From: an uncultured Bacteroidales bacterium
Lineage (GTDB): Bacteria > Bacteroidota > Bacteroidia > Bacteroidales > F082
Assembly: GCA_900317055.1 (NCBI GenBank)
Contig: ONFF01000013.1
Coordinates: forward strand, 1-64,000
Reading direction: 5' to 3'
Length of the DNA stretch: 64,000 bases
In this document: positions 1 to 64,000 of the stretch, in pieces
How positions within the stretch are numbered: the stretch's first letter is position 1
Layout: every line of letters begins with the position of its first letter
Position numbers and translations under genes: made by a program
The notes under the pieces: generated by a model
Database searches by the model: none
What the model was told of the DNA's origin: nothing
What the model saw: the letters and a program-made list of their open reading frames with translations, nothing else

Positions 1-231
1 TCTCCAACTTCCATTATGAAATATGGTACTACCATTCTGTGATTTGATTATATCACCCTCCATGGGAACAAAATCTCCTAAAGCCGTTGGAATGTCCATT
101 ACAACCGCATTAGGATAACTAATCCAAGTATAGCCTGGCCGCAAGGTAATCGTAATTTCTTGTGCCTTAACACTCAAGCTTGCAACCATCATGGCAGACA
201 AGCTCAATAATAAGATAAATACTTTCTTCAT
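1..231 (-). CDS. Secreted protein, N-terminal fragment (cut by window edge)
   Basis: The first 77 codons of a minus-strand gene starting with ATG at 231 and running off the window. The protein opens with a clear signal peptide (KKVFILLLSLSAMMVASLSVKA, cleavage near A-Q-E at residue 24), followed by ITLRPGYTWISYP and a stretch ending GDIIKSQ. This arrangement is common in Bacteroidales exported surface proteins, but the visible part has no catalytic motif. A -7 box at 265-272 fits this start. Function not assigned. Confidence 0.7.
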   Translation of the reverse strand, partial: MKKVFILLLSLSAMMVASLSVKAQEITITLRPGYTWISYPNAVVMDIPTALGDFVPMEGDIIKSQNGSTIFHNGSWR

Positions 232-264
232 GACTATTATTTTTATTGATTATATTTCAGACCA

Positions 265-272
265 CAAAACTA
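265..272 (-). promoter_or_regulatory. -7 promoter box
   Basis: TAGTTTTG on the minus strand matches TAnnTTTG, 33 bases before the start at 231. Confidence 0.5.
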
Positions 273-330
273 TAAAAAATCTCAATAATTTGCACCCTGA
301 CTATAAAAAATCTCAATAATTTGCACCCTG
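270..330. repeat. Tandem duplication of a 30-bp block
   Basis: Two exact copies of a 30-bp block (ctataaaaaatctc...tttgcaccctg) at 270-299 and 301-330, one base apart. The second copy contains the stop codon and the last codons (Q-G-A-N-Y) of the kinase gene, so the first is a duplicate of that gene's 3' end. Confidence 0.9.
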
Positions 331-1152
331 GTAGTATTTTATCAGCCCTTCAGCAGGCGCTTGCATAATCTCACCCGATTTAATGCCATAATCGGCAAGG
401 CTTTCTTTCAGAATATCCTGGAAATGGAAAGCCACGGAGCCAACAAAACTAACTTTCAATGACTTGCACCCTTTGTAACGAAGGACAAAAGCTTCGATGA
501 AGGCTTTGAAACAACCTTTCACCAAGCCTTGGATAAAGGGATGTGACTGGTTTTCTCCTGCGAACTTGGCAAAGGAGGCCAAATACTTTGAAGGCTGTCC
601 CTCATGATACAACCGCTGAATGAAATCCTTCAATACCAAATGATACTCCATATCGAATTTCATCCTCAATTCCTCAGGCATGAAGCCGTAGAAATAGGCA
701 CGCACCACTTCCCTGCCGATGTGCATCCCACTGCCCTCGTCGCCGATGAGATAGCCTAAGGAAACGGCCTTATCCACAATACACTCTCCATCGTAAAGAC
801 ATGAATTTGAGCCAGTCCCAAGGATACAGGCAATTCCTTTTTCATGGCCTAAGACGGCATGACAGGCGGCCATCAGATCATGGGTGACATGGATTTCCGC
901 ATCGGGAAATTGGTTTTGGAACACTTCTTTGATGGCTTGGCAATTCTGTTCGTTGCCACAGCCCGTGCCGTAATAATGGATGGAATGAATGTTGCCGTTG
1001 GGTAGAGACGCACCGCGGCACATCTCTACAAGGTCTTGCATGGGAGAATAATTCGGGTTGAAGCCCTTGGTCACAAAATGTGCCTTGACCTCATGGCCAT
1101 CCATGAGAATCCATCCCATTTTGGTGGAGCCGGCATCGATGATTAATCTCAT
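313..1152 (-). CDS. BadF/BadG/BcrA-type ATPase, probable N-acetylglucosamine kinase
   Basis: A 279-residue ASKHA-fold kinase. The phosphate-1 loop DAGSTKMGW lies at residues 6-14, the phosphate-2 segment LGTGSNSCLYDG at 111-122 and GDEGSG at 137-142; this set is typical of cytoplasmic N-acetylglucosamine kinases of the BadF/BcrA family in Bacteroidota, which phosphorylate amino sugars for recycling or catabolism. Substrate is inferred from the family. Residues 42-51 (VEMCRGASLP) are encoded by a palindromic repeat (1002-1029) lying in a loop before the IHYYGTGC strand. The gene appears monocistronic, with a structured leader of about 185 bases from a -7 box at 1343-1350. Confidence 0.82.
   Translation of the reverse strand: MRLIIDAGSTKMGWILMDGHEVKAHFVTKGFNPNYSPMQDLVEMCRGASLPNGNIHSIHYYGTGCGNEQNCQAIKEVFQNQFPDAEIHVTHDLMAACHAVLGHEKGIACILGTGSNSCLYDGECIVDKAVSLGYLIGDEGSGMHIGREVVRAYFYGFMPEELRMKFDMEYHLVLKDFIQRLYHEGQPSKYLASFAKFAGENQSHPFIQGLVKGCFKAFIEAFVLRYKGCKSLKVSFVGSVAFHFQDILKESLADYGIKSGEIMQAPAEGLIKYYQGANY
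1002..1029. repeat. Palindromic repeat (family B) inside the kinase gene
   Basis: GTAGAGA at the left end and TCTCTAC at the right end form an inverted repeat around a CACCGCGGCAC core. It resembles the GTAGAGACGC elements at 27236-27308, 27463-27482 and, more loosely, 50088-50110. The kinase frame stays open through it. Confidence 0.65.
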
Positions 1153-1189
1153 TCGCTTATGATTATATTATGGGGAATGACAATTCTTC

Positions 1190-1310
1190 CACCTAAATCC
1201 CTCATTGCGGTTCCACATTCGTGGAATGAGGTGACCCACAATCCCCAAACGTGAAAGACTCGTCTTCGCGCTTGAGGGATGGCGGATATTCCTCCGCCAT
1301 GAGGGTAAAG
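1190..1310. repeat. Structured leader/intergenic repeat with hairpins
   Basis: Contains ATGGCGGA...TCCGCCAT around 1276-1299 and facing CCTCATT/AATGAGG and CCAC/GTGG pairs at 1200-1235. It lies in the transcribed leader of the kinase and upstream of speA. No known riboswitch consensus was recognised. Confidence 0.4.
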
Positions 1311-1342
1311 GCTTATGTTTGTCTTTCCCATATTATTTTGTG

Positions 1343-1350
1343 CAAAATTA
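1343..1350 (-). promoter_or_regulatory. -7 promoter box of the kinase gene
   Basis: TAATTTTG on the minus strand; predicts a leader of roughly 185 bases. Confidence 0.5.
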
Positions 1351-1392
1351 GTCATAATACACAAATAACGCATCAACAATCGGTTTTTTTAA

Positions 1393-1400
1393 TAGTTTTG
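1393..1400 (+). promoter_or_regulatory. -7 promoter box of speA
   Basis: TAGTTTTG, 29 bases before the ATG at 1429. Confidence 0.6.
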
Positions 1401-1428
1401 CAGCCCAAAACCAATAAAACAAAGCGAA

Positions 1429-3315
1429 ATGAGAAAATGGCGCATTGAAGACTCCGAGGACCTTTACAATGTGAAAGGCTGGGGCGGAAGTTATTTTTCC
1501 ATCAACGAAAAAGGCCACATGGTCGTGACACCCAAGGAAGGCTGTGCCTCGGTCGACCTGCCGGAACTGGTTGACGAGCTGTCACTTAGGGATGTTTCAG
1601 CTCCTATGCTGCTGCGTTTCCCCGACATCCTCGACGACCGCATCAACAAGATTGACTCCTGCTTCAAGGAGGCGGCCAAGGAATACGAGTTCCACGGCCA
1701 AAACTTCGTTGTGATGCCCATCAAGGTGAACCAAATGCGCCCCGTGGTCGAAGAAATCGTCAGCCATGGCAAGAAGTGCAACATAGGTCTGGAAGCCGGC
1801 TCAAAGCCCGAACTCCACGCCATCATCGCCCTCGGCACCGACTCCGACTCGCTCATTATTTGTAATGGCTACAAGGACGAAGAATTCATCGAACTCGCCC
1901 TACTTGCCCAAAAGATGGGGCGTAAGATCATCATCGTCATCGAGAAACTCAACGAACTGAAGATTACGGCCAAAATAGCCAAGCGTTTGAAAGTCACGCC
2001 GAACCTTGGTGTGCGCATCAAGTTGGCCAGCTCAGGCGCAGGCAAATGGGAAGAATCAGGTGGCGACGGCAGCAAGTTCGGCCTCACCTCTTCCGAGCTT
2101 TTGGAAGCCCTCGACTTCCTTGAAGAACACGACATGAAGGACTGCCTGAAATTGGTGCACTACCACATCGGCAGCCAGGTCAGCAAGATCAAGAAAATCA
2201 ATGTGGCCTTACGTGAAGCAGCACAATTCTATGTGCAACTTTACAAGATGGGCTACCATATCGAATATGTGGACATGGGTGGCGGACTCGGCGTCGACTA
2301 CGACGGCACCAGCTCCAGTAGCGCCAGCTCGGTCAACTACAGCATCCAAGAGTATGCTAATAACGCCATCTACACCATCGTAGATGCCTGTGACAAGAAC
2401 GAACTACCCCACCCCAACGTCATTTGTGAATCGGGGCGCGCCCTAACGGCACATCACTCTGTGCTCATCTTCGAGGTGCTGGAAAAAACCTCTCTGCCCG
2501 AATGGGACGACGATGAAGAGCCTGAGGAAAGCGATCACGAACTCATCAAGGAACTTTATGATTCATGGGACGAGCTGACCAAGAGCTCTTCCTTGGAGAT
2601 TTGGCATGATGCCCAAGAAATCCGTGAGGAAGCCCTCAACCTGTTCAGCCTCGGCCTGCTCGACCTCAAGTCGCGTGCCAAGATTGAGCGTCTGTTTTGG
2701 AGTATTGCCCGCGAAGTGAACCACATCGCCAACAGCCTGAAGCGTGTGCCCGAAGACTTTACTTCACTGCCGAAGCTCTTGGCCGACAAGTATTTCTGCA
2801 ACTTCTCGCTGTTCCAATCGCTGCCCGACCTCTGGGCCATCGACCAGCTCTTCCCCATCATCCCCATCCAGCGTTTGGACGAAAACCCAACCCACCTCGC
2901 TACCTTGCAGGACATCACTTGCGACAGCGACGGCAAAATCACCAACTTTGTCGCCAAGTCGACGCAACACACCATTCCGCTGCACTCCTTCGGTGAGAAG
3001 GAGCACTATTATATTGGTGTGTTCCTCGTGGGTGCCTATCAAGAGATTTTGGGCGACCTCCACAACCTGTTTGGCGACACCAACGCGGTGCACATCTCGG
3101 TGGACGAGAAAGGCTATTACATCGACCAAGTCATCGATGGTGAAACCGTGGCCGATGTGCTAGAATATGTGCAGTACAGCCCAAAGAAACTCGTCCGCAC
3201 GGTGGAGACCTGGGTCACAAAGTGCGTGAAGGAAGGCAAGATTTCGGTCGAGGAAGGCAAGGAGTTCTTGTCTAACTATCGGTCGGGACTATACGGATAT
3301 ACTTATTTGGAATAA
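1429..3315 (+). CDS. speA: Biosynthetic arginine decarboxylase
   Basis: A 628-residue PLP enzyme converting arginine to agmatine, the first step of the agmatine route to polyamines. The PLP lysine is in VVMPIKVNQ (K99); the barrel continues with HYHIGSQ, DMGGGLGVDYDG and CESGRALTAHHS, all diagnostic for fold-type III SpeA enzymes, and the length matches the family. The ATG at 1429 fits because the N terminus RIEDSEDLYNVKGWGGSYF is the conserved SpeA opening and a -7 box lies 29 bases upstream. Cytoplasmic, monocistronic, ending in a strong hairpin at 3314-3366. No other polyamine gene is adjacent. Confidence 0.96.
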   Translation: MRKWRIEDSEDLYNVKGWGGSYFSINEKGHMVVTPKEGCASVDLPELVDELSLRDVSAPMLLRFPDILDDRINKIDSCFKEAAKEYEFHGQNFVVMPIKVNQMRPVVEEIVSHGKKCNIGLEAGSKPELHAIIALGTDSDSLIICNGYKDEEFIELALLAQKMGRKIIIVIEKLNELKITAKIAKRLKVTPNLGVRIKLASSGAGKWEESGGDGSKFGLTSSELLEALDFLEEHDMKDCLKLVHYHIGSQVSKIKKINVALREAAQFYVQLYKMGYHIEYVDMGGGLGVDYDGTSSSSASSVNYSIQEYANNAIYTIVDACDKNELPHPNVICESGRALTAHHSVLIFEVLEKTSLPEWDDDEEPEESDHELIKELYDSWDELTKSSSLEIWHDAQEIREEALNLFSLGLLDLKSRAKIERLFWSIAREVNHIANSLKRVPEDFTSLPKLLADKYFCNFSLFQSLPDLWAIDQLFPIIPIQRLDENPTHLATLQDITCDSDGKITNFVAKSTQHTIPLHSFGEKEHYYIGVFLVGAYQEILGDLHNLFGDTNAVHISVDEKGYYIDQVIDGETVADVLEYVQYSPKKLVRTVETWVTKCVKEGKISVEEGKEFLSNYRSGLYGYTYLE

Positions 3316-3366
3316 AAACTTTATTTGCATAGATTCCCTTGGGAATGACATGCAAATAAAGTTTTT
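3314..3366. terminator. Hairpin terminator after speA
   Basis: A 17-bp perfect stem (AAAAACTTTATTTGCAT with its complement at 3350-3366) directly after the speA stop, ending in a T run; the loop contains a small ATTCCC/GGGAAT stem. Confidence 0.8.
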
Positions 3367-3383
3367 CTATAACCATTGACATA

Positions 3384-3422
3384 ACAATGGCCGCTCCAAC
3401 ACTATGTTGAGGCGGCCATTGT
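3384..3422. terminator. Hairpin terminator of the acyl-CoA ligase gene
   Basis: An 11-bp GC-rich stem ACAATGGCCGC/GCGGCCATTGT between two convergent genes; the T run on the minus strand is weak. Confidence 0.55.
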
Positions 3423-3437
3423 CATAAGCCATAGTAA

Positions 3438-5207
3438 TTAAGCGAACATTTTATCGATGATGTCCTTATACTTCGCGGTGATGACTTTACGCTTGGCCTT
3501 GAGCGTCGGGGTGAGCATGCCATTGTTGATGCTCCACTCATCGGCAAGCAGCACTTGCTTCTTGACCTTTTCGGTCTCGCCCAAGCCCTTGTTCAGCTCG
3601 TTGATTTCGGCAGCGTAACGCTTCAACACCTCAGGTTTTTGGATCATCTCCTCGTTGGTCGTGTAAGGGATGTTCTCCTCAGCACACCAGGCCTTCAGGT
3701 CGGTAAAGCTCGGGATGATGAGAGCACCGGCAAACTTCTGGTTCTCGCCCACCACCAAAATCTGTTCAATCAGCTTGGAGGAGGAGAACTTGGCTTCAAT
3801 CATGTCGGGATTGATGTATTTGCCACCCGAAGTCTTGAAGAGACTCTTGATACGACCTGTTATCTTCAGGCGGTTGTATTGGTCAAACTCACCCATATCG
3901 CCCGTGTGGAACCAGCCATCCTCATCAATCACTTCCTTGGTGAGCTCAGGCTGCTTGTAGTAGCCCATCATTACATTGTGGCCGCGGCAAAGGATTTCAC
4001 CATTTTCGGCAATCTTCACCTCGGTGCCTGGCAACGGCTGCCCCACATAACCTACTTCGCGCCCATGCGGGTTGCGGTTGCTGACGGCGATTACTGGAGA
4101 GGTTTCGGTCAAACCATAGCCTTCAAATACGGGCATCTTAATGGCCGAGAAGAAGCCTGCGATCTTCTGCGAGATGGCAGCCGCTCCAGACACGATGATG
4201 TCGAAATTGTCGGCGCCAATGCCCTGTCTGATTTTGGCGTATACTAACTTGTCGGCTATACCCAACTTCCAATCATAGAACCAGTGGCGGCTGACTGCGT
4301 CAATCTTGTAACGCTCGCCAAGGCGCACGGCCCAGAAGAAGATGCGTTTCTTGATGCCCTTCTGCTTTTTGCCCGACTGCAGGATGGCGTCGTAGAAGCG
4401 TTCCAAGACGCGCGGCACGGCGCACATCATCGTGGGATGCACCTCGCGCATGTCGTTGGCAATGGTACCCAAACTCTCGGCATAGTAGATAGACATGCCG
4501 CGATATTGGTAGCAGTAGTTCAGTGCGCGCTCGTAGGCATGACACACGGGCAGGAAACTGAAGGCCTTATTGGAAGTGTCGCTGATGGTGTAGTGGAAGT
4601 TCGGGAACTGGTTCATCAAGTTGTGGTGAGAGAGCATCACGCCCTTGGGTGTACCAGTGGTGCCAGAAGTATAGATAATGGTAGCACACTCCATCTCATC
4701 GACGCCAGCCTTACGGGCGGCCAACTCCTCAGCATGAGGATGTTCCTTGCCGAGTTGGAGCAACTGGTCGAAATAGGGATATTTCTCGCGGTCGACCATG
4801 GTATAGACCAACTTGACATTGGGCGCATCAGGCAAGATGTTGGTCACCTTGTTCATCACGCTAAGGCCATCGATGATGACCATCTTGGCATCGCAGTCGT
4901 GAAGGATGTAGCGGTAGTCCTCTTCGCTGATGGTAGGATAGACAGGAACCGTGATGGCACCCACTTGGCTGATGGCCATGTCGAGCATGTTCCATTCGGG
5001 ACGGTTGGTCAAAATCATCGCAACCTTGTCGCCTTTCTCGATGCCTAACTCGATAAGGGCATAACTCAGCGTATCGGCATGTTCTTTATATGATGTAGAA
5101 CTGTATTTCACCCATTGACCGTTCTTTTTCCCGGCAAGGGCTTCTTGTTGGTTGGGGTATTTCTCGACATAGTTGTCAAGAAGATCGAAAACTCTTTTTA
5201 TTTCCAT
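3438..5207 (-). CDS. Long-chain fatty acid--CoA ligase (AMP-forming)
   Basis: A 589-residue ANL-superfamily adenylating enzyme that activates long-chain fatty acids to acyl-CoA through an acyl-AMP intermediate. Motifs in order: P-loop IIYTSGTTGTPKGVMLSHHN, GYGLTETSP (A5), DGWFHTGDMG (A7), and KITGRIKSLFKTSGGKYI, the long-chain FadD/FAA signature. No signal peptide; a peripheral cytoplasmic enzyme. The start at 5207 gives the usual N terminus (VFDLLDNYVEKYPNQQEAL) and follows a -7 box at 5239-5246. Single gene, convergent with speA. Chain-length preference cannot be read from sequence. Confidence 0.93.
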   Translation of the reverse strand: MEIKRVFDLLDNYVEKYPNQQEALAGKKNGQWVKYSSTSYKEHADTLSYALIELGIEKGDKVAMILTNRPEWNMLDMAISQVGAITVPVYPTISEEDYRYILHDCDAKMVIIDGLSVMNKVTNILPDAPNVKLVYTMVDREKYPYFDQLLQLGKEHPHAEELAARKAGVDEMECATIIYTSGTTGTPKGVMLSHHNLMNQFPNFHYTISDTSNKAFSFLPVCHAYERALNYCYQYRGMSIYYAESLGTIANDMREVHPTMMCAVPRVLERFYDAILQSGKKQKGIKKRIFFWAVRLGERYKIDAVSRHWFYDWKLGIADKLVYAKIRQGIGADNFDIIVSGAAAISQKIAGFFSAIKMPVFEGYGLTETSPVIAVSNRNPHGREVGYVGQPLPGTEVKIAENGEILCRGHNVMMGYYKQPELTKEVIDEDGWFHTGDMGEFDQYNRLKITGRIKSLFKTSGGKYINPDMIEAKFSSSKLIEQILVVGENQKFAGALIIPSFTDLKAWCAEENIPYTTNEEMIQKPEVLKRYAAEINELNKGLGETEKVKKQVLLADEWSINNGMLTPTLKAKRKVITAKYKDIIDKMFA

Positions 5208-5238
5208 ATCCTAAAAATTTCTCGTTTCAATTGGGGCA

Positions 5239-5246
5239 CAAAGATA
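5239..5246 (-). promoter_or_regulatory. -7 promoter box of the acyl-CoA ligase gene
   Basis: TATCTTTG on the minus strand, 31 bases before the ATG at 5207. Confidence 0.55.
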
Positions 5247-5300
5247 TGGAATAATCCATATAACGCCAAATTTTTGAAAGAAAAGTATGGAATTTTTCAA

Positions 5301-6206
5301 TCAAATGCAGAGGCATACCAAGGCAGCCAACACCATCAGCAAAGGAATAATCTTGCTGCGGATGTTCTTTTCTTTGAAGCCAAAGATGCCGTAGACAAAC
5401 GACACGATGAGGCGTACGCCATAAAGGATGAGCGGGATAAGCACCACCACGGCGGCATCTTGCTTCAATCCAGTGAGATAGATGACATCAGCCACAGTGA
5501 CGAATATCGCCATTGCCACGATGCCCCAGCGCCATTCGAAGGGTTGCTCTTTGCGTTTCGGCAGCCAGATGATGAGGAACAACACGGCCATCATGAGAAA
5601 GTCATAAATGGTGTACCACGCCTGTATGGTAGAGGGTGAAATACTCTCCTTGCTGAGCAGGAATTTGTCATAGACTCCACTCAGAGCCACGAGAACAGCC
5701 GAGCCCAGCAACATATAGACCCATTTGTTCGACTTGAATTGAATGCCTTCAAGTTTGCCCGATCGGTTCATAAAGTAGAACGAAATGATGGCCAAAACCA
5801 CACCCGTGCCCTGCAACCAAGTCAGGCTTTCACGAAAAACGCAAAACATCAAAATAACAGTGATGGCGGGGCGCAGCTGGTTGACTGGACCCACTACGGT
5901 AATAGGCAGGTGCTTCATCGCCGAATAACTGAACATCCAAGAACAGAGAATAAGCGCTGTCTTACCCATAATGAGCAAATGCTGCCGCGCCGTTAGAGGC
6001 TCGATGTAAAGCTTTTGCATAAAGTCGCTATCGAAAATGAAAGGCTTGTAATGTGACAGCAGAACAAACGGCACAAACATGAGTCCGCTGATCATCGTGC
6101 TGTAGAATAGAACCGGAATGATGGCATTATTGACAACGGTCTGTTTCTTGAAGATGTCGTAAAAGCCTAACAGGAAGGCCGAAATCAAAGATAAGACTAC
6201 CCACAT
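5301..6206 (-). CDS. EamA/DMT-family transporter
   Basis: A 301-residue inner-membrane protein with about ten hydrophobic helices in two five-helix halves, as in the drug/metabolite transporter superfamily. The second half carries the recurrent VGPVNQLRPAITVILM and IPLILYGVRLIVSFVYGI segments seen in EamA proteins. Substrate unknown; relatives export amino acids, nucleosides or metabolites. Single gene upstream of the acyl-CoA ligase promoter region; its own upstream region holds repeats shared with 6248-6350 and no strong promoter box was found. Confidence 0.82.
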   Translation of the reverse strand: MWVVLSLISAFLLGFYDIFKKQTVVNNAIIPVLFYSTMISGLMFVPFVLLSHYKPFIFDSDFMQKLYIEPLTARQHLLIMGKTALILCSWMFSYSAMKHLPITVVGPVNQLRPAITVILMFCVFRESLTWLQGTGVVLAIISFYFMNRSGKLEGIQFKSNKWVYMLLGSAVLVALSGVYDKFLLSKESISPSTIQAWYTIYDFLMMAVLFLIIWLPKRKEQPFEWRWGIVAMAIFVTVADVIYLTGLKQDAAVVVLIPLILYGVRLIVSFVYGIFGFKEKNIRSKIIPLLMVLAALVCLCI

Positions 6207-6247
6207 GGTGTGATGGCTTTGAAATTTTTTGCAAAAGTAGTGAATTT

Positions 6248-6350
6248 TTTGAATGCGGAATGCAGAATGATGAATGCAGAATGATGAATATGAAATTGGG
6301 AATTTTATTTTTTGAATGTTGAATTTTAAATCTTTGAATCCTAAATTCTT
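6248..6350. repeat. Intergenic GAATGCAGAATGATG-type repeats
   Basis: Direct repeats GAATGCAGAATGATGAAT twice, then TTGAATG/TTGAAT units. Similar units occur at 22910-22950 and 30676-30712. Low-complexity Bacteroidales spacer material upstream of dgt. Confidence 0.6.
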
Positions 6351-6352
6351 CT

Positions 6353-6360
6353 TATTTTTG
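6353..6360 (+). promoter_or_regulatory. -7 promoter box of dgt
   Basis: TATTTTTG, 24 bases before the ATG at 6384. Confidence 0.6.
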
Positions 6361-6383
6361 CACTATCTTAATGATTATTTCCG

Positions 6384-7703
6384 ATGAACTGGAACGACCT
6401 CCTTTCCAACAAACGCTATGCACAGCCGCACAAGAGCCCCGACATCCGCAGCTCGTTTCAACGCGACTACGACCGCATTATCTTCAGCAGCCCTTTCCGT
6501 CGACTGGAAAACAAGACCCAAGTGTTTCCTTTGCCAGGGGCACAAATGGTCCACAACCGCTTGACCCACAGCCTCGAAGTAGCAAGCGTGGGGCGTTCCA
6601 TTGCCTGTCGTACGGTCGAAAAATTGGCCAAGAAGCACCCTGAACTGAAAGAGCGTCAGTCCGACATTGAAACCATAGTAGCTACGGCCTGTCTGGCCCA
6701 CGATCTGGGCAATCCACCCTTTGGTCACTCGGGCGAAGATACCATCAGCAGCTTTTTCAAGGATGGCAAAGGCAAAACATTGGAAAGCCAAGTTCAGCCT
6801 GAACAATGGAGCGACCTTATCGCCTTCGAAGGCAACGCCAACGCCTTCCGCCAGTTGACCCACCAGTTCACTGGGCGGCGCGCCGGCGGTTTCTCGCTGA
6901 CTTCGGCCACCCTTGCCACCTTATTGAAGTACCCCTACCCTTCCTTCGACAAAGGTAACCGCAAGAAATACAATGTCTTTTATTCTGAGATCGAAGCTTT
7001 CAAAGAGGTGGTCGATGAATGCGGCATACCGCGCTTAGACAACGAGCATCTGGTGTACGCCCGTCATCCCTTGTCCTATATGATGGAGGCAGCCGATGAC
7101 ATCTGTTACCTCGTCCTTGACATGGAAGATGCCCACAAACGTGGCATCGTCAGTACCGAGGCCATCGAGCGGTGTTTCCTGTCGTTCTTTAACCCTGAGC
7201 AACCTAAAGACAAGGAAGTATTCAAGCACAAGGAAATGGTCTACCAAGAGGTAACCGACATCAACGAGCGGATGGCGTTTTTGCGGGCCACCTTAATTAA
7301 TAAGCTCGTCAACTGCGCCAGCGACATCTTTGTGAAGCACTATGAGTCCATCATGGAAGGCCGCTTCGAGAAGAGCCTGATTGCCCATCTGCCTGAGTTT
7401 GAGAAAAACGCACTGGAGGTTTGCCGCGACGAATCTGTGAAGCATATCTACCGTCATCCCTCAGTGGTAAAAATTGAGCTGACAGGATTTAATGTCATCG
7501 GAACCTTGATGGAAGACTTCACCGATGCCGTGCTGAACCCCGACACACCTTACAACAAAAAGCTCCTTTCGCTTATTCCTGAGCAATTCAAGGTGGAAAC
7601 TGACGACACTTACAACAAGCTGCAATCCGTCGTCGACTTCATCTCCAATATGACCGACCTGTATGCCGTACAACTTTACAAAGACTTGAGAGGAATCGAC
7701 TGA
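6384..7703 (+). CDS. dgt: Deoxyguanosinetriphosphate triphosphohydrolase
   Basis: A 439-residue HD-domain dGTPase hydrolysing dGTP to deoxyguanosine and tripolyphosphate, controlling dNTP pools. The first metal histidine is in RLTHSLEVASVGR (H62), the HD pair in CLAHDLGNPPFGHSGE (106-107), and a further HD-type ligand region is YMMEAADDICYLVLDMED. YDRIIFSSPFRRLENKTQVFPL is the characteristic N-terminal dGTPase signature. The ATG at 6384 begins MNWNDLLSNKR, the usual start in Bacteroidota homologues. The stop overlaps the start of the next gene (TGATG), so the two are probably translated together. Confidence 0.94.
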   Translation: MNWNDLLSNKRYAQPHKSPDIRSSFQRDYDRIIFSSPFRRLENKTQVFPLPGAQMVHNRLTHSLEVASVGRSIACRTVEKLAKKHPELKERQSDIETIVATACLAHDLGNPPFGHSGEDTISSFFKDGKGKTLESQVQPEQWSDLIAFEGNANAFRQLTHQFTGRRAGGFSLTSATLATLLKYPYPSFDKGNRKKYNVFYSEIEAFKEVVDECGIPRLDNEHLVYARHPLSYMMEAADDICYLVLDMEDAHKRGIVSTEAIERCFLSFFNPEQPKDKEVFKHKEMVYQEVTDINERMAFLRATLINKLVNCASDIFVKHYESIMEGRFEKSLIAHLPEFEKNALEVCRDESVKHIYRHPSVVKIELTGFNVIGTLMEDFTDAVLNPDTPYNKKLLSLIPEQFKVETDDTYNKLQSVVDFISNMTDLYAVQLYKDLRGID

Positions 7704-9241
7704 TGAAGAGGGTTTTGACTATCATTATGCTTTTTTTGTACGGGACGGTTTCGTTCGCGCAAGATTCTTTATGTCTTCCCAATGTTACAAGAAGCACAAA
7801 ATCCTATCTGATCGCCGATGGCAACCCGAAGGATACTGCCTACCTAAAAGGGAAATGTCGACAAGCCGGTTTGGACTTAGGGCTTCAAGTGTTGGCCAAC
7901 CGCATCCCGACTGACAGCAAACATGTCACGCCAAAGCCTTCGATACATCTTTTGAAACAAGGAACATTACAACTACTACTTCCTATCGATGAGACCCAAA
8001 CCGAATTTGCCGTATATCACTCCGAACTCTTTGCGACACCAGCCACCATCAATGTCCTACAAATCGACGATGAACTTGTCATTTACCGCAGCACCGAAGA
8101 GGTAGGCGACATTCATTTGTTCTACGGCTGTGTTCGCGGTGCCTTTGGCACAAGGAGGTCGTCCCACTCGAAAGACGCAACGGTTTACAAGCTTTGGGAC
8201 ACGCCTGAACGCGCCCTGCTTCCTGATCTTGAGTTACAAGACCAAATGGCTCAAGCCCAAGCCAAGAAACTGTCTAAAACAACTTATGATCTTTTGATTT
8301 TCAATGATTTGAAAAGTTATGCCTACAATAATCAAGGCGAATCGGCCATTGGCCATTTCCTCGACACGATGCACAAATACAATCCCGACAAGCTTTTGCA
8401 AGCTGACTTGCTCACGCCAAATTCAAAGCGTTTTTTGAGTCGTATCAACGAAAACCGACTCTGGAACGCGTCGATGCGCACCAAAATCGTGGAAACATTG
8501 ACCGAGAGACAGGAATACTATCGCAACAACCAGATGCCTTGGATGATAGGCAACTTCCAAATCCATCTCGCTGACAAGAATAGGCAGGCGACCTCAATGG
8601 AGGAGCTGGAATGGTTCCTCTCCAAAGCCGCCGCTTTCGATGCTGGCTTCGGCCTCGATTTCAGCGTGGAAACCATGCGGAAACATGGACTTACTAATAT
8701 TATGCTCAATACCATTAGGACCTGGGAAACCCTTCGCTTATCCCATGCTTTCAGTGACAAGTTGAAGGAAGCACTAAAAGACCCTTACGGTGACTGGCAT
8801 ATCAAGAAAGATGGAGACGATTTTCTCCTCTATCCCCAGCACAACTCACGTCGTTATTATTGCAATCTCACCGACGACCACTGGGAATGGAACTCCCCTT
8901 ACACAAGCCCATTCGCACTCAGCATAGCCGTAGAAGGTAAAGGCAGTATAAGCAATCTGGCCATCAGGACGCCAAATGGAGTTCTGCATTTCTCCTGCTC
9001 CATAAAAGCCGGCCAATATCTCATTTATGATTTCGAAGGCAACGCCTGTATTACCGACTTAAACTACAACAAAACCGGAGATGTGACCGCAGAAGGCGTT
9101 TCGCTATTGCATGAAGGCATTTCCGAGGTATCATTCACTTGCGAGGTCAAAACAGAAGAGAGAAAAAAGCCGGAGGTAACCATTCGTTATTATACCCACG
9201 GCGATGCATTGAAGATTATGAAGCGAAAGGGCAATCCGTAA
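7703..9241 (+). CDS. Secreted protein of unknown function, possible glycosidase-like barrel
   Basis: A 512-residue protein with a signal peptide (residues 1-19, cleavage near F-A-Q). The early region LQIDDELVIYRS...GCVRGAFGTRRSSH resembles a small domain found before glycosidase-like TIM barrels in uncharacterised proteins; it is followed by YDLLIFNDLKSYAYNNQGE, an acidic strand-end pattern, and GFGLDFSVETMRKHG. The C terminus looks beta-rich. No family is confidently recognised, so a carbohydrate role is inference only. The start codon overlaps the dgt stop by one base, so expression is probably coupled to dgt although one product is cytoplasmic and the other exported. Confidence 0.7.
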   Translation: MKRVLTIIMLFLYGTVSFAQDSLCLPNVTRSTKSYLIADGNPKDTAYLKGKCRQAGLDLGLQVLANRIPTDSKHVTPKPSIHLLKQGTLQLLLPIDETQTEFAVYHSELFATPATINVLQIDDELVIYRSTEEVGDIHLFYGCVRGAFGTRRSSHSKDATVYKLWDTPERALLPDLELQDQMAQAQAKKLSKTTYDLLIFNDLKSYAYNNQGESAIGHFLDTMHKYNPDKLLQADLLTPNSKRFLSRINENRLWNASMRTKIVETLTERQEYYRNNQMPWMIGNFQIHLADKNRQATSMEELEWFLSKAAAFDAGFGLDFSVETMRKHGLTNIMLNTIRTWETLRLSHAFSDKLKEALKDPYGDWHIKKDGDDFLLYPQHNSRRYYCNLTDDHWEWNSPYTSPFALSIAVEGKGSISNLAIRTPNGVLHFSCSIKAGQYLIYDFEGNACITDLNYNKTGDVTAEGVSLLHEGISEVSFTCEVKTEERKKPEVTIRYYTHGDALKIMKRKGNP

Positions 9242-9353
9242 TCAAGGTAACTACGCCCGTCGAAGGGGAAAAACCGTTCCATTCATTACAAATGAGGATA
9301 GCTTTCGAAAAAAAGTATCATAAATAAGGATATGAGCGTATGCAAGGTCTTTG

Positions 9354-9361
9354 TATTTTTG
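9354..9361 (+). promoter_or_regulatory. -7 promoter box of the feo operon
   Basis: TATTTTTG, 23 bases before the feoAB start at 9384. Confidence 0.6.
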
Positions 9362-9383
9362 CAACTTCAAACAGAATCCTTAG

Positions 9384-11750
9384 ATGATCACACTCGATAA
9401 AATAGAAATAGGACAATCCGCACGCATTCAAGAGGTGAATGGAGAAGGACAACGCCGACAGCATTTCCTAGACATGGGCCTCATCCCCGATGCCATTGTC
9501 AAGCTCGTGAAATATGCGCCTTTAGGCGACCCGATGGAAATCATGGTGCACGGCTATGCCCTGACGCTCCGTAAGGCCGATGCCGCCCTTATCGGAGTGG
9601 AGCCTTGCGACGGGACCCAAACCGAAGAAAAAGATAAGGATACAAGCATTGACCGCCTCTATATCACCTCTCTCCCCGACCACAACGCCCACCCTGGCTT
9701 AGGTGAGGAAGGCATCTACCACGACAAGAACCACGAAACTCCACTACCCAAAGGCACCAAGCTGACCTTTGCCCTCGCCGGTCAACAGAACTGCGGCAAG
9801 ACCACCCTTTTCAACCAGTTGACGGGAGCCAACCAACATGTGGGCAACTTCCCCGGTGTCACCGTCGACCGCAAGGACGGCACCATCAAAGGGCATCCTG
9901 ACACCTCGGTCACCGACCTGCCAGGCATCTACTCCCTGTCGCCATACACCTCTGAGGAAATCGTCTCGCGCGAGTTCATCATGAAAGAGAAGCCCAAAGG
10001 CATCATCAACATCGTGGATGCCAACAACATTGAGCGCAACCTCTACCTTACCATGCAACTCATGGAATTGGGCGTACCTATGGTATTGGCACTCAACATG
10101 ATGGATGAGGTACGCAACAACGGAGGCAGTATCCTCGTCAACGAAATGGAGCAAATCCTAGGTCTGCCTGTGGTACCCATCTCTGCCGCCAAGAACGAAG
10201 GCGTTTCCGAGCTTGTCGACCATGCCATACATATTGCGAAATACCAGGAAGCCCCTGTACGTCAGGACTTCTGCGACAAGGATGACCATGGCGGTGCCGT
10301 ACACCGTTGCCTCCACAGCATCATGCACCTCATCGAAGACCACGCCCAACGCGCCGACATTCCTGTCAGGTTTGCAGCTTCAAAGCTTGTGGAAGGCGAC
10401 CCAATTGTGATGGAGGCTTTGCAACTCTCCCAGAACGAGAAAGAGACCTTGGAGCACCTCATCGTGCAGATGGAAGAAGAACGCGGCCTCGACCGTGCTG
10501 CAGCCATGGCTGAGATGCGGTTTGCCTTTATCAAGAAGCTCTGCGACAAGACCGTTATCAAACCCAAGGAAAGCAAGGAATACCAACGCAGTCGCCGCAT
10601 CGACCGCATCCTAACGGGCAAATGGACAGCCATACCCATCTTTATCCTGGTCATGGTAGGCATCATCTATCTCTCCATTGACTTTCTTGGAGCGCCGTTG
10701 CAGAATTGGCTTGACCAAGGCATCTCGTGGCTGGCTGAGCAATGCGGAACGGCTTTGGCCAACTGGAATGTCAGTCCTGCAGTGCAGTCGTTAGTTGTTG
10801 ACGGCATCTTTGGTGGCGTAGGCAGTGTCTTGAGTTTTGTACCTATTATTATATTGCTGTTCTTCTTCCTCAGTCTGTTGGAGGACAGTGGCTATATGGC
10901 ACGTGTAGCCTTCGTCAGCGACAGTTTCCTGCGCAAGCTCGGCCTCACAGGCCATAGCATCGTGCCTATGCTCATCGGTTTTGGCTGCACGGTGCCTGCC
11001 GTGATGTCGACGCGAACCCTCCATTCGACCCACGACCGTTGGCGCACCATCCTGTTGACACCTTTCATGAGCTGCTCGGCCAAGATTCCGATTTATGGCT
11101 TCTTCACGGCAGCATTCTTCCCCGGACACGGCGGTGTGGTGCTGATTTGCCTTTATCTGTTGGGCATTATCGTAGGCATCATCACAGCTTTGTTCACCAA
11201 ATGGTTCGGACACAAAGGTGATGTGGCACCCTTCGTCATGGAGTTGCCCAACTACCGTCTGCCTGGCCTCAAGAACGTGGCGCACCTGCTTTGGGACAAA
11301 ACCAAAGATTTCCTACAACGAGCTTTTACGGTCATTTTCTTGGCCACTTTGGTGATTTGGTTCCTGCAGACCTTCGACTTCCACTTCAATATGGTAGAGA
11401 ATGGCGAAGGAAGCATGCTGGCGAGTGTAGCAGGCTGGATTGCACCCATCTTCCGTCCTTTGGGTTTGGGTAACTGGCAAGTCGTCACAGCTTTGATCAG
11501 TGGTTTCATGGCCAAGGAGAGCGTCGTAGCCACACTTGAGGTCTTGAACGCCAAAGTACTCTTCACCACCATCACCAGCATTTCGATGTTGGTCTTCTGC
11601 TTGCTCTACACGCCTTGTGTGGCCGCCATGGCCGCCATCCGTCGCGAGTTGGGTGCCAAGTGGATGCTGTTCATCATTCTGTTCCAATGCGCCGTCGCCT
11701 GGATATGCGCTTGGATTGCCTATCTCATCGCCAACGCTGTCATCGCATGA
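9384..11750 (+). CDS. feoB: Fused ferrous iron transporter FeoA-FeoB
   Basis: A 788-residue fusion: an SH3-like FeoA domain (residues 1-75, with QHFLDMGLIPDA and the G-Y-A-L-T-L-R strand) joined to a G domain and the FeoB inner-membrane channel. The G1 loop is GQQNCGKT (133-140) where the textbook form is GNPNxGKT; G3 is DLPG (178-181) and G4 lies in LALNMMDEV. The membrane half begins near residue 420 and contains two Gate-like segments, one with GFGCTVPAVMSTR. It imports Fe(II) under low-oxygen conditions. A FeoB-associated small protein starts within the stop codon (ATGA). Confidence 0.95.
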   Translation: MITLDKIEIGQSARIQEVNGEGQRRQHFLDMGLIPDAIVKLVKYAPLGDPMEIMVHGYALTLRKADAALIGVEPCDGTQTEEKDKDTSIDRLYITSLPDHNAHPGLGEEGIYHDKNHETPLPKGTKLTFALAGQQNCGKTTLFNQLTGANQHVGNFPGVTVDRKDGTIKGHPDTSVTDLPGIYSLSPYTSEEIVSREFIMKEKPKGIINIVDANNIERNLYLTMQLMELGVPMVLALNMMDEVRNNGGSILVNEMEQILGLPVVPISAAKNEGVSELVDHAIHIAKYQEAPVRQDFCDKDDHGGAVHRCLHSIMHLIEDHAQRADIPVRFAASKLVEGDPIVMEALQLSQNEKETLEHLIVQMEEERGLDRAAAMAEMRFAFIKKLCDKTVIKPKESKEYQRSRRIDRILTGKWTAIPIFILVMVGIIYLSIDFLGAPLQNWLDQGISWLAEQCGTALANWNVSPAVQSLVVDGIFGGVGSVLSFVPIIILLFFFLSLLEDSGYMARVAFVSDSFLRKLGLTGHSIVPMLIGFGCTVPAVMSTRTLHSTHDRWRTILLTPFMSCSAKIPIYGFFTAAFFPGHGGVVLICLYLLGIIVGIITALFTKWFGHKGDVAPFVMELPNYRLPGLKNVAHLLWDKTKDFLQRAFTVIFLATLVIWFLQTFDFHFNMVENGEGSMLASVAGWIAPIFRPLGLGNWQVVTALISGFMAKESVVATLEVLNAKVLFTTITSISMLVFCLLYTPCVAAMAAIRRELGAKWMLFIILFQCAVAWICAWIAYLIANAVIA

Positions 11751-11923
11751 ATCTGCCTACCATCATAGTGCTTTTGGTCGTTCTGGCAATGGTCATTATT
11801 GCCATCCGTGCCATGCGGATGGGCAAGGGCAAATGTTCTTGTAATGACTCTGACAAGCACAAGGTAAAATCCAGCCAATGTGCTTCATGTGCGGCAAATT
11901 GTCCGCTAAAAGGGCACCGATAA
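11747..11923 (+). CDS. FeoB-associated Cys-rich membrane protein
   Basis: A 58-residue protein starting at ATG 11747, overlapping the feoB stop by four bases (ATGA), so translation is coupled. One N-terminal helix (TIIVLLVVLAMVIIAIRAM) is followed by a cytoplasmic tail with five cysteines (KGKCSCND and QCASCAANCPLKG). Size, topology and position match the FeoB-associated Cys-rich family; a role in handling iron at the channel exit is inferred. Confidence 0.88.
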   Translation: MNLPTIIVLLVVLAMVIIAIRAMRMGKGKCSCNDSDKHKVKSSQCASCAANCPLKGHR

Positions 11924-11930
11924 GGCACAA

Positions 11931-11961
11931 AAAAGCCCGTTTCGTTTCGAAACAGGCTTTT
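11931..11961. terminator. Bidirectional hairpin terminator
   Basis: AAAAGCC-C-GTTTCG pairs with CGAAAC-A-GGCTTTT around a TTT loop, with one mismatch. It lies between the convergent feo operon and the Lcl-like gene. Confidence 0.8.
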
Positions 11962-11981
11962 GTCTCTTCTAGTTTCTAAAC

Positions 11982-12614
11982 TTAGAAATTGATCACGCCA
12001 CGAACCACGCGTCTAGCATCTTTGGTGCCATTGTAAGTCTGGTCCTTGAAACGCAGCGCACCCGAAGCATTCATATACCATGCACTGGCAACATTATACT
12101 CAGTGGATGACCAGCACTCCCAATTCGGATCTTCTGGGAATAATTCATCACCGCCCACAGCCGAAAGGCTTGCGTTAACCTTGTCAATTTTACTGTAGAG
12201 GCGCTTCAGCTGACCAGCGGCGGGAAGATACCAACCGTTTTCATAATCAAGGGCGTTAAACGCAGGATGATCTGACCTATTTTCGAGGATGACACCCGTG
12301 TTCTTGTATCCGTCAAGATTCGCTGTCGCATTGGAAAGTTGTGTACAATCACGCAATGGGCTGTTATAGCAGTTGGGACCCCATGCAAAGTTGCCACTGT
12401 CATGCAGCGCCACAGCCCAACCGTGTTTTCCGGAGCCATCCACATAAAAGACAACCGCTATTGCACCGTTATCTTCCGAACTAAAAATGGTAGGACTGAC
12501 CACACGGTCATCTTCGCAAAGGATGTCACCCACATGGACTTGGGCGTTTACAAATGGCATCGAAAATACCACCAAAAGCAATGCCATCACTATTTTCAGT
12601 ACATTTTTACTCAT
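11982..12614 (-). CDS. Secreted Lcl/DUF1566-like domain protein
   Basis: About 210 residues from the ATG at 12614 (SKNVLKIVMALLLVVFSMPFVNA signal peptide, cleavage before Q-V-H). The C-terminal part has GWYLPAAGQLKRLY, WECWSSTEYN, SAWYMNASG and RRVVRGV, the pattern of the DUF1566/Lcl C-terminal domain found in Bacteroidota surface proteins. An in-frame codon at 12650 would start inside the -7 box at 12648-12655, so the downstream ATG is preferred. No sorting domain is seen; ligand and role unknown. Confidence 0.75.
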   Translation of the reverse strand: MSKNVLKIVMALLLVVFSMPFVNAQVHVGDILCEDDRVVSPTIFSSEDNGAIAVVFYVDGSGKHGWAVALHDSGNFAWGPNCYNSPLRDCTQLSNATANLDGYKNTGVILENRSDHPAFNALDYENGWYLPAAGQLKRLYSKIDKVNASLSAVGGDELFPEDPNWECWSSTEYNVASAWYMNASGALRFKDQTYNGTKDARRVVRGVINF

Positions 12615-12647
12615 AGCTATTTCTATTTTATAGTACATTTTGAATTG

Positions 12648-12655
12648 CAAAATTA
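12648..12655 (-). promoter_or_regulatory. -7 promoter box
   Basis: TAATTTTG on the minus strand; decides in favour of the start at 12614 for the Lcl-like gene. Confidence 0.55.
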
Positions 12656-12712
12656 GTACTTTTTTTTGAAAGAAAATGCAAAATCAAGGAAACAAAGAAA
12701 AAAAAAGCGATT

Positions 12713-13969
12713 TTACTCCTCAATCAAGTGGTAATATTTCGTTTGATACCCCTCCCACTCCCCTGTCAACAATTCGGGATGGAAGAAATGAATGAAGTCG
12801 GCCAACAACAAATCTGGCTCACACTGCGACTGCTCGAAATAGCCCGTTGAGAGGATATCGCAGACGATGATTTGATGGTTTTTGTAGGCATCGAAAAGCG
12901 GATAAACAGGATTCTCTTTGGCTAACGCATCGTAGGTCATCGGGAAAGGATTGGAGTTGATGACGCGCCAGAAGTCGGCGTGCTGCGCCTTGGCAAGAAT
13001 GCTTTCGGCATCCATGGGCACGCTGGCCGTCGAAGGGTTGTCCTTCCAGATGTAGTCAGCACCGGCATCGGCGAAGAGCTTGGCGATATAACTGCGCCCA
13101 CCAGCCACATACCATTGTCCGTTGAAGGCTAGGTCGGAAAACACCGTGGGACGGTGCTCTACATCAGCGCAAAGCGTGGAAAGCGCATTATAGCGTCGCT
13201 CAATGTCGTCGAACCAAGCATCGGCCTTGTCCTCGCAGCCCGCAAGTATGCCTATGACACGAATCCATTCGGCACGACCCAAGGGTGTGTTCTCCATGTA
13301 GTCGGCAAAAGGAAACAGCACAGCTCCCGTGACATTCAAGCCGCCTTGATTGCCATCGAAATAAGGTGAATAGAGCAAAGCATCCGGTTGCAGTTGTATC
13401 ATCCTTTCAATATCGGCTGAGGCTTCTGTACCGATGTCGTAGACCTTCTGCTGCGCCAACAACGAGCGCATGGTTGTATCGGTCACGAAACGGCCTTCAA
13501 GGATGCCTTTCACACGATGGATTTCACCCAAGCGAAGGAAGACAGCCCATTGCGTGGCCGAAAACGAAATCACCGACTTCACCGGCACCTGCAACACACC
13601 AGCCACATCCTTGTCAACCGTGGCTGCCGTATCCTTGACCAAGGCGAACTTTCCCAACGACAAGGTGGTATCCCAAGGGCAAATCACCTCCATCAGATAG
13701 CCATAATCCCTTTCGCTGACGATGACATTGTGGGCATAGCGCATAAGGTTGTCGCCTTGCGTCGTTTCCTTGACACCGGTCTTGCCTTTGGGCGCGCAAG
13801 CGACAAAAAGCAACATTAAGCACAACACCCACATGCAGCAAAATACGCGTCGCTTTGCGTCACTGCGAGGCACGAAGCAGTCCAGATAAGTGATTGTTGC
13901 CTGGATTGCTTCGTCGTGCCTCCTCGCAATGACGCGAAGCGGCAGTACAGTTTGAGTCTTACTTTCCAT
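12713..13969 (-). CDS. BtuF/FecB-like periplasmic binding lipoprotein
   Basis: A substrate-binding protein of the helical-backbone class (KDVAGVLQVPVKSVISFSATQWAVFLRLGE, later DIERMIQLQPDALLYSP, GRSYIAKLFADAGADYIW). Position at the end of a riboswitch-led operon suggests corrinoid binding; no ABC permease is present. The ATG at 13969 overlaps the stop of the preceding CWC gene by 11 bases, but the lipobox (LMLLFVAC) comes only 57 residues later because a palindromic repeat (13846-13941) occupies the intervening frame. The true start may be 13834 or a GTG near 13873; with the GTG, the repeat itself would supply the basic residues (K-R-R) of the signal peptide. Confidence 0.78.
   Translation of the reverse strand: MESKTQTVLPLRVIARRHDEAIQATITYLDCFVPRSDAKRRVFCCMWVLCLMLLFVACAPKGKTGVKETTQGDNLMRYAHNVIVSERDYGYLMEVICPWDTTLSLGKFALVKDTAATVDKDVAGVLQVPVKSVISFSATQWAVFLRLGEIHRVKGILEGRFVTDTTMRSLLAQQKVYDIGTEASADIERMIQLQPDALLYSPYFDGNQGGLNVTGAVLFPFADYMENTPLGRAEWIRVIGILAGCEDKADAWFDDIERRYNALSTLCADVEHRPTVFSDLAFNGQWYVAGGRSYIAKLFADAGADYIWKDNPSTASVPMDAESILAKAQHADFWRVINSNPFPMTYDALAKENPVYPLFDAYKNHQIIVCDILSTGYFEQSQCEPDLLLADFIHFFHPELLTGEWEGYQTKYYHLIEE
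13846..13941. repeat. Long imperfect palindrome (REP-like) in the 5' part of the btuF-like gene
   Basis: Arms GCGTCACTGCGAGG..CACGA..AGCAGTCCAG (13856-13885) and CTGGATTGCTTCGTCGTGCC...CGCAATGACGCG (13901-13935) pair with a few mismatches around ATAAGTGATTGTTGC. The frame stays open through it, encoding VIARRHDEAIQ and FVPRSDAKRR. Confidence 0.85.
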
Positions 13970-14123
13970 TGATTTCCTCCAAACATTCTTTGCACAGGCA
14001 ATCATTGTAATGTTCCTTCAGATAGGCTTTTGTAACGTCGGTGAGCTTCACCTTGACGCACCAGCAGTCGATGGAATGCACGCATTCAAAGGTTTTTCCG
14101 CAACGGGGACAGGTTTTTGTCAT
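13959..14123 (-). CDS. Cysteine-rich CWC family protein
   Basis: A 54-residue protein from the ATG at 14123: CPRCGKTFEC, then DCWCVKV and a C-terminal CLCKEC. Eight cysteines arranged as CxxC pairs plus the C-W-C signature identify the CWC family, small probable zinc or metal-binding proteins often found beside corrinoid-uptake genes in Bacteroidota. Molecular role unknown. Its stop overlaps the ATG at 13969 of the btuF-like gene, indicating coupled translation. Confidence 0.8.
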   Translation of the reverse strand: MTKTCPRCGKTFECVHSIDCWCVKVKLTDVTKAYLKEHYNDCLCKECLEEINGK

Positions 14124-14190
14124 TTGTTTATTGTTGATTGTTGAATTAACTACGTTGAATCTTCGATTTGTTGAATTGTTTTTTGAAGAG

Positions 14191-14241
14191 TTCGGGCGGA
14201 TTTGCAATCCGCCCGAACTGAGTTGGGGATTTGCAATCCCC
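14191..14241. repeat. Twin palindromes GGCGGATTTGCAATCCGCC and GGGGATTTGCAATCCCC
   Basis: Two perfect hairpins, 14191-14217 and 14225-14241, sharing the core GGATTTGCAATCC with different arms. They lie between the BtuG-like gene and the CWC gene inside the B12 operon, where they could act as an mRNA stability or attenuation element. Confidence 0.8.
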
Positions 14242-14255
14242 TAAAAGAATATCAA

Positions 14256-15359
14256 TTATTTAAACAACATTGCACTGGGAATGGCACCCGCCTCGAACGA
14301 ACTGAGCCGCACACCATCGCTGGAATAACGATAGACGGTGCCGTTCATCATGTAGTTCTTGGCATCGGTCACATAGATGTCGCCCGTCTCCGGCTGCACG
14401 GTCATGTTGTAGAACAGGCCACCTGCCTCAGCGGCGATATTGAAGGTTTCATACAAACTCAGCGTGCCGATGTCGAAACGGCGCACCGCATTGTTGAGAA
14501 TGAGATACAATTGGTCACCCGACGGGTTGGCTCTCAGTACCGTAGCCGTGCCGTCAAATTCATAACGCTTCACGGCGGTCTTGAGCTGGGTGTCAATTTC
14601 CCACAACGAAGGCTTCTCGCCATAGTCCTCATCCCACGAACGGCCTTCGCAAAGCACCCACACATGGTCATTCTTGTCGACGGCCATGCTGTTGGGCTCC
14701 TTCCCCACCTCAACTTCAGCCACCTTCACGTCGTTGTTCATGTCAATGACTTGAACGGTATTGTAGCTATCATGCGAGTTGGGATCGATATAATAAGTCG
14801 ACCAGTTGCTGACATACAACTCATTGCCCACAGGCACCAGTTTCTCCGTGGTCTTGCCCGTCTCCACGAACCCACAATGGCTCATGTCCTGCGGGTTGAC
14901 AATCCAAAGGCCTGTGCCAATCAAATCGCTGACATACGCCTTGTTGGGAGCCACAAAGTACATCTCGCGCGGCGAATAGAAATCAGTAAGCTTGAAAGGT
15001 TTGGTCTGGTCACACTTCAAAGTGTTGGCATCTACCTTATATATTAGATTACTGTTATTGACCACAATATACAACTTTCCATCTACCAAAGCCATGCTTT
15101 CAGCCACATCGCCGATGGGAGCATCATTGGCCTTGTAAAACAGGTTGTTGGCCACCGTGTCGGCCACTGGGTCATAGAATGACAGTGAGGCATTGGAAAA
15201 CTGATAGTTGCCTTCATTCAGGACAAAAACGCCTTTGAGATTGACTGGATGAGGCTTTATAGTATCAGTAGGGTCAACGGGAGTCGGTGTCGGGTCGGGC
15301 TTGCAGGAGAACAATGCCAAAGCCAACAATGCCAGCAGAAACAGCTTCGTTTTTTTCAT
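14256..15359 (-). CDS. BtuG-like surface cobalamin-binding beta-propeller lipoprotein
   Basis: A 367-residue lipoprotein (LALLALALFSC, Cys19) with a proline/threonine linker and a seven-bladed YncE/DUF5074-like propeller: GVFVLNEGNYQFSNASLSFYD opens it, followed by repeated GKLYIVVNNSN, NKAYVSDLIGTGLWIVN, GNELYVSNW and GDIYVTDAKNYM blades. BtuG proteins cap the outer-membrane receptor BtuB and capture B12 at very high affinity in gut Bacteroides. The family call rests on the blade pattern, the lipoprotein signal and the cobalamin riboswitch at the head of the operon. No btuB accompanies it here. Confidence 0.83.
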   Translation of the reverse strand: MKKTKLFLLALLALALFSCKPDPTPTPVDPTDTIKPHPVNLKGVFVLNEGNYQFSNASLSFYDPVADTVANNLFYKANDAPIGDVAESMALVDGKLYIVVNNSNLIYKVDANTLKCDQTKPFKLTDFYSPREMYFVAPNKAYVSDLIGTGLWIVNPQDMSHCGFVETGKTTEKLVPVGNELYVSNWSTYYIDPNSHDSYNTVQVIDMNNDVKVAEVEVGKEPNSMAVDKNDHVWVLCEGRSWDEDYGEKPSLWEIDTQLKTAVKRYEFDGTATVLRANPSGDQLYLILNNAVRRFDIGTLSLYETFNIAAEAGGLFYNMTVQPETGDIYVTDAKNYMMNGTVYRYSSDGVRLSSFEAGAIPSAMLFK

Positions 15360-15375
15360 TTCAGTTTGTGTTTAT

Positions 15376-16356
15376 TTATTGTTTCACAACACGTTTCGTA
15401 ACAGTTTTTCCGTCAGCGTTAATGCGAACGAAATAGATGCCTTGGTTCAAGTCACTCATGTCAACGATATCGAAAGTGGAAACCATAACCTTCTGCCCCA
15501 CAAGATTATAAATCTCGACGGATTGCAAGTCTTCGGCTTTCACCATCAGTCTGTCTCTCACGGGATTGGGGTACACGGCAATGGATTCCACCGCATTTTC
15601 GGGCACATCGTTATGGGCGATGTCATGAATCACACCAACAGCATCAAGGTCGAAGCCGCTGGAAGCAAATGCTGTGGGCCATGGGTCGTTGACGATATGG
15701 CCTTCTGAGTCTTTGGTGGCATATTCAGGATCGATGTTGCCCACCACATCGACGATACGGACATGAGTGACACGATTCTTGTCCAAAAGCTCGTTGTCCT
15801 CCACTTCGTCCAGATCGAACGGAGTGCCATAAAACGCACCGTATTTGCTGGCAAAGTTATGGAGTTGTGCAGGAACAATGGAGCCCGCATTACCGAGTTG
15901 CGTTTCGGTTTGGACATAGGTTACAGCGGGGAAACGGAAGAAATTCACGCCATCGGAGCTGACTTCCACAAAGCCCAACTCAAGTGCCCAAGTATCAGGA
16001 TTCACAGCATTGGCGAAACCATTCTCAAAGACTGCAAAATCCGGACCTTCCCCATTGTAAATTGGCGACTCGAAGGTTAAGGTGGCTGTGCCGCCGTCAC
16101 CCAGACTCACCACATCATAGGTGCCACCAGGCTTACCTAGAGCAAGCGAATCTGCGCCATACGATGCAAGGCCATTTTCAGGTTTGTCGATGCGCATCGG
16201 GCCACGCTCAACCGTGCATCCGGTAGCCCAAGCCACAAATGCTGAAGAGTCGGCATGCATGGCTGTGGTGCCGGGTTGATCTTGCGCGGGCGCAAACTGT
16301 GCCCACAGCGCGACCGGCACCATAGCCAACAACAGGATGGAAATCCTTTTTATCAT
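15376..16356 (-). CDS. T9SS-sorted cell-surface protein of the B12 locus (possibly BtuH-like)
   Basis: A 326-residue secreted protein: signal peptide (ISILLLAMVPVALWA), a beta-sandwich-like region with GGTATLTFESPIYNGEGPDFAVFENG and ELGFVEVSSDGVNFFRFPAV, and a T9SS type A sorting domain (SIAVYPNPVRDRLMV to KRVVKQ). The central domain is typical of Bacteroidota cell-surface proteins next to BtuG genes; a corrinoid-binding (BtuH-like) role is inferred from position only. The start overlaps the stop of the upstream gene by four bases. Confidence 0.7.
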   Translation of the reverse strand: MIKRISILLLAMVPVALWAQFAPAQDQPGTTAMHADSSAFVAWATGCTVERGPMRIDKPENGLASYGADSLALGKPGGTYDVVSLGDGGTATLTFESPIYNGEGPDFAVFENGFANAVNPDTWALELGFVEVSSDGVNFFRFPAVTYVQTETQLGNAGSIVPAQLHNFASKYGAFYGTPFDLDEVEDNELLDKNRVTHVRIVDVVGNIDPEYATKDSEGHIVNDPWPTAFASSGFDLDAVGVIHDIAHNDVPENAVESIAVYPNPVRDRLMVKAEDLQSVEIYNLVGQKVMVSTFDIVDMSDLNQGIYFVRINADGKTVTKRVVKQ

Positions 16357-17603
16357 TTCACCACGAGTTTGGCAGTACGCACGGCGCTGTCATCACTGAC
16401 AGTGATGAAGTACATACCTGCATTCAGCATCTCGGTGCTGATGCGGACTTGCTCGCCAGCCTTTGCGTCAACGCTTTGCTCGCTGACCAGACGGCCTTGG
16501 ATGTCGTAGACAGAAACAGTGGTCATTCCAGCGTTTTCGACAGACACGAATGCCTCACTAATAGCAGGATTTGGATAAACGACCAATGTGTTGGACTGAT
16601 TCTCATTCACGCCCGTATTATTGACAGCGGGTTCAATGGGTTGCTCCCAAGCAATGGTGATCCAGTCGGCAGACATGACACAGCAGGCATAACCACCAAT
16701 CTTGACAAAGTCGTTGTTGTGAATCGGTTCCTCAGCCATCATGTTCATACCCATCAAGCCATTCACGCTATGCATGGGAACATCATAATCTTCATCGCCC
16801 CACTGTGCATCCGGGTTGGGACACATAGTCAGGTCGTATTCATCATCCACATAGGTGATGTTGGAGGGAACATCACCGATGACCGTCAGGCGGCTGTCGG
16901 CAGCTGCAATAGCAGTAAGGGCTTGGAAAACAGTGGCGTCACCATCGAAACGATAGCCCCATGCCAGAGCTGCTTCAGTGTAACTGCACCAGCTGAGTGC
17001 AACCACGACCTGGTTTTCGCCTTCACCAACCCAAAACAGAATCTCATCAGCTGAAATAGTGGCGTCAACGACTGCATTCGGGTCGGTGGCAGGAATAATC
17101 TCTGTAGTCCAAGAGATGGTGGTCCAGTCTTCGGACATGATACTACAAGCAACACCACCAATCTTCACAAAGTCGTTGTCGTGAATCGGTTCTTCAGCCA
17201 TCATGTTCTGACCCATCAAGCCATTCACGCTATGCATGGGAACATCATAATCGGGATCTCCCCACTGGGCGTTCGGATTAGGACACATGGTCAAATCGTA
17301 TTCGTCATCCACATAGGTGATGTTGGTGGGAGCAGAACCGATCACTGTCAAGCGGCTATCGGCAGCTGCAATATCAGTAAGAGCTTGGAAAACAGTGGCG
17401 TCACCATCGAAACGATAGCCCCAAGCCAGAGCTGTTTCAGTGTGGCTGCACCAGCTGAGTGCAACCACAACCTCGTTTTCACCCTCGCCAATCCAGTATT
17501 GGATGTCGGCAGGATCGATAGTAGCATCTTGTTGTGCAAACAGATTGGTCGTAAACAGACCGAAGATTCCCATAAGGAATGCTAAAGTAAAGATTTTACG
17601 CAT
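16353..17603 (-). CDS. T9SS-sorted protein with a tandemly duplicated domain, first gene of the B12 operon
   Basis: A 416-residue secreted protein. After the signal peptide (to A-Q-Q, residue 24) come two nearly identical domains, about residues 27-169 and 181-322, with a period of 154 residues (462 bp). Each contains GEGENxVVVALSWC, ALAWGYRFDGDATVFQAL, YVDDEYDLTMCPNP and DNDFVKIGG. The C terminus (VVYPNPAISEAFVSV ... KLVVK) is a T9SS type A domain. It directly follows the cobalamin riboswitch, so expression should fall when B12 is plentiful. Domain ligand unknown; corrinoid capture is a reasonable guess. Confidence 0.75.
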   Translation of the reverse strand: MRKIFTLAFLMGIFGLFTTNLFAQQDATIDPADIQYWIGEGENEVVVALSWCSHTETALAWGYRFDGDATVFQALTDIAAADSRLTVIGSAPTNITYVDDEYDLTMCPNPNAQWGDPDYDVPMHSVNGLMGQNMMAEEPIHDNDFVKIGGVACSIMSEDWTTISWTTEIIPATDPNAVVDATISADEILFWVGEGENQVVVALSWCSYTEAALAWGYRFDGDATVFQALTAIAAADSRLTVIGDVPSNITYVDDEYDLTMCPNPDAQWGDEDYDVPMHSVNGLMGMNMMAEEPIHNNDFVKIGGYACCVMSADWITIAWEQPIEPAVNNTGVNENQSNTLVVYPNPAISEAFVSVENAGMTTVSVYDIQGRLVSEQSVDAKAGEQVRISTEMLNAGMYFITVSDDSAVRTAKLVVK

Positions 17604-17699
17604 AATAATATAATTTTAGGTTTGACATTCAATCCATTACATTACAATGCTTGGGAAAAACGAGGGTACACCTTAATCTATATAAGGAAAGCCAGCTCT

Positions 17700-17886
17700 T
17701 GTCCCGAAAGCCTTGTTTCAGCGACAGGCGGCAGGTCTTCTGACTTACTCCTTTTGGCTGACCGCCTTCCCGAAAGACCAGGTTTTCAGTGGCATAGTGA
17801 CCAGCGTGAAGAGCTTACAGCAGCGGGAACTGCTCGGGATTTGCACCCGATTCCCTATTGAGCCTCGCGGCACCGCTTATCGGCGG
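17700..17886 (-). promoter_or_regulatory. Cobalamin riboswitch
   Basis: On the minus strand the order is GGTGCCGCGAGGCTCAATAG, GGGAATCGGGTGCAAATCCC, GAGCAGTTCCCGCTGCTGTAA, GCCACTG, GGGAAGGC and the B12 box AGTCAGAAGACCTGCC (17730-17745), the conserved core of the cobalamin aptamer. It starts about where transcription from the 17887-17894 box should begin and lies about 100 bases before the start at 17603. Adenosylcobalamin-type ligands would repress the downstream uptake operon. Confidence 0.96.
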
Positions 17887-17894
17887 CAAAGATA
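17887..17894 (-). promoter_or_regulatory. -7 promoter box of the B12 operon
   Basis: TATCTTTG on the minus strand immediately before the riboswitch. Confidence 0.65.
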
Positions 17895-17937
17895 AGCATT
17901 TTCCGAGAAAAGCATACCATCTTCAAGAAAAAGTTTC

Positions 17938-17945
17938 TATTTTTG
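17938..17945 (+). promoter_or_regulatory. -7 promoter box of the 1034-residue repeat protein
   Basis: TATTTTTG, 27 bases before the ATG at 17972. Confidence 0.6.
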
Positions 17946-17971
17946 CAACTTAAAATAATAGCACTTTCACC

Positions 17972-20900
17972 ATGAAAAAAGCCTTTACTCTCTTTGCCGC
18001 ATTGTTTTTCGCCTTTGGCATAGCCTCCGCACAAGATGTCTATTTCTCAGGCCACGGCGCCAACACAGGAAAAATATGGAAAAACAACACTTTGGTTTAT
18101 AGTATGTCGGACACCACGGGTGTTATCATGACCGACATGAAGGTCGCCAACGACAGCACCATTTTCAGCGCTGGGCGTACCTTCTCCGACCTGCAAAGCC
18201 ATGTGTGGATGAACGACTCCGTCGTCTTCACCGCTGCCGACAGCTATGTGATTTCTTGTTTGGCCATCGATGCCAACGGATGGACGGCAGCTGGCGACAA
18301 CAAGGTCTGGCAAAACAGCGAGATTCTCTATGAATATAGCATTGACAGCAACACCGTTTGCAACCTTTACGCCTTAGCTGTTGACAATGTTACAGGCGAC
18401 ATTTATACAGGTGGTTCCATCGTTACACCTGGCGTATATGCCTGTGTCTGGAAAAACGACTCCATACTTTGGCAATGTGCGGCCTGGTCGGAAGTCAGCG
18501 ACCTCTGCTTTGATGGTGACAACCTCTATGCAGCAGGTTTCATCTATGGCGCTGAGTCAATCGATGGCGTAGTATGGCAAAACGACTCCATCATTTTCCA
18601 AATCGAAGGGGGCGACATCACGGAAATCACCGCATACAACGGAAGTTTGTATTGGGCAGGACTCTCAGGCCACGACAACACTGCATACATTTGGCAAGAC
18701 GGCGAGGTGCTGTATTCCCATGTTGACGTAAACATTACGGCTTTGTACGTCAATGAATATGGTGTTTTTTATGCTGGTATTGACGATGACATTGCCACCG
18801 TATGGAAAGACGGTGAAGTCCTCTATGAACCTGAAGACTGCGAAAGCATCACGGCGATTGCAGTGCTGCCCACTGAGGCACCGCAACCTGGTCATGAGCC
18901 CAAACTCCTGCCTTGGTTCGACGGTTTCGAGGTCGACAGCACCTGGACCGACTGGACCATCCTCGACTTCGACGGCAACACTGAAATCGCATGGGAGCGC
19001 AATGACGACGAAGCCACCACTGGCGACTTCAGCGCCCGCCACCTCGCCTGCGACAACATCCAGGAAGGCTGGCTCATTACTCCTCCCCTATACCTGAATC
19101 TCTACTGCGACTCCACTTGGATGAGCTTCAAGACCAAGGAGGTCAACCCGGACAACTACACCAGTAGCAGTCTGCTGATTTCAACGACAGGCACCCAGCT
19201 CTCCGATTTCACCGAGATTTGGTCACAAGACAACCCATCCGACACTTGGGATTCCATCCACATCGACCTTTCTGACTACCAAGGCGACACTATCTATTTG
19301 GCCTTTAAATACACGGGGCATCATGGCCACGATTGGTACATCGACGACATAAATGTCGAAGAAGCACTTACGATGTACGCCATCACCGTCGAAAGCGACA
19401 ACCCCGACTGGGGCACCGTCACCGGCAGTGGCAGTTATCCATACGGCGCCACCGTCCAAATCGAAGCCCAGCCTAACATTGGTCATGAATTCCTCTGCTG
19501 GAATGATGGCATCACCAGCAACCCACGCGACATCGTCGTTGTACAAGACAGCACTTTCATTGCCCTGTTTGCCATCAGCCAATACACCATCGAAGTCGTC
19601 TCCGACAACCCCATAATGGGTACGGTGACCGGTGGCGGCACCTATTATTATGGCGACACCATCATGATTGAAGCCACTGCGTACAATGGTTTCGAGTTCC
19701 TTGGCTGGACCGATGGCAACACTGACAACCCGCGTTCTGTCATCGTCACGGAAAACATGACCTTCACCGCTCATTTCGGCATCCTACAATGCATCATTAA
19801 GACCGAAGTCACCCCAGAAGGTGCAGGTACCGTCGATGGTGGCGGCATCTATGACTATGGCTCCACCATTCAGTTGCTCGTCCACAACAACACAGGCTAC
19901 CGCTTCCAAATGTGGGACGATGGCAACCTCACCAATCCGCGAACCATTTTCGTGGAAGGTGATGCCACCTATACCGCTGTGTTTGAGCCGCTCCCATACG
20001 AAATCACCACCGAATGCGACCCCGTGGAAGGCGGTACGGTGAGCGGAGCAGGCACCTATTATTATGGCACTACCGCCACGCTGACTGCCACACCTAACGA
20101 GAACTACACCTTCCTCTGCTGGAGCGACGGCATCGCCAGCAACCCGCGCACCGTCACTGTGACAGGCAACGCCAACTACAAAGCCCTGTTCCACTTCAAT
20201 GGCACGCCGGAATACACTATTACCGTGACGGCCAACAATCCATTGTTTGGCACCGTCGCCGGCGGTGGTATCTACCCTGAAGGCAGTATCGCCGAAATCA
20301 GCGCAACACCTTATGAAGGTTCCGTCTTTACAGGTTGGGACGACGGCAACACCGACAACCCACGCAGTATCGAGGTAACGCAAGACATGGAATTTATGGC
20401 CATGTTCACCAAGACAGAGACTTACACCATCACGGTAAGGCCTGAGAATCCGCTGCTGGGCTCCGCCTATGGCAGTGGCGAATATACTCTCAACCAAGTC
20501 ATCAACATTGGAGCCATCCCCACAGCAGGTTTCTATTTCTCAGGTTGGCAAGACGGCAACATGGATAATCCACGCACCATCACTGTGACGGGAGATGCCG
20601 AATACATCGCCTCGTTCTCACAAGAGCCTGTTCTGACCTATACCGTCACTGTGCTATGTGACGAAACCCAAGGCTTCATCCTTGGTGCCGGCACCTATAT
20701 CGCAGGCAGCATCGCCACCATCGCCGCCATTCCTGCCGACGGCTTCGTGTTCGTGAGATGGAACGATGGAACCACCGAGAACCCCAAGGAAGTCATCGTC
20801 GACGAAGACATCGTGTTGGCTGCCTTCTTTGAATTCACTAGCGTCGATGAAAATGGCTTAGGGGCCATCGACCTCTATCCCAACCCTGCCAAAGACATCA

Positions 20901-21076
20901 TCCGAATCGAAGGGCTTGAGGGCGAACACGAAATCAGCATCTATAACGCCATGGGCATGAAAGTCAAAACCATGACACTGCAAGGCGATGCTGAAATCAA
21001 CATCAGCGAACTGCCTGCTGGTCTTTACCTTCTCCGTATCGGCAGCCAACGCACTTTGAAATTCATTAAGGAATAA
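17972..21076 (+). CDS. Large T9SS surface protein with seven InlB-type B-repeats
   Basis: A 1034-residue secreted protein. Order: signal peptide (KKAFTLFAALFFAFGIASA); an N-terminal propeller-like part with recurring VWMNDSVVF, VWKNDSILW, VWQNDSIIF and VWKDGEVLY strands (to about 300); a cleaved-adhesin/jelly-roll domain (LPWFDGFEVDSTW to HDWYIDDINVEEA, about 308-465); seven divergent InlB B-repeats of about 65-70 residues, each with GTVTGxGxYxYG, W.DG...NPR and a closing F; and a T9SS type A domain (AIDLYPNPAKD to LKFIKE). It is probably a surface adhesin or binding protein; the ligand cannot be inferred. Confidence 0.88.
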   Translation: MKKAFTLFAALFFAFGIASAQDVYFSGHGANTGKIWKNNTLVYSMSDTTGVIMTDMKVANDSTIFSAGRTFSDLQSHVWMNDSVVFTAADSYVISCLAIDANGWTAAGDNKVWQNSEILYEYSIDSNTVCNLYALAVDNVTGDIYTGGSIVTPGVYACVWKNDSILWQCAAWSEVSDLCFDGDNLYAAGFIYGAESIDGVVWQNDSIIFQIEGGDITEITAYNGSLYWAGLSGHDNTAYIWQDGEVLYSHVDVNITALYVNEYGVFYAGIDDDIATVWKDGEVLYEPEDCESITAIAVLPTEAPQPGHEPKLLPWFDGFEVDSTWTDWTILDFDGNTEIAWERNDDEATTGDFSARHLACDNIQEGWLITPPLYLNLYCDSTWMSFKTKEVNPDNYTSSSLLISTTGTQLSDFTEIWSQDNPSDTWDSIHIDLSDYQGDTIYLAFKYTGHHGHDWYIDDINVEEALTMYAITVESDNPDWGTVTGSGSYPYGATVQIEAQPNIGHEFLCWNDGITSNPRDIVVVQDSTFIALFAISQYTIEVVSDNPIMGTVTGGGTYYYGDTIMIEATAYNGFEFLGWTDGNTDNPRSVIVTENMTFTAHFGILQCIIKTEVTPEGAGTVDGGGIYDYGSTIQLLVHNNTGYRFQMWDDGNLTNPRTIFVEGDATYTAVFEPLPYEITTECDPVEGGTVSGAGTYYYGTTATLTATPNENYTFLCWSDGIASNPRTVTVTGNANYKALFHFNGTPEYTITVTANNPLFGTVAGGGIYPEGSIAEISATPYEGSVFTGWDDGNTDNPRSIEVTQDMEFMAMFTKTETYTITVRPENPLLGSAYGSGEYTLNQVINIGAIPTAGFYFSGWQDGNMDNPRTITVTGDAEYIASFSQEPVLTYTVTVLCDETQGFILGAGTYIAGSIATIAAIPADGFVFVRWNDGTTENPKEVIVDEDIVLAAFFEFTSVDENGLGAIDLYPNPAKDIIRIEGLEGEHEISIYNAMGMKVKTMTLQGDAEINISELPAGLYLLRIGSQRTLKFIKE

Positions 21077-21101
21077 CAGCTAACTCACATTATATAAACA
21101 C

Positions 21102-21136
21102 AAAGTGGAATGCCGGTCGTGCCGACATTCCACTTT
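21102..21136. terminator. Bidirectional hairpin terminator
   Basis: An 11-bp perfect outer stem AAAGTGGAATG/CATTCCACTTT followed by TGTTTT, between convergent genes ending at 21076 and 21158. Confidence 0.8.
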
Positions 21137-21157
21137 TGTTTTAGGAACGAAGCTAAT

Positions 21158-22804
21158 TTACTTCGTCACCACTAGCTTCAGCGTTTGGTTGCCCAGTTCC
21201 GAAACTGCTTTGATGAAATAGACGCCCGAAACAAGGGTATTCAAGTAGGTTTCCAAAGTCGTGTGGTTCAAGCCGTTGAAACTGTAAGTATAAAGTTGGC
21301 GACCCATAAAATCGAAGACCGTCAACTCGGCCTTTGCGCCTTCATTCAGCACCACATGCATCTCGCCCTGAGAGGGATTGGGATACACATTGATGAGATT
21401 GTTGTTTTGAATCGGAGCCTCTTCAACATGCAACAGCTCCAAAGCCTGGCTAAAGTCGGGGATGCCATAGCCGTATTTGCTGTCGGGATTGTCGGCGCGG
21501 TTACCACAAGAGCGAATGACATCACAAATCTCCTGCACAGAGGCGTAAGGACGGGCTTGACGCAGGCAAGCCACAGCGCCAGCCAGTACGGGCGTGGCAA
21601 ACGAAGTGCCATTGCCATTATAATAAGGCCACCAGCCTCCGTCACCCGAAGCCACATAGGTACCTTCACCCATAGCCATCACATCAGGTTTGATGCGTCC
21701 GTCGTAGGTGGGGCCCACTGAGCTGAAGTTGGCACGGTAGCCATTTTCATCAACAGCACCCACCGTCAAGATGTGCTCGGCATCGGCGGGAATACCCAAG
21801 GTGCAAACGCCATCGCCTTCGTTGCTCGCAGCGTTCATGCAAATCATGCCACGACTTGCGGCAATCTCAGCGCCAATCGTCATTGGGGCAGTGTGGCCGT
21901 CAAAGTGCTCAAAAGGATGATCCCATTGCGACATGTCAAAACCAATATAACCCAAAGAAGTGGAGCACACATCCACACCCAGGCTATCGGCATACTCCGC
22001 GCCCGAGACCCAGTTGTATTCCTCTACGATGTTTTCGTTCGGGCCATCCTCGGTATGCAGCAGATAATAGGAAGCCTTGGGAGCCGTTCCCACCATCTGG
22101 TTTGGAACATAGGCTGCCATAGTGCTTAAACAGGAGGTACCATGCGTGCTTTGCGTGTACACCGAAGTGGAGCCATACACAAAATCGCGGGTGCCAAGCA
22201 GACGGCCTTCCTCGCGCATGTTGTCGAAACAGGCGTGGTTTTCGGCGCCAACAAAGCCACCATCAAGGATGGCGACCACGATGCCAGTGCCATCATAGCC
22301 CTGCTCATGCAAGACATCGACCTTCAGTTGGGTGGCTTGTGCTTCAGCACCGCCATAATAGCCACGGAAGCCGCGCGAGCCTTCTACGGCTCTCATTTCA
22401 TCGGCCATCCAGCGTTCCTTCATCTCTTGTGCCTTGGGATCGTTGGGGCAATTGCGCACCACTTCCACAAACCCAAGGGCGTTGATAGCCTCAATCACGG
22501 CAGGATCGGTAACATGCACCGAAACACCATTCAACCATTTCGAGGGGTTGAGCAGTTCAGCACCACAGTCGGCCACCGCTTGAAGATACTGCGGATTGAC
22601 CGGGATGTCGTACTCATCAATGGCGATGCCCAGATTGGCGCGACGCTGCAAAGCCCTTGGACTCAGATAAGCCTCGGGGTTGTCAATAGAATAAGGTGAG
22701 TTATCCTTATCGGTGAACTGCACCCAATAAATGTCGGTTGCGATTTGCGCTTGGGCAAACATCGTGACCGCAAGAAACAGTAGTAAAAAAGAAAGCTTTC
22801 TCAT
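21158..22804 (-). CDS. T9SS-secreted S8 (subtilisin-like) serine peptidase
   Basis: A 548-residue exported protease. Signal peptide to Q20; a propeptide-like region (20-150) with YWVQFTDKDNSPY and PEAYLSPRALQRR; catalytic triad Asp181 (VAILDGG), His221 (STHGTSCLS) and Ser401 (NGTSFATPVLAGA); oxyanion-hole Asn in MNAASNEGDG; and a T9SS type A domain (INVYPNPSQGEMHV to LKLVVTK). It is expected at the cell surface or released, acting on proteins. A -7 box at 22854-22861 precedes it. Specificity is not predictable. Confidence 0.93.
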   Translation of the reverse strand: MRKLSFLLLFLAVTMFAQAQIATDIYWVQFTDKDNSPYSIDNPEAYLSPRALQRRANLGIAIDEYDIPVNPQYLQAVADCGAELLNPSKWLNGVSVHVTDPAVIEAINALGFVEVVRNCPNDPKAQEMKERWMADEMRAVEGSRGFRGYYGGAEAQATQLKVDVLHEQGYDGTGIVVAILDGGFVGAENHACFDNMREEGRLLGTRDFVYGSTSVYTQSTHGTSCLSTMAAYVPNQMVGTAPKASYYLLHTEDGPNENIVEEYNWVSGAEYADSLGVDVCSTSLGYIGFDMSQWDHPFEHFDGHTAPMTIGAEIAASRGMICMNAASNEGDGVCTLGIPADAEHILTVGAVDENGYRANFSSVGPTYDGRIKPDVMAMGEGTYVASGDGGWWPYYNGNGTSFATPVLAGAVACLRQARPYASVQEICDVIRSCGNRADNPDSKYGYGIPDFSQALELLHVEEAPIQNNNLINVYPNPSQGEMHVVLNEGAKAELTVFDFMGRQLYTYSFNGLNHTTLETYLNTLVSGVYFIKAVSELGNQTLKLVVTK

Positions 22805-22853
22805 TGCTATAGAATTTGTATTATGAACACATAATTAGGTGATAAAAAACGGG

Positions 22854-22861
22854 CAAAAATA
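22854..22861 (-). promoter_or_regulatory. -7 promoter box of the subtilase gene
   Basis: TATTTTTG on the minus strand. Confidence 0.55.
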
Positions 22862-22875
22862 ATAAGTTTTTCGGA

Positions 22876-22952
22876 TTCAAGATTTAAAAATCAAAATTTC
22901 ATATTCTTCATTCAGCATTCCACATTCCACATTCAGCATTCCGCATTCAAAA
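22876..22952. repeat. Intergenic ATTCAGCATTCCACATTC repeats
   Basis: Multiple ATTCAGCATTC/CACATTC/GCATTC units between the subtilase and trmD, related to the units at 6248-6350. Confidence 0.6.
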
Positions 22953-22959
22953 AAATCAC

Positions 22960-22967
22960 TACCTTTG
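22960..22967 (+). promoter_or_regulatory. -7 promoter box of trmD
   Basis: TACCTTTG, 18 bases before the ATG at 22985. Confidence 0.6.
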
Positions 22968-22984
22968 CAAAAAAATTCAAAGCC

Positions 22985-23674
22985 ATGCGCATCGACATCA
23001 TCGCCGTTTTCCCCGAAATGTTTGAGGGTCCTTTCACCGAGTCCATCATCAAACGCGCTGTAAACAAGGGCATTGTGGAGATTGGATTGCACAACCTCCG
23101 CGACTACAGCACCGACAAGCACCACAAGGTGGACGACTACTCTTTTGCCGCCGGAGCGGGCATGGTGATGATGATCGAGCCAGTCGACAACTGCATCAGC
23201 CATTTGAAGAGCCAAAGAGACTACGACGAGGTCATCTACATGAGCCCCGACGGCGAGCTTCTGGACCAGCCTTTGTGCAACCAACTCTCGATGAAAGAGA
23301 ACATCATCATCCTTTGCGGCCACTACAAAGGCATTGACGAACGCATCCGTGAGCATCTGATTACCAAAGAGATAAGTATCGGCAACTATGTCCTTTCGGG
23401 CGGTGAGCTCGGTGCGGCGGTTTTGGTCGACAGTTTGGTGCGCCTCATCCCAGGTGCTTTGGGAGACGAGACCTCTGCCCTCTCCGACTCGTTCCAAGAC
23501 GGCTTGGTGTCGCCTCCGGTATACACGCGTCCCAGAAACTACAAAGGCTGGGAGGTTCCCGAGGTGCTTTTGTCGGGCAACGACAAACTCATCAACGATT
23601 GGAGGCTGGAGCAAGCCATCGAGCGCACCAAGGTACGGAGGCCTGAGATGTACGAAATTTTCAAAAAAAGCTAA
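22985..23674 (+). CDS. trmD: tRNA (guanine-37-N1)-methyltransferase
   Basis: A 229-residue SPOUT-fold enzyme methylating G37 of tRNAs reading CNN codons, preventing +1 frameshifting. Family segments in order: [38 protein letters not shown], the knotted SAM site [20 protein letters not shown], and [17 protein letters not shown]. Length is normal. It is followed by rplS as in many bacteria, but a separate -7 box (23704-23711) gives rplS its own promoter. Confidence 0.96.
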
Positions 23675-23703
23675 GATTCTTCGCTACATATTGGATTTTT
23701 TTG

Positions 23704-23711
23704 TATTTTTG
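23704..23711 (+). promoter_or_regulatory. -7 promoter box of rplS
   Basis: TATTTTTG, 40 bases before the ATG at 23752. Confidence 0.6.
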
Positions 23712-23751
23712 CACCCACTTTTTGGAGAAAAATATACAAAAATCATATAAA

Positions 23752-24105
23752 ATGAGCAAACAAGCATTAATTCAATTCGTTGAAGATCAAATCGTTGTAA
23801 AAGATTTTCCGAAGTTCAAGACAGGCGACACCATCACGGTGACCTACAAGATTGTTGAAGGACAAAAAGAGCGTCTGCAGAAGTTCCAGGGCATCGTCCT
23901 GAAGCGCAGCGGCCAAGGCAAGGTTGGTACATTCACCATCCGCAAGATTTCGAACAACGTTGGCGTGGAAAGATGTTTCCCCATTGCCTCCCCGATGATT
24001 GAGAACATCGAGGTGAACAAAAAGGGTGCTGTCCGCAAGTCACGCATCTACTATCTGCGCGGCCTCCGCGGCAAGAAAGCCCGTATCAAGGAGCTCAAAG
24101 ACTAA
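23752..24105 (+). CDS. rplS: 50S ribosomal protein L19
   Basis: A 117-residue ribosomal protein at the 30S-50S interface. ITVTYKIVEGQKERLQKFQG, GTFTIRKISNNVGVERCFP and the basic C terminus RKSRIYYLRGLRGKKARIKE are diagnostic. The ATG at 23752 gives the normal N terminus (SKQALIQFVEDQ). A strong terminator follows at 24131-24156. Confidence 0.97.
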   Translation: MSKQALIQFVEDQIVVKDFPKFKTGDTITVTYKIVEGQKERLQKFQGIVLKRSGQGKVGTFTIRKISNNVGVERCFPIASPMIENIEVNKKGAVRKSRIYYLRGLRGKKARIKELKD

Positions 24106-24130
24106 TACCTTCAGCTACAACGAAAAAAGA

Positions 24131-24163
24131 AAGCTCCGAGCGTTTGCTCGGAGCTTCTTTTGT
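24131..24163 (+). terminator. Rho-independent terminator of rplS
   Basis: Stem AAGCTCCGAGC/GCTCGGAGCTT (24131-24141 and 24146-24156) with a GTTT loop, then a T-rich tail. Confidence 0.88.
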
Positions 24164-24194
24164 TATTAGTGTTTTGGCGCACAATATAAAGCTT

Positions 24195-24428
24195 TTATTT
24201 CTCGCTTTCCCAGCGATCGGTCCATCCATGCAGAGCCTTCCAGCGCTGCATTCGTTCGTAGAAGGCAGCCATCGTGTCCTCTTCCGTAGTGTCCACAGTG
24301 GCTTGCGTTTATTCAACGGCTGGTACCTTGTCCTTTCCGTGTTTCCCATGCTGGCATCCTGCCAGCAGCAGGACGGCCATGGCCGCCACTGCTGCTGCGG
24401 GAATAAGGGATTTTAGTATGCTTTTCAT
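24195..24428 (-). pseudogene. Small lipoprotein gene interrupted by an in-frame stop
   Basis: From the ATG at 24428 the frame encodes a lipoprotein signal (SLIPAAAVAAMAVLLLAGC, Cys24) and 15 more residues (to V-P-A-V-E), then TAA, then 37 further codons in the same frame (TQATVDTTEEDTMAAFYERM, ending DRWESEK) before a second stop at 24195. The tail is acidic then basic-aromatic like a genuine lipoprotein body, so a nonsense mutation is the simplest reading; a functional 39-residue lipoprotein is possible. It begins 7 bases after the stop of the T9SS gene upstream, in an operon with it. Confidence 0.6.
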
Positions 24429-24434
24429 GGCATT

Positions 24435-25439
24435 CTACTCCTTCACCACCTTGTCCGAATAGGTCTGCCCGTCCTCCATAGTGACGCGCATCGTGTATGT
24501 TCCAGCGGGCAGTTGTCTCATGTCGATGCTCTCGAAGGCCTTGCTTTGCGTGCGTACTAGGCGGCCTTGCAGGTCGTAGAGCTCGATTTGCTTGGGTTGA
24601 ACATCTGGGGAGAACTGTATGAGAAGCTGTTCTTTTGCGGGGTTGGGATACAAAGAGAGCACGTTCTCTGCTTCATGCCATTCACTGACCTCGGTATAAT
24701 CAATACCCTCAAATTCGGGATTCTTATAAATGCTCCTCCCGTCTTGGAAGACCTCTACCGTCCGGTGTGCTATTCCGCTAAGTGGTATCTCAACATAGAT
24801 GGGGTACAACAAACCCTCATTACTTCCTATTCCACCAACCCATTGAGCATAGGGGTCCCAGTTCATCACTATCACTTTCCTCATTATTCCGCAAAACTCC
24901 TCTTCACCCACTTCGGATACAATATCATAATGAGATGTATAACATGGATCTTGCCATTCATCCCAGACCGAAAGGGAGAAATCATACAGCAATACTTCTT
25001 GATCATCCGGGCAAATGAATAAGCAACCTATTTCTGGTAAAAAAGGTGGTAATGATACAAAATAGTATTTGCCATCCCCGTCCTTGCGGATGCCGCCAAC
25101 GCATTGACCTTCAATGGGTAATCCCAAATGGCTACATTCAATAAGCATTTTATACTCCAAACCATTTACCAACGTATCTCCTTTGATACCCAATTGGTAA
25201 TAGATTGTGTCTTGATAGTCCGACCGATACATTTGTACCCAAGCTCTGTTTTCTGTTGCAAGATCATCCCAGTCGTATTCCCGACCAAAGGGATGCTGTG
25301 CCTTTGCCATCCCTGCCAACATCACCAGCAGTAGGAAAAGGACTTTCTTATTTTCCTGTCCGGCCACACCGTTGGCATGGCACAATGCTCCCGAAAGGGT
25401 TAAGCAGAGCATCAGAACCATGGTTTTTACTTTTTTCAT
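24435..25439 (-). CDS. T9SS-sorted secreted protein with two consecutive signal-peptide-like segments
   Basis: A 334-residue protein. The N terminus holds two hydrophobic export signals in a row: KTMVLMLCLTLSGALCHA (about 5-22) and KKVLFLLLVMLAGMAKAQ (31-48). The second looks like an original N terminus whose ATG has become AAT (N-K-K-V...). The body has no recognised domain; a T9SS type A sorting domain (LSLYPNPAKEQLLIQF to SDKVVKE) closes it. A -7 box at 25467-25474 fits the annotated start. Function unknown. Confidence 0.72.
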   Translation of the reverse strand: MKKVKTMVLMLCLTLSGALCHANGVAGQENKKVLFLLLVMLAGMAKAQHPFGREYDWDDLATENRAWVQMYRSDYQDTIYYQLGIKGDTLVNGLEYKMLIECSHLGLPIEGQCVGGIRKDGDGKYYFVSLPPFLPEIGCLFICPDDQEVLLYDFSLSVWDEWQDPCYTSHYDIVSEVGEEEFCGIMRKVIVMNWDPYAQWVGGIGSNEGLLYPIYVEIPLSGIAHRTVEVFQDGRSIYKNPEFEGIDYTEVSEWHEAENVLSLYPNPAKEQLLIQFSPDVQPKQIELYDLQGRLVRTQSKAFESIDMRQLPAGTYTMRVTMEDGQTYSDKVVKE

Positions 25440-25466
25440 CGCTTAATAGTTTTAATGTTTGCGATG

Positions 25467-25474
25467 CAAAAGTA
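25467..25474 (-). promoter_or_regulatory. -7 promoter box
   Basis: TACTTTTG on the minus strand, 28 bases before the start at 25439. Confidence 0.55.
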
Positions 25475-25560
25475 GGGTGGTTCGGATACTATCGTCAAGA
25501 AAAAGATGGTACGAAAAGGTACGAAGAATTATTGTAATATCTTGATTGATAAATGATTAA

Positions 25561-27567
25561 TCATTCCTTGAGCATATTATGAAGGGCGTGGTAAAGGCTG
25601 TCGTGAGCCCCGATAATGCGGCTTATTTTTCTGCTTCGGTCACAAACTGTCGTATACGCCCGTTGCATCAAGGCGGAAATGTCGGCTTCATTCAGGCCCA
25701 GCAGGACAAGATAACAACAATCCATGTCGTTGTCGGTCAGTTTTGGGTACTGCCTGCGAATTTGCGAAACAAACCGTGGTAGATGTTTCTGTACAGCATT
25801 GCGCAAATCCAATAGTTGTTCTTTGCTGAGCGCATCGTCCTTGTAAATCAAGTAGTCCATTTTCGACTTGAACTGCTGTGTGTGAACGACTCCAACAATG
25901 TGTTTGCAGATGGGGTCATTAATGAATGCCGCATAGTCATTGGATGCATCTGATTCGTATAGTGCATTTTTTGACAAAGACTGCTCCAATTGTTTAGATA
26001 TGTCGCGCAGTTCCTCATTGCTCCGCTTCAAACGGCCCGACAGGGCGGCTTGCTGCATGCGGTGCTGTTGCTCTTTTTCTCCCAGCACTCTGTCGGATTC
26101 TTCTCGCTGTTCCTTTAGGAGTTTCTTGCTTCTCCATTTCGCCATAACTATGATAGCCAAGGCCAAAATAACAGCCATAGGAATAACAATACCCAAAACT
26201 TTTTTGACCGCCACCTCTCGTTTGGCCACAGCTTCTTTTTCTTGTTTTCGGCTCTTATAGGTCTTATATATTTCACTAAGTTGGGAAACCATAGCACTGT
26301 TTTCAGCCCCTGTTTCATTGTGAAGTGCCAAATAGTGCAAGCATTCATTCGACTTTTCCTTATTCCCAAGACTGTCATATATGATTCGCAGATAATTTGC
26401 TACTCTTATCTGCAAAAATCTGTTCCTTTTGTTTTCCAACACAGGTTCCAGATACAAAAGTGCAGAATCATACATTCCCTCCTCAAAGAAAATATTACCA
26501 ATCACCATATAACGTGTCAGCCTTTCGTCATCGTCCTCAGCTAAAGTAGCCATCTGCTTTAATTGGTCTAAGGATATCTCGGCTTGATGTGTCATTTGAT
26601 AAGACAATAAGGCTTTGGTGGAAACCATATCTCTATAATATAAATTTGTCGAATCGGGCATGTTTACCAAAGCTTGCGTATAATAGTAGTCTGCACTATC
26701 CTTGTCGCCTTTTTTGTTATACTGCTTGCCTATGCGGTACAAGGCATTGGAGACACTATATGATGAAATGGATGAGATGACGGAATAATCATAGGAATGC
26801 CTGTAGCAATCTATGGAGGGTTCTGTCATGTACTGCTCCGAGAACATATCCCCAAGGCGGTTGTAGATATAGGTCATAAACCTCGCCTTTTTCCCCACTA
26901 GGTCTTTCTCATCGAAACGGCTTTCCATCACCTCCAAGGCCTTCAGGTATTCTGCACAGGCGGGCACTATGCTGTCGCGTTCGTAGTAGCCTACGCCGTG
27001 GATGTAGTGGGCGCGGGCGGTGAGGAATACGTTGTTGTCGTTTCGTGTCAGGGATAGCGGGTCCGTGCCCGCTATGAGGCGTTTGGGTGAAGGTGTGTCG
27101 TTCAGGGTGAAAGTTAGGCTGTCGAAATACGCCACTGCCTGCAACAAGGCGGGGCGGTTGGTTTGGGCGTAATCGTTTTTGTACAGCAATTCGGCCAACA
27201 GGAGGTTGGCGTAATGGCGGTTGAATGTCGTGGTTGTAGAGACGCATTGCATGCGTCTTTTTTGAAAATCGGTTGCATCATCGGGAGACGCAATCATTGC
27301 ATCTCTACAGCAGGTGTCGAAATAGGGTATCAGGCACGCCAAGGCGCTGTCGGGCTGGTGCCACATCAGGCTGTCGATGGCGGACAATTCGGGGGACGGC
27401 CCTTCGACCCTTCGATGGGCCTCAGGGACCGCAGGCTCAGGGACCTGCTCTATTCGTGACATGGCGCGCCGCGTCTCTACAGGGTCGGTATCATGCCTTT
27501 GGCAGGCACACAACAATGCAAACGGCAGCAGAAACAGTAGCACAATATGTCTGACATTCCGGCACAT
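25561..27567 (-). CDS. Membrane TPR lipoprotein with C-terminal HTH-like domain (putative sensor-regulator)
   Basis: A 668-residue protein: lipobox LLPFALLCAC (Cys20/22), TPR-like helical repeats (about 110-420), one transmembrane helix (VLGIVIPMAVILALAIIVMA), a coiled coil (KKLLKEQREESDRVLGEKEQ onward) and a C terminus LTDNDMDCCYLVLLGLNEAD...RAYTTVCDRSRKISRIIG that resembles the LuxR-like HTH of Bacteroidales TPR regulators. A lipobox and an inner-membrane helix together are unusual; the N terminus may simply be a signal anchor. Residues 31-40, 42-57 and about 87-110 are encoded by interspersed repeats, so the first 110 residues are largely repeat-derived. Confidence 0.72.
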   Translation of the reverse strand: MCRNVRHIVLLFLLPFALLCACQRHDTDPVETRRAMSRIEQVPEPAVPEAHRRVEGPSPELSAIDSLMWHQPDSALACLIPYFDTCCRDAMIASPDDATDFQKRRMQCVSTTTTFNRHYANLLLAELLYKNDYAQTNRPALLQAVAYFDSLTFTLNDTPSPKRLIAGTDPLSLTRNDNNVFLTARAHYIHGVGYYERDSIVPACAEYLKALEVMESRFDEKDLVGKKARFMTYIYNRLGDMFSEQYMTEPSIDCYRHSYDYSVISSISSYSVSNALYRIGKQYNKKGDKDSADYYYTQALVNMPDSTNLYYRDMVSTKALLSYQMTHQAEISLDQLKQMATLAEDDDERLTRYMVIGNIFFEEGMYDSALLYLEPVLENKRNRFLQIRVANYLRIIYDSLGNKEKSNECLHYLALHNETGAENSAMVSQLSEIYKTYKSRKQEKEAVAKREVAVKKVLGIVIPMAVILALAIIVMAKWRSKKLLKEQREESDRVLGEKEQQHRMQQAALSGRLKRSNEELRDISKQLEQSLSKNALYESDASNDYAAFINDPICKHIVGVVHTQQFKSKMDYLIYKDDALSKEQLLDLRNAVQKHLPRFVSQIRRQYPKLTDNDMDCCYLVLLGLNEADISALMQRAYTTVCDRSRKISRIIGAHDSLYHALHNMLKE
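27236..27308. repeat. Imperfect palindrome, family B, inside the TPR gene
   Basis: GTAGAGACGCATTGCATGCG at the left faces AGACGCAATCATTGCATCTC at the right; a 73-bp element whose arms pair with mismatches. The TPR frame reads through it (RDAMIASPDDATDF and RRMQCVSTTTT). Confidence 0.75.
27398..27445 (-). repeat. Family A repeat, 48-nt nested form, copy 1, inside the TPR gene
   Basis: Read on the minus strand it starts GGTCCCTGAGCCTGC, repeats GGTCCCTGAGG and ends TCGAAGGGTCGAAGGGCC. It is translated as VPEPAVPEAHRRVEGP. Confidence 0.88.
27463..27482 (-). repeat. Family B half-element inside the TPR gene
   Basis: GTAGAGACGCGGCGCGCC on the minus strand matches the left arm of the other GTAGAGACGC elements. 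Confidence 0.5.
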
Positions 27568-27591
27568 GCATCTCCCTATTTAAAAACGCCA

Positions 27592-29010
27592 TCATTCCTC
27601 TGCCTTCTTCTTCCTCTTGAAAATCTTCGTCCTCAGCATGAAGATGGTCAAAGCGGCCCAGAAGACGACCAAAATGCCCAAAGTGATAAAGGTAGCCTTG
27701 GGGCTCTGCGGGGCATAGCCCACCAAGAGCAGCACAGGGAAGCCCAGCACGATGGCCGAAAGGGTCTGCAACACCAGGTTGTTGGCGGCAGGCGTCTCAA
27801 ACTTCGGGTCGATTTCGCGCAACAGGATCATACCATTACTGGCCGTACCCGTCAGCATACCGAACATCGAGAAGAAGCCCTCGTATTTGTAATTCGGATA
27901 AAGGTGTTTCGAAATGATCAGCACATAAATGAAAGTGACTGCGGCACCCAAGGTGCAGATGATGATGAAAGGCAGCACGAACTTGCCGAAGTTATCGAAA
28001 CTGATGGCCGCCGTGCCTGCCACAATCATGACATCGAAGCAAAAGCCGCTGATGCGGTTGAGCATATAGTTGTTGATGTACTCGCGGCTCATCAGCTTGG
28101 CCTTCTTGAAACGGCCCAAGAGCCACTTGAAGAAGATGCCGAACAGCGTGCCAGTCAGGAAGTTGAAGCCCCAAAGCATGGGTTTCAAGGTGTTGGTGCC
28201 AAAATCGCCCAATTCCATCCCTTGTATCCAACGGGTGAACAGGAAAACGAGGAAATAGACAAACAGCACCATGCAGATCTGCACCGAGAGCTTGTCGATA
28301 GACTCGGCATCGGGGATCTCGCCCTTGCCTTCGTAGTCCTCCAGCTTGTTCACTTGAGCCTCAGCGAGTTTCTTTCTCGAAAGCACGCCCTTGCGACGCA
28401 GGATGTTCATATAGATGACGCCCACCACACTACCCACAATGAAGCCCGTGGCAGCAATGGAGAGGCCGAAGTCGGCACCCGGGAAGTCGATGCCCTGTTT
28501 GGTGGCCCATGTGGTGAAGATCTTGCCGAAGTTCAAGGCCTGTCCCGGTCCCTGGCCGTAGCCCATGGGAAGCAACAAACCCGCTGCATAAAACAGTTTT
28601 CTGCCGAAATAGAAGAACAAAATCGAAACTATGAGGCCCACAATGCCTTGGATGACATAGGTGGAGGCCGTCAAGGCACCCGTCTCAATCACCTTCATCG
28701 GCGTGGACTTCGATTCTATCTTGTTGTTTTTCAGCGCCAAGGCCACAAAACCCAAGCCCAAGGCATGATAGGTCACAATTTCCATCACAGGCTTGTTGAT
28801 GAGTTCCTTGCACCCTGGAATCGCCTTAAAGATCAAGAGCAGCAAACCGCCGATCAAAGCCGAAGGAATCAGGCTCTTGCGCAAGAAGGGAATCTTGGTT
28901 CTCAGCACATTACCGAACAACAAGGCCGTTGCCAAAATACAGAATTGCACCAGCCAATTCCATGCTATAGGCTGGTCGAAAGTCATCACAGAAGCATCAA
29001 GTAGTGTCAT
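27592..29010 (-). CDS. Sodium/glutamate symporter (GltS family)
   Basis: A 472-residue inner-membrane protein with about 11-12 hydrophobic segments and a hydrophilic central loop (RRKGVLSRKKLAEAQ to AESIDK). The pore-loop signatures LLPMGYGQGPGQALNFG and FSMFGMLTGTASNGMILLRE mark the GltS/ESS family, which takes up glutamate with sodium. Substrate identity is a family inference. Promoter box at 29036-29043. Monocistronic. Confidence 0.85.
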   Translation of the reverse strand: MTLLDASVMTFDQPIAWNWLVQFCILATALLFGNVLRTKIPFLRKSLIPSALIGGLLLLIFKAIPGCKELINKPVMEIVTYHALGLGFVALALKNNKIESKSTPMKVIETGALTASTYVIQGIVGLIVSILFFYFGRKLFYAAGLLLPMGYGQGPGQALNFGKIFTTWATKQGIDFPGADFGLSIAATGFIVGSVVGVIYMNILRRKGVLSRKKLAEAQVNKLEDYEGKGEIPDAESIDKLSVQICMVLFVYFLVFLFTRWIQGMELGDFGTNTLKPMLWGFNFLTGTLFGIFFKWLLGRFKKAKLMSREYINNYMLNRISGFCFDVMIVAGTAAISFDNFGKFVLPFIIICTLGAAVTFIYVLIISKHLYPNYKYEGFFSMFGMLTGTASNGMILLREIDPKFETPAANNLVLQTLSAIVLGFPVLLLVGYAPQSPKATFITLGILVVFWAALTIFMLRTKIFKRKKKAEE

Positions 29011-29035
29011 ATCAAATGATTTTATAAAAAGTATT

Positions 29036-29043
29036 CAAAACTA
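29036..29043 (-). promoter_or_regulatory. -7 promoter box of the gltS-like gene
   Basis: TAGTTTTG on the minus strand, 25 bases before the ATG at 29010. Confidence 0.5.
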
Positions 29044-29060
29044 AATTACTACCAACAATT

Positions 29061-29384
29061 TCAATGTCTCAGTCTGACAGCCGTACCCGATGCAGAAACC
29101 ATCAACATTCCACTATTCTCACCAAGGACCTCGTAATCAATATCAATACCGATAACAGCATCCGCGCCCATTTGCATTGCGCGTTCCTGCAATTCATTCA
29201 ATGCCTGTGAACGAGCATTGATCAGTTCTGATTCGTATGAACTCGAACGGCCCCCAATAAAGTTTCTAATGCTGGCGCCAAAGTCTTTGATAAAATTCAC
29301 TCCAGCAATCACTTCTCCAAAGACAACGCCTTTATACTCCAAGATGGTACAGCCTTCAATGTTTGGTGTAGTTGTAAGTATCAT
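29061..29384 (-). CDS. YbjQ/DUF74 family protein
   Basis: About 107 residues from ATG 29384, giving the family N terminus ([10 protein letters not shown]). [20 protein letters not shown] and [20 protein letters not shown] are the conserved YbjQ segments; members form pentameric rings and are sometimes called heavy-metal-binding, without proven function. An in-frame ATG at 29408 lies only 9 bases from the -7 box at 29417-29424 and would be at or before the transcript start, so the shorter form is preferred. Confidence 0.85.
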
Positions 29385-29416
29385 AATACATTGATTTTGT
29401 TTATCCATTTTGCCTG

Positions 29417-29424
29417 CAAATATA
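29417..29424 (-). promoter_or_regulatory. -7 promoter box of the ybjQ-like gene
   Basis: TATATTTG on the minus strand; supports the start at 29384. Confidence 0.55.
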
Positions 29425-29454
29425 TGTATTTTTTATATGGTGAACAAAATTCCG

Positions 29455-29462
29455 TAATTTTG
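29455..29462 (+). promoter_or_regulatory. -7 promoter box very close to the chromate transporter start
   Basis: TAATTTTG ends only 4 bases before the ATG at 29467, implying a leaderless or nearly leaderless transcript. Confidence 0.5.
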
Positions 29463-29466
29463 CGGC

Positions 29467-30111
29467 ATGAAAAAAGCGTTTGAACTGTTCTTCTCTTTCT
29501 TCAAGATTGGGGCCTTCACCCTCGGCGGCGGTTATGCCATGCTGTCGATGGTGGAGAAGGCCGTCGTCGACCAGAAGAAATGGATCCCCAACGACGAGTT
29601 TTGGGACATGATTGCCGTGGTTCAGTCGCTTCCGGGCGTGTTCGCCGTCAATACGGCCTTATATGTCGGGCATCGGGTGGCCGGCACTAAAGGTGCCTTT
29701 GCCGCCATGCTGGGCGCCATCATCCCGTCCATCACCATCATTCTGCTCTTGGCTACGGTGTTCCGCGAATACCGCGACCAACCCGTGGTGGAGCGCATCT
29801 TCAAGGGCATCCGTCCCTGCGTGGTAGCCCTCATCCTCGCCCCTTCCCTGCGGATGATCAAGTCGGCCAAGGTGACCTGGAAGACTGCCATTATCCCCAT
29901 CGCCACTGTGTTTCTCATCTGGTGGTGTAAGACTTCTCCCGCCTATGTCATCCTTGCCGCCATCGCGGGAAGCCTCATTTATGCGCTAATTATCAGACGC
30001 AAGACACGAGACGCGGGGGTTAATCCCCCCGACCCCCTTTCAAGGGGGAGTGGTCCCGCGTCTCGTGTCCCGAAGTCCCGAAGTCAAAAAGAAGAGGAGG
30101 CCAAGCCATGA
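29467..30111 (+). CDS. Chromate transporter, first half-size subunit
   Basis: A 214-residue CHR-family membrane protein. FFKIGAFTLGGGYAMLSMVE and AVVQSLPGVFAVNTALYVGHRVAG are the family signatures; about five to six helices follow. Half-size CHR proteins work as pairs, and the partner starts within this gene's stop (ATGA). Chromate or sulfate-like anion transport is the family role; the true substrate is unknown. The last 37 residues (RKTRDAGVNPPDPLSRG onward) come from a nested-hairpin repeat (30003-30069) and do not belong to the family fold. Confidence 0.87.
   Translation: MKKAFELFFSFFKIGAFTLGGGYAMLSMVEKAVVDQKKWIPNDEFWDMIAVVQSLPGVFAVNTALYVGHRVAGTKGAFAAMLGAIIPSITIILLLATVFREYRDQPVVERIFKGIRPCVVALILAPSLRMIKSAKVTWKTAIIPIATVFLIWWCKTSPAYVILAAIAGSLIYALIIRRKTRDAGVNPPDPLSRGSGPASRVPKSRSQKEEEAKP
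30003..30069. repeat. Nested-hairpin repeat at the 3' end of the chromate transporter gene
   Basis: Perfect 15-bp inverted repeat GACACGAGACGCGGG (30003-30017) / CCCGCGTCTCGTGTC (30055-30069), enclosing GGGGGTTAATCCCCC and CCCCCTTTCAAGGGGG. Translated as the C-terminal tail. The arm resembles GAGACGCGGGACACGGG upstream of clpB (47367-47383). Confidence 0.88.
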
Positions 30112-30647
30112 TCTACTTGCAATTGCTTTGGGTCTTCGTGAAAATCGGTGTGCTGGGCTTCGGCGGGGGCTATGCCATGCTCTCGCTCATACAGCATGAG
30201 GTTGTGGACCATTACGCTTGGATGACTACCACCGACTTTGCCGACATGGTGGCCATCTCGCAGATGACACCAGGTCCCATCTCCATCAACTTAGCGACTT
30301 ATGTGGGCTACACCACGGCGGGATTCGGCGGCTCGTTGTTGGCTTCGTTCGCGCTCTGCCTGCCTTCCATCATCATGGTGTACTTCATCTTGAAATTGTT
30401 CATGAGCAAGAAGAACAACGCTCTGATGACCAACACCTTGAAAGGTCTGAAACCTGCCATTGCCGGACTTATCTTTGCCGCAGGTCTCTCCATGATGAAC
30501 ACCCAAAACTTTGTTGACTTTGGTCGCGGACAATACAATATCAGCGTCATCATCTGCGTTTTGGCATTTGTAGCCTCGTATTTCTTCAAGGCGAATCCGA
30601 TACTACTCATTGTGCTTTCGGGCGTGGTAGGGTTTTTCGCGTATTAA
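30108..30647 (+). CDS. Chromate transporter, second half-size subunit
   Basis: A 179-residue CHR-family protein with the same FVKIGVLGFGGGYAMLSLIQ opening and ISQMTPGPISINLATYVGYT signature, plus about six helices ending in ILLIVLSGVVGFF. Start overlaps the first subunit's stop by four bases, so the two are probably made in equal amounts as a heterodimer. A 24-nt family A repeat follows at 30652-30675. Confidence 0.87.
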   Translation: MIYLQLLWVFVKIGVLGFGGGYAMLSLIQHEVVDHYAWMTTTDFADMVAISQMTPGPISINLATYVGYTTAGFGGSLLASFALCLPSIIMVYFILKLFMSKKNNALMTNTLKGLKPAIAGLIFAAGLSMMNTQNFVDFGRGQYNISVIICVLAFVASYFFKANPILLIVLSGVVGFFAY

Positions 30648-30651
30648 CCAA

Positions 30652-30675
30652 GGTCCCTGAGCCTGTCGAAGGGCC
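30652..30675 (+). repeat. Family A repeat, 24-nt unit, intergenic
   Basis: GGTCCCTGAGCCTG then TCGAAGGGCC, the basic unit of the family; followed by AAGATTCAAGATTCAAAGATTC units to 30712. Confidence 0.85.
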
Positions 30676-30717
30676 GGTTTAAGATTCAAGATTCAAAGAT
30701 TCAAAATTCAACACGAT

Positions 30718-32427
30718 ATGAAACGGTTTATCATCAGTCTATTTGCGATATTATTAGCTTCATTTTCCTTTGGGCAACATATCCTCACCTATCAGAGCTA
30801 TGCCAAAGGCGTTGCCGAACAAGACACAACCACCATCCAGGTCGTTGAAAACGCGAAATGCCTGAAAATCAAAAATGTAGAAAAGTCCACCTCCAATCCC
30901 ATCCCAGGTTATGCCGAAAGCAGCACTTATGTGGATTATACCCAAGATTCCGTTTACACCGTTTTGGACTACGGCGACGGGAAGTTCTACAGTTCCTATT
31001 CGCTGACCGATAACGATGTGATTTTCAGCGAAGAAGGCAATGAAAAGCTGTTGGGATACAAATGCAAGAAATACAAGACCAGCATCAATTCCAACACCAT
31101 CGAGGTGTGGATGACGGAAGGTCTCGGTTTTGAGGCCACCCCCATGCCTGGTCTCGGACGACTGAAAGGCGTGATGGTGCGCTGCATGAGAAACGGTTCC
31201 TATATCACTGACTTGGATGTAGTAAAAGACTTAGAATTTGGCCTCATCGACTTTATTCCAGAATACAAAGGCGAACACAAAACCTCGCGCGAGTTGAGCC
31301 AACTGCGCAAGGACAAACTCGTCATGCGCATCCCTGTTTTCGAGGACGAGCAAATCCATTTTGCGGACTATGCGCCTTTTGACGGTGAAATACCATACGA
31401 CACCACCATCCATTTCAGTCATGGCACGCTGATTGTCAAGCGGATGAAGTTGCCGGAATTACCTGCCCATTACCAAATCTTTGCCGAAATCCGTCAGCGC
31501 AGCAACGGTGATGCCTACGACCGCAGCGCCTCCGTCTTCGTCATCCCGACCGAAAAAGCCAAGAGTTTCAAGGACGGATTGACCAAAGGCATTGAAGCAT
31601 TGCCTACTATGATCGGCAAGGATGGCAAGGAATACCAAGGCATCAAGGCAGAGCAAGACTACCTGCCGCCTATCGAGTTGGTACGGTTTTTCACCTCGTT
31701 TGGTGCAGGTCATTTCAACGACAAGGTGCAGATCGACGAACTGGAATGGGCTGATGAAAACTACTACAAGATGGAAGTCAGCGAGTTGCGCGACCGTTTG
31801 CGCGGCGATGTGCTCATCGGTGCCTTCATCGGCAACTATGACAAGGGCGGACACAAGATTTCGCTTGACCTCATTGCCTACCCTGGTGAGAACAAATGGA
31901 GCAAGAAGCCTTTGAAGCAACAATCCATTCCGCTGTTCAACACTTGCAATGTACTGGAAATGTCGGGACAGAATTATGGTCGCTTGTTTGCCACAGACAC
32001 CTTGGAAGTGGAGTTTGAACTCCCCGACAGCATCAAGAATGTGCAGCTCCGTTATATCAGCACGGGTCATGGTGGTTGGGACAACGGCGACGAGTTCAAC
32101 CCCAAGGAAAATGCTATTTTCATTGACGGGGTGAAGCTATTCACCCACACGCCTTGGCGCTGCGACTGTGCCACCTTCCGCGACCAGAACCCTGTTTCAG
32201 GCAACTTCTGGAACGGCCTCTCCTCTTCCGACTACTCGCGTTCGGGCTGGTGTCCCGGCACAGCCACCAATCCCGTCTATTTCGACCTTAATGGATTGAA
32301 GCCTGGGAAGCATACGCTACGCGTCGCCATCCCTCAAGGCAAGGATGAAGGCGAATCGTTCAGCCACTGGATGGTTTCGGGGGTGGTATTGTACGAGAAG
32401 ATAGACAAAAAAGGCAAAAAGGACTAG
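30718..32427 (+). CDS. Secreted protein with GLPGLI-like N terminus and PNGase F-like C-terminal half
   Basis: A 569-residue exported protein (signal peptide to about Q20). Residues 20-200 resemble a GLPGLI/DUF4412-like beta domain (ILTYQSYAKG, LLGYKCKKYKT, IEVWMTEGLG). The second half carries the two-domain PNGase F pattern: VRFFTSFGAGHFND, then RYISTGHGGWDNGDEFNPKE, PWRCDCATFRDQNPVSG and SRSGWCPGTATNPVYFDL. PNGase F removes N-glycans from glycoproteins by hydrolysing the glycosyl-asparagine bond; activity here is inferred and catalytic acidic residues were not aligned. The stop overlaps the aroC stop (CTAG). Confidence 0.8.
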   Translation: MKRFIISLFAILLASFSFGQHILTYQSYAKGVAEQDTTTIQVVENAKCLKIKNVEKSTSNPIPGYAESSTYVDYTQDSVYTVLDYGDGKFYSSYSLTDNDVIFSEEGNEKLLGYKCKKYKTSINSNTIEVWMTEGLGFEATPMPGLGRLKGVMVRCMRNGSYITDLDVVKDLEFGLIDFIPEYKGEHKTSRELSQLRKDKLVMRIPVFEDEQIHFADYAPFDGEIPYDTTIHFSHGTLIVKRMKLPELPAHYQIFAEIRQRSNGDAYDRSASVFVIPTEKAKSFKDGLTKGIEALPTMIGKDGKEYQGIKAEQDYLPPIELVRFFTSFGAGHFNDKVQIDELEWADENYYKMEVSELRDRLRGDVLIGAFIGNYDKGGHKISLDLIAYPGENKWSKKPLKQQSIPLFNTCNVLEMSGQNYGRLFATDTLEVEFELPDSIKNVQLRYISTGHGGWDNGDEFNPKENAIFIDGVKLFTHTPWRCDCATFRDQNPVSGNFWNGLSSSDYSRSGWCPGTATNPVYFDLNGLKPGKHTLRVAIPQGKDEGESFSHWMVSGVVLYEKIDKKGKKD

Positions 32428-33380
32428 CGAAGAAGCATCGCGTCGACTGTCACCATTGCTGCCAAAGCCTCCACTAAAACTACTGCACGCGGCAAGGCGC
32501 ATACATCATGCCTTCCCTCAATGGTGATTTGGCAAGTCTCCCCTGCCCGATTCACGGTTTGCTGAGGCTTTGCAAGGCTCGGTATCGGCTTGAAGGCCAC
32601 TCTAAAAACAACATCATTGCCATTAGTGATGCCGCCTTGGATGCCGCCCGAGTGGTTGGTCGCAGTGGTGATTTTGCCTTTTTTATTAATAAAGGTATCA
32701 TTGGCCTCTGAACCTTTCATCTTGGCCAAAGCAAAGCCGTCACCGACCTCAAAGCCCTTCACGGCGGGCAAACTGAACATAGCATGAGCCAACTCCGCTG
32801 AAAACTTGCCGAACATCGGCTCGCCCCAACCTGCAGGAACGCCCTTGATACAGCATTCAACGATTCCGCCCACAGTGTCGCCTTCTCTACGAGCCTGTTC
32901 AGCGTCGCCCATCTCAGTAACTTTGGCAATAATTTGAATATCCTTCTCCCGCAAAATCTGCTTGGCGATGGCACCTGCCACAACGACGGGCAAAGTCGTT
33001 CTTGCCGAAGCCCTGCCACCACCACGCCAATCGCGGATACCATACTTCTGCTCATAGGTGAAATCTGCATGCGAAGGACGGTAAATGTCTTTCAAAGCCT
33101 CATAATCTTCTGGTTTGCAGTCCTCATTGCGCACCATAAAGGCAATCGGTGTACCCAAAGTAACGCCATCGAGCAAGCCTGAGAGCCACTCGATTTGGTC
33201 GGGTTCTTTGCGTTGCGAAGCTGTTGAAGACCGCGCTGTCTTGCGCCTAAGCAGTTCACTGTCAATGAAATCAAAATCCAATTCCAATTGTGAGGGGCAG
33301 CCATCAATGACGCCACCGATGGCTGTGCCGTGCGACTCACCAAAGGTGGTGAGTCTGAAGATGTGACCAAGAGTATTCAT
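32424..33380 (-). CDS. aroC: Chorismate synthase (short form)
   Basis: A 318-residue enzyme making chorismate from EPSP with reduced FMN, the last shikimate step. Conserved: FRLTTFGESHG, RRKTARSSTASQRKEPDQ, FRPSHADFTYEQKYGIRDWRGGGRASAR in pieces, HSGGIQGGITNG, and GRHDVCALPRAV. Between EMGD and EGDTVGG the usual stretch of roughly 30 residues is missing, explaining the short length (typical enzymes about 350-360). The start is fixed by the conserved MNTLGHIF; a -7 box ends 4 bases upstream (33385-33392), implying a leaderless mRNA. Confidence 0.93.
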   Translation of the reverse strand: MNTLGHIFRLTTFGESHGTAIGGVIDGCPSQLELDFDFIDSELLRRKTARSSTASQRKEPDQIEWLSGLLDGVTLGTPIAFMVRNEDCKPEDYEALKDIYRPSHADFTYEQKYGIRDWRGGGRASARTTLPVVVAGAIAKQILREKDIQIIAKVTEMGDAEQARREGDTVGGIVECCIKGVPAGWGEPMFGKFSAELAHAMFSLPAVKGFEVGDGFALAKMKGSEANDTFINKKGKITTATNHSGGIQGGITNGNDVVFRVAFKPIPSLAKPQQTVNRAGETCQITIEGRHDVCALPRAVVLVEALAAMVTVDAMLLR

Positions 33381-33384
33381 GGGG

Positions 33385-33392
33385 CAAAATTA
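33385..33392 (-). promoter_or_regulatory. -7 promoter box directly before the aroC start
   Basis: TAATTTTG on the minus strand, 4 bases from the ATG at 33380. Confidence 0.55.
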
Positions 33393-33413
33393 CAAATAAT
33401 CGACAGAATTTTG

Positions 33414-33421
33414 TATTTTTG
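33414..33421 (+). promoter_or_regulatory. -7 promoter box of smpB
   Basis: TATTTTTG, 8 bases before the ATG at 33430; very short leader. Confidence 0.55.
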
Positions 33422-33429
33422 CAGCCGCA

Positions 33430-33894
33430 ATGGACAAAAAGAGCACTAATAGCAACATCAAGATAAAAAACAAGCGCGCCACATTCGAGTATTTCCTCGT
33501 GGAGACGCTGACGGCAGGCATCGTGCTGACGGGGACGGAAATCAAGTCCATCCGTGGCGGCAAGGCAAGTCTGGCGGATTCGTATTGCAGCTTCAAAGGC
33601 AATGAATTGTTTGTGATTGGCATGCACATCGCCGAATATGCGCAAGGCACCTACAACAACCACGACCCCAAACGCGACCGCAAGCTGCTGCTCAACGCCC
33701 GCGAACTGCGTAAACTGAAAAACAAAGTGCAGGAAAAGGGGTTCACCATCGTGCCCGTCGTGCTATTTATCAATGAAAACGGACTAGCAAAATTAGACAT
33801 TGCTTTAGCACGAGGCAAACATTACTACGACAAGCGCGAAACCCTGAAAACCAAGGACTCAAAGCGTGAGTTGGAAAGAATGGATAGGTATTAG
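33430..33894 (+). CDS. smpB: SsrA-binding protein SmpB
   Basis: A 154-residue protein that binds tmRNA and brings it to stalled ribosomes for trans-translation. Signatures: [58 protein letters not shown] and the basic tail [16 protein letters not shown]. Length and start are normal. The ssrA gene is not in this window. Confidence 0.96.
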
Positions 33895-33982
33895 TTTTCA
33901 GTTATTCAGTTATTTAATTGTTCAGTTATTCTGTTTTGGGAAATGCGAACAGAACAACCACAAATCAAGTACTGCCAACCGA

Positions 33983-34540
33983 TTATAGGCTGAAGCAGAG
34001 ACCTACACGTAACACAATTGGCGAAGCGTAGGGATAAAGTCCATCATTGAGAAACTTACCATAATCCCAACTCAAGTTGTAAAGCAGCATGAGATAAAAA
34101 TAGCTACCCTCGTAAGAATACGACCTATAGCCTCCACCAACAAAAATGCTATTATACCATTCCTTACCATAGGATTCATGATTGTATCGTGCCAAACCAT
34201 ATAAGTACTCATCTTCTACATGGGCAAACAAGCCTTTGTAAATCTGAAAGTTGGTGTAAGGTGCCACGCCAAAATAGTGGTAATACTCATTAAAGCCAAA
34301 ATAGCATTTCAAGTTATAAATGCCGCGCAGGCCAACTTCCCACGGGCTGAAGATGCGATAACCCACTTGAGGTGCAATGGCAAGGTTCATATAATTCCCA
34401 TACATCCCAAAATCAAAGTCACCACCAAGGGTTATCTTCCCTTTCATATCCGGTACGTCAGGAAGAAACTGCGCCGAAGCCTTGCCAGCAAAGCCGAAAA
34501 GCATCAAACAAAGCGATGCGATGATTGCAAAACGTTTCAT
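33983..34540 (-). CDS. Outer-membrane beta-barrel-like protein
   Basis: About 185 residues from ATG 34540 (KRFAIIASLCLMLFGFAGKASA signal peptide). Alternating aromatic/hydrophobic strands (GKITLGGDFDFGMYGNYMNLA, VGYRIFSPWEVGLRGIYN, SIFVGGGYRSYSYEGSYF) end in a C-terminal phenylalanine-containing strand (VLRVGLCFSL), as in eight-stranded OmpA/OmpW-like barrels. Function unknown. The upstream in-frame ATG at 34594 would lie before the -7 box at 34558-34565 and is rejected. Confidence 0.75.
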   Translation of the reverse strand: MKRFAIIASLCLMLFGFAGKASAQFLPDVPDMKGKITLGGDFDFGMYGNYMNLAIAPQVGYRIFSPWEVGLRGIYNLKCYFGFNEYYHYFGVAPYTNFQIYKGLFAHVEDEYLYGLARYNHESYGKEWYNSIFVGGGYRSYSYEGSYFYLMLLYNLSWDYGKFLNDGLYPYASPIVLRVGLCFSL

Positions 34541-34557
34541 ACTCACGATATTTTCCG

Positions 34558-34565
34558 CAAAAATA
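34558..34565 (-). promoter_or_regulatory. -7 promoter box of the beta-barrel gene
   Basis: TATTTTTG on the minus strand, 17 bases before the ATG at 34540. Confidence 0.55.
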
Positions 34566-34602
34566 CAATAAAATCCATTTCCGCCCGTATCCAATAAAAG
34601 TT

Positions 34603-34610
34603 TATCTTTG
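34603..34610 (+). promoter_or_regulatory. -7 promoter box of the beta-helix lipoprotein gene
   Basis: TATCTTTG, 17 bases before the ATG at 34628. Confidence 0.55.
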
Positions 34611-34627
34611 CGATTTTAAACTCTGTC

Positions 34628-36091
34628 ATGAAAACTCGGCATATCTTACTCATAATCACCCTATTCCTATTGGCAGGCTACTCATGCAAGAAGAGCAACC
34701 AGATCAATCCTGATTCCAGTTTGAAACTCTCCTTTTCGGCGGATACGGTACTTTTCGACACGGTCTTCACTTCTTTGGGCTCGGCCACTCATGATCTGAA
34801 AATCTATAATACGCATAGCGATGACCTGAAAATCAGCTCCATACGCCTTGTCGGAGGCGAAGGCTCCCCTTTCCGTTTCAACCTTGACGGCGAGAGCGCC
34901 ATTGAGATTTACGACAAAGTCATCCCTGCCGAGGACAGCCTTTTCTCCTTCCTGCGCGTCACCATCAACCCGAACGACCTCAATTCGCCTTTCGTGGTAG
35001 AAGATGAGCTGGAGTTTATCACTAACGGCAACACGCAGACCATCAAGCTGTTGGCATGGGGACAAAATGCCAATTACATCGTCGCTGACAAAGTGGTGAA
35101 CATCGGTGGTACGCCCTATCCCTACCACATCGTCGCCGACAGCCTTCAGACCACGATTTGGACTTCGGAACGGCCCTATGTCATCTACGGTTATGCCCTC
35201 ATCAACAGTTACGGCACCTTGAGAATAGAAAAAGGCACGCAAATCTATTGCCACCAAGGTGGCGGTATCCTTTCGTGGAGCGACGGCCAGCTCATCATCG
35301 ACGGTACCGCTGAGGAGCCTGTCATCGTGCAAGGCGACCGTTTGGAAGCCTATTACAACGACACCCCAGGACAATGGGAGCAGATCCTGATGATGGACGG
35401 TCGCGCCGGCGCTGACCACCGCATCAGCCACGCCATCATCCGCAACGGCACCATCGGCATTAACTGTCAATCGGTACTGAAAGCCACGGAGTGCGCCTTG
35501 CGCATCGACAACACCGTTGTTGAAAACCAAAGCGGCTACGGGCTGTTTTCCATCCTCTATGCCGTTGAGGCCAAGAACTTCGTCATCGCCAACTGTGGCT
35601 TTGCCAACCTCTGGGCCTTCGGTGGTGACTACCGTTTCGTTCACGGCACCATCGCCAACTATTGGAATGCCAACGAGCACAACAACAACGAAAACGCCGT
35701 TTTGGTGGCCAACTACGCCCTCGATGGCAACAACCAGCCTTTCTATTACCCATTCCGCATGGAAATGGACAACTGCATCATCTACGGCAAGCAAAAGGAT
35801 GAATTCAAGGGCGTATTTGGCCCCGAGGCGGACTCCATCTACACCTTCGACCACTGCCTCATCAAATCGGAGAAATACAATGGCACGATGCCAGGCTTCA
35901 GCCACTGCCTCTTCAACCTCGATCCTTTCTTTGCCGACCCGATAAAGCCAGACTGCCACATCGACAGCATCGCCTCTCCCGTCATCGGCATGGGCAACCC
36001 TCTGTTTGGCAACGAAGTACCGTACGATTTGGACGGTGTTTCAAGGATTGGCACGCCGGATATGGGGGCGTATCAGTATGTAGGGGATTAA
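34628..36091 (+). CDS. Right-handed beta-helix repeat lipoprotein
   Basis: A 487-residue lipoprotein (ITLFLLAGYSC, Cys20). Residues 35-150 look like an immunoglobulin-like module (LKLSFSADTVLFDTVFTSLG, FRFNLDGE). The rest shows parallel beta-helix coils: GTLRIEKGTQIYCHQGGGIL, GQLIIDGTAEEPVIVQGD, HAIIRNGTIGIN, LRIDNTVVENQSGYGLF, NFVIANCGFANL. The C terminus (DLDGVSRIGTPDMGAYQY) is the ending usual in Bacteroidota beta-helix proteins. Surface or periplasmic; binding or enzymatic role unknown. Its stop overlaps the M23 peptidase stop at TTAA. Confidence 0.82.
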   Translation: MKTRHILLIITLFLLAGYSCKKSNQINPDSSLKLSFSADTVLFDTVFTSLGSATHDLKIYNTHSDDLKISSIRLVGGEGSPFRFNLDGESAIEIYDKVIPAEDSLFSFLRVTINPNDLNSPFVVEDELEFITNGNTQTIKLLAWGQNANYIVADKVVNIGGTPYPYHIVADSLQTTIWTSERPYVIYGYALINSYGTLRIEKGTQIYCHQGGGILSWSDGQLIIDGTAEEPVIVQGDRLEAYYNDTPGQWEQILMMDGRAGADHRISHAIIRNGTIGINCQSVLKATECALRIDNTVVENQSGYGLFSILYAVEAKNFVIANCGFANLWAFGGDYRFVHGTIANYWNANEHNNNENAVLVANYALDGNNQPFYYPFRMEMDNCIIYGKQKDEFKGVFGPEADSIYTFDHCLIKSEKYNGTMPGFSHCLFNLDPFFADPIKPDCHIDSIASPVIGMGNPLFGNEVPYDLDGVSRIGTPDMGAYQYVGD

Positions 36092-37797
36092 TACACCACC
36101 TTCACCTTCAAAGTCTTCTTATTCCCAACTCCATCGGTCACCACAACCTTAACATTGTTGGTGCCTTTCTTCATCTTCTCATCGAATTCGTAATAGAGCA
36201 GGTTGTTCTTGGCGTCATATTGGCCCAGCACCCACACATCATCCAGATAGATGTCGTAGGTCTCAATGCCCGTCATGTCATCGGAAATCTTGAACCTCAA
36301 CGACTTGAGCGCCTTCACTGATTGTCCGTCCTTGAAATTGGAGGCCTTGACCGTTGGTGCAACGGAATCTACTTTGACAGTATATTCGCCCATGGTATGC
36401 GTCTTCACCTCCATCCAGCCATTTTTCATCTTGCCGCCGAGAGAGGAAACCTTGCCATTATTGTCGATACTGGCGATATACAGTTTAGAATTGTTGGCCC
36501 ATTTCTCTTCGGGACGAATACGCAATGTGAACTTCTTGAAAGTGGTCAGACCCTCATCGCCGAAACGGTAAACAGGTGAACAGCAGCCCGTTTCATCGCG
36601 ATGACCCGTCTGAATCCACTCGTCGCGGAAAAGCGTGCCCTCCTCCATTGAGACATTGAAATCATCAATGGTAATGTTGTTGTTGAGTGAGCCATCGGAT
36701 TTCACGAAATACTCACTGCGCCGGCGCACAGGTCGTTCCACTTCAACAGGAGCCACACCCACCAATTTGAACGAGGCGGTGGTGCTATTGCCTACATAAT
36801 CAGAGATTTTGAAGCGAACATTCACCGTATCGCCTTCACGCACTGTCACCGTACCGTTTTTCTTCTTGATCATTCGGAGGTTGTTGTTGGAATCCGTCTC
36901 AGTGCGAACATAACTCGTCTTTTTCTCCTTATAATGGCGATAGTCAAGCAGACTGTTCACATAGCGCTGCTCATTATAGGAGAAACGGTCAGCCTCAACT
37001 TGAAAAGCCAGAGCGTCGTCGAGATAAAGCTCATATAAATACGGGCCATCCTTATTCGTCGATGTGCCAACCATATCAAAGGTGCAAATTCCAAACGACA
37101 TCTCACCATTGCCATAGACATAGTCTTTTTCTTTGAGAGTATATTGCCCATTATTTCCCTCAACTACAGAGAAATACACTGGGTTGGCACCGCCTTCCAA
37201 AGTGGATTCATCACCCAAAGGATAAACCGAAATACCTCTAACAAGCGGTCTCTTGTTGTCTTCAATCTTGTAGCCGAAAAACATTGGGTTGACAGGCCTT
37301 TCGTTGGCATCACGAATCTCGAAATGCAGGTGCGGTCCGCCCGACCCGCCCGAGTTGCCCGAATACGCAATCACATCGCCCTTTTTCACGGGGAATTGGT
37401 CCTTTTCGGGATAAATCTGCGAAGTGTATTTCTTGTTCTTGTACTGGTATTGCTTCACATATTTGGCAATCTCACCCTTGAAACGCTGCAAGTGGGCATA
37501 GACTGCAGTATAGCCATCATTATGTGTGACATACAGCACATTACCATAACCGTAGGGCGACACGCCGATGCGACTGACATAGCCATCGGCCACAGCATAT
37601 ACCTTCTTGCCTTCCACGCCTTGAGTCTTGATGTCGAGACCAGCATGTGGATGGTTGGGACGAAGCTCACCGAAGGTGGCCGAAAGTTGAATCGAGAAGT
37701 CAACCGGCTTGCCGTATTGGGGATATGACTGGGCAACAGCTCCCAAGGAGACCGCTAAGGCCAACAAAACCAACAAAGAACGCATTTTATTCATCAT
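36088..37797 (-). CDS. M23-family metallopeptidase (secreted)
   Basis: A 569-residue exported protein: signal peptide (SLLVLLALAVSLGAVA), LytM/M23 domain at about 25-175 with RPNHPHAGLDIKTQG (zinc His and Asp), VTHNDGYTAVYAHL and GPHLHFEIRD (HxH), all zinc and catalytic residues present. The remaining 390 residues contain Ig-like beta modules (VRFKISDYVGNSTTASFKLV, LRFKISDDMTGIETYDIYLD). It probably cleaves peptidoglycan cross-bridges or acts as a cell-wall amidase activator. -7 box at 37824-37831. Confidence 0.9.
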   Translation of the reverse strand: MMNKMRSLLVLLALAVSLGAVAQSYPQYGKPVDFSIQLSATFGELRPNHPHAGLDIKTQGVEGKKVYAVADGYVSRIGVSPYGYGNVLYVTHNDGYTAVYAHLQRFKGEIAKYVKQYQYKNKKYTSQIYPEKDQFPVKKGDVIAYSGNSGGSGGPHLHFEIRDANERPVNPMFFGYKIEDNKRPLVRGISVYPLGDESTLEGGANPVYFSVVEGNNGQYTLKEKDYVYGNGEMSFGICTFDMVGTSTNKDGPYLYELYLDDALAFQVEADRFSYNEQRYVNSLLDYRHYKEKKTSYVRTETDSNNNLRMIKKKNGTVTVREGDTVNVRFKISDYVGNSTTASFKLVGVAPVEVERPVRRRSEYFVKSDGSLNNNITIDDFNVSMEEGTLFRDEWIQTGHRDETGCCSPVYRFGDEGLTTFKKFTLRIRPEEKWANNSKLYIASIDNNGKVSSLGGKMKNGWMEVKTHTMGEYTVKVDSVAPTVKASNFKDGQSVKALKSLRFKISDDMTGIETYDIYLDDVWVLGQYDAKNNLLYYEFDEKMKKGTNNVKVVVTDGVGNKKTLKVKVVY

Positions 37798-37823
37798 TAT
37801 ACACTCGTTTATTTTTTATTGGG

Positions 37824-37831
37824 CAAAGATA
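37824..37831 (-). promoter_or_regulatory. -7 promoter box of the M23 peptidase gene
   Basis: TATCTTTG on the minus strand, 26 bases before the ATG at 37797. Confidence 0.5.
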
Positions 37832-37843
37832 TACCTTTTTTTC

Positions 37844-37851
37844 TATTTTTG
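37844..37851 (+). promoter_or_regulatory. -7 promoter box of the LtaS-like gene
   Basis: TATTTTTG, 23 bases before the ATG at 37875; supports that start over longer in-frame readings. Confidence 0.6.
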
Positions 37852-37874
37852 CAACGGCTTTAGAAACAAAAACG

Positions 37875-39869
37875 ATGCGCCGTCAAACGAGAAAAGAGAA
37901 AATACAGGCTTGGCTTTCTTCGCCGTATATGTTGCTATCCTACAGATTGTTGGCTACCTTGATAGCGCTCAGCATCAGCCGTTGGATGCTTTACCTGTTC
38001 AACATCCAGTTTTTCCACCAACTGGATTTGGGACAGGCGTTAGCACTCTATTTCCAAGGCATGAGGTTCGACTTACCTATTGTATTTGGAATCAATATCT
38101 TAACTATCGTTTTCTATTGTTTGCCCTCGCGCATCATCTACAACGAAAAACTGCAAGGCTTCGTTGACATCGTCTATATTATCACCAATGCAGTTGCCAT
38201 CTTCCTGAATTTTTTGGACATCGTATGCTTCCATTTCTTCGGAAAGCACCTCACCATGGACTTCATCAAGGTGTTGTTCCATTCGGATGAAGTGTCATTT
38301 GGCGTGGTCAGACAAGTCTTTTTCGACTACTGGTACCTATTGGTCATCTTCATTCTCTTTGTATTGATTATCATTGTAGTAGCTCAGCACACAAAGCCTA
38401 AAAAGCCGGAAAAGGAAGAGAAACCTCATTGGCAATTGCGGCAATCCATCAGCCTGGTGGTCATGCTTCTGCTCACAGTTATCGCTGGTCGCGGGGGAAT
38501 CCAAGCCAAACCCATTTCTGTGGAAACTGCCATGGAATACACCGACCCACAAAATGCACCCATTTTGCTCAACACACCGTTTTGCCTCGTTACCACCCAT
38601 GAAACCGAACTGAAAGAACGCGATGGGCGATACGAAAGCGACTTCTCCCCCATCCATTATGACTTGAGTGCCAACCGTTTCATCGAAAGCGACAGCTTAA
38701 GCGTTGATAGCATCCAGAGCAATATTGTCGTCATCATACTGAAAAACATCGGACAGGAAATGGTGGGCTACTACAGCCGCGACCGTCGCTCATCACTCAC
38801 ACCCTTCCTTGACTCGCTTTTAACCCAAAGCCTCACCTTCAACGGCATGTCGAACAGCCGGAGAAGTTTAGAGGTGCTTCCTGCCATCTTGGCCAGCATC
38901 CCTTCGATGATGGAGTACGACTTCGTGAGGTCGCCTTACGCTGACAATGACTTCGATGCCTACTGCAAGCACCTGCAAAAACATGGCTACAACACCATCT
39001 TCATGCATGGCGGCAAGAACGGGATGCTAGGCTTCGACGAGTTTTCGCGCCGAGCGGGATTCAGCAAATATTTCGGGCGCACCGAATATGGCGACGACAG
39101 CGACTATGACGGCCAATGGGGCATCTATGACGGTCCTTTCCTTCAATATGCCGCCAAGACCCTGAACCGCGTGGACAAGCCCTTCGCCACAGCAATTTAC
39201 ACCCTATCGTCGCGTTATCCCTACAAAGTCCCCAAAGACTTCGTACTGCCCGAAGAGAGTTACTTCTGGACAGGCTTCGAGAAAACCGTATACTATGTCG
39301 ACCACTCCTTAAAGGATTTCTTCGCGACAGCCTCGCAAATGCCTTGGTTCGAAAACACCCTGTTTGTCATCACGGCCGACTATTCCAACAACGAGCATTT
39401 CCAACCCGAATACAGCAATGTTTGGGGTATGTACTCCATCCCTATCGCCTTCTATTATCCTAAGAAAATCAAGCCGTTGAAAAACGAAGAAATCGCACAG
39501 CAAATCGACCTTGGGCCTTCCATCCTTTCCGCACTTGAAGTTAACGACACGCTGTTTTCCTTCGGGCGCAACCTGTTCGACACCCTCAGCGAGCCCTCGT
39601 TTGTCAGCTACTACAACTTGACCTACCAATACTGCGACGGCACCTATCTGGTACAGTCGGATGGCGAGCATCCTTTCGGCATCTTCAAGCCTGTCAACGA
39701 TTCACTCTTGAGCGACAATCTCGTCGATAGGCTGCAGTGCCCCGATGTCTACGACAAACTTTACAAATTCCTACAGGAATACAATAGCAGAATGATTAAC
39801 AACAAGTTATATATTACCCCAACCGACACCATCATTAAAACCGACACCATCCATGAAACACAAGAGTGA
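37875..39869 (+). CDS. LTA synthase-like membrane sulfatase-fold protein, probably catalytically inactive
   Basis: A 664-residue protein: five N-terminal helices (to about 200) then an extracytoplasmic alkaline-phosphatase-fold domain. Bacteroidota relatives transfer phosphoglycerol- or phosphoethanolamine-type groups to envelope glycans. Here the key residues differ from the family pattern: VVIILKNIG (K290) where the metal-binding Glu of ILESF is expected; TLSSRYPY (R447) for SSHHPF; ITADYSNN (Y503) for TADHTN. The nucleophile region SNSRRSLEVLPAILASIPS and FMHGGKNGMLGFDEF are kept. A pseudoenzyme or a protein with altered chemistry is inferred. Its end overlaps the SUI1 gene by 17 bases. 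Confidence 0.82.
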   Translation: MRRQTRKEKIQAWLSSPYMLLSYRLLATLIALSISRWMLYLFNIQFFHQLDLGQALALYFQGMRFDLPIVFGINILTIVFYCLPSRIIYNEKLQGFVDIVYIITNAVAIFLNFLDIVCFHFFGKHLTMDFIKVLFHSDEVSFGVVRQVFFDYWYLLVIFILFVLIIIVVAQHTKPKKPEKEEKPHWQLRQSISLVVMLLLTVIAGRGGIQAKPISVETAMEYTDPQNAPILLNTPFCLVTTHETELKERDGRYESDFSPIHYDLSANRFIESDSLSVDSIQSNIVVIILKNIGQEMVGYYSRDRRSSLTPFLDSLLTQSLTFNGMSNSRRSLEVLPAILASIPSMMEYDFVRSPYADNDFDAYCKHLQKHGYNTIFMHGGKNGMLGFDEFSRRAGFSKYFGRTEYGDDSDYDGQWGIYDGPFLQYAAKTLNRVDKPFATAIYTLSSRYPYKVPKDFVLPEESYFWTGFEKTVYYVDHSLKDFFATASQMPWFENTLFVITADYSNNEHFQPEYSNVWGMYSIPIAFYYPKKIKPLKNEEIAQQIDLGPSILSALEVNDTLFSFGRNLFDTLSEPSFVSYYNLTYQYCDGTYLVQSDGEHPFGIFKPVNDSLLSDNLVDRLQCPDVYDKLYKFLQEYNSRMINNKLYITPTDTIIKTDTIHETQE

Positions 39870-40194
39870 CAAGAACGGAACCGTTTACTCCACCAATCCC
39901 GACTACGCCTTCGACTATGGTGAGGAAGAAGCCATTACCCTCGAACCTGCCAAACAGAACCTTCGCGTGATGCTCGACAAGAAACAACGCGGCGGCAAGA
40001 AAGTGACCCTCGTCACAGGTTTCCAAGGCTCCGACTACGACTTGGCCGTCTTGGGCAAGGAGCTGAAGTCGGCCTGCGGTGTGGGCGGCAGCGTGAAAGA
40101 TGGTGAAATCCTGTTGCAAGGCGACTTCCGCGAAAAAGTATTGGCCTTGTTGCTTCAGAAAGGTTACACGAAAACGAAAATCAGCGGGTTATGA
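39853..40194 (+). CDS. SUI1/eIF1-like translation initiation factor family protein (YciH type)
   Basis: A 113-residue protein with the SUI1 core: LRVMLDKKQRGGKKVTLVTG, LAVLGKELKSACGVGGSVKDG, EILLQGDFREKVLALLLQKG. Bacterial YciH-like proteins influence start-codon fidelity; the role in Bacteroidota is not established. Overlaps the upstream LtaS-like gene by 17 bases and the following mechanosensitive channel gene by four (ATGA), so all three are co-transcribed. Confidence 0.9.
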   Translation: MKHKSDKNGTVYSTNPDYAFDYGEEEAITLEPAKQNLRVMLDKKQRGGKKVTLVTGFQGSDYDLAVLGKELKSACGVGGSVKDGEILLQGDFREKVLALLLQKGYTKTKISGL

Positions 40195-41411
40195 TTGAAA
40201 AATACATCGAAATACTGAGAAACCTCATCTTAAAGATGGGCATCAGCGAAAGTTTTTCGACTGGTATCGCTGAAACGACAGCCACAATTTCGCTGGTCAT
40301 CGTCGCTTTTGTCATCTTTTTCCTGGTCAAATTCATCCTAAAGAAGACCGTCTACAAAATCATACAGCTCTCGACAAACAAATACGACGACCTGCTCATC
40401 AAGAACAAAGTCATAGGTCGGATTTGTCTGCTCATCCCTGCCCTCATTATCGGCGCATGGCTACCCAACGTGCTTCCCAGCTTCCCCGATACCGCAGCGA
40501 TACTGATGAAGTTGGTCAACGTGTTCGAGATCGTCATTTGCACCATGATTTTCAGTTCCTTGTTGTCGACCGGAGAGGATTTGTACAACACCCACGAGAT
40601 GGCGAAAATCAAGCCCATCACGGGTTTGGTGCAAATCAGCAGAATCGTGCTTTATGTCTTGACTGTCATAGTGGTCATTGCTTTTGTGATGGGCACCAAA
40701 ATCAGCAACATCCTCATCAGCCTAGGAACCATGTCGGCGGTCATCATCCTTGTTTTCCAGGACACCATCAAGGGCTTTGTGGGTAGCATACAGCTCTCTG
40801 TCAACGACATGCTTCGCATTGGCGACTGGATCGTAACGGGTCCCGCCGACGGTGTCGTGCAGGAAATCAACCTCACAACGGTAAAAGTGCAGAACTGGGA
40901 CAACACCATCACCACCGTCCCGACCTACACCATGGTTTCCAGCCCCTTCACCAACTGGCGTGGTATGTCGGAATCGGGCGGACGCCGCATTGCGCGTACC
41001 ATCAATATCGACGTGAACACCATCCGCTACTGCACGCCTGAGATGCTTGAGAAATACAAACATTATGCTTTGATAAAGGACTACATAGCCCAAAAAGAAG
41101 AGGATATACTTGAATACAACAAAGCCAACAACATTGACACGAGTGAGATTTTGAACGGCCGCCAGCAGACCAACCTCGGAATCTTCCGTGCCTACATCAA
41201 GGCTTACCTCAACAACAACCCGAAGCTGAACCACAACCTCATGATGATGGTGCGTCAGATGCAGCCCACCGAATTTGGTGTACCTTTGCAAATCTACGCC
41301 TTCAGCAGCGACAAGCAATGGGTCAACTATGAGGAAATCCAAAGCGATATCTTCGACCATATCATTTCGGCTGCGACGATGTTTGATCTTAAGATTTACC
41401 AGAAGCATTAG
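40191..41411 (+). CDS. MscS-family mechanosensitive ion channel
   Basis: A 406-residue inner-membrane channel. Four to five helices (to about 170), then pore-helix and beta domain SLGTMSAVIILVFQDTIKGFVGS, LSVNDMLRIGDWIV and TVPTYTMVSSPFTNWRGMSESG, the MscS signature, followed by an extended cytoplasmic domain with an insertion (KDYIAQKEEDILEYNKAN) of the YbdG/MscM type. It releases solutes on hypo-osmotic shock. Confidence 0.9.
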   Translation: MIEKYIEILRNLILKMGISESFSTGIAETTATISLVIVAFVIFFLVKFILKKTVYKIIQLSTNKYDDLLIKNKVIGRICLLIPALIIGAWLPNVLPSFPDTAAILMKLVNVFEIVICTMIFSSLLSTGEDLYNTHEMAKIKPITGLVQISRIVLYVLTVIVVIAFVMGTKISNILISLGTMSAVIILVFQDTIKGFVGSIQLSVNDMLRIGDWIVTGPADGVVQEINLTTVKVQNWDNTITTVPTYTMVSSPFTNWRGMSESGGRRIARTINIDVNTIRYCTPEMLEKYKHYALIKDYIAQKEEDILEYNKANNIDTSEILNGRQQTNLGIFRAYIKAYLNNNPKLNHNLMMMVRQMQPTEFGVPLQIYAFSSDKQWVNYEEIQSDIFDHIISAATMFDLKIYQKH

Positions 41412-41513
41412 TTTAGAGTTTAGAGTCAGTTGAAAGTTTAGAGTTTAGAGTTGAAAGTGCAGAGCTGTAGGGCTGCCACGATGTGACAGCCGGTCAAACC
41501 AGAGAAAAGTTTT
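41412..41513. repeat. TTTAGAG heptamer repeats and a palindromic fragment
   Basis: GTTTAGAGTTTAGAG units at 41411-41452, then GTAGGGCTGCCACGATGTGACAGCC (imperfect hairpin GGCTG/CAGCC) at 41468-41492. The same heptamer, inverted, occurs at 50139-50176. Confidence 0.7.
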
Positions 41514-42488
41514 ATGAATCCAGGAATCGTTTTTACGGAAAAGTATTTGAAATTGATGTTCAATCAGTTGCGCGATGCCACGCCTGAAGAGGTGATGGAT
41601 GAGCTGGAGCATTGCCGCCGCGAGAACCGTCGACCGGTACGTGTATCAAGGTATTTCAGTGGCTTCTTCATCGAAGAGAAGTTCACCGCATCGACGGGCT
41701 TCGAAATGCAGATTTTCAAGCACGAAGAAGCAGCAAGGCCCTTGAACGCTGAGATCCCTGAGCCTGCGGTCCCTGAGGCCCCTCGAAGGGTCGAAGGGCC
41801 GACACGCCGTGTCATTCTCTATCTCCACGGTGGCGCCTTCATCTATCCGCCTGTGTTTTTCCATTGGCGTTTCCTGCACGACCTTGCCTTACGCACGCAT
41901 TATGACGCTTTGCTCCCCGTCTATCCCAAGTCACCAGAATACGACTGTGAGTATTCAGTCAAAACATTGTTGGAATACTATAAAAACATCTCTGAATCAA
42001 AAAAATATGACGAAATTCATCTCGTTGGCGATTCGGCAGGAGCTTGTCTTTGTCTCGTGGTAGCCCAAGAAGCCCACAAATACGGCTGGCAAAAGCCCGC
42101 AACCACTATCTTGCTCTCTCCTTGCGTTGACCTCAGCCACACCAAGGAAAAAGAAATGCTGGCTTTACAGGACAGAGACACCATGCTGCAATACGACCGC
42201 ATAGTCATCTTGAACGCCATCTGGCAAGGCAAATTGCCCGTGAAACATCCGTGGGTCAGCCCCGTCTTTGGCGACTTCAGTGGTGTCGACAACCTGTATG
42301 TTTACTATGGCACAAACGAAATCCTCCAGCCCGACAACCTCTTCTTAAAAGAGACCTACGAAAAGGCGGGAAAAACCGGCCATTTCAACGAATACAAAGG
42401 CATGTTCCACACCTTCGCGATGTTTCCGGTTCCCGAAGGATTCAGGGCTTTGAAAGACATGACTTCAATCCTAAAAAGACAACCATAG
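41514..42488 (+). CDS. Alpha/beta hydrolase, hormone-sensitive lipase-like esterase
   Basis: A 324-residue esterase. Oxyanion motif LYLHGGAFIYPP (HGG at 105-107), nucleophile elbow VGDSAGACL, acid region YYGTNEILQPDN and catalytic His in YKGMFHTFAMF: a complete HSL-family (type IV) arrangement for short-chain esters. Residues 81-96 (IPEPAVPEAPRRVEGP) are encoded by a 48-nt interspersed repeat placed just before the first core strand, where it probably forms a surface loop. No signal peptide. Confidence 0.86.
   Translation: MNPGIVFTEKYLKLMFNQLRDATPEEVMDELEHCRRENRRPVRVSRYFSGFFIEEKFTASTGFEMQIFKHEEAARPLNAEIPEPAVPEAPRRVEGPTRRVILYLHGGAFIYPPVFFHWRFLHDLALRTHYDALLPVYPKSPEYDCEYSVKTLLEYYKNISESKKYDEIHLVGDSAGACLCLVVAQEAHKYGWQKPATTILLSPCVDLSHTKEKEMLALQDRDTMLQYDRIVILNAIWQGKLPVKHPWVSPVFGDFSGVDNLYVYYGTNEILQPDNLFLKETYEKAGKTGHFNEYKGMFHTFAMFPVPEGFRALKDMTSILKRQP
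41753..41800 (+). repeat. Family A repeat, 48-nt nested form, copy 2, inside the esterase gene
   Basis: Starts GATCCCTGAGCCTGC, then GGTCCCTGAGGCCCC and TCGAAGGGTCGAAGGGCC. Differs from the copy at 27398-27445 at two positions and is translated in the same frame and orientation. Confidence 0.9.
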
Positions 42489-42607
42489 CCTTGCATATCA
42501 AACAGATGCTATTGGTTAACAAACGGCTCTCCTTTTGAAAGTCAATCAAATGTTTTGACGACAACAAGAAGATTTTTGGATTATCTTATAAATACCGCAA
42601 GTTTTCT

Positions 42608-42615
42608 TAACTTTG
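42608..42615 (+). promoter_or_regulatory. -7 promoter box of the pnuC-EamA operon
   Basis: TAACTTTG, 32 bases before the ATG at 42648. No riboswitch consensus was seen in the leader. Confidence 0.5.
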
Positions 42616-42647
42616 CCCCGCAAAAAACCTAATGTCTACAGAACATC

Positions 42648-43361
42648 ATGCAGAAATTTAGCGAATTAATCAAGGAAGAACTCAAAGGATGGAAACCGTT
42701 CGACATCATCTGGCTGGTTTTGGTGAGCGTCGTCATCACAGTGATGTCCATCCTGTTCAAATACGACAAGGCGAACGACCAGTTTTATTGGATCCACATC
42801 GTGGCAGCGACCTGCGGCATCATCAACGTGGTGCTGGGCGGCAAGGGCAAACTGTCGAACTACCTCTTCGGCTTCATCCATTGCTGCCTGATGATTTACA
42901 TCACATTGATTTCAAGGCTCTATGCCGACTTTGGTGTGACTGTCTACAACTTCGTCATGCAGTTTGTGGGCTTTTTCATGTGGGCGAAAAACATGAATAC
43001 GGAGACTCACGAGGTGATGAAGCTCCATGCCTCCAACCGCACTCGAATCATCAGCCTAGCCATTATTGTAGTGGGCACGATAGGGTTTGGACTGCTGATG
43101 AAATATTTCACCAACGACATCGCACCTTTTGCTGACTCAGCTAAAGCCGTGATGCAAGTCGTGGCCATGATTCTGATGGTCAGGATGTTCAGTGAACAAT
43201 GGTGGCTTTGGATTGCCATCAATTGCGTCAGCATCTTCATGTACATCAAGGCGGGCAACTTCCCCATCACGATGATGTATGTCATTTATCTGGTCAATTC
43301 CATCATCATGTGCGTTCGCTGGGAGAAGGAAGCCATCGCCAACGATAAGTTATTTAAATGA
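42648..43361 (+). CDS. pnuC: PnuC-family nicotinamide riboside transporter
   Basis: A 237-residue membrane protein with about seven helices. WIHIVAATCGIINVVLGGKGK, FIHCCLMIYITLISRLYADFG, YNFVMQFVGFFMW and WWLWIAINCVSIFMYIKAG are the PnuC-family segments. Such proteins import nicotinamide riboside (or thiamine, riboflavin in variants) by facilitated diffusion; the NR assignment is the family default. The next gene starts inside its stop (ATGA). Confidence 0.85.
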   Translation: MQKFSELIKEELKGWKPFDIIWLVLVSVVITVMSILFKYDKANDQFYWIHIVAATCGIINVVLGGKGKLSNYLFGFIHCCLMIYITLISRLYADFGVTVYNFVMQFVGFFMWAKNMNTETHEVMKLHASNRTRIISLAIIVVGTIGFGLLMKYFTNDIAPFADSAKAVMQVVAMILMVRMFSEQWWLWIAINCVSIFMYIKAGNFPITMMYVIYLVNSIIMCVRWEKEAIANDKLFK

Positions 43362-44281
43362 AAGACACACAACGAAATACAAAACTAATTGGAGCCATAG
43401 CCGTGGCCTTGTCCGCCATGCTTTGGGGCGTGGATGGCATCCTGCTCACCCCTCAACTCTACAACCTCAACACGGCCTTCGTGGTTTTTGTCATCCACCT
43501 CTTCCCTTTCCTGCTGATGAATGTGTTCTTTTTTAGGGAATACCGCCACCTAAAGACCATGACACGCTCCGACTTGATCTATTTCCTACTCATCGCCTTG
43601 TTTGGCGGTGCCTTGGGTACCTTGGCCATTGTCAAGTCGCTGTTTTTGCTGCATTTCAACAATCTTTCTGTCGTGGTGCTACTACAAAAGCTGCAACCTG
43701 TCTTTGCCGTCATCCTGGCGCGCATCATCTTGAAAGAGAGGATTAAGAAACACTTCGCACTTTGGGCTTGTGTCGCCCTCATCGGAGGTTATTTCCTCAC
43801 CTTTGGATGGTCGCTCCCCGATTTCAGCACCGACGGCATCACAACAGTCTATGCAGCTTTGCTGTCGTTGCTGGCAGCCTTCTCTTTCGGCAGTTCTACA
43901 GTGTTTTCCAAGAAGATCTTGGGCAACTATTCCTTTGTCAGTTCCACCTTCTTCCGCTACGGCTTCACCACGCTGATTATGCTTGTCATCGTGCTGTTTG
44001 CCGGCCACATCGGTGACTTCTCTCAGGTGACGCCACGCAACTGGCTCTTCATCGCCCTTATCGGCCTGACCACAGGCTCGGGTGCCATCTTCTTGTATTA
44101 CTACGGTTTGCGCCACGTGAAAGCCTCGCTGTCCACCTTCCTTGAGCTAATGTATCCCATAACCGCGGTAGTGTTGGACTATTTCGTGAATGGCACGAAG
44201 TATTCGCCTGTCCAGTGGGCGGCGGCCTTTGTGATGCTGTTTGCGATTGTGATGCTGAATGTAGACAGGAAAACAAAATAA
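43358..44281 (+). CDS. EamA/DMT-family transporter
   Basis: A 307-residue protein with ten predicted helices in two EamA halves (AVALSAMLWGVDGILLTP to LLVIVLFAGH). The first half ends with VVVLLQKLQPVFAVILARII and the second with STFLELMYPITAVVLDYF, the recurrent EamA helix-4/9 pattern. Translationally coupled to pnuC; substrate unknown, but the pairing suggests a metabolite connected with cofactor supply. Confidence 0.85.
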   Translation: MKDTQRNTKLIGAIAVALSAMLWGVDGILLTPQLYNLNTAFVVFVIHLFPFLLMNVFFFREYRHLKTMTRSDLIYFLLIALFGGALGTLAIVKSLFLLHFNNLSVVVLLQKLQPVFAVILARIILKERIKKHFALWACVALIGGYFLTFGWSLPDFSTDGITTVYAALLSLLAAFSFGSSTVFSKKILGNYSFVSSTFFRYGFTTLIMLVIVLFAGHIGDFSQVTPRNWLFIALIGLTTGSGAIFLYYYGLRHVKASLSTFLELMYPITAVVLDYFVNGTKYSPVQWAAAFVMLFAIVMLNVDRKTK

Positions 44282-44287
44282 TTTGCA

Positions 44288-44295
44288 TACTTTTG
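44288..44295 (+). promoter_or_regulatory. -7 promoter box of the DUF2007 gene
   Basis: TACTTTTG, 25 bases before the ATG at 44321. Confidence 0.55.
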
Positions 44296-44320
44296 CAACA
44301 TCATCAAAAAAACTAACATC

Positions 44321-44563
44321 ATGGACAACGAAATCAAAAGAGTGTATTCTGGTTCTGTAGTTGACGCCGAGTTCATCGGCAGCGTGCTTGCTGACAACGG
44401 CATACAATTCCTTATCCGTAACTTCCAGGAAGAGAGCCTTGTGGCAGGCTGGGCAGCTGGTGTCATCCAAGGTGATGCCTCTGTGTTTGTCTTTGAAAAG
44501 GACTACGACAAAGCCATGCTGCTTTTGGATGAGATCAATGCGGCGGAAATGGAAGGCGAGTAA
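44321..44563 (+). CDS. DUF2007 domain protein
   Basis: An 80-residue protein with the DUF2007 pattern: KRVYSGSVVDAEFIGSVLAD at the N terminus and FVFEKDYDKAMLLLDEI at the C terminus. The fold resembles a small alpha/beta PII-like sandwich; it is listed as a putative signal-transducing protein without known function. Single gene between its own promoter box and a hairpin terminator. Confidence 0.8.
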   Translation: MDNEIKRVYSGSVVDAEFIGSVLADNGIQFLIRNFQEESLVAGWAAGVIQGDASVFVFEKDYDKAMLLLDEINAAEMEGE

Positions 44564-44572
44564 AACAGCAAA

Positions 44573-44648
44573 GGCTTCAGAAAGTATGTCATTCCTACGC
44601 TGGCATGTGGGCGAGCATGGAATCTATGCTTTCTGAAGCCGACTTTTT
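44573..44648 (+). terminator. Hairpin terminator with a long loop
   Basis: Perfect 12-bp stem GGCTTCAGAAAG (44573-44584) / CTTTCTGAAGCC (44629-44640) followed by a run of seven Ts; the 44-base loop contains a secondary CATTCC/GGAATC pairing. Confidence 0.75.
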
Positions 44649-44684
44649 TTGTTATTTTTTTTCTAAACCGCCTCCCATAGATTC

Positions 44685-44729
44685 CCAGCCTCCCCTGCAT
44701 ACCTCTTCAGGAATGACATGGGAGGCTGG
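44685..44729. terminator. Hairpin at the 3' end of clpB
   Basis: 10-bp stem CCAGCCTCCC/GGGAGGCTGG directly after the clpB stop on the minus strand; the T tail is weak. Confidence 0.5.
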
Positions 44730-44736
44730 CTTTCTT

Positions 44737-47325
44737 TTAATTCCTGAAAATCAAGCCATCCCCTTGCACATCCACGATGATGGTCTTCGTCTTGTCGACC
44801 GACTCGGCCAGGATCATCTTCGAGAGCGAGTTGAGCAACTCACGCTGCATCATACGCTTCACAGGACGCGCACCGTACTGAGGGTTGTAGCTCTGCTTTG
44901 CGATAAAGTCGACGGCGGCATCAGTGATGTCAATCTTGATGTCGTTGGCAGCCAGCATCTTCTGCACGCTACGGAACTGCATCCTCACGATGTCGGCAAT
45001 CTGGTTCTCGTCCAAAGGCTTGAACATGATGATGTCGTCGACACGGTTCAAGAACTCAGGCCGCATGAACTGCTTCAGCTGCTCCATGACCTCGTTACGG
45101 GTCTTCTCGAAGACTTCTTCGTCATTGCTGCCATTCAACAAGGCGAAGTTGTCCTGGATGACATTGGCGCCAATGTTGGAGGTCATGATGACGATGGTGT
45201 TCTTGAAGTCCACCGTACGGCCCTTGTTGTCAGTCAGACGGCCGTCGTCCAAGACCTGCAATAGGATGTTGAACACATCAGGGTGTGCCTTCTCGATTTC
45301 ATCCAACAAAATGACGGAATACGGCTTACGACGCACAGCCTCAGTCAGTTGACCACTTTCCTCATAGCCCACATATCCTGGAGGCGCACCGATGAGTCGC
45401 GACACCGTGTGACGCTCCTGGTACTCCGACATGTCGATACGCACCATGGCGTTCTCGTCGTCAAACAGGAACTCAGCCAAGGCCTTGGCCAGCTCAGTCT
45501 TACCCACACCCGTGGTACCCATGAAGATGAAGGAACCGATAGGACGTTTGGCATCCTGCAAGCCCGCACGGCTACGACGGATGGCATCGCTCACAGCGGT
45601 GATAGCCTCGTCCTGACCCACCACACGCTTGTGCAGTTCGTCTTCGAGGTGCAAGAGCTTCTCACGTTCGCTTTGCATCATCTTGTTGACCGGGATACCC
45701 GTCCAACGCGACACAATCTCTGCCACATCATCGGCACCGACTTCCTCATCCACCAACGGGTGGTCGCCTTGTGCCACTCTCAAGTCGGCCTTAGCCTTCT
45801 CAATGGCGGCCTCAGCCTCGCGGATCTTGCCGTAACGCAGTTCAGCCACACGGCCATAGTCGCCGTCGCGTTCAGCCACCTCGGCTTGATGTTTATAGGT
45901 CTCTATGTTGCTCTTTTCCTTCTGGATGAGTTCTACGTAGTTGCGTTCGGTCTCCCACTTTGCCTTGATGGCGGAGCGTTTGTCGTTGAGTTCGGCCAGC
46001 TCCTTCCCTATCTCCTCCAACTTCTTGGTGTCGTTCTCACGCTTGATGGCCTCGCGCTCAATCTCCAATTGGCGGATAGCACGCTCGACATCCTCAAGCT
46101 CTTCAGGCATCGAGTCGATTTGCAGTCTCAAACGCGAGGCGGCTTCGTCGATCAAGTCGATGGCCTTATCGGGCAGGAAACGGTCGGAGATGTAACGCAC
46201 CGACAGCTGCACGGCTGAGATGATAGCCTCGTCCAAGATACGGATGTGGTGGTGCGTCTCATAACGCTCCTTTAGTCCACGCAGGATACTGATGGCCGAA
46301 GCCTCATCAGGCTCGTCGATCATAACCTTCTGGAAACGACGCTCCAAGGCCTTATCCTTTTCGAAATACTGTTGGTATTCCTTCAAGGTGGTGGCACCGA
46401 TGGCACGCAGTTCGCCACGCGACAGGGCCGGCTTCAAGATGTTGGCCGCGTCCATGGCGCCTTCGCCGCCACCCGCGCCGACCAAGGTGTGGATCTCGTC
46501 GATGAACAAGATGACCTCGCCATCGCTGTCGACGACTTCCTTGACGACATTCTTCAGACGTTCCTCAAACTCGCCCTTGTATTTGGCACCAGCCAGCAAA
46601 GCACCCATGTCCAAGCTGAACACGGTCTTGCTCTTCAAATTTTCCGGCACATCACGATTGACAATACGCTGGGCCAAACCTTCCACGATAGCGGTCTTAC
46701 CCACACCCGGTTCACCTATCAATATAGGGTTGTTTTTGGTGCGTCGGCTCAAGATTTGCAGCACACGACGAATCTCTTCGTCACGGCCAATGACCGGGTC
46801 GAGTTTGCCCTGTTGAGCAAGGTCGTTCAAGTTCTTGGCGAAACGGTTCAGACTGTCGTAGTTCTGTTCGGCATCTTGCGAGTCGACCTTTTTACCTTTG
46901 CGGAACTGCTGGATAGCTTTCTCAAGGTCGTCCTTGCGGATGCCTTGATCCTTCATCATCTGCGAGGCAGTACTGTTGCTCTCGAAGACAGCCAGTAACA
47001 GATGCTCAATGGAAACGTACTCGTCGCCCATCTTCTTGGCTTGCGCCAAGGCATCGTTGAAGATCTTGCTTACTTCGGAAGAGTAATATAGTTCAGTACC
47101 GCTGCTACGCGGTTGAGAGTTAATGGCCTGGTCAAGGGATTCGTTGAGACGATTCAGGTTGACGCCCAGCTTCTTCATCAAGTTGGGCACCAAGTAATCG
47201 TCGCTCAACAGCATACCCTTCAGCAGGTGGATGGCTTCCACGGTCTGGCTCTGGTGTGATTGTGCAATCTCCTGAGCCTTCCCGATGGCTTCCTGTGATT
47301 TGATGGTGAATTGATTGATGTTCAT
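44737..47325 (-). CDS. clpB: ATP-dependent chaperone ClpB
   Basis: An 862-residue AAA+ disaggregase working with DnaK. N domain (1-145), first AAA+ module with Walker [11 protein letters not shown] and Walker [12 protein letters not shown], the ClpB-specific middle coiled coil (about 400-520, [15 protein letters not shown] to [10 protein letters not shown]), second module with [16 protein letters not shown] and [11 protein letters not shown]. No ClpP-binding loop is expected. The start has an unusually canonical Shine-Dalgarno for this genome (AAAGGAG, 9 bases before ATG), fitting high stress-time translation. Upstream lie repeats at 47355-47449. Confidence 0.97.
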
Positions 47326-47354
47326 ATTTTGTTCTCCTTTCGATTATCTTTTTT

Positions 47355-47394
47355 GACACGGGACTGCGAGACGCGGGACACGGGACTGCGAGAC
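47355..47394. repeat. 18-bp direct repeats GACACGGGACTGCGAGAC
   Basis: Copies at 47355-47372 and 47377-47394, 22 bp apart, upstream of clpB; related to the arms of the element at 30003-30069. Confidence 0.8.
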
Positions 47395-47398
47395 CAAA

Positions 47399-47446
47399 GG
47401 TCCCTGAGCCCGCGGTCCCTGAGGCCAATCGAAGGGTCGAAGGGCC
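47399..47446 (+). repeat. Family A repeat, 48-nt nested form, copy 3, upstream of clpB
   Basis: GGTCCCTGAGCCCGC, GGTCCCTGAGGCCAA, TCGAAGGGTCGAAGGGCC; intergenic. Confidence 0.85.
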
Positions 47447-47520
47447 GACTCAAAGTCACGGGTTGCAACTCATCAAAAACACCGCCAATCTGGTTGAGAT
47501 GAAACAAAGTCAGTTTTTAC

Positions 47521-47573
47521 GACAAAATGTCACTAAATCAAGAATTTAGAAGAATTATTTGCGACATTTTGAC
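47521..47573. promoter_or_regulatory. Pair of GACAAAATGTC-type sites (possible operator)
   Basis: GACAAAATGTC at 47521-47531 and GACATTTTGAC at 47563-47573, nearly reverse complements with centres 42 bp apart, just upstream of the -7 box at 47582-47589. Whether they control the DUF3667 gene or clpB is unknown. Confidence 0.35.
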
Positions 47574-47581
47574 ATATTTTC

Positions 47582-47589
47582 TACCTTTG
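47582..47589 (+). promoter_or_regulatory. -7 promoter box of the DUF3667 gene
   Basis: TACCTTTG, 22 bases before the ATG at 47612. Confidence 0.55.
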
Positions 47590-47611
47590 TCCCATCAAAA
47601 CCCGAATCATC

Positions 47612-48568
47612 ATGGAAAACGAAATCCAAACTGAGGTCCAAGTCGAAACACAAGCCGAAACCCAGACCGAAATCCAGGCCGAGACGCAAACTGAAATTCA
47701 GGCCGAGGACCAGATTGAAGTGAAGACAACAAAATGCCTCAACTGTGGCACTGAATTCGAGGGAAATTTCTGTCCTGAATGCGGACAAGATGCCAAAACA
47801 AGTCGGTTCACCCTGCGATTCATCTGGAGTAATCTCCTATCGGCCGTGTTAGGCAGGGACGGCGGCATCGGGTACACCATCAAGAACCTGTTCTCACGAC
47901 CCGGCAAAATGATTGTCGAGATTCTTGAAGGAAAACGCCGCAAATACGTCTCGCCTTTCCCAACGCTGTTCCTGGCGCTGACACTTTATGTCCTGATCTT
48001 CACCGCAACGGGTACCAAAAACATAGAAATAGACAATCTGCCAGAGGACATAGATACAGAACTCACCGTAAAAGTGGGTGAAAAGACTACGGAAATCAAC
48101 AACAACTCCACTTCAGCAAAGCAGATGCTTCAAAAAGGGGCTCAACTCGCTGTCAATGGGTATCACTTCTACCTCAACCATTACACGCTTTGCTACATGC
48201 TCACTTTGCCTTTGTTCGTTGTTGCGGCAAGGAAGTGTTATGGCAAGGAAAACCGCAAACGCTATAACCATGCCGAATACATTGTCGCCATAGTCTATGC
48301 GATGGTGATATTGGTGTTATACCGTTGCGTCGTCAACCTCATCTACCCCATCTCGCCCCACTTTTATGGAAAAATGACATTCTATGAGCCGATTGCCATC
48401 ATCATTGCCTTGACCGCTTGTTTCAGGAAGATGATGGGGTTCAGCACGATCAAGACGGTTTGGCGCAGCACACTGACAATTGCACTTTATTACCTCCTTC
48501 TCGGGGCAATAGTCACGATATGCGCAGTGTCCATCGGATTTTTCTTTTACTTCAAGTATCTGAGATAA
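47612..48568 (+). CDS. DUF3667 membrane protein with zinc-ribbon N terminus
   Basis: A 318-residue protein. Residues 5-38 are a low-complexity Glu/Thr/Gln stretch (repeated TQAETQTEIQ units). A zinc ribbon follows (CLNCGTEFEGNFCPECGQ, four Cys), then TLRFIWSNLLSAVLGRDGGI and FSRPGKMIVEILEGKRRKYV, the DUF3667 signature, and about four to five helices. Function unknown. Ends two bases before the convergent trkH-like gene. Confidence 0.82.
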   Translation: MENEIQTEVQVETQAETQTEIQAETQTEIQAEDQIEVKTTKCLNCGTEFEGNFCPECGQDAKTSRFTLRFIWSNLLSAVLGRDGGIGYTIKNLFSRPGKMIVEILEGKRRKYVSPFPTLFLALTLYVLIFTATGTKNIEIDNLPEDIDTELTVKVGEKTTEINNNSTSAKQMLQKGAQLAVNGYHFYLNHYTLCYMLTLPLFVVAARKCYGKENRKRYNHAEYIVAIVYAMVILVLYRCVVNLIYPISPHFYGKMTFYEPIAIIIALTACFRKMMGFSTIKTVWRSTLTIALYYLLLGAIVTICAVSIGFFFYFKYLR

Positions 48569-48570
48569 AA

Positions 48571-50073
48571 TTACTTTGCCCGCCAGAAACTCCGAGTAAA
48601 TAACAGCAGGATGGTGAAGATTTCGAGACGACCCACCAGCATATCGAACGAAAGCAGCCATTTGGCGGCATTGGGAATGGCATCGAAATTGCCGCTCGGC
48701 CCCGTGATGCCCGAGCCTGGGCCGTAATTGCTGAAACAGGTCAAGAAAGAGATGGCACCTTCCTCAAGGCTCATGCCTGCTGCTGAAAGCCCCACCACAT
48801 TGACCATGAAAACGATGATGAACAACGAGAAGAACGACAGCACACGCTTCAGGCTGAGGTCTTCCACAATCTGCCCCGAAATTTTCACTGTATACATACT
48901 GGATGAGTGAATCAACTCGTTGATAGTCTTTTTGATATATTTGAACAATACAATGACGCGCACCATCTTGATGCCACCACTGGTGGAGCCTGCACAGCCA
49001 CCCACAATCATCAAGACAACCGTAGGGATAAGGAAGAGACGCCCCCAAAGGTCGTAATCGTAGTTGCTGCCTTGGAAACCTGTGTTCGACAGCAATGCCA
49101 CCACATGGAACATAGAGGTGCGGATGCGCTCCCACCAGGTCTGCGGATGCGAGACCAACTGCTCATCCGTGATGGTATCGAAACGTGGGGCAAAATAGAA
49201 GCGTCCCACAAACAGCAGCGTGAAGAGAAGGATGGCAAGCAAATACCAACGAAGTTCCTCGTTGCGACGAATCACATCAAAGCGACGGTTGAACAGGAAA
49301 TGATACATTGCGAAGTTAATGCCCGACATGAGCATAAAGACGATGCAGACGCACTCAATATAGTTGGAATGGTAATAGCCGATGCTAGCCTGATGCGTAC
49401 TGAAACCACCAGTGGCAATGGTAGTAAAAGCATGGCACACGGCATCGAACTTATTCATGGGGCCAAGGTGATAAAAGAAGGCGCAAAGCAGGGTCAGTGC
49501 AATGTAAATAAACCAGAGCAGGCGCGAAGTGGCCCCCATGGTTGGAGCAAGTTTCTCAACACTTAAGCCTGGTGCTTCAGCAGCGAAAAGAGAAACCTTC
49601 TTTGAGCCTTTGGCCACCGAAGGGAGAAAAGCCAGAGTGAACACCACCACACCCAATCCGCCCATCCATTGCATGATACTACGCCAAAACAGGATGCCAT
49701 GGGGCTGTTGGTCGATGTTGTTGAGAATAGTGGCCCCCGTAGTCGAGAAGCCTGACATGGTCTCAAAGAAAGCATCTGTCACATTGTCGACAGTGCCATT
49801 CATCAGGAAAGGCAACATGCCGAACAAAGAAAACAGCACCCACGACAAGGCCACTACCATGAACGAATCACGGATTTGCAAGCTACTCTTTTTCATCGAG
49901 TTGCCAATATTGTAGAGCAATAGGCCAACGGCACCTGTCAAACCGGCAGTAAGCAGAAAACAACGGGCATCGGTCTCTCCCGTCACGCGCTGATAGTGCA
50001 AGGCTACCGCCGCCGTCAGCAACAAGGCTGCGGCCTCAATTAGCAGCAATACACCAAACAGCTTGCTTTTCAT
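48571..50073 (-). CDS. TrkH-family potassium transporter subunit
   Basis: A 500-residue membrane protein with four P-loop repeats whose filter turns can be read: GFSTTGATIL, TIATGGFSTHQ, LLSNTGFQGSN and FSNYGPGSGITG, as in TrkH/KtrB. Takes up potassium, gated by a cytosolic TrkA that is not in the window. About ten or more helices. The 5' region (50074-50174) holds repeats and no obvious -7 box. Confidence 0.92.
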   Translation of the reverse strand: MKSKLFGVLLLIEAAALLLTAAVALHYQRVTGETDARCFLLTAGLTGAVGLLLYNIGNSMKKSSLQIRDSFMVVALSWVLFSLFGMLPFLMNGTVDNVTDAFFETMSGFSTTGATILNNIDQQPHGILFWRSIMQWMGGLGVVVFTLAFLPSVAKGSKKVSLFAAEAPGLSVEKLAPTMGATSRLLWFIYIALTLLCAFFYHLGPMNKFDAVCHAFTTIATGGFSTHQASIGYYHSNYIECVCIVFMLMSGINFAMYHFLFNRRFDVIRRNEELRWYLLAILLFTLLFVGRFYFAPRFDTITDEQLVSHPQTWWERIRTSMFHVVALLSNTGFQGSNYDYDLWGRLFLIPTVVLMIVGGCAGSTSGGIKMVRVIVLFKYIKKTINELIHSSSMYTVKISGQIVEDLSLKRVLSFFSLFIIVFMVNVVGLSAAGMSLEEGAISFLTCFSNYGPGSGITGPSGNFDAIPNAAKWLLSFDMLVGRLEIFTILLLFTRSFWRAK

Positions 50074-50087
50074 CTTTTACCTATTTC

Positions 50088-50176
50088 GGACGCAAGCATT
50101 GCGTCCCTACAACGGGCAGACACACGGGCCTACCCTCTACTCTAAACTCTAAACTCTAAACACTAAACTCTAAACT
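50088..50176. repeat. Family B-like palindrome and CTAAACT heptamer array
   Basis: GGACGCAAGCATTGCGTCC (50088-50106) is a near-perfect palindrome; 50139-50176 is a run of CTAAACT units, the complement of the AGTTTAG array at 41411-41452. Confidence 0.75.
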
Positions 50177-50582
50177 AACTCCACGGTTGCGCCCAGCCCT
50201 CGCCATAATCAAAATCGTCGTCATCTTCATCGTCCTTTTCCTTGTAGGAATGGTCATCATATGGCTTCAACCAATTCCTGAACTTATAGGAAGGTATTGC
50301 CGTAATCTCGCCGTCAGCTTCTGGCGAAACGGCAATGTCAATCTCGTCGGCAGCCAGCTCCTTGAGCCAATGTCCCAATTCCGAGAAGCCCATATCGGTC
50401 ACCGTGTAGCCATCCCAATCGCCCTGTGCGGCCTTAGCTGCCAAATCCTCTGACTCCCAAAGCGGTATGTAAGGCTCACCGTCATTATCTTCCAGCATGG
50501 CAAAGAAGCCTTCCTTGGCCTCAAGCAGCCAAACCTTGCGCGTCTCCAGAATGGACGCTATGAATTGTTCCAGTTTATCCAT
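50175..50582 (-). CDS. DUF2750 family protein
   Basis: About 135 residues from ATG 50582. RKVWLLEAKEGFFAMLEDND, YIPLWESEDLAAKAA and MGFSELGHWLKELAADEIDI match the DUF2750 pattern; the C terminus is highly acidic (KEKDDEDDDDFDYGEG). Function unknown. The start at 50582 lies 16 bases after the stop of the S4-domain gene; the longer reading from 50642 would overlap it by 44 bases. Confidence 0.75.
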   Translation of the reverse strand: MDKLEQFIASILETRKVWLLEAKEGFFAMLEDNDGEPYIPLWESEDLAAKAAQGDWDGYTVTDMGFSELGHWLKELAADEIDIAVSPEADGEITAIPSYKFRNWLKPYDDHSYKEKDDEDDDDFDYGEGWAQPWS

Positions 50583-50598
50583 GATAATCAGTATATTT

Positions 50599-50838
50599 TC
50601 AGTCGCACCCTTCGACGAAGATTTCAAAGTTCTCAAAGACAATCACTTCGCCAGCGGTAATCTTGGCGCGTTTGCGGGTTTCGACCTCACCGTTGCGCAA
50701 TACCATGCCTGCGGAGACCACCTCTTGTGCCTCGCTCCCCGACTCCACCACACCAGTGGCCTTCAACAAGCCGATGAGGGGGATAAAAGTCTCATCCTCT
50801 CGGAGGGTGAAACTAATTCTTCTTAGTCTTTCTGCCAT
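50599..50838 (-). CDS. S4 RNA-binding domain protein (YbcJ-like)
   Basis: A 79-residue protein that is essentially one S4 domain: FIPLIGLLKATGVVESGSEA, VVSAGMVLRNGEVETRKRAK, GEVIVFENFEIFV. Such stand-alone S4 proteins bind structured RNA, possibly ribosomal. It overlaps the end of the DUF368 gene by 26 bases and is followed by the DUF2750 gene, all in one operon. Confidence 0.85.
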   Translation of the reverse strand: MAERLRRISFTLREDETFIPLIGLLKATGVVESGSEAQEVVSAGMVLRNGEVETRKRAKITAGEVIVFENFEIFVEGCD

Positions 50839-51805
50839 GTTTACTATGTTTCCTATGTTTCTTTTGTCTCTTTGGTTTAGGATTTAGCAACCTTTCCTGT
50901 TGTTTCTTCTTGGTGTGGCGCGCCATGAGCTCCAAGATAAAGACCGCAGCAAAGCCCAATCCCGCCATGACGACGGCCAAAAGCAATTCGGTATTCCAGC
51001 TTGGAAGCGAAAAGAGATAAGTAGACTCACCTGGCACTTTCCAAGGATATACCACGGGAAGGCTGCCCAACATAAAGCCCGCCAATACCGAGAGCGTCGA
51101 ATCGCGGTACTCTCTCATCAACCATGCCAACAGGTGTGAAAACATTATTATGCTGACCAAAGCTCCCAACACAAACGGAAGGAGAATCCTTGTCCCATCC
51201 ATAAAAGTGGAAGCCTTGGTCATCCAAGGGATGCCTTTGGTGACAATCAACTCATAGTTGCCCATGAGCAGCATCAGGTGGGAGCCCGACACACCAGGCA
51301 CCACCATACCTGTAGCCCCTATGATACCGCACAGGAAGAGGTAGAAAAAGCTCTCGTTGGGATAGGGATTCGACTTAATGGAGAGGAAAAACGAGAGCAC
51401 CATACCGGCCACGACAAGCAAAATGTTCTTGGCACTCACTTTATCGATGTTTTTCATCACATAAATCACCGAAGCGATGATGAGGCCGATGAAAAACGAC
51501 CAAGTATAGACCTTATACGAAACGAGCGTCTGTTTCAAGAACATGGAAGTCAATACCATGCCCGCCAGAAGACCCAGCACGATGGCAATGAAAAACCTGA
51601 AATCGGTGCGTCGGCCAAATTCGTTGAACTCACCTTTGAAGAGCAACTTGAAATTCTTGATTCTAAGCGAGTTGATGGCATTGATAAAGCGTTCAAACAC
51701 CCCAAGCACCAACGACACCGTGCCGCTGGAAATGGGAAAGACATTGGCTGCACCCATAATCATGCCTTTCACGAACACCTTAATCGACTCCCAAATAGCC
51801 AACAT
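50813..51805 (-). CDS. DUF368 membrane protein, probable undecaprenyl-phosphate flippase
   Basis: About 330 residues from ATG 51805, ten or so helices. VFVKGMIMGAANVFPISSGTV and GATGMVVPGVSGSHLMLLMG are the DUF368 signatures; the tail is very basic (KPKRQKKHRKHSKHGRKTKK). DUF368 proteins have been shown elsewhere to recycle undecaprenyl phosphate across the membrane for wall synthesis; transfer of that role is a family inference. A TTG at 51826 lies at the expected transcription start (box at 51832-51839) and is rejected. Confidence 0.85.
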   Translation of the reverse strand: MLAIWESIKVFVKGMIMGAANVFPISSGTVSLVLGVFERFINAINSLRIKNFKLLFKGEFNEFGRRTDFRFFIAIVLGLLAGMVLTSMFLKQTLVSYKVYTWSFFIGLIIASVIYVMKNIDKVSAKNILLVVAGMVLSFFLSIKSNPYPNESFFYLFLCGIIGATGMVVPGVSGSHLMLLMGNYELIVTKGIPWMTKASTFMDGTRILLPFVLGALVSIIMFSHLLAWLMREYRDSTLSVLAGFMLGSLPVVYPWKVPGESTYLFSLPSWNTELLLAVVMAGLGFAAVFILELMARHTKKKQQERLLNPKPKRQKKHRKHSKHGRKTKKN

Positions 51806-51831
51806 AATTTCGCCTTTTTTGTTCAAAACTA

Positions 51832-51839
51832 CAAAGGTA
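51832..51839 (-). promoter_or_regulatory. -7 promoter box of the DUF368 operon
   Basis: TACCTTTG on the minus strand, supports the ATG at 51805. Confidence 0.55.
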
Positions 51840-51911
51840 CAACAAAAATTGTTCCCCGTGCTATTTTTAATCCAAATTTGAAAAAAAACGACATTATTGT
51901 CATAAGATTGT

Positions 51912-51919
51912 TATCTTTG
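51912..51919 (+). promoter_or_regulatory. -7 promoter box of the DUF493-acylphosphatase operon
   Basis: TATCTTTG, 18 bases before the ATG at 51938. Confidence 0.6.
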
Positions 51920-51937
51920 CAAATCAAATCCATTCCC

Positions 51938-52201
51938 ATGAGCGAAGAAAAAGTAATATACCCACAAAACTTCGACATCAAGCTTATCATCGCTGCCGAG
52001 ATTGCCACGGAAGAAGCCAAACGCAACATCAGCAAAGCCTTAAGTGAGAGCCGGACGGTACACAGTTTTGTCAATGTAAGAAGCAGTGGCAAAGGCAATT
52101 ATTTCAGCTATTGCTACAATATCGATATCGAAAGCAAGGAACATCTGGAACGCACCTATGCCCTACTCAGAACCATACCCGGATTAAAGTTTGCCCTATG
52201 A
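51938..52201 (+). CDS. DUF493 family protein
   Basis: An 87-residue protein with the YbeD/DUF493 pattern: IYPQNFDIKLIIAAEIA, HSFVNVRSSGKGNYFSY and the terminal LLRTIPGLKFAL. A small ACT-like fold of unknown function. The acylphosphatase gene starts within its stop (ATGA). Confidence 0.85.
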   Translation: MSEEKVIYPQNFDIKLIIAAEIATEEAKRNISKALSESRTVHSFVNVRSSGKGNYFSYCYNIDIESKEHLERTYALLRTIPGLKFAL

Positions 52202-52476
52202 CAAAAGCCTATTCCATAAGGATTTACGGTCGCGTGTTCAATGTAGGGTTTCGCCGTTATGTACACCGATACGGCCTTCAATGCAACCTGACAGGCTATG
52301 TGGAAAACGACTATGCCGACGACTGCGTCCATATCGAGGCCGAAGGCGAAGAAGCCGACCTCGACCGTTTCACTCTGCTTTGCGGCGAAGGCACACCTTA
52401 TTCATATATCACCAACATGAAGATTGATGCGGTGGCACCAACAGGGAAATATGATGATTTTCAAGAAATAAGATAA
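52198..52476 (+). CDS. acyP: Acylphosphatase
   Basis: A 92-residue protein hydrolysing acyl phosphates to carboxylate and phosphate. IRIYGRVFNVGFRRYVHRYG contains the catalytic Arg; GYVENDYADDCVHIEAEG contains the Asn that orients the nucleophilic water. The usual V-Q-G-V-G-F is V-F-N-V-G-F here. The start at ATG 52198 is fixed by overlap with DUF493. Confidence 0.9.
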   Translation: MTKAYSIRIYGRVFNVGFRRYVHRYGLQCNLTGYVENDYADDCVHIEAEGEEADLDRFTLLCGEGTPYSYITNMKIDAVAPTGKYDDFQEIR

Positions 52477-52491
52477 CTGCAAGATATAAGT

Positions 52492-52540
52492 CGGCCCTTC
52501 GACTCCTTCGACAAGCTCAGGAACCGAGGGCTCAGGGACC
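52492..52540 (-). repeat. Family A repeat, 48-nt form (variant), copy 4, intergenic
   Basis: On the minus strand GGTCCCTGAGCCCTC, GGTTCCTGAGCTTG, TCGAAGGAGTCGAAGGGCC. Followed by AACTGAACAACTATAAACTGACAACTG spacer units. Confidence 0.8.
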
Positions 52541-52571
52541 TTAACTGAACAACTATAAACTGACAACTGAT

Positions 52572-53276
52572 ATGATAGACTTCTCCAAAATCCTCTTCCT
52601 CGACATCGAGACCGTCTCGCAAGAGAAATCCTACGACCAACTCTCAGAGCGGATGCAGAAGCTATGGTCGCACAAGGCCGAACAATTGAACCGCGACAAT
52701 CCTGAACTCGGCCCCGCCGACATCTATGATCGCGCCGGCATCTATGCTGAATTCGGCAAAATCATCTGTATCTCCGTGGGGTTCTTCAATGGCAACCGTT
52801 TCCGCTTGAAGTCATTTTATAGCCACGATGAGAGAACGCTGCTCGCTGAGTTTGCCGAGATGTTGAATCGCCACTATAATGCACCCGAAGCTCAACTCTG
52901 CGCCCACAATGGCAAAGAATTCGACTTCCCCTATATCGCTCGTAGGATGCTTGTCAACGGCATACAAATCCCTAGAATCCTGCAAGTTGCAGGCAAAAAG
53001 CCATGGGAAACCAACTTCATTGACACCATGGAGCTTTGGAAGTTCGGCGACTATAAGACCTTCACTTCCTTGGATTTACTTTGCGCCATCTTGGACATCC
53101 CCACCCCGAAGGACGACATCAACGGGAGCGAAGTAGTCCGCGTGTATTGGCAAGAAAACGACCTGGAACGCATCAAGACCTATTGCCAAAAGGATGTGCT
53201 CGCCATCGCCCAACTCATGCGTCGCTACCACTATCTACCACTCATCCCCGACGATTGCGTGGACTATACTAACTGA
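52572..53276 (+). CDS. DEDD-type 3'-5' exonuclease (PolB-like)
   Basis: A 234-residue RNase H-fold nuclease: exo I LFLDIETVSQ (D and E), exo II LCAHNGKEFDFPYIARRML and exo III region TYCQKDVLAIAQLMRRY. It matches the predicted 3'-5' exonucleases related to the proofreading domain of DNA polymerase B. Substrate unknown. The next gene (DUF2779) begins three bases after its stop, suggesting the two nuclease-like proteins act together. Confidence 0.88.
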   Translation: MIDFSKILFLDIETVSQEKSYDQLSERMQKLWSHKAEQLNRDNPELGPADIYDRAGIYAEFGKIICISVGFFNGNRFRLKSFYSHDERTLLAEFAEMLNRHYNAPEAQLCAHNGKEFDFPYIARRMLVNGIQIPRILQVAGKKPWETNFIDTMELWKFGDYKTFTSLDLLCAILDIPTPKDDINGSEVVRVYWQENDLERIKTYCQKDVLAIAQLMRRYHYLPLIPDDCVDYTN

Positions 53277-53278
53277 GC

Positions 53279-54745
53279 ATGCACATCCTCTCCAAATCGA
53301 CCTATATCAAAGGTTTACAGTGCGAGAAGGCATTGTACATGCAGAAGAAGCACCCTTATCTTCGCGACAAACTCAGCATTGAACAAAGAGCCAAGTTCCA
53401 GCGCGGCACCGATGTGGGTGTGCTGGCACACGAGGTGTTCCCTGGCGGCATCGACATGTCGCCCAACTCACCTTCTCAGTTCCCCAAAAAGGTTGCGGAG
53501 ACCTGGGACAACCTTAGCAAGCCTGAAGTTAAAGTAATGTACGAGGCTGTTTTTCAGCACAATGATACGCTCATTATGCTGGATATGCTTGTCCGCGACG
53601 GCGACAAATGGCTGGCCGTGGAGGTAAAGAGTTCGATGCGACTCAGCGACACCTATTTTAATGATGCCGCCCTGCAATACTATGTACTGCACGGTTGCAG
53701 GGTCCCGCTCAGCGACTTCTGCCTCATGTACCTCAACGGTGACTATATTAAAGACGGTCCCATCGATGTGAAGCAGTTGTTCAAGATGGAGTCAGTGATG
53801 GAGTATGTCATTGAAAGAGAAGCCTTTGTTGCTGAAAATGTGGAGCGACTGAAAGCCATTGTCGCCTTGCCACACTCGCCCTTGGTCAATATCGGGACAC
53901 AATGTCACAACCCCTACCCTTGTGATTTTCAAGGCCATTGCTGGAAACTCATCCCGAAAAACAGTTTCCTGTTTACCACCGCGATGGATGACAAAGACCT
54001 GTTTCAAAACTATTTCAATGGCGTGAATACCAATGCCAAGTTGCTCCAACAAATCGAACCTGATTCAGAAGAAGCCCATCAGATTGAGGCCTTGGAGACC
54101 AACTCGTATTACATTGATTACAAGACGCTTTACTCGTTAGCTCCACAACCCAAGCCCAAATCTATAGCCTACTTAAACCTTTTGCTCCACCGTCCCGCAG
54201 TGCCTGAAATTGACGGCACGAAGCCTTACGAGGAGATGATTTTGGCTTTTGCGTTGCAAGGTGAGCATCAGCATGACGCCGCCATAGATCCCATGCATCC
54301 CACAAGCCCGCGCAGGGATGACATGGCTGATGCAGACGGATGTTTCGTTTGGGACTGCTTTGAAGACCACAGTCGTTGGAAAGAAGCCATCAATTTGCTC
54401 ATCGAAAAGCTCTCTCATTATGAGCAAATTGTGTGCTTTACACCGCAAAACATCAGTACCACCCTGCTCCGCCACGAGATCATACAAAACCAAACCATAG
54501 GTTACAAAGTCTTCAATCTTTTCGAAGTGTTGCAAGAGGCCCATTTTTACCATCCAGCCATCAAACGGGGACTCACCTTGCAACGCCTTGAAACGGCACT
54601 TTTTCCCGAATCTAAACTGTTCGAACACAGCCGAATTATCCTCGAAGCCACCAGCAACGACCTCATAGGTTATCAACAGGCACGCGAAGACTTAATCGCT
54701 GAAAATGAAATTGTTGCAAAAACTTATCAACTCCTTTTCAAGTAG
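53279..54745 (+). CDS. DUF2779 protein (Cas4-like PD-(D/E)XK nuclease fold)
   Basis: A 488-residue protein. The N-terminal third begins ILSKSTYIKGLQCEKALYM with a Cys, shows a PD-(D/E)XK core (LIMLDMLVRDGDKWLAVEVKSS) and later CHNPYPCDFQGHCW, so four cysteines could hold an Fe-S cluster as in Cas4. The C-terminal half is a DUF2779 module resembling RNase H-like TM0106-type domains. It probably cuts or processes nucleic acid together with the upstream exonuclease; no CRISPR array or cas genes are here. Confidence 0.8.
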   Translation: MHILSKSTYIKGLQCEKALYMQKKHPYLRDKLSIEQRAKFQRGTDVGVLAHEVFPGGIDMSPNSPSQFPKKVAETWDNLSKPEVKVMYEAVFQHNDTLIMLDMLVRDGDKWLAVEVKSSMRLSDTYFNDAALQYYVLHGCRVPLSDFCLMYLNGDYIKDGPIDVKQLFKMESVMEYVIEREAFVAENVERLKAIVALPHSPLVNIGTQCHNPYPCDFQGHCWKLIPKNSFLFTTAMDDKDLFQNYFNGVNTNAKLLQQIEPDSEEAHQIEALETNSYYIDYKTLYSLAPQPKPKSIAYLNLLLHRPAVPEIDGTKPYEEMILAFALQGEHQHDAAIDPMHPTSPRRDDMADADGCFVWDCFEDHSRWKEAINLLIEKLSHYEQIVCFTPQNISTTLLRHEIIQNQTIGYKVFNLFEVLQEAHFYHPAIKRGLTLQRLETALFPESKLFEHSRIILEATSNDLIGYQQAREDLIAENEIVAKTYQLLFK

Positions 54746-54791
54746 TTGATAACTTCCCGAAAAGAACTTCATCGGGGCAGACTTTAATTCG

Positions 54792-54799
54792 TACTTTTG
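54792..54799 (+). promoter_or_regulatory. -7 promoter box of dnaB
   Basis: TACTTTTG, 53 bases before the ATG at 54853. Confidence 0.55.
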
Positions 54800-54852
54800 C
54801 CCTTCGAAAACGAAGATTCAACAGAGTTAAAACGAGCTAAGAATTTCATTTT

Positions 54853-56412
54853 ATGCCTAACGATACTATCACCCGCCGTCCTTTCGGCGACACTGCGAAA
54901 CGCAATTTAATGACCCCCGAGCAGGTCTTTGCCAACCAGGGGCGCATCCCACCTCAAGCCACCGACCTCGAGGAAGTGGTGCTTGGCGCCCTCATGTTGG
55001 AAAAGGAAGCCGTCAACGAGGTCATCGACATTTTGTCACCCGAAGCCTTCTATTTGGACAAGCACCAGAAGATTTTTGCCGCCATCAAAGCCCTATTTGG
55101 GAAATCAGAACCCATTGATATCCTGACCGTTACCAATGAACTCAAGCAACGTGGTGAGTTGGAGATGGTGGGCGGCGCCTATTATATATCGAAGCTCACC
55201 AATCGCGTCGTCTCGGCGGCCAACATAGAATACCACGCCCGTATCATCATGCAGAAACACATTCAGCGTCAACTGATTCTGCTTTCATCAGACATGATTC
55301 ATGAGGCTTTTGAAGACACTACCGATGTATTCGACCTGTTGGACAAGGCTGAGAACAACCTCTTCCAAATCAGCGAAAACAACCTGCGCCGCAGCTACGA
55401 CTCGATGCAAGACTTGGTGAGCAAAGCCATCAAGGAGATCCAGAATGCCAAAAACGCCGACGACAAGCTGCGTGGAGTGCCTTCGGGCTATACCGAGCTT
55501 GACCGCATCACGCAAGGCTGGCAGAAATCCGACCTCATCATCTTGGCCGCTCGTCCCAGCATGGGTAAGACCGCTTTCGCGTTGAATCTGGCACGCAATG
55601 CGGCTGTCAACTTCAACCGTCCAATTGCCTTTTTCTCTTTGGAAATGTCGTCTGTCCAGCTGGTTACCCGTCTGATTTCCACCGAGACCTCACTGACTGC
55701 CGACAAATTGCGTTCAGGTGACTTGGCCGAATACGAATGGCAACAGTTGAACACCAAGGTCACCCCATTGACCGATGCACCCATCTTCATCGACGACACG
55801 CCACAGCTCTCCATTTTCGAGTTGCGCGCCAAATGCCGCCGACTGAAGCAACAGCATGACATTCAGATGGTTTTCATTGACTATCTACAACTTATGACCG
55901 CCAAAGGCGACAAAGGCCTTAACCGTGAACAGGAAATCAGCACCATCTCACGCTCACTGAAGAGTTTGGCCAAGGAATTGGAGATTCCTGTTTTGGCGCT
56001 ATCGCAGTTGAGCCGTAGCGTAGAGCAACGCCCCGGTTCCAAAAAGCCCATCCTCTCCGACTTGCGTGAGTCGGGAGCCATCGAGCAGGATGCCGACATG
56101 GTGATGTTCATCTATCGTCCTGAATATTACAAAGATGGTGTGGATGCCGAGGACAAGCCTAAGGGCTATACCATCATCGACATTGCAAAACATCGTAATG
56201 GTAAACTTGGCGAAGTGGAATTGAGGTTTGTCGGACAATATGCCCGTTTTGAAGAAATGGAACAGGGCTTCGACAACAGCAGCTTCACCTCCATCGGTCC
56301 CAACAACCAGTTTGACAGCCCTTCCCAAGTCTTCAGTTCAAAGATGAACGACGACGACAGCATGGAGTCCTATAACCCTTCCATCACTACAGATGAACCC
56401 ACTCCTTTTTGA
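54853..56412 (+). CDS. dnaB: Replicative DNA helicase DnaB
   Basis: A 519-residue hexameric helicase. N-terminal domain (30-130) with LEEVVLGALMLEKEAVNEVI; RecA-like domain with Walker A LAARPSMGKTAFALNLARNA, Walker B MVFIDYLQLMT, and LSQLSRSVEQRPGSKKPIL plus DLRESGAIEQDADMVMFIYR. Length normal; no intein. It unwinds DNA at the fork and loads primase. Confidence 0.97.
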   Translation: MPNDTITRRPFGDTAKRNLMTPEQVFANQGRIPPQATDLEEVVLGALMLEKEAVNEVIDILSPEAFYLDKHQKIFAAIKALFGKSEPIDILTVTNELKQRGELEMVGGAYYISKLTNRVVSAANIEYHARIIMQKHIQRQLILLSSDMIHEAFEDTTDVFDLLDKAENNLFQISENNLRRSYDSMQDLVSKAIKEIQNAKNADDKLRGVPSGYTELDRITQGWQKSDLIILAARPSMGKTAFALNLARNAAVNFNRPIAFFSLEMSSVQLVTRLISTETSLTADKLRSGDLAEYEWQQLNTKVTPLTDAPIFIDDTPQLSIFELRAKCRRLKQQHDIQMVFIDYLQLMTAKGDKGLNREQEISTISRSLKSLAKELEIPVLALSQLSRSVEQRPGSKKPILSDLRESGAIEQDADMVMFIYRPEYYKDGVDAEDKPKGYTIIDIAKHRNGKLGEVELRFVGQYARFEEMEQGFDNSSFTSIGPNNQFDSPSQVFSSKMNDDDSMESYNPSITTDEPTPF

Positions 56413-56451
56413 ATCCAGGATTTAAAATAAAAGTTTATAAAATAATATCAG

Positions 56452-57390
56452 ATGAAAAGAGACAATCATAAAGTTCCCCATTCGAAAAGCAATCCTCTGA
56501 AATTCAATGTGTCGGAATCATCCCAACTGATGGATTTCCTAATGAAGAAATTGGATGGCATCAGCCGCAACAAAGCCAAGCGCATGTTGGCCAACAAAGT
56601 AGTATCCGTCGAAGGCAAACGCACTACCCAGTTCGACTTCGCCCTTGAACCTGGCATGGTGGTCGAAATCGGCAAGCCTACTGCCAAAGAGCGCTTCCGC
56701 AGCCCTTGGCTGAACATCGTCTATGAGGACAAATATCTCTTGGTCATCGACAAAAAGGAAGGTCTGTTGACCAACAGTCCCGCCAAGGAGAAAGACACGG
56801 CGCAAGGCATTCTGAACAACTATTTCATCTATACGCAGCAACGTTGTCGCGCCCACACCATCCATCGCCTCGACCGCGACACGAGCGGTCTGATGCTTTT
56901 TGCCAAGAGCAAGGAAGTCGCGCTAATGTTTGAGGAAGACTGGAAAAACACCGTTTACGATCGTCGTTATGTGGCTGTGGTGTGTGGCTGCGTGGAGAAA
57001 AAGGAAGGCGTGGTGAAGTCGTGGCTGAAGGACAACAAGGCCTTCATCACCTACTCCAGCCCAACCGACAACGGAGGCAAATATGCGGAAACTTATTACG
57101 AGACCCTTTATTCCAATCCGAGGTACTCCTTGGTCGAATTGCAATTGGAAACGGGCCGCAAGAACCAGATCCGCGTCCACATGGCCGACATTGGGCATCC
57201 CGTGGTAGGCGACCCGAAATATGGCCCTTCGACAAGCTCAGGGACCTATGACAACTCACTGGGAAGGTTATGCCTGCATGCTTACAAACTCTGCTTCCAT
57301 CATCCCTACAAGAAAACGGATATGGAGTTTGAAACGCCTTTCCCAAAGGTATTTGCCAAGCCGTTCCCCGGGATGATAGACAAGATGTAA
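56452..57390 (+). CDS. RluA-family RNA pseudouridine synthase
   Basis: A 312-residue enzyme with an N-terminal S4 domain (residues 20-85: MDFLMKKLDGISRNKAKRML, KVVSVEGKRTTQFD) and the RluA catalytic domain: AHTIHRLDRDTSGLMLFAKS with catalytic Asp, TGRKNQIRVHMADIGHPVVG and GRLCLHAYKL. Target rRNA site unknown. Within the conserved DPKYG...GRLxLHA loop the residues P-S-T-S-S-G-T are encoded by a 24-nt repeat (57223-57246), making this loop longer than usual. Confidence 0.92.
   Translation: MKRDNHKVPHSKSNPLKFNVSESSQLMDFLMKKLDGISRNKAKRMLANKVVSVEGKRTTQFDFALEPGMVVEIGKPTAKERFRSPWLNIVYEDKYLLVIDKKEGLLTNSPAKEKDTAQGILNNYFIYTQQRCRAHTIHRLDRDTSGLMLFAKSKEVALMFEEDWKNTVYDRRYVAVVCGCVEKKEGVVKSWLKDNKAFITYSSPTDNGGKYAETYYETLYSNPRYSLVELQLETGRKNQIRVHMADIGHPVVGDPKYGPSTSSGTYDNSLGRLCLHAYKLCFHHPYKKTDMEFETPFPKVFAKPFPGMIDKM
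57223..57246 (-). repeat. Family A repeat, 24-nt unit, inside the pseudouridine synthase gene
   Basis: Minus-strand GGTCCCTGAGCTTG + TCGAAGGGCC; read on the opposite strand relative to the copies in the esterase and TPR genes and translated GPSTSSGT. Confidence 0.88.
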
Positions 57391-57395
57391 AACGA

Positions 57396-59123
57396 TTACT
57401 TCAATTGGTCGGCAACAACCTCCGCAATATCCTTAACCGCAACAGGCGATTTCCTTGCAAAGGTCTTCAGACACAACGGACAAGCTGTCACAATCTCATC
57501 CGGATTGTTGAACATCAAATCGTTAACCGAGATAGTCGTTATTTCATCGCGCTCCTGCTGAGTCAGATTAAAGCTACCGAGGCTACCGCCGCAGCAAATG
57601 CTCAGCTCTTTCTCTGATTTCGCTTTGCACAAATTGCCAATGCTTTCAATCACCTCGCGAGGCTCGTCATACACGCCAAAGGCTCTTCCGAGTTCGCACG
57701 GGTCATGATAGACGTAGTTGACTTCGTTTTTATTGACCTTCAATTTACCCTTCTTGACCAGTTCATCGATATACTGCGTATGATGCAGAATCTCAACGCC
57801 TTCAAGTTGATATTCTTCCTTGAAAACCTTATAGCAAATCGGACAGGATAGTACGAGTCGCTTGGCCCCAGATTGCTTGATCAACTCGGTGTTTTTAGCC
57901 ATCATGGCTTGGGCCTCGGCTGTCTTTCCACTCAACAGCATCGGCCTGCCGCAACAGACGCCTCCGTCTTTGTCCATGAACTCATACTTCTCGCCCGCAG
58001 CCTCCATGATTTTCTTCATGGCACGCATGATTTTGGGAGTCAGTTGGGTCATGCAGCCGGCGAAATAGAGGACGGGGGCATTCGACGTTTCACTCGGATA
58101 GTATGCGTCAAGATACGAGTGGTTACTATTGATAGTATAAGGCACCGCCTCGCGTTGGCTCATCTTGATGTCGCACGACTCGATGCTCACAGGGCAAACC
58201 GCGACGCATTTGCCACACTGCATGCAGGTCTCGGCAATGCGTTGGGCCTCTTCCCTATCTCCGTTCCTCAAGCGTTTCATGAAATAAGCCGAAGTGTTGC
58301 CACTGTTCTTGTCGTTGACGCTCATCGGGCAGGCGTCGATGCACAATCCGCAGCTCGGGCAGGAATAAATCTGTGCCAAAGCATAACCCTTACGTGGCTC
58401 ACGCGGTTTCAGACCTGCATGTCGCAACAGGATGAACAAGGCCTCCGTCGGGATGTGCATGTATCTCGTGAACGGCAGCATAAACATAAACACCATCAAA
58501 TCAATGGAATAGAGCCACCAAAACGCCATGATGTTGCTCTTTTCGGCAATGAGACGGAAGGGGAAGATGGTCCACAAGGCAAAACGAATCATGTTGTCGG
58601 CAAAACCGAAGTGCATGATACGCTTCACCCCCACTATCTTCGAATGGATCTTTTTCACAACTGCAATCAAGATACCGCTGATGATCATCAGAAGGAAGAA
58701 ATCCATAAGGACGGCGAAAATGGGCGTTTCTTCAGCGAAATACTTGAAGAAAATCGGATAATAGAAGTTGGGTAACATCCGCTCAATACCTTGTACTTCA
58801 ACACCTTCAAGCGGTCGCAATGTGAACAGCATCACATGGCCGATGACAATGATCATGAACCAGCCAAAGGCAATGGCCGTGTGCATGTAACCCAGCACAG
58901 GATTGCGTTTCCATATCTTCACATGGAAGAGGCAGTCTCCAACCAAGTCACGAATGTTGGCCCATGCCGTCTTGGGCGTCACCAGAGAACGCCAAAATTG
59001 CTTTCTGTCGTCTTTCGGCAACTGGCCGATGACGCGTAAAAGTCCCACCACACAATACGTCAGCACGAAAGCCATGCCGAGCACAAAGGGGAGCACAAAA
59101 GGATGGAATATCTGTGAATTCAT
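57396..59123 (-). CDS. HdrED/DsrMK-like membrane Fe-S protein (fused)
   Basis: A 575-residue fusion. The N-terminal 230 residues are membrane-spanning (FVLPFVLGMAFVLTYCVVGL, AFGWFMIIVIGHVMLF, DFFLLMIISGILIAVV) like cytochrome-b-type NarI/DsrM subunits. The C-terminal part has two 4Fe-4S motifs (CPSCGLCIDACPMSV, CMQCGKCVAVCP) and two CCG domains (DGGVCCGRPMLLSG, SICCGGSLGSFNL) as in HdrD/DsrK/GlpC. It probably exchanges electrons between the quinone pool and the soluble Hdr-like subunits. Overlaps the upstream HdrC gene by four bases. Confidence 0.85.
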   Translation of the reverse strand: MNSQIFHPFVLPFVLGMAFVLTYCVVGLLRVIGQLPKDDRKQFWRSLVTPKTAWANIRDLVGDCLFHVKIWKRNPVLGYMHTAIAFGWFMIIVIGHVMLFTLRPLEGVEVQGIERMLPNFYYPIFFKYFAEETPIFAVLMDFFLLMIISGILIAVVKKIHSKIVGVKRIMHFGFADNMIRFALWTIFPFRLIAEKSNIMAFWWLYSIDLMVFMFMLPFTRYMHIPTEALFILLRHAGLKPREPRKGYALAQIYSCPSCGLCIDACPMSVNDKNSGNTSAYFMKRLRNGDREEAQRIAETCMQCGKCVAVCPVSIESCDIKMSQREAVPYTINSNHSYLDAYYPSETSNAPVLYFAGCMTQLTPKIMRAMKKIMEAAGEKYEFMDKDGGVCCGRPMLLSGKTAEAQAMMAKNTELIKQSGAKRLVLSCPICYKVFKEEYQLEGVEILHHTQYIDELVKKGKLKVNKNEVNYVYHDPCELGRAFGVYDEPREVIESIGNLCKAKSEKELSICCGGSLGSFNLTQQERDEITTISVNDLMFNNPDEIVTACPLCLKTFARKSPVAVKDIAEVVADQLK

Positions 59124-59431
59124 CGTGTAATGTCTAACAAAATCTTACGGATATTGATGCCGCGCGGGCAAACCAAAGTGCATTTGCCGCAGAGCATGCA
59201 ACGTTGAATCATTTTTTTGGCCTCGTCTTCCTTGCCTCGCTGAAGCATCAGGAGGATGCGGCGGAAACTCATCTCGGTGAAGTGGCCCGCAGTGCAAGTC
59301 GCAGTGCATGAGCCACATGCGATGCAGGTATTGATGTCAGGGTTGGTCTCCTTCAGGCGGTTGAACGTCGTCAGGTCGACGCTGTCCATCTTGACATGCG
59401 AGCTGGGTGACAAACAAAAACCGAAATCCAT
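59120..59431 (-). CDS. HdrC-like 4Fe-4S protein
   Basis: A 103-residue ferredoxin-like protein with two clusters: NTCIACGSCTATCTAGHF and RCMLCGKCTLVCPRGI. The shape, including the spacer FRRILLMLQRGKEDEAKK, is that of the HdrC/QmoC N-terminal domain. Sits between the HdrA-like and the membrane subunit and overlaps the latter; predicted to shuttle electrons between them. Confidence 0.88.
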   Translation of the reverse strand: MDFGFCLSPSSHVKMDSVDLTTFNRLKETNPDINTCIACGSCTATCTAGHFTEMSFRRILLMLQRGKEDEAKKMIQRCMLCGKCTLVCPRGINIRKILLDITR

Positions 59432-59434
59432 GGC

Positions 59435-60442
59435 TTACCTATTCAAATAATTATACACTTGTGTCGCCACCGAACGCGCCTCACCGATGGTGTCGGGCAA
59501 CGACTTCGGAGCGGTGCAGGCACCGGCCACGAAGACGCCGTCTTGTGCGGTGTCGTTCATGCCCAGATACATGTCCTTATTCTGCATGAAGCCGTCGCTG
59601 TTGTTGGCTACACCGAGCTTCTGCTGTATCGCGTCGATGCTCTTGTTTTTCTCCATGCTGCACATCAATACGAGCAAGTCAAGCGTCATCTTGAGCGGTT
59701 TACCAAACAACGTGTCTTCCGCCTTAATGACCAACTTGCCGTCCATATCCTCCGAGACCTCGCAAACACGGCCGCGGACACATTTCACATCGAAGTCTTT
59801 CTGGGTCTTAAGATAAAGGTCTTCATAGCCTGGACCGAACATGCGCAAGTCCATGTAGAACGTGTAGACCTCTGCATCAGGAAACACTTCCTTGATTTCG
59901 CAGGCCTGCTTCAACGCCGTGGTGCAGCACACCTTCGAACAGTAGGTGTTGCACACTTTGACGTCGCGGGCGCCCACGCAATGCACGAAACCAATCCGCT
60001 TCGGATGATTGATGCGGTCGTCCTTACCCGTCCTGAAAAATTTCTCAAGCTCGACGCTGGTCATCACGTTGTTATAAATGCCGTAGCCGTATTCCTGTTT
60101 CCGCTCCGCTTTGAAAACATCGAAACCTGTGGCAAGAATCACTGCTTGTGCGTCAATCTTTTCGTTATTGCTCAAAACAGCATGAAAACCGTTATTATCT
60201 CTTTGGATGTCAACGACCTCGGTATTCAGACGGACATCAATGCCCTTCACTTGGTCAAGCATCTTATCCACCACGTCCTTGGCTGGATGAAAGGCTGGGA
60301 ACAGCCTGTCCCACTGCGCGATATGACCGCCAAGAGCCTCGCTTTTTTCAATAATGATAGGATTGAGCCCCATTTTATGCAATTGTGTGGCTGCTTCCAT
60401 TCCGGCGGCTCCACCGCCAATAATCAATATATTCTCTTTCAT
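59435..60442 (-). CDS. HdrA/QmoA-like FAD oxidoreductase (short)
   Basis: A 335-residue flavoprotein: Rossmann FAD motif ILIIGGGAAGMEAATQLHKM, EALGGHIAQWDRLFP, the HdrA 4Fe-4S signature IGFVHCVGARD...NTYCSKVCCTTALKQA, and a terminal FAD-binding GVFVAGACTAPKSLPDTIGEA. About half the length of methanogen HdrA: no extra ferredoxin domains, so the electron-bifurcating machinery of long HdrA is absent, closer to QmoA-like forms. Confidence 0.87.
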   Translation of the reverse strand: MKENILIIGGGAAGMEAATQLHKMGLNPIIIEKSEALGGHIAQWDRLFPAFHPAKDVVDKMLDQVKGIDVRLNTEVVDIQRDNNGFHAVLSNNEKIDAQAVILATGFDVFKAERKQEYGYGIYNNVMTSVELEKFFRTGKDDRINHPKRIGFVHCVGARDVKVCNTYCSKVCCTTALKQACEIKEVFPDAEVYTFYMDLRMFGPGYEDLYLKTQKDFDVKCVRGRVCEVSEDMDGKLVIKAEDTLFGKPLKMTLDLLVLMCSMEKNKSIDAIQQKLGVANNSDGFMQNKDMYLGMNDTAQDGVFVAGACTAPKSLPDTIGEARSVATQVYNYLNR

Positions 60443-60455
60443 AAACGTTGGTTTG

Positions 60456-61526
60456 TCAAACTGATTTCATACACGACGGGCACTGCGGCTGACCGAGGTC
60501 CTTGCCGTTCAAGCCCTGATATTTCTTTTTCGGGTCATAAGGGATTCCCATCTTTTCGAGCAGCGGCTCAATGGCGACCTGATGCATCTGGAGGCCAAGG
60601 TCCCATGGGTCGTAGCCCATTACCAAACCTGCCACCTCTTCGTAGGTCAGCGCCGGGATGCCGTAGCCGTTCTTGCCGTATGTCTTACCCGTCTGCTCCG
60701 CGATGACATATTGCCATCTGTCGAGGAAATAAGGACAACCCGGGCAATTAGTGATAATCAAATCCGGCTCGTAAGGCTCCATCGACTCGAATTTCTTGTA
60801 TGTATTCGACTCGGAATAGCCTCTGTTGGCCTGCACGAAATACTGACGGAAGCCAAAGCCACAGCAATGACGGCGTTCGGGGTAGTCGACCACCTCGCCA
60901 CCCCATGCCTCAATCATTCCGACCAGCACATGCGGATACTCAGCTCCACCGAATCCCTTCGACGGGAACATCTTCGAATAATGGCATCCGATATGCTCGA
61001 CCACCTTCAAAGGCTTGCCGGTCTTGACATTGACCAGCGGAAACTTCATCTGTTTGGCGATGTCGAACCTAAATTTATAGATAAGGTCGCTGGCATGAGC
61101 GAGATATTTGGGCTTGGCGAACTCTTTCTTGCACGAATCCCAGAGATACTGCCGAATCTTGGCCTCCAGTTCAGGGTACTCGTGCCAGGTCTCCAACGTC
61201 TCGGTGTAGCATCCGAACGAGGTGATGCAGGAGCACACATAATTCTCGTAGCCACTCTCGTGCATCAACGCGAATTGGCGCGCAATGATGGTCATTGCCG
61301 TCTCCTGCGGGATGGTGTCGCTGTGATAGGCGATACCGCCACAAGTGGTATGATAGGGGTTTTCGTAAAAGTCTTTGCCCAACTTATTCCTCGTGATATC
61401 CAGAAAAGTCACCTCCGAGCCTGGCCAAAACGCCTGACGAATGCAGCTCCTCACGTAAAAATAATGGTCATCGGGAATGTCTTTCTGGTAGTCGGACCAA
61501 ATCTTCTGTTTGCCTTCAATAATCAT
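60456..61526 (-). CDS. HdrB-like CCG-domain protein
   Basis: A 356-residue protein with cysteine-rich CCG motifs: CSCITSFGCYTETLETW, VVEHIGCHYSKMFPSKGFGG, RRHCCGFGFRQYF and NCPGCPYFLDRW. HdrB uses such motifs for non-cubane Fe-S clusters that cleave disulfides in heterodisulfide reductase. The natural substrate in a non-methanogen is unknown. Confidence 0.85.
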   Translation of the reverse strand: MIIEGKQKIWSDYQKDIPDDHYFYVRSCIRQAFWPGSEVTFLDITRNKLGKDFYENPYHTTCGGIAYHSDTIPQETAMTIIARQFALMHESGYENYVCSCITSFGCYTETLETWHEYPELEAKIRQYLWDSCKKEFAKPKYLAHASDLIYKFRFDIAKQMKFPLVNVKTGKPLKVVEHIGCHYSKMFPSKGFGGAEYPHVLVGMIEAWGGEVVDYPERRHCCGFGFRQYFVQANRGYSESNTYKKFESMEPYEPDLIITNCPGCPYFLDRWQYVIAEQTGKTYGKNGYGIPALTYEEVAGLVMGYDPWDLGLQMHQVAIEPLLEKMGIPYDPKKKYQGLNGKDLGQPQCPSCMKSV

Positions 61527-61626
61527 CTAGTATTCAAAGATTTAAAATTCAAGATTTAAAATTTGGCTCTCAGCTATCAGCAATCAGCTTTCAGCTCGTT
61601 GACAACACAGCTGATAGCTTATAGCT
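61527..61626. repeat. AGCTATCAGC-type intergenic repeats
   Basis: CTCAGCTATCAGCAATCAGCTTTCAGC at 61575-61600 and an inverted CAGCTGATAGCTTATAGC at 61609-61627; AAGATTTAAAATTCAAGATTT units before them. Lies between the first HdrC gene and hdrB-like gene. Confidence 0.65.
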
Positions 61627-62340
61627 TTATAGATTCAAATGTTTTTCCCCATCGTTTTGGGTATAGACCTTCATGAAATACTCCTCATCGGTGAGGTGCT
61701 CATTCTCTGCCTCCTGATGAGCGTCGTTCAAGACCTGATTCATCAACTCGGTGGCACCCGTGACATCGAAGATCTTCTTCAGTTGGTCGAGACTCTCCTT
61801 GGGAATTTTACGCAAGCCTCCGGGACCGTCGCCGTCGAGGTTCGAGCCCATGCGGGCATGCAAATCATCCAGATTCTCGTTGATCCACTTGCCGACTGGA
61901 CCGAATTCCTTGTGTGTCTCATAGTCGAAAGTGCGGGGATACACGCAATAGCCGTAATTTAAAATATTGGAGCACAAATCCTTAACCACAACATATTGCT
62001 GGCGGCCTTTCTCCGATTCCATGTAGAGACCACTCCGCATCGAGAGTTTGCGCAAGGCCATGATAACCAAGCCGGGAGCATTGGCACGAGGGCATCTCGT
62101 CACGCACGACATGCACTCGCCGCAATACCAAATCGTGTCGCTTCTCAGAAGCTCCTCCAAATCGGCCTCATTCTTGCGCGCGACGATGTTCACGATGTTT
62201 TTGGGATTGTATTTGTAGAACTCCGCAGCCGGACAAACCGCAGTGCACACGCCGCAGTTCATGCAGGCCTTCATCCCCTCTTTTATCCTGTAATCCTTAT
62301 ATAGTTCATCAACAAGATGATCTTTAAACCTAGGTTCCAT
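61627..62340 (-). CDS. HdrC-like 4Fe-4S protein, first gene of the Hdr-like operon
   Basis: About 237 residues from ATG 62340. Two 4Fe-4S motifs: ACMNCGVCTAVCPAAEF and WYCGECMSCVTRCPRAN, followed by a helical C-terminal extension (LDQLKKIFDVTGATELMNQ) not present in short HdrC. The -7 box at 62386-62393 sets the start; the longer in-frame reading to 62457 would cross the promoter. Confidence 0.85.
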   Translation of the reverse strand: MEPRFKDHLVDELYKDYRIKEGMKACMNCGVCTAVCPAAEFYKYNPKNIVNIVARKNEADLEELLRSDTIWYCGECMSCVTRCPRANAPGLVIMALRKLSMRSGLYMESEKGRQQYVVVKDLCSNILNYGYCVYPRTFDYETHKEFGPVGKWINENLDDLHARMGSNLDGDGPGGLRKIPKESLDQLKKIFDVTGATELMNQVLNDAHQEAENEHLTDEEYFMKVYTQNDGEKHLNL

Positions 62341-62385
62341 AAAATAGTAAATTGGTTTACTGTAAATATACTTACTAATGGCGGG

Positions 62386-62393
62386 CAAAAATA
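62386..62393 (-). promoter_or_regulatory. -7 promoter box of the Hdr-like operon
   Basis: TATTTTTG on the minus strand, 45 bases before the ATG at 62340. Confidence 0.55.
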
Positions 62394-62480
62394 CAGTTTT
62401 TTTGATTAAACCAAGGAAGTTTTCGAAGAATAATTTGGAAGTTAGTGAAGGAATCAAAGCAAGTCATAACCAGAAAAAGA

Positions 62481-62511
62481 AAAACCCTAACCATTTGATA
62501 GTTAGGGTTTT
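62481..62511. terminator. Orphan hairpin terminator
   Basis: Perfect 11-bp stem AAAACCCTAAC/GTTAGGGTTTT with a CATTTGATA loop. No gene reads into it from either side, but on the minus strand it directly follows the tRNA-3'-like sequence. Confidence 0.7.
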
Positions 62512-62518
62512 ATTTTTC

Positions 62519-62535
62519 GTGCCCCGAACAGGAAT
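62519..62535 (-). other. Possible att core: tRNA 3'-end-like sequence
   Basis: Minus-strand ATTCCTGTTCGGGGCAC resembles the end of a tRNA (T-stem CCTGT, acceptor TCGGGGC plus discriminator) and is followed by a terminator, but upstream bases do not complete a T-loop or the rest of a tRNA. Consistent with integration into a tRNA 3' end. Confidence 0.35.
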
Positions 62536-62660
62536 ATAATTCCGTAATCCAATATATTCCGAAATATCAGCATTTTACACTATAAGTGTCTTATACTACA
62601 GCACTTTATCCGACTAATTACATTTCACCGTTTCACACTTTTTTTCACTTATTTTCAAAA

Positions 62661-62697
62661 AAGTAGGAAAGTTTTCTTGCCTAAGTAGGAAAGTTTT
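62661..62697. repeat. AAGTAGGAAAGTTTT direct repeats before the integrase promoter
   Basis: Copies at 62661-62675 and 62683-62697, 22 bp apart (two helical turns), next to the -7 box; possible regulatory or recombinase-binding site. Confidence 0.5.
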
Positions 62698-62699
62698 TG

Positions 62700-62707
62700 T
62701 ACCTTTG
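62700..62707 (+). promoter_or_regulatory. -7 promoter box of the integrase gene
   Basis: TACCTTTG, 26 bases before the ATG at 62734. Confidence 0.6.
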
Positions 62708-62733
62708 CAGTGACAATTCAATTTAATAAAACT

Positions 62734-64000
62734 ATGGCAACAGTTATCTATTCAATTTCCGCAAAGTCCACCAGCGACAACAAGAGCCAGCTTATCATCA
62801 GATTCAAGCATGGCAACCAAGGCAAGGGCATCGACCAACGCACCGGATCGGGTATCTTTATAAACCGCGACTATTGGGCTGAGGCCGTGACGGAGGGAAC
62901 AAAGACCATCTCCCCTGCTCACATTAAGACTTCCTCAAAGAAACTTATGAACGATGAGAACCTTACACTTCGTAAGGAATTAGGTGAAGCCGAAACAAAG
63001 CTAAAAGACCTTGAAAAACATGTCTTGCAAGCCTTCATCGACGCAGGCGCAGGCAAGGTCGGTCTCGCCAAAGATTGGTTGAAGAACACGGTCAATGAGT
63101 TCAACAACATCCCAACGGCACCTGCCGAAGAAGAATCCGAAGCCGAACATGTGCCATCGTTCTTCGAAGCCTTCGCCATCTACATTGACCGCAAGAAGTT
63201 CTCCGACAACCGCAGGAAACACTATCAGGTGCTTTGTCGCATACTGAAACGCTATGAGTTGTACACAAGCAAGCCTCTATCCTTCGACGACCTCACAGCC
63301 GACACGCTCCGCGACTTTGAGAAATTTCTTAAAGAAGAGCATACCTATTATAAGAAGGCCGTTGAGATGACCGAGAAAGCCAAAGGAAAGAACATCGGTC
63401 CCACCTATCTCGACATCATGAAAGCCGTGCCGCTGAGCCGCACACCCGAGCCAAGAGGAGAAAACGCCCTCAGCGACTTAATGCGCAGATTCAGGGCATT
63501 TGTCCGCTGGGCGAATGGACTTGACAAGGATTATAGGTTGGAGAAGCCCTACACTCACAACAACCCCTTCAACGCCTACACCGTTCCAAAGGAGCTTTAC
63601 GGCACCCCCTACTACATCACCATCGACGAGCGCAACAAACTCTACAACACCAAACTTGGCGAGCCTCTGGCGACTCAGCGCGACATCTTTGTCTTCCAAT
63701 GCTGCATCGGTTGTCGAGTGTCAGATCTGTGGGCGATGACGAAGGCCAGCATCATTGACGGTGCTGTCGAGTACATCCCTCGTAAGACCAAAGAAGGCAA
63801 CCCCATCACCGTCCGCGTACCGCTCAACAAGCAGGCGACTGAGATTGTGGAGAAATACAAGGACTATGACGGCAAAGGTCTCTTCCCTTTCACCTCGCAG
63901 CAAGAATACAACCGCAGCATCAAGGAAATCTTTGAAGCCGCAGAAATCAATCGCATGGTGACCGTGCTCAACCCCACCACAAGAGAAGAAGAAAAACGCC
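62734..64000 (+). CDS. Tyrosine-type site-specific integrase (3' end beyond window)
   Basis: 422 codons from ATG 62734, open to the window edge. N-terminal arm-binding domain (MATVIYSISAKSTSDNKSQ onward), core-binding SAM-like domain with VPSFFEAFAIYIDRKKFSDN and VLCRILKRYELYTSKPLSF, and the start of the catalytic domain: QCCIGCRVSDLWAMTKAS with the first catalytic Arg. The His-x-x-Arg and Tyr lie beyond the edge. It mediates integration of a mobile element extending to the right; typical of Bacteroidales ICE or genomic islands. Confidence 0.9.
   Translation, partial: MATVIYSISAKSTSDNKSQLIIRFKHGNQGKGIDQRTGSGIFINRDYWAEAVTEGTKTISPAHIKTSSKKLMNDENLTLRKELGEAETKLKDLEKHVLQAFIDAGAGKVGLAKDWLKNTVNEFNNIPTAPAEEESEAEHVPSFFEAFAIYIDRKKFSDNRRKHYQVLCRILKRYELYTSKPLSFDDLTADTLRDFEKFLKEEHTYYKKAVEMTEKAKGKNIGPTYLDIMKAVPLSRTPEPRGENALSDLMRRFRAFVRWANGLDKDYRLEKPYTHNNPFNAYTVPKELYGTPYYITIDERNKLYNTKLGEPLATQRDIFVFQCCIGCRVSDLWAMTKASIIDGAVEYIPRKTKEGNPITVRVPLNKQATEIVEKYKDYDGKGLFPFTSQQEYNRSIKEIFEAAEINRMVTVLNPTTREEEKR

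Follow-up and report, generated by a model that had tools for sequence, protein, structure and literature searches.

A dispersed palindromic repeat of an uncultured Bacteroidales bacterium, read in frame in unrelated genes, shares features with REP elements

How can the same short stretch of DNA come to be read in frame in genes that are otherwise unrelated? The question is raised by a window of 64,000 nt (the whole stretch of contig ONFF01000013.1 that was analysed) from an uncultured Bacteroidales bacterium, for which the initial annotation had described six copies of a repeat, inserted into genes without frame loss in the manner of the Rickettsia palindromic elements (RPEs). All six copies are present (Table 1), five of them at the coordinates first given and the fourth 48-nt copy one base off, and the peptides first read from the TPR lipoprotein and esterase copies, VPEPAVPEAHRRVEGP and IPEPAVPEAPRRVEGP, are correct. 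The placement of these two copies in genes also stands, while that of the copy at 57223, in a gene on the other strand, had been missed, so that three copies are genic and three intergenic. A search of the window with a 22-nt motif (up to 3 mismatches) gave 3 matches, against 0 in 100 shuffles, and the only Rfam match at gathering thresholds was a cobalamin riboswitch.

Table 1. Copies of the element in the window and the genes that host them.
Feature	Coordinates	Strand	Remarks
48-nt nested copy in TPR lipoprotein gene	27398..27445	-	reads VPEPAVPEAHRRVEGP, few residues past lipoprotein cysteine region
24-nt single copy, intergenic	30652..30675	+	starts 5 nt past stop of 30108-30647(+)
48-nt nested copy in alpha/beta-hydrolase (Abhydrolase_3) gene	41753..41800	+	reads IPEPAVPEAPRRVEGP
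48-nt nested copy, intergenic	47399..47446	+	between 47325(-) and 47612(+)
48-nt nested copy, intergenic	52493..52540	-	inner hairpin stem differs (TCC/GGA), arms match
24-nt single copy in RluA-like pseudouridine synthase gene	57223..57246	-	reads GPSTSSGT
Host gene, TPR lipoprotein	25561..27567	-	TPR_1, 28.0 bits vs cut-off 27.8
Host gene, alpha/beta-hydrolase, esterase-like (Abhydrolase_3)	41514..42488	+	Pfam match
Host gene, RNA pseudouridylate synthase, RluA-like	56452..57390	+	Pfam match

The unit of the element is a 24-nt hairpin, in which a variable 3-bp stem encloses a conserved centre, TGAGCNNGTCGAA; 39- and 48-nt forms also occur, the latter being one hairpin nested inside the loop of another. 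Among 124 units with an exact centre, 105 pair fully over the 3 bp, using eight types of fully paired stem, a number that none of 2000 shuffles reached (largest: 61), while slid pairings, used as a control, gave 0–2. Counting each distinct 24-mer once, 37 of 56 stems are fully paired. The folding energy of single units showed no excess over shuffles (z ~0) and was left out as evidence, the outer pair 2–24 does not covary and pair 3–23 is mostly mismatched, so that three covarying pairs are what the hairpin is based on. Outside the unit, the flanks have a consensus of their own (A at −1; after the unit G, then mostly A/T, then C). The multiple-of-three length, pointed out in the initial annotation, had to be rejected as evidence of coding selection: it is a property of the element, because the 24-, 39- and 48-nt forms, including the nested one, are found between genes as well as within them.

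Across the genome, the 17-nt core (up to 2 mismatches) was matched 132 times versus 3 times for its reversed control, and the nested form (up to 3 mismatches) 25 times versus 0, which excludes a chance origin; the repeat phenomenon is confirmed and is larger than first described. We located 100 of the 132 core matches, i.e., all 90 with at most one mismatch and 10 of the 42 with two, and examined 88 stretches of own-genome DNA amounting to 363.5 kb of 3.53 Mb, window included. Genic calls were based on our own codon model and on ORF length, not on a standard gene finder, and some copies close to an N-terminus may precede the true start. When the copies were tabulated inside versus outside genes, as the initial annotation had proposed, 55 of 155 were called genic, whereas 3116 of 4000 random window positions (78%) fall in genes; the exact-centre units, with 42 of 124 genic, lie below the same expectation. 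The remaining 100 copies comprise 85 intergenic-like and 15 ambiguous ones. By-eye cleaning covered the in-gene matches, 7 of 62 automatic ones being dropped as chance motif matches, and the total of 155 still includes some chance matches because those outside genes were left uncleaned. Neighbouring copies less than 80 nt apart are inverted in 32 of 35 pairs. As a short, dispersed, high-copy hairpin that is mainly extragenic and often forms inverted dimers, the element agrees with the REP class in general.

The hand-curated in-gene copies of the own genome lie in frame in 44 ORFs, with FtsZ, MurB and NqrF among the hosts, and 39 of these ORFs (35/40 + 4/4) have Pfam matches (E ≤1e-5); the TPR lipoprotein copy, missed by the automatic gene caller, is not among the 55. 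Five open frames are used, yet 46 of the 55 copies are read in only two of them, as GPSTGSGT or VPEPVEGP (p = 6e-11), and the bias persists with one copy per ORF (37/44, p = 2.5e-9). A single 23-nt match among the 55, its printed phase being off by one, reads VVEPVETP and was tallied with VPEPVEGP. Random positions showed no phase bias. In a second genome, G051 (25 of 30 fetched loci used, five overlapping ones being skipped), 14 of 17 in-gene copies follow the same two frames (p = 6e-4); G051 is no independent replicate, since it shares some in-gene sites with G000 (e.g., those in a tricorn protease and a T9SS protein). This frame bias, unseen in the initial annotation, is the main support for our case. 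As for position, the insert falls outside the best Pfam stretch in 23 of the 34 ORFs where it could be placed, inside it in 8 and at its edge in 3, by our own tally and with no chance expectation computed. Aligned with solved structures, the inserts appear as gaps of 14 residues in NqrF, 20 in MurB and 18 in an epimerase-2 protein, and in FtsZ the copies are found past the FtsZ_C domain, outside the stretch that aligns; counting against this pattern, the peptide in the NAD-epimerase is matched, in a solved relative, by a loop of about its own length and not by a gap.

Copy number ranges from 0 to 149 among congeners, and at one and the same site their orthologues may have a single copy, a tandem, nested or inverted arrangement, or nothing. 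The esterase site (30 loci, own genome included) is filled by the element in 12 loci, holds a short remnant-like segment in 2 and is empty in 16, all of them from more distant congeners and with a gap of exactly 25 residues. The 16-residue gap anticipated in the closest relatives was not observed there, the site being occupied in these by copies that may be single, tandem, nested or inverted. Nor was it observed in the close relatives at the TPR site, where 7 of 15 loci were readable: the segment is present in G000 and in G125 and G099, both close relatives, is shorter in G168 and G111, and is absent from G143 and G166. The NqrF loop (30 loci, own genome included, 2 of them unreadable) is filled by the element in 10 of 28 loci and empty in 2, and the site matching 47399..47446 holds a single copy in G099. 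None of the sites offered a clean empty state with an exact boundary or a target duplication, and no parent element of the kind that a MITE would derive from was found. The in-gene copies and their orthologues bear out the proposal of an interspersed palindrome that enters unrelated genes without frame loss.

In this respect the element resembles RPEs: these, too, are dispersed palindromes, and many unrelated genes that appear functional have taken them up in frame. The copies here lie in frame in the same way and are absent from some orthologues. Going by the published description, the first RPEs are ~150 bp long, each encoding a conserved peptide (PMC10969869), whereas here a 24-nt unit is read in five frames, in a Bacteroidales-type lineage and beyond. 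PARCELs resemble the element in being palindromic repeats that are coding and occur in distantly related taxa, but are reported as 25-residue amphipathic repeats forming tandem arrays in ORFs without assigned functions (PMC2996958). With the GTAG REPs associated with RAYT/TnpA-REP proteins, the element shares 20–40-nt hairpins, inverted dimers, high copy number and some in-frame intragenic copies (PMC3733652; PMC6006769). In subclass 2.4, reported as abundant in Cyanobacteria and Bacteroidetes, REPs even sit within tnpA-REP genes and leave the frame intact (PMC6006769), and in-frame REPs are reported in ORFs of other bacteria (PMC3733652), so that the initial annotation's view of such insertion as unrecognised in Bacteroidales is not supported as it stood. 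However, a GT[AG]G foot is confined to 1 of 124 units, none of the 83 distinct Y1 loci has a copy flanking the Y1 gene, and a short variable stem surrounds a long conserved centre. The CGTC REPs share the lack of a dedicated transposase and the head-to-head dimers, and are reported in some Bacteroidetes and, intragenically, in R. conorii; they have 8–9-bp stems and 4–5-nt loops (PMC3733652), while the element has three covarying pairs, an outer pair that does not covary and a conserved centre of 11–13 nt, and a CGTC, TGTC or CCTC foot in 10 of 124 units. It fails the tag tests of both REP superfamilies. Searches of the open-licence literature by sequence or by peptide string gave no description of it among the papers listed.

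Could the element nevertheless be a classical REP that depends for its movement on a RAYT, a tyrosine Y1 transposase resident in the genome, as in a REPtron system? Its inverted pairs do look like REP dimers. Among the 58 congeners covered by both searches, a Y1 gene is present in 25 of 26 that have at least 10 copies, versus 14 of 32 below that number (Fisher p = 1.5e-5), and the 85 fetched Y1 loci contain 137 matches to the centre motif when this is relaxed to up to 2 mismatches, versus 67 to its reversed control. With genome size held constant, however, the correlation drops to r = 0.21 (p = 0.12), and none of the 83 distinct Y1 loci (55 + 30 with two repeats, some cut by contig ends) is flanked by a paired-stem copy: the six exact-centre copies (in L090, L092, L094 and L110) lie ~1.3 kb or more from the gene, L080 has an unpaired one-mismatch look-alike ~100 nt away, and one own-genome Y1 gene (L033) is flanked twice by another perfect palindrome, GCGTGTCTTCGACACGC. 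Moreover, 118 cross-phylum loci bearing copies yielded a single weak Y1 match, 5.9 kb off, using a profile that recovers 83 of 85 Y1 loci. Given this lack of association in both sets of loci and the near absence of the GTAG/GTGG foot, RAYT was rejected as mobiliser and we regard the REPtron as quite unlikely. No cognate enzyme was found, and among the neighbours of the copies in the cross-phylum loci the largest clusters of recurrent genes span 3 loci and offer no candidate. Carriage by phages or plasmids was also rejected, since searching viral contigs with the exact 24-nt unit gave 0 stretches and a 76-base query around the esterase copy had no plasmid match.

The other rivals concern the in-gene copies. 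That these are convergent Pro/Glu or Gly/Ser linkers, alike in DNA by chance, would agree with their linker positions and with the naturally low complexity of the FtsZ linker and of linkers preceding T9SS tails, but the same 24-nt DNA is also found intergenically, on either strand and in five reading frames, and its stem changes compensate each other; the intergenic copies together with the covariation refute convergence, which keeps a negligible chance. A hairpin kept for transcription termination or mRNA stability, with accidental copies in genes, would account for the prevalence of copies not called genic and for the one just past a stop codon in the window, yet the short stem, the absence of a folding excess and the widely varying copy number among congeners make it improbable. 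The likeliest of the rivals, though still improbable, is that the frame bias stems from insertion into codon-phased targets instead of selection on the encoded peptide. A flank consensus does exist, and the bias could partly reflect such a preference, but it shows up in either orientation at different phases, each of the two favoured peptides is of linker type, genes hold fewer copies than chance predicts, and inserts lie mostly outside the best Pfam stretch (with the proviso on chance expectation given above).

We consider it probable that the repeat belongs to the REP class of dispersed palindromic elements and that its copies within genes persist as linkers that the proteins tolerate. Insertion would be roughly indifferent to genes; copies breaking the frame, stopping translation or disturbing the fold would be purged, while those serving as flexible or Pro/Glu linkers in loops or between domains would be tolerated and might then drift, expand or invert. 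Spread may proceed via a single-stranded hairpin, either through an HUH/Y1-type enzyme acting in trans or through template switching at replication. The core was also seen in records of several phyla, among the matches listed and in a scan run without a control; by our arithmetic, some 7 chance matches to 18 fixed bases would be expected over the whole collection of 257 billion bases. More tentatively, the element might represent a third pan-bacterial REP superfamily, with a variable covarying stem around its conserved centre and without its own tyrosine transposase, nesting in its own loops and supplying protein linkers on a continuing basis; dozens of genes of some Bacteroidales, core ones for cell division and wall synthesis among them, would have received from it in-frame linkers selected for their frame, and loops such as that of NqrF would repeatedly have gained this and other repeat families.

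For annotation, octapeptides recurring in unrelated proteins can mislead alignments. The measurable frame bias may be a signature of selection at the protein level. With a 24-nt unit traceable from an intergenic copy to an in-frame linker, and with one site that, depending on the congener, is empty or holds a single, tandem, nested or inverted copy, the idea that protein linkers arise from selfish DNA becomes directly testable.

All six copies of the palindromic repeat claimed for the window by the initial annotation are present, one with a coordinate off by a base, and they are evenly divided between genes (3) and intergenic regions (3). The palindrome indeed lies in frame in the unrelated TPR lipoprotein and esterase genes, while a third in-gene copy, in an RluA-like gene, had gone unnoticed (see the table below). 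Across the genome (3.53 Mb in 32 contigs, of which contig 18 contains the window), the 17-nt core with up to two mismatches yielded 132 matches, against 3 for a reversed control, and the nested form with up to three mismatches yielded 25, against 0 for the control.

Genes carrying in-gene copies, and other features of the window
Feature	Position	Strand	Remark
TPR lipoprotein gene	25561-27567	minus	in-gene copy
alpha/beta-hydrolase (esterase) gene	41514-42488	plus	in-gene copy
RluA-like pseudouridine synthase gene	56452-57390	plus	in-gene copy, read from the other strand as GPSTSSGT
Cobalamin riboswitch	17713-17892	minus	109.7 bits; upstream of ORF 16353-17603(-)
Two 300-nt direct copies	16647-17408		87% alike, 462 nt apart; in ORF 16353-17603(-)
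59-nt stretch, four times	19412-20091		exact 207-nt spacing; within 1034-aa ORF 17972-21076(+)
112-nt inverted pair	6213-6324 and 22875-22986		82% complementary, 16.5 kb apart
Minisatellite-like repeats AGTTTAGAGTT / AACTCTAAACT	41428-41464 and 50132-50176		intergenic

The unit reads GGTCCCTGAGCYTGTCGAAGGGCC, and its exact centre TGAGCNNGTCGAA was found in 124 units within the 363.5 kb around the matches (window included), though the conservation of this centre is no evidence in itself, since it served as the search key. The 3-bp stem is fully paired in 105/124 of these units, a value reached by none of 2000 shuffles (largest: 61), which treat copies as unrelated and leave shared descent among them in; when each distinct 24-mer is counted once, 37/56 are fully paired, and pairings slid by 1–2 bases are found in only 0–2 units. 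Eight stem types are fully paired: CCC/GGG (68), CGT/ACG (18), TGC/GCA (5), TCC/GGA (4), CCT/AGG (4), GCC/GGC (3), CAT/ATG (2) and CGC/GCG (1). Three observations speak against a hairpin: single units are predicted to fold no more stably than shuffles, the outer pair 2–24 does not covary and pair 3–23 is mostly mismatched. Tandem G.A pairs might form at the TGA/GAA steps. Neighbouring units less than 80 nt apart are inverted in 32/35 pairs, and the 48-nt form consists of one unit with a second unit at its loop; in some copies the inner hairpin has another stem, whose two arms match each other. A 39-nt form exists too. The multiple-of-three length, pointed out in the initial annotation, is intrinsic to the element and no proof of coding selection, because the 39- and 48-nt forms occur both inside and between genes, even if such lengths may help copies to survive in genes.

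Genic copies were called by a codon-usage test over up to 40 codons on each side of a REP-like match. This test, judged conservative because it missed the TPR gene, retained 62/162 matches; once 7 chance motif matches were removed by eye, 55 curated copies remained, spread over 44 ORFs. The element is rarer in genes than expected by chance (55/155; exact-centre units: 42/124), since random window positions are genic in 3116/4000 cases. A Pfam match (E up to 1e-5) was obtained for 39/44 host ORFs (two batches: 35/40 and 4/4), including FtsZ, MurB, NqrF, a Mur ligase with four copies, dihydrouridine synthase, a UDP-GlcNAc 2-epimerase family member, OppC, a UbiA prenyltransferase, KDO transferase, ketoacyl synthase and tricorn protease, among others. 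For the 34 placeable ORFs of the 40-ORF batch, a hand tally made without a chance baseline puts the insert outside the best-matched Pfam stretch in 23, inside in 8 and at the edge in 3. Seven copies directly precede the YPNP-like start of a T9SS sorting tail. When compared with solved structures, the insert appears as an alignment gap in NqrF (14 residues), MurB (20) and the epimerase-2 protein (18), and the FtsZ copies lie beyond the aligned part; an NAD-epimerase is a counter-example, its solved relative having a loop of similar length at the insert site.

For each gene, orthologous sites were compared across 30 loci, among them that of the window's own genome. The esterase site is empty in 16/30 loci, where the anchors G[FY]EMQ and HGGA[FY] are separated by exactly 25 residues, occupied by the element in 12/30 and by a short remnant-like segment in 2/30. 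The expectation that the closest relatives would lack exactly 16 residues here was not borne out: those relatives have other forms of the same repeat. Across the carriers, the element is single (e.g., in G110), repeated in tandem twice or three times (G099, G153), nested (the window's own genome, G125, G113) or a single inverted copy (G168, and G164 by peptide). At the RluA site, 3/30 loci have a clear copy, 7/30 are short (23 residues, anchors included) and 20/30 have segments of other lengths, which may be decayed copies or unrelated. In the NqrF loci (L426–L455), the loop between SGP[YF]GEF and GGGAGM holds the REP or other in-frame sequence depending on the congener: among 28 readable loci, 10 have the element (5 as a single unit, 2 in the nested 48 form, 1 in the nested 39 form and 2 together with a minisatellite), 16 have other, partly repeat-like, sequence and the remaining 2 are empty. 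By eye, these other fillers comprise GGGACGCGGGAC-type repeats, a AACTCTCAACTC minisatellite and two other palindromes, GGCTGCCACA..TGTGACAGCC, which like the AACTCTCAACTC minisatellite is also seen in other congener loci, and CTAACCGA..TCGGTTAG, seen in two NqrF loci only. A repeat resembling AGTTTAGAGTT / AACTCTAAACT is present in this loop in some congeners.

Sampled genomes of the genus have between 0 and 149 copies of the exact 15-nt core, which occurs at least once in 75/149 genomes of the family and 103/395 of the phylum. Among named genomes, a scan without control, for which about 7 chance matches are expected by arithmetic in the whole collection, returned at least 118 stretches with the core; the 80 titles listed, of which many are MAGs, include Proteobacteria, Actinobacteria, Chloroflexi, Cyanobacteria, candidate phyla, a Treponema and Bacteroidetes. 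Viral contigs gave no match to the exact unit, nor plasmids to a 76-base query. REP-like sequence is also in frame in other phyla, e.g., LRQAQG in an ORF of a Staskawiczbacteria MAG (L283), which we take to be tsaD-like.

The unit is open in five of its six frames, yet the 55 copies use them unevenly (each frame named after the peptide that the most frequent stem type encodes: GPSTGSGT 30, VPEPVEGP 16, ALRQAQG 6, SLSLSKG 2, PFDRLRD 1). The first two hold 46/55 copies (p=6e-11 against two in five), 37/44 when counting one copy per ORF (p=2.5e-9) and 34/42 exact-centre single units under the automatic genic call (p=8e-8). In G051, another genome of the genus, 14/17 are in these frames (p=6e-4; 25/30 fetched loci), but this genome is not fully independent, as some of its sites are the same as in the window's genome. 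The 4000 random window positions revealed no phase preference. The simplest cause of the bias is the removal of insertions encoding a harmful peptide. A codon-phased insertion target would also bias the frames and is deemed unlikely.

As for mobility, the element might be a classical REP mobilised by a resident Y1 (RAYT) transposase, which we regard as quite improbable. Over 58 genomes, a Y1 gene is found in 25/26 copy-rich congeners (10 or more copies) vs. 14/32 others, and Y1 loci contain 137 relaxed centre motifs vs. 67 for the reversed control; however, genome size confounds the correlation between copy number and Y1 (partial r 0.21, p 0.12). No paired-stem copy adjoins the Y1 gene in 83 distinct loci, so that a flanking RAYT, as in REPs with RAYT, was not found for the element, nor was any mobilising enzyme. 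One own-genome Y1 gene is adjoined (L033, ~1930–2035) by two copies of a different perfect palindrome, GCGTGTCTTCGACACGC, with hairpins CCCCACA..TGTGGGG, perhaps its own REP.

In behaviour, the element is closest to Rickettsia palindromic elements, as described in a passage of PMC10969869. It differs from GTAG REPs (GTAG foot in 1/124 units) and from CGTC REPs (CGTC foot in 10/124, and a stem that does not agree). Passages of Di Nocera 2013 (PMC3733652) describe CGTC REPs without a transposase, as well as in-frame REPs in ORFs, with the idea of neutrality in flexible linkers or loops. According to PMC6006769, REPs also lie in frame within tnpA-REP genes of subclass 2.4, a subclass that is abundant in Cyanobacteria and Bacteroidetes. 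No published description of the element by sequence or peptide was found in the open-licence library searched. Judging from its T9SS genes, its gene content and the structure of the family, the lineage would belong to Bacteroidales and probably to Prevotella. What seems new is a family with covarying stems, its quantified frame bias, the growth of hairpins within hairpins at fixed sites in genes and the extent of its presence in essential-type genes of a single Bacteroidales-type lineage.
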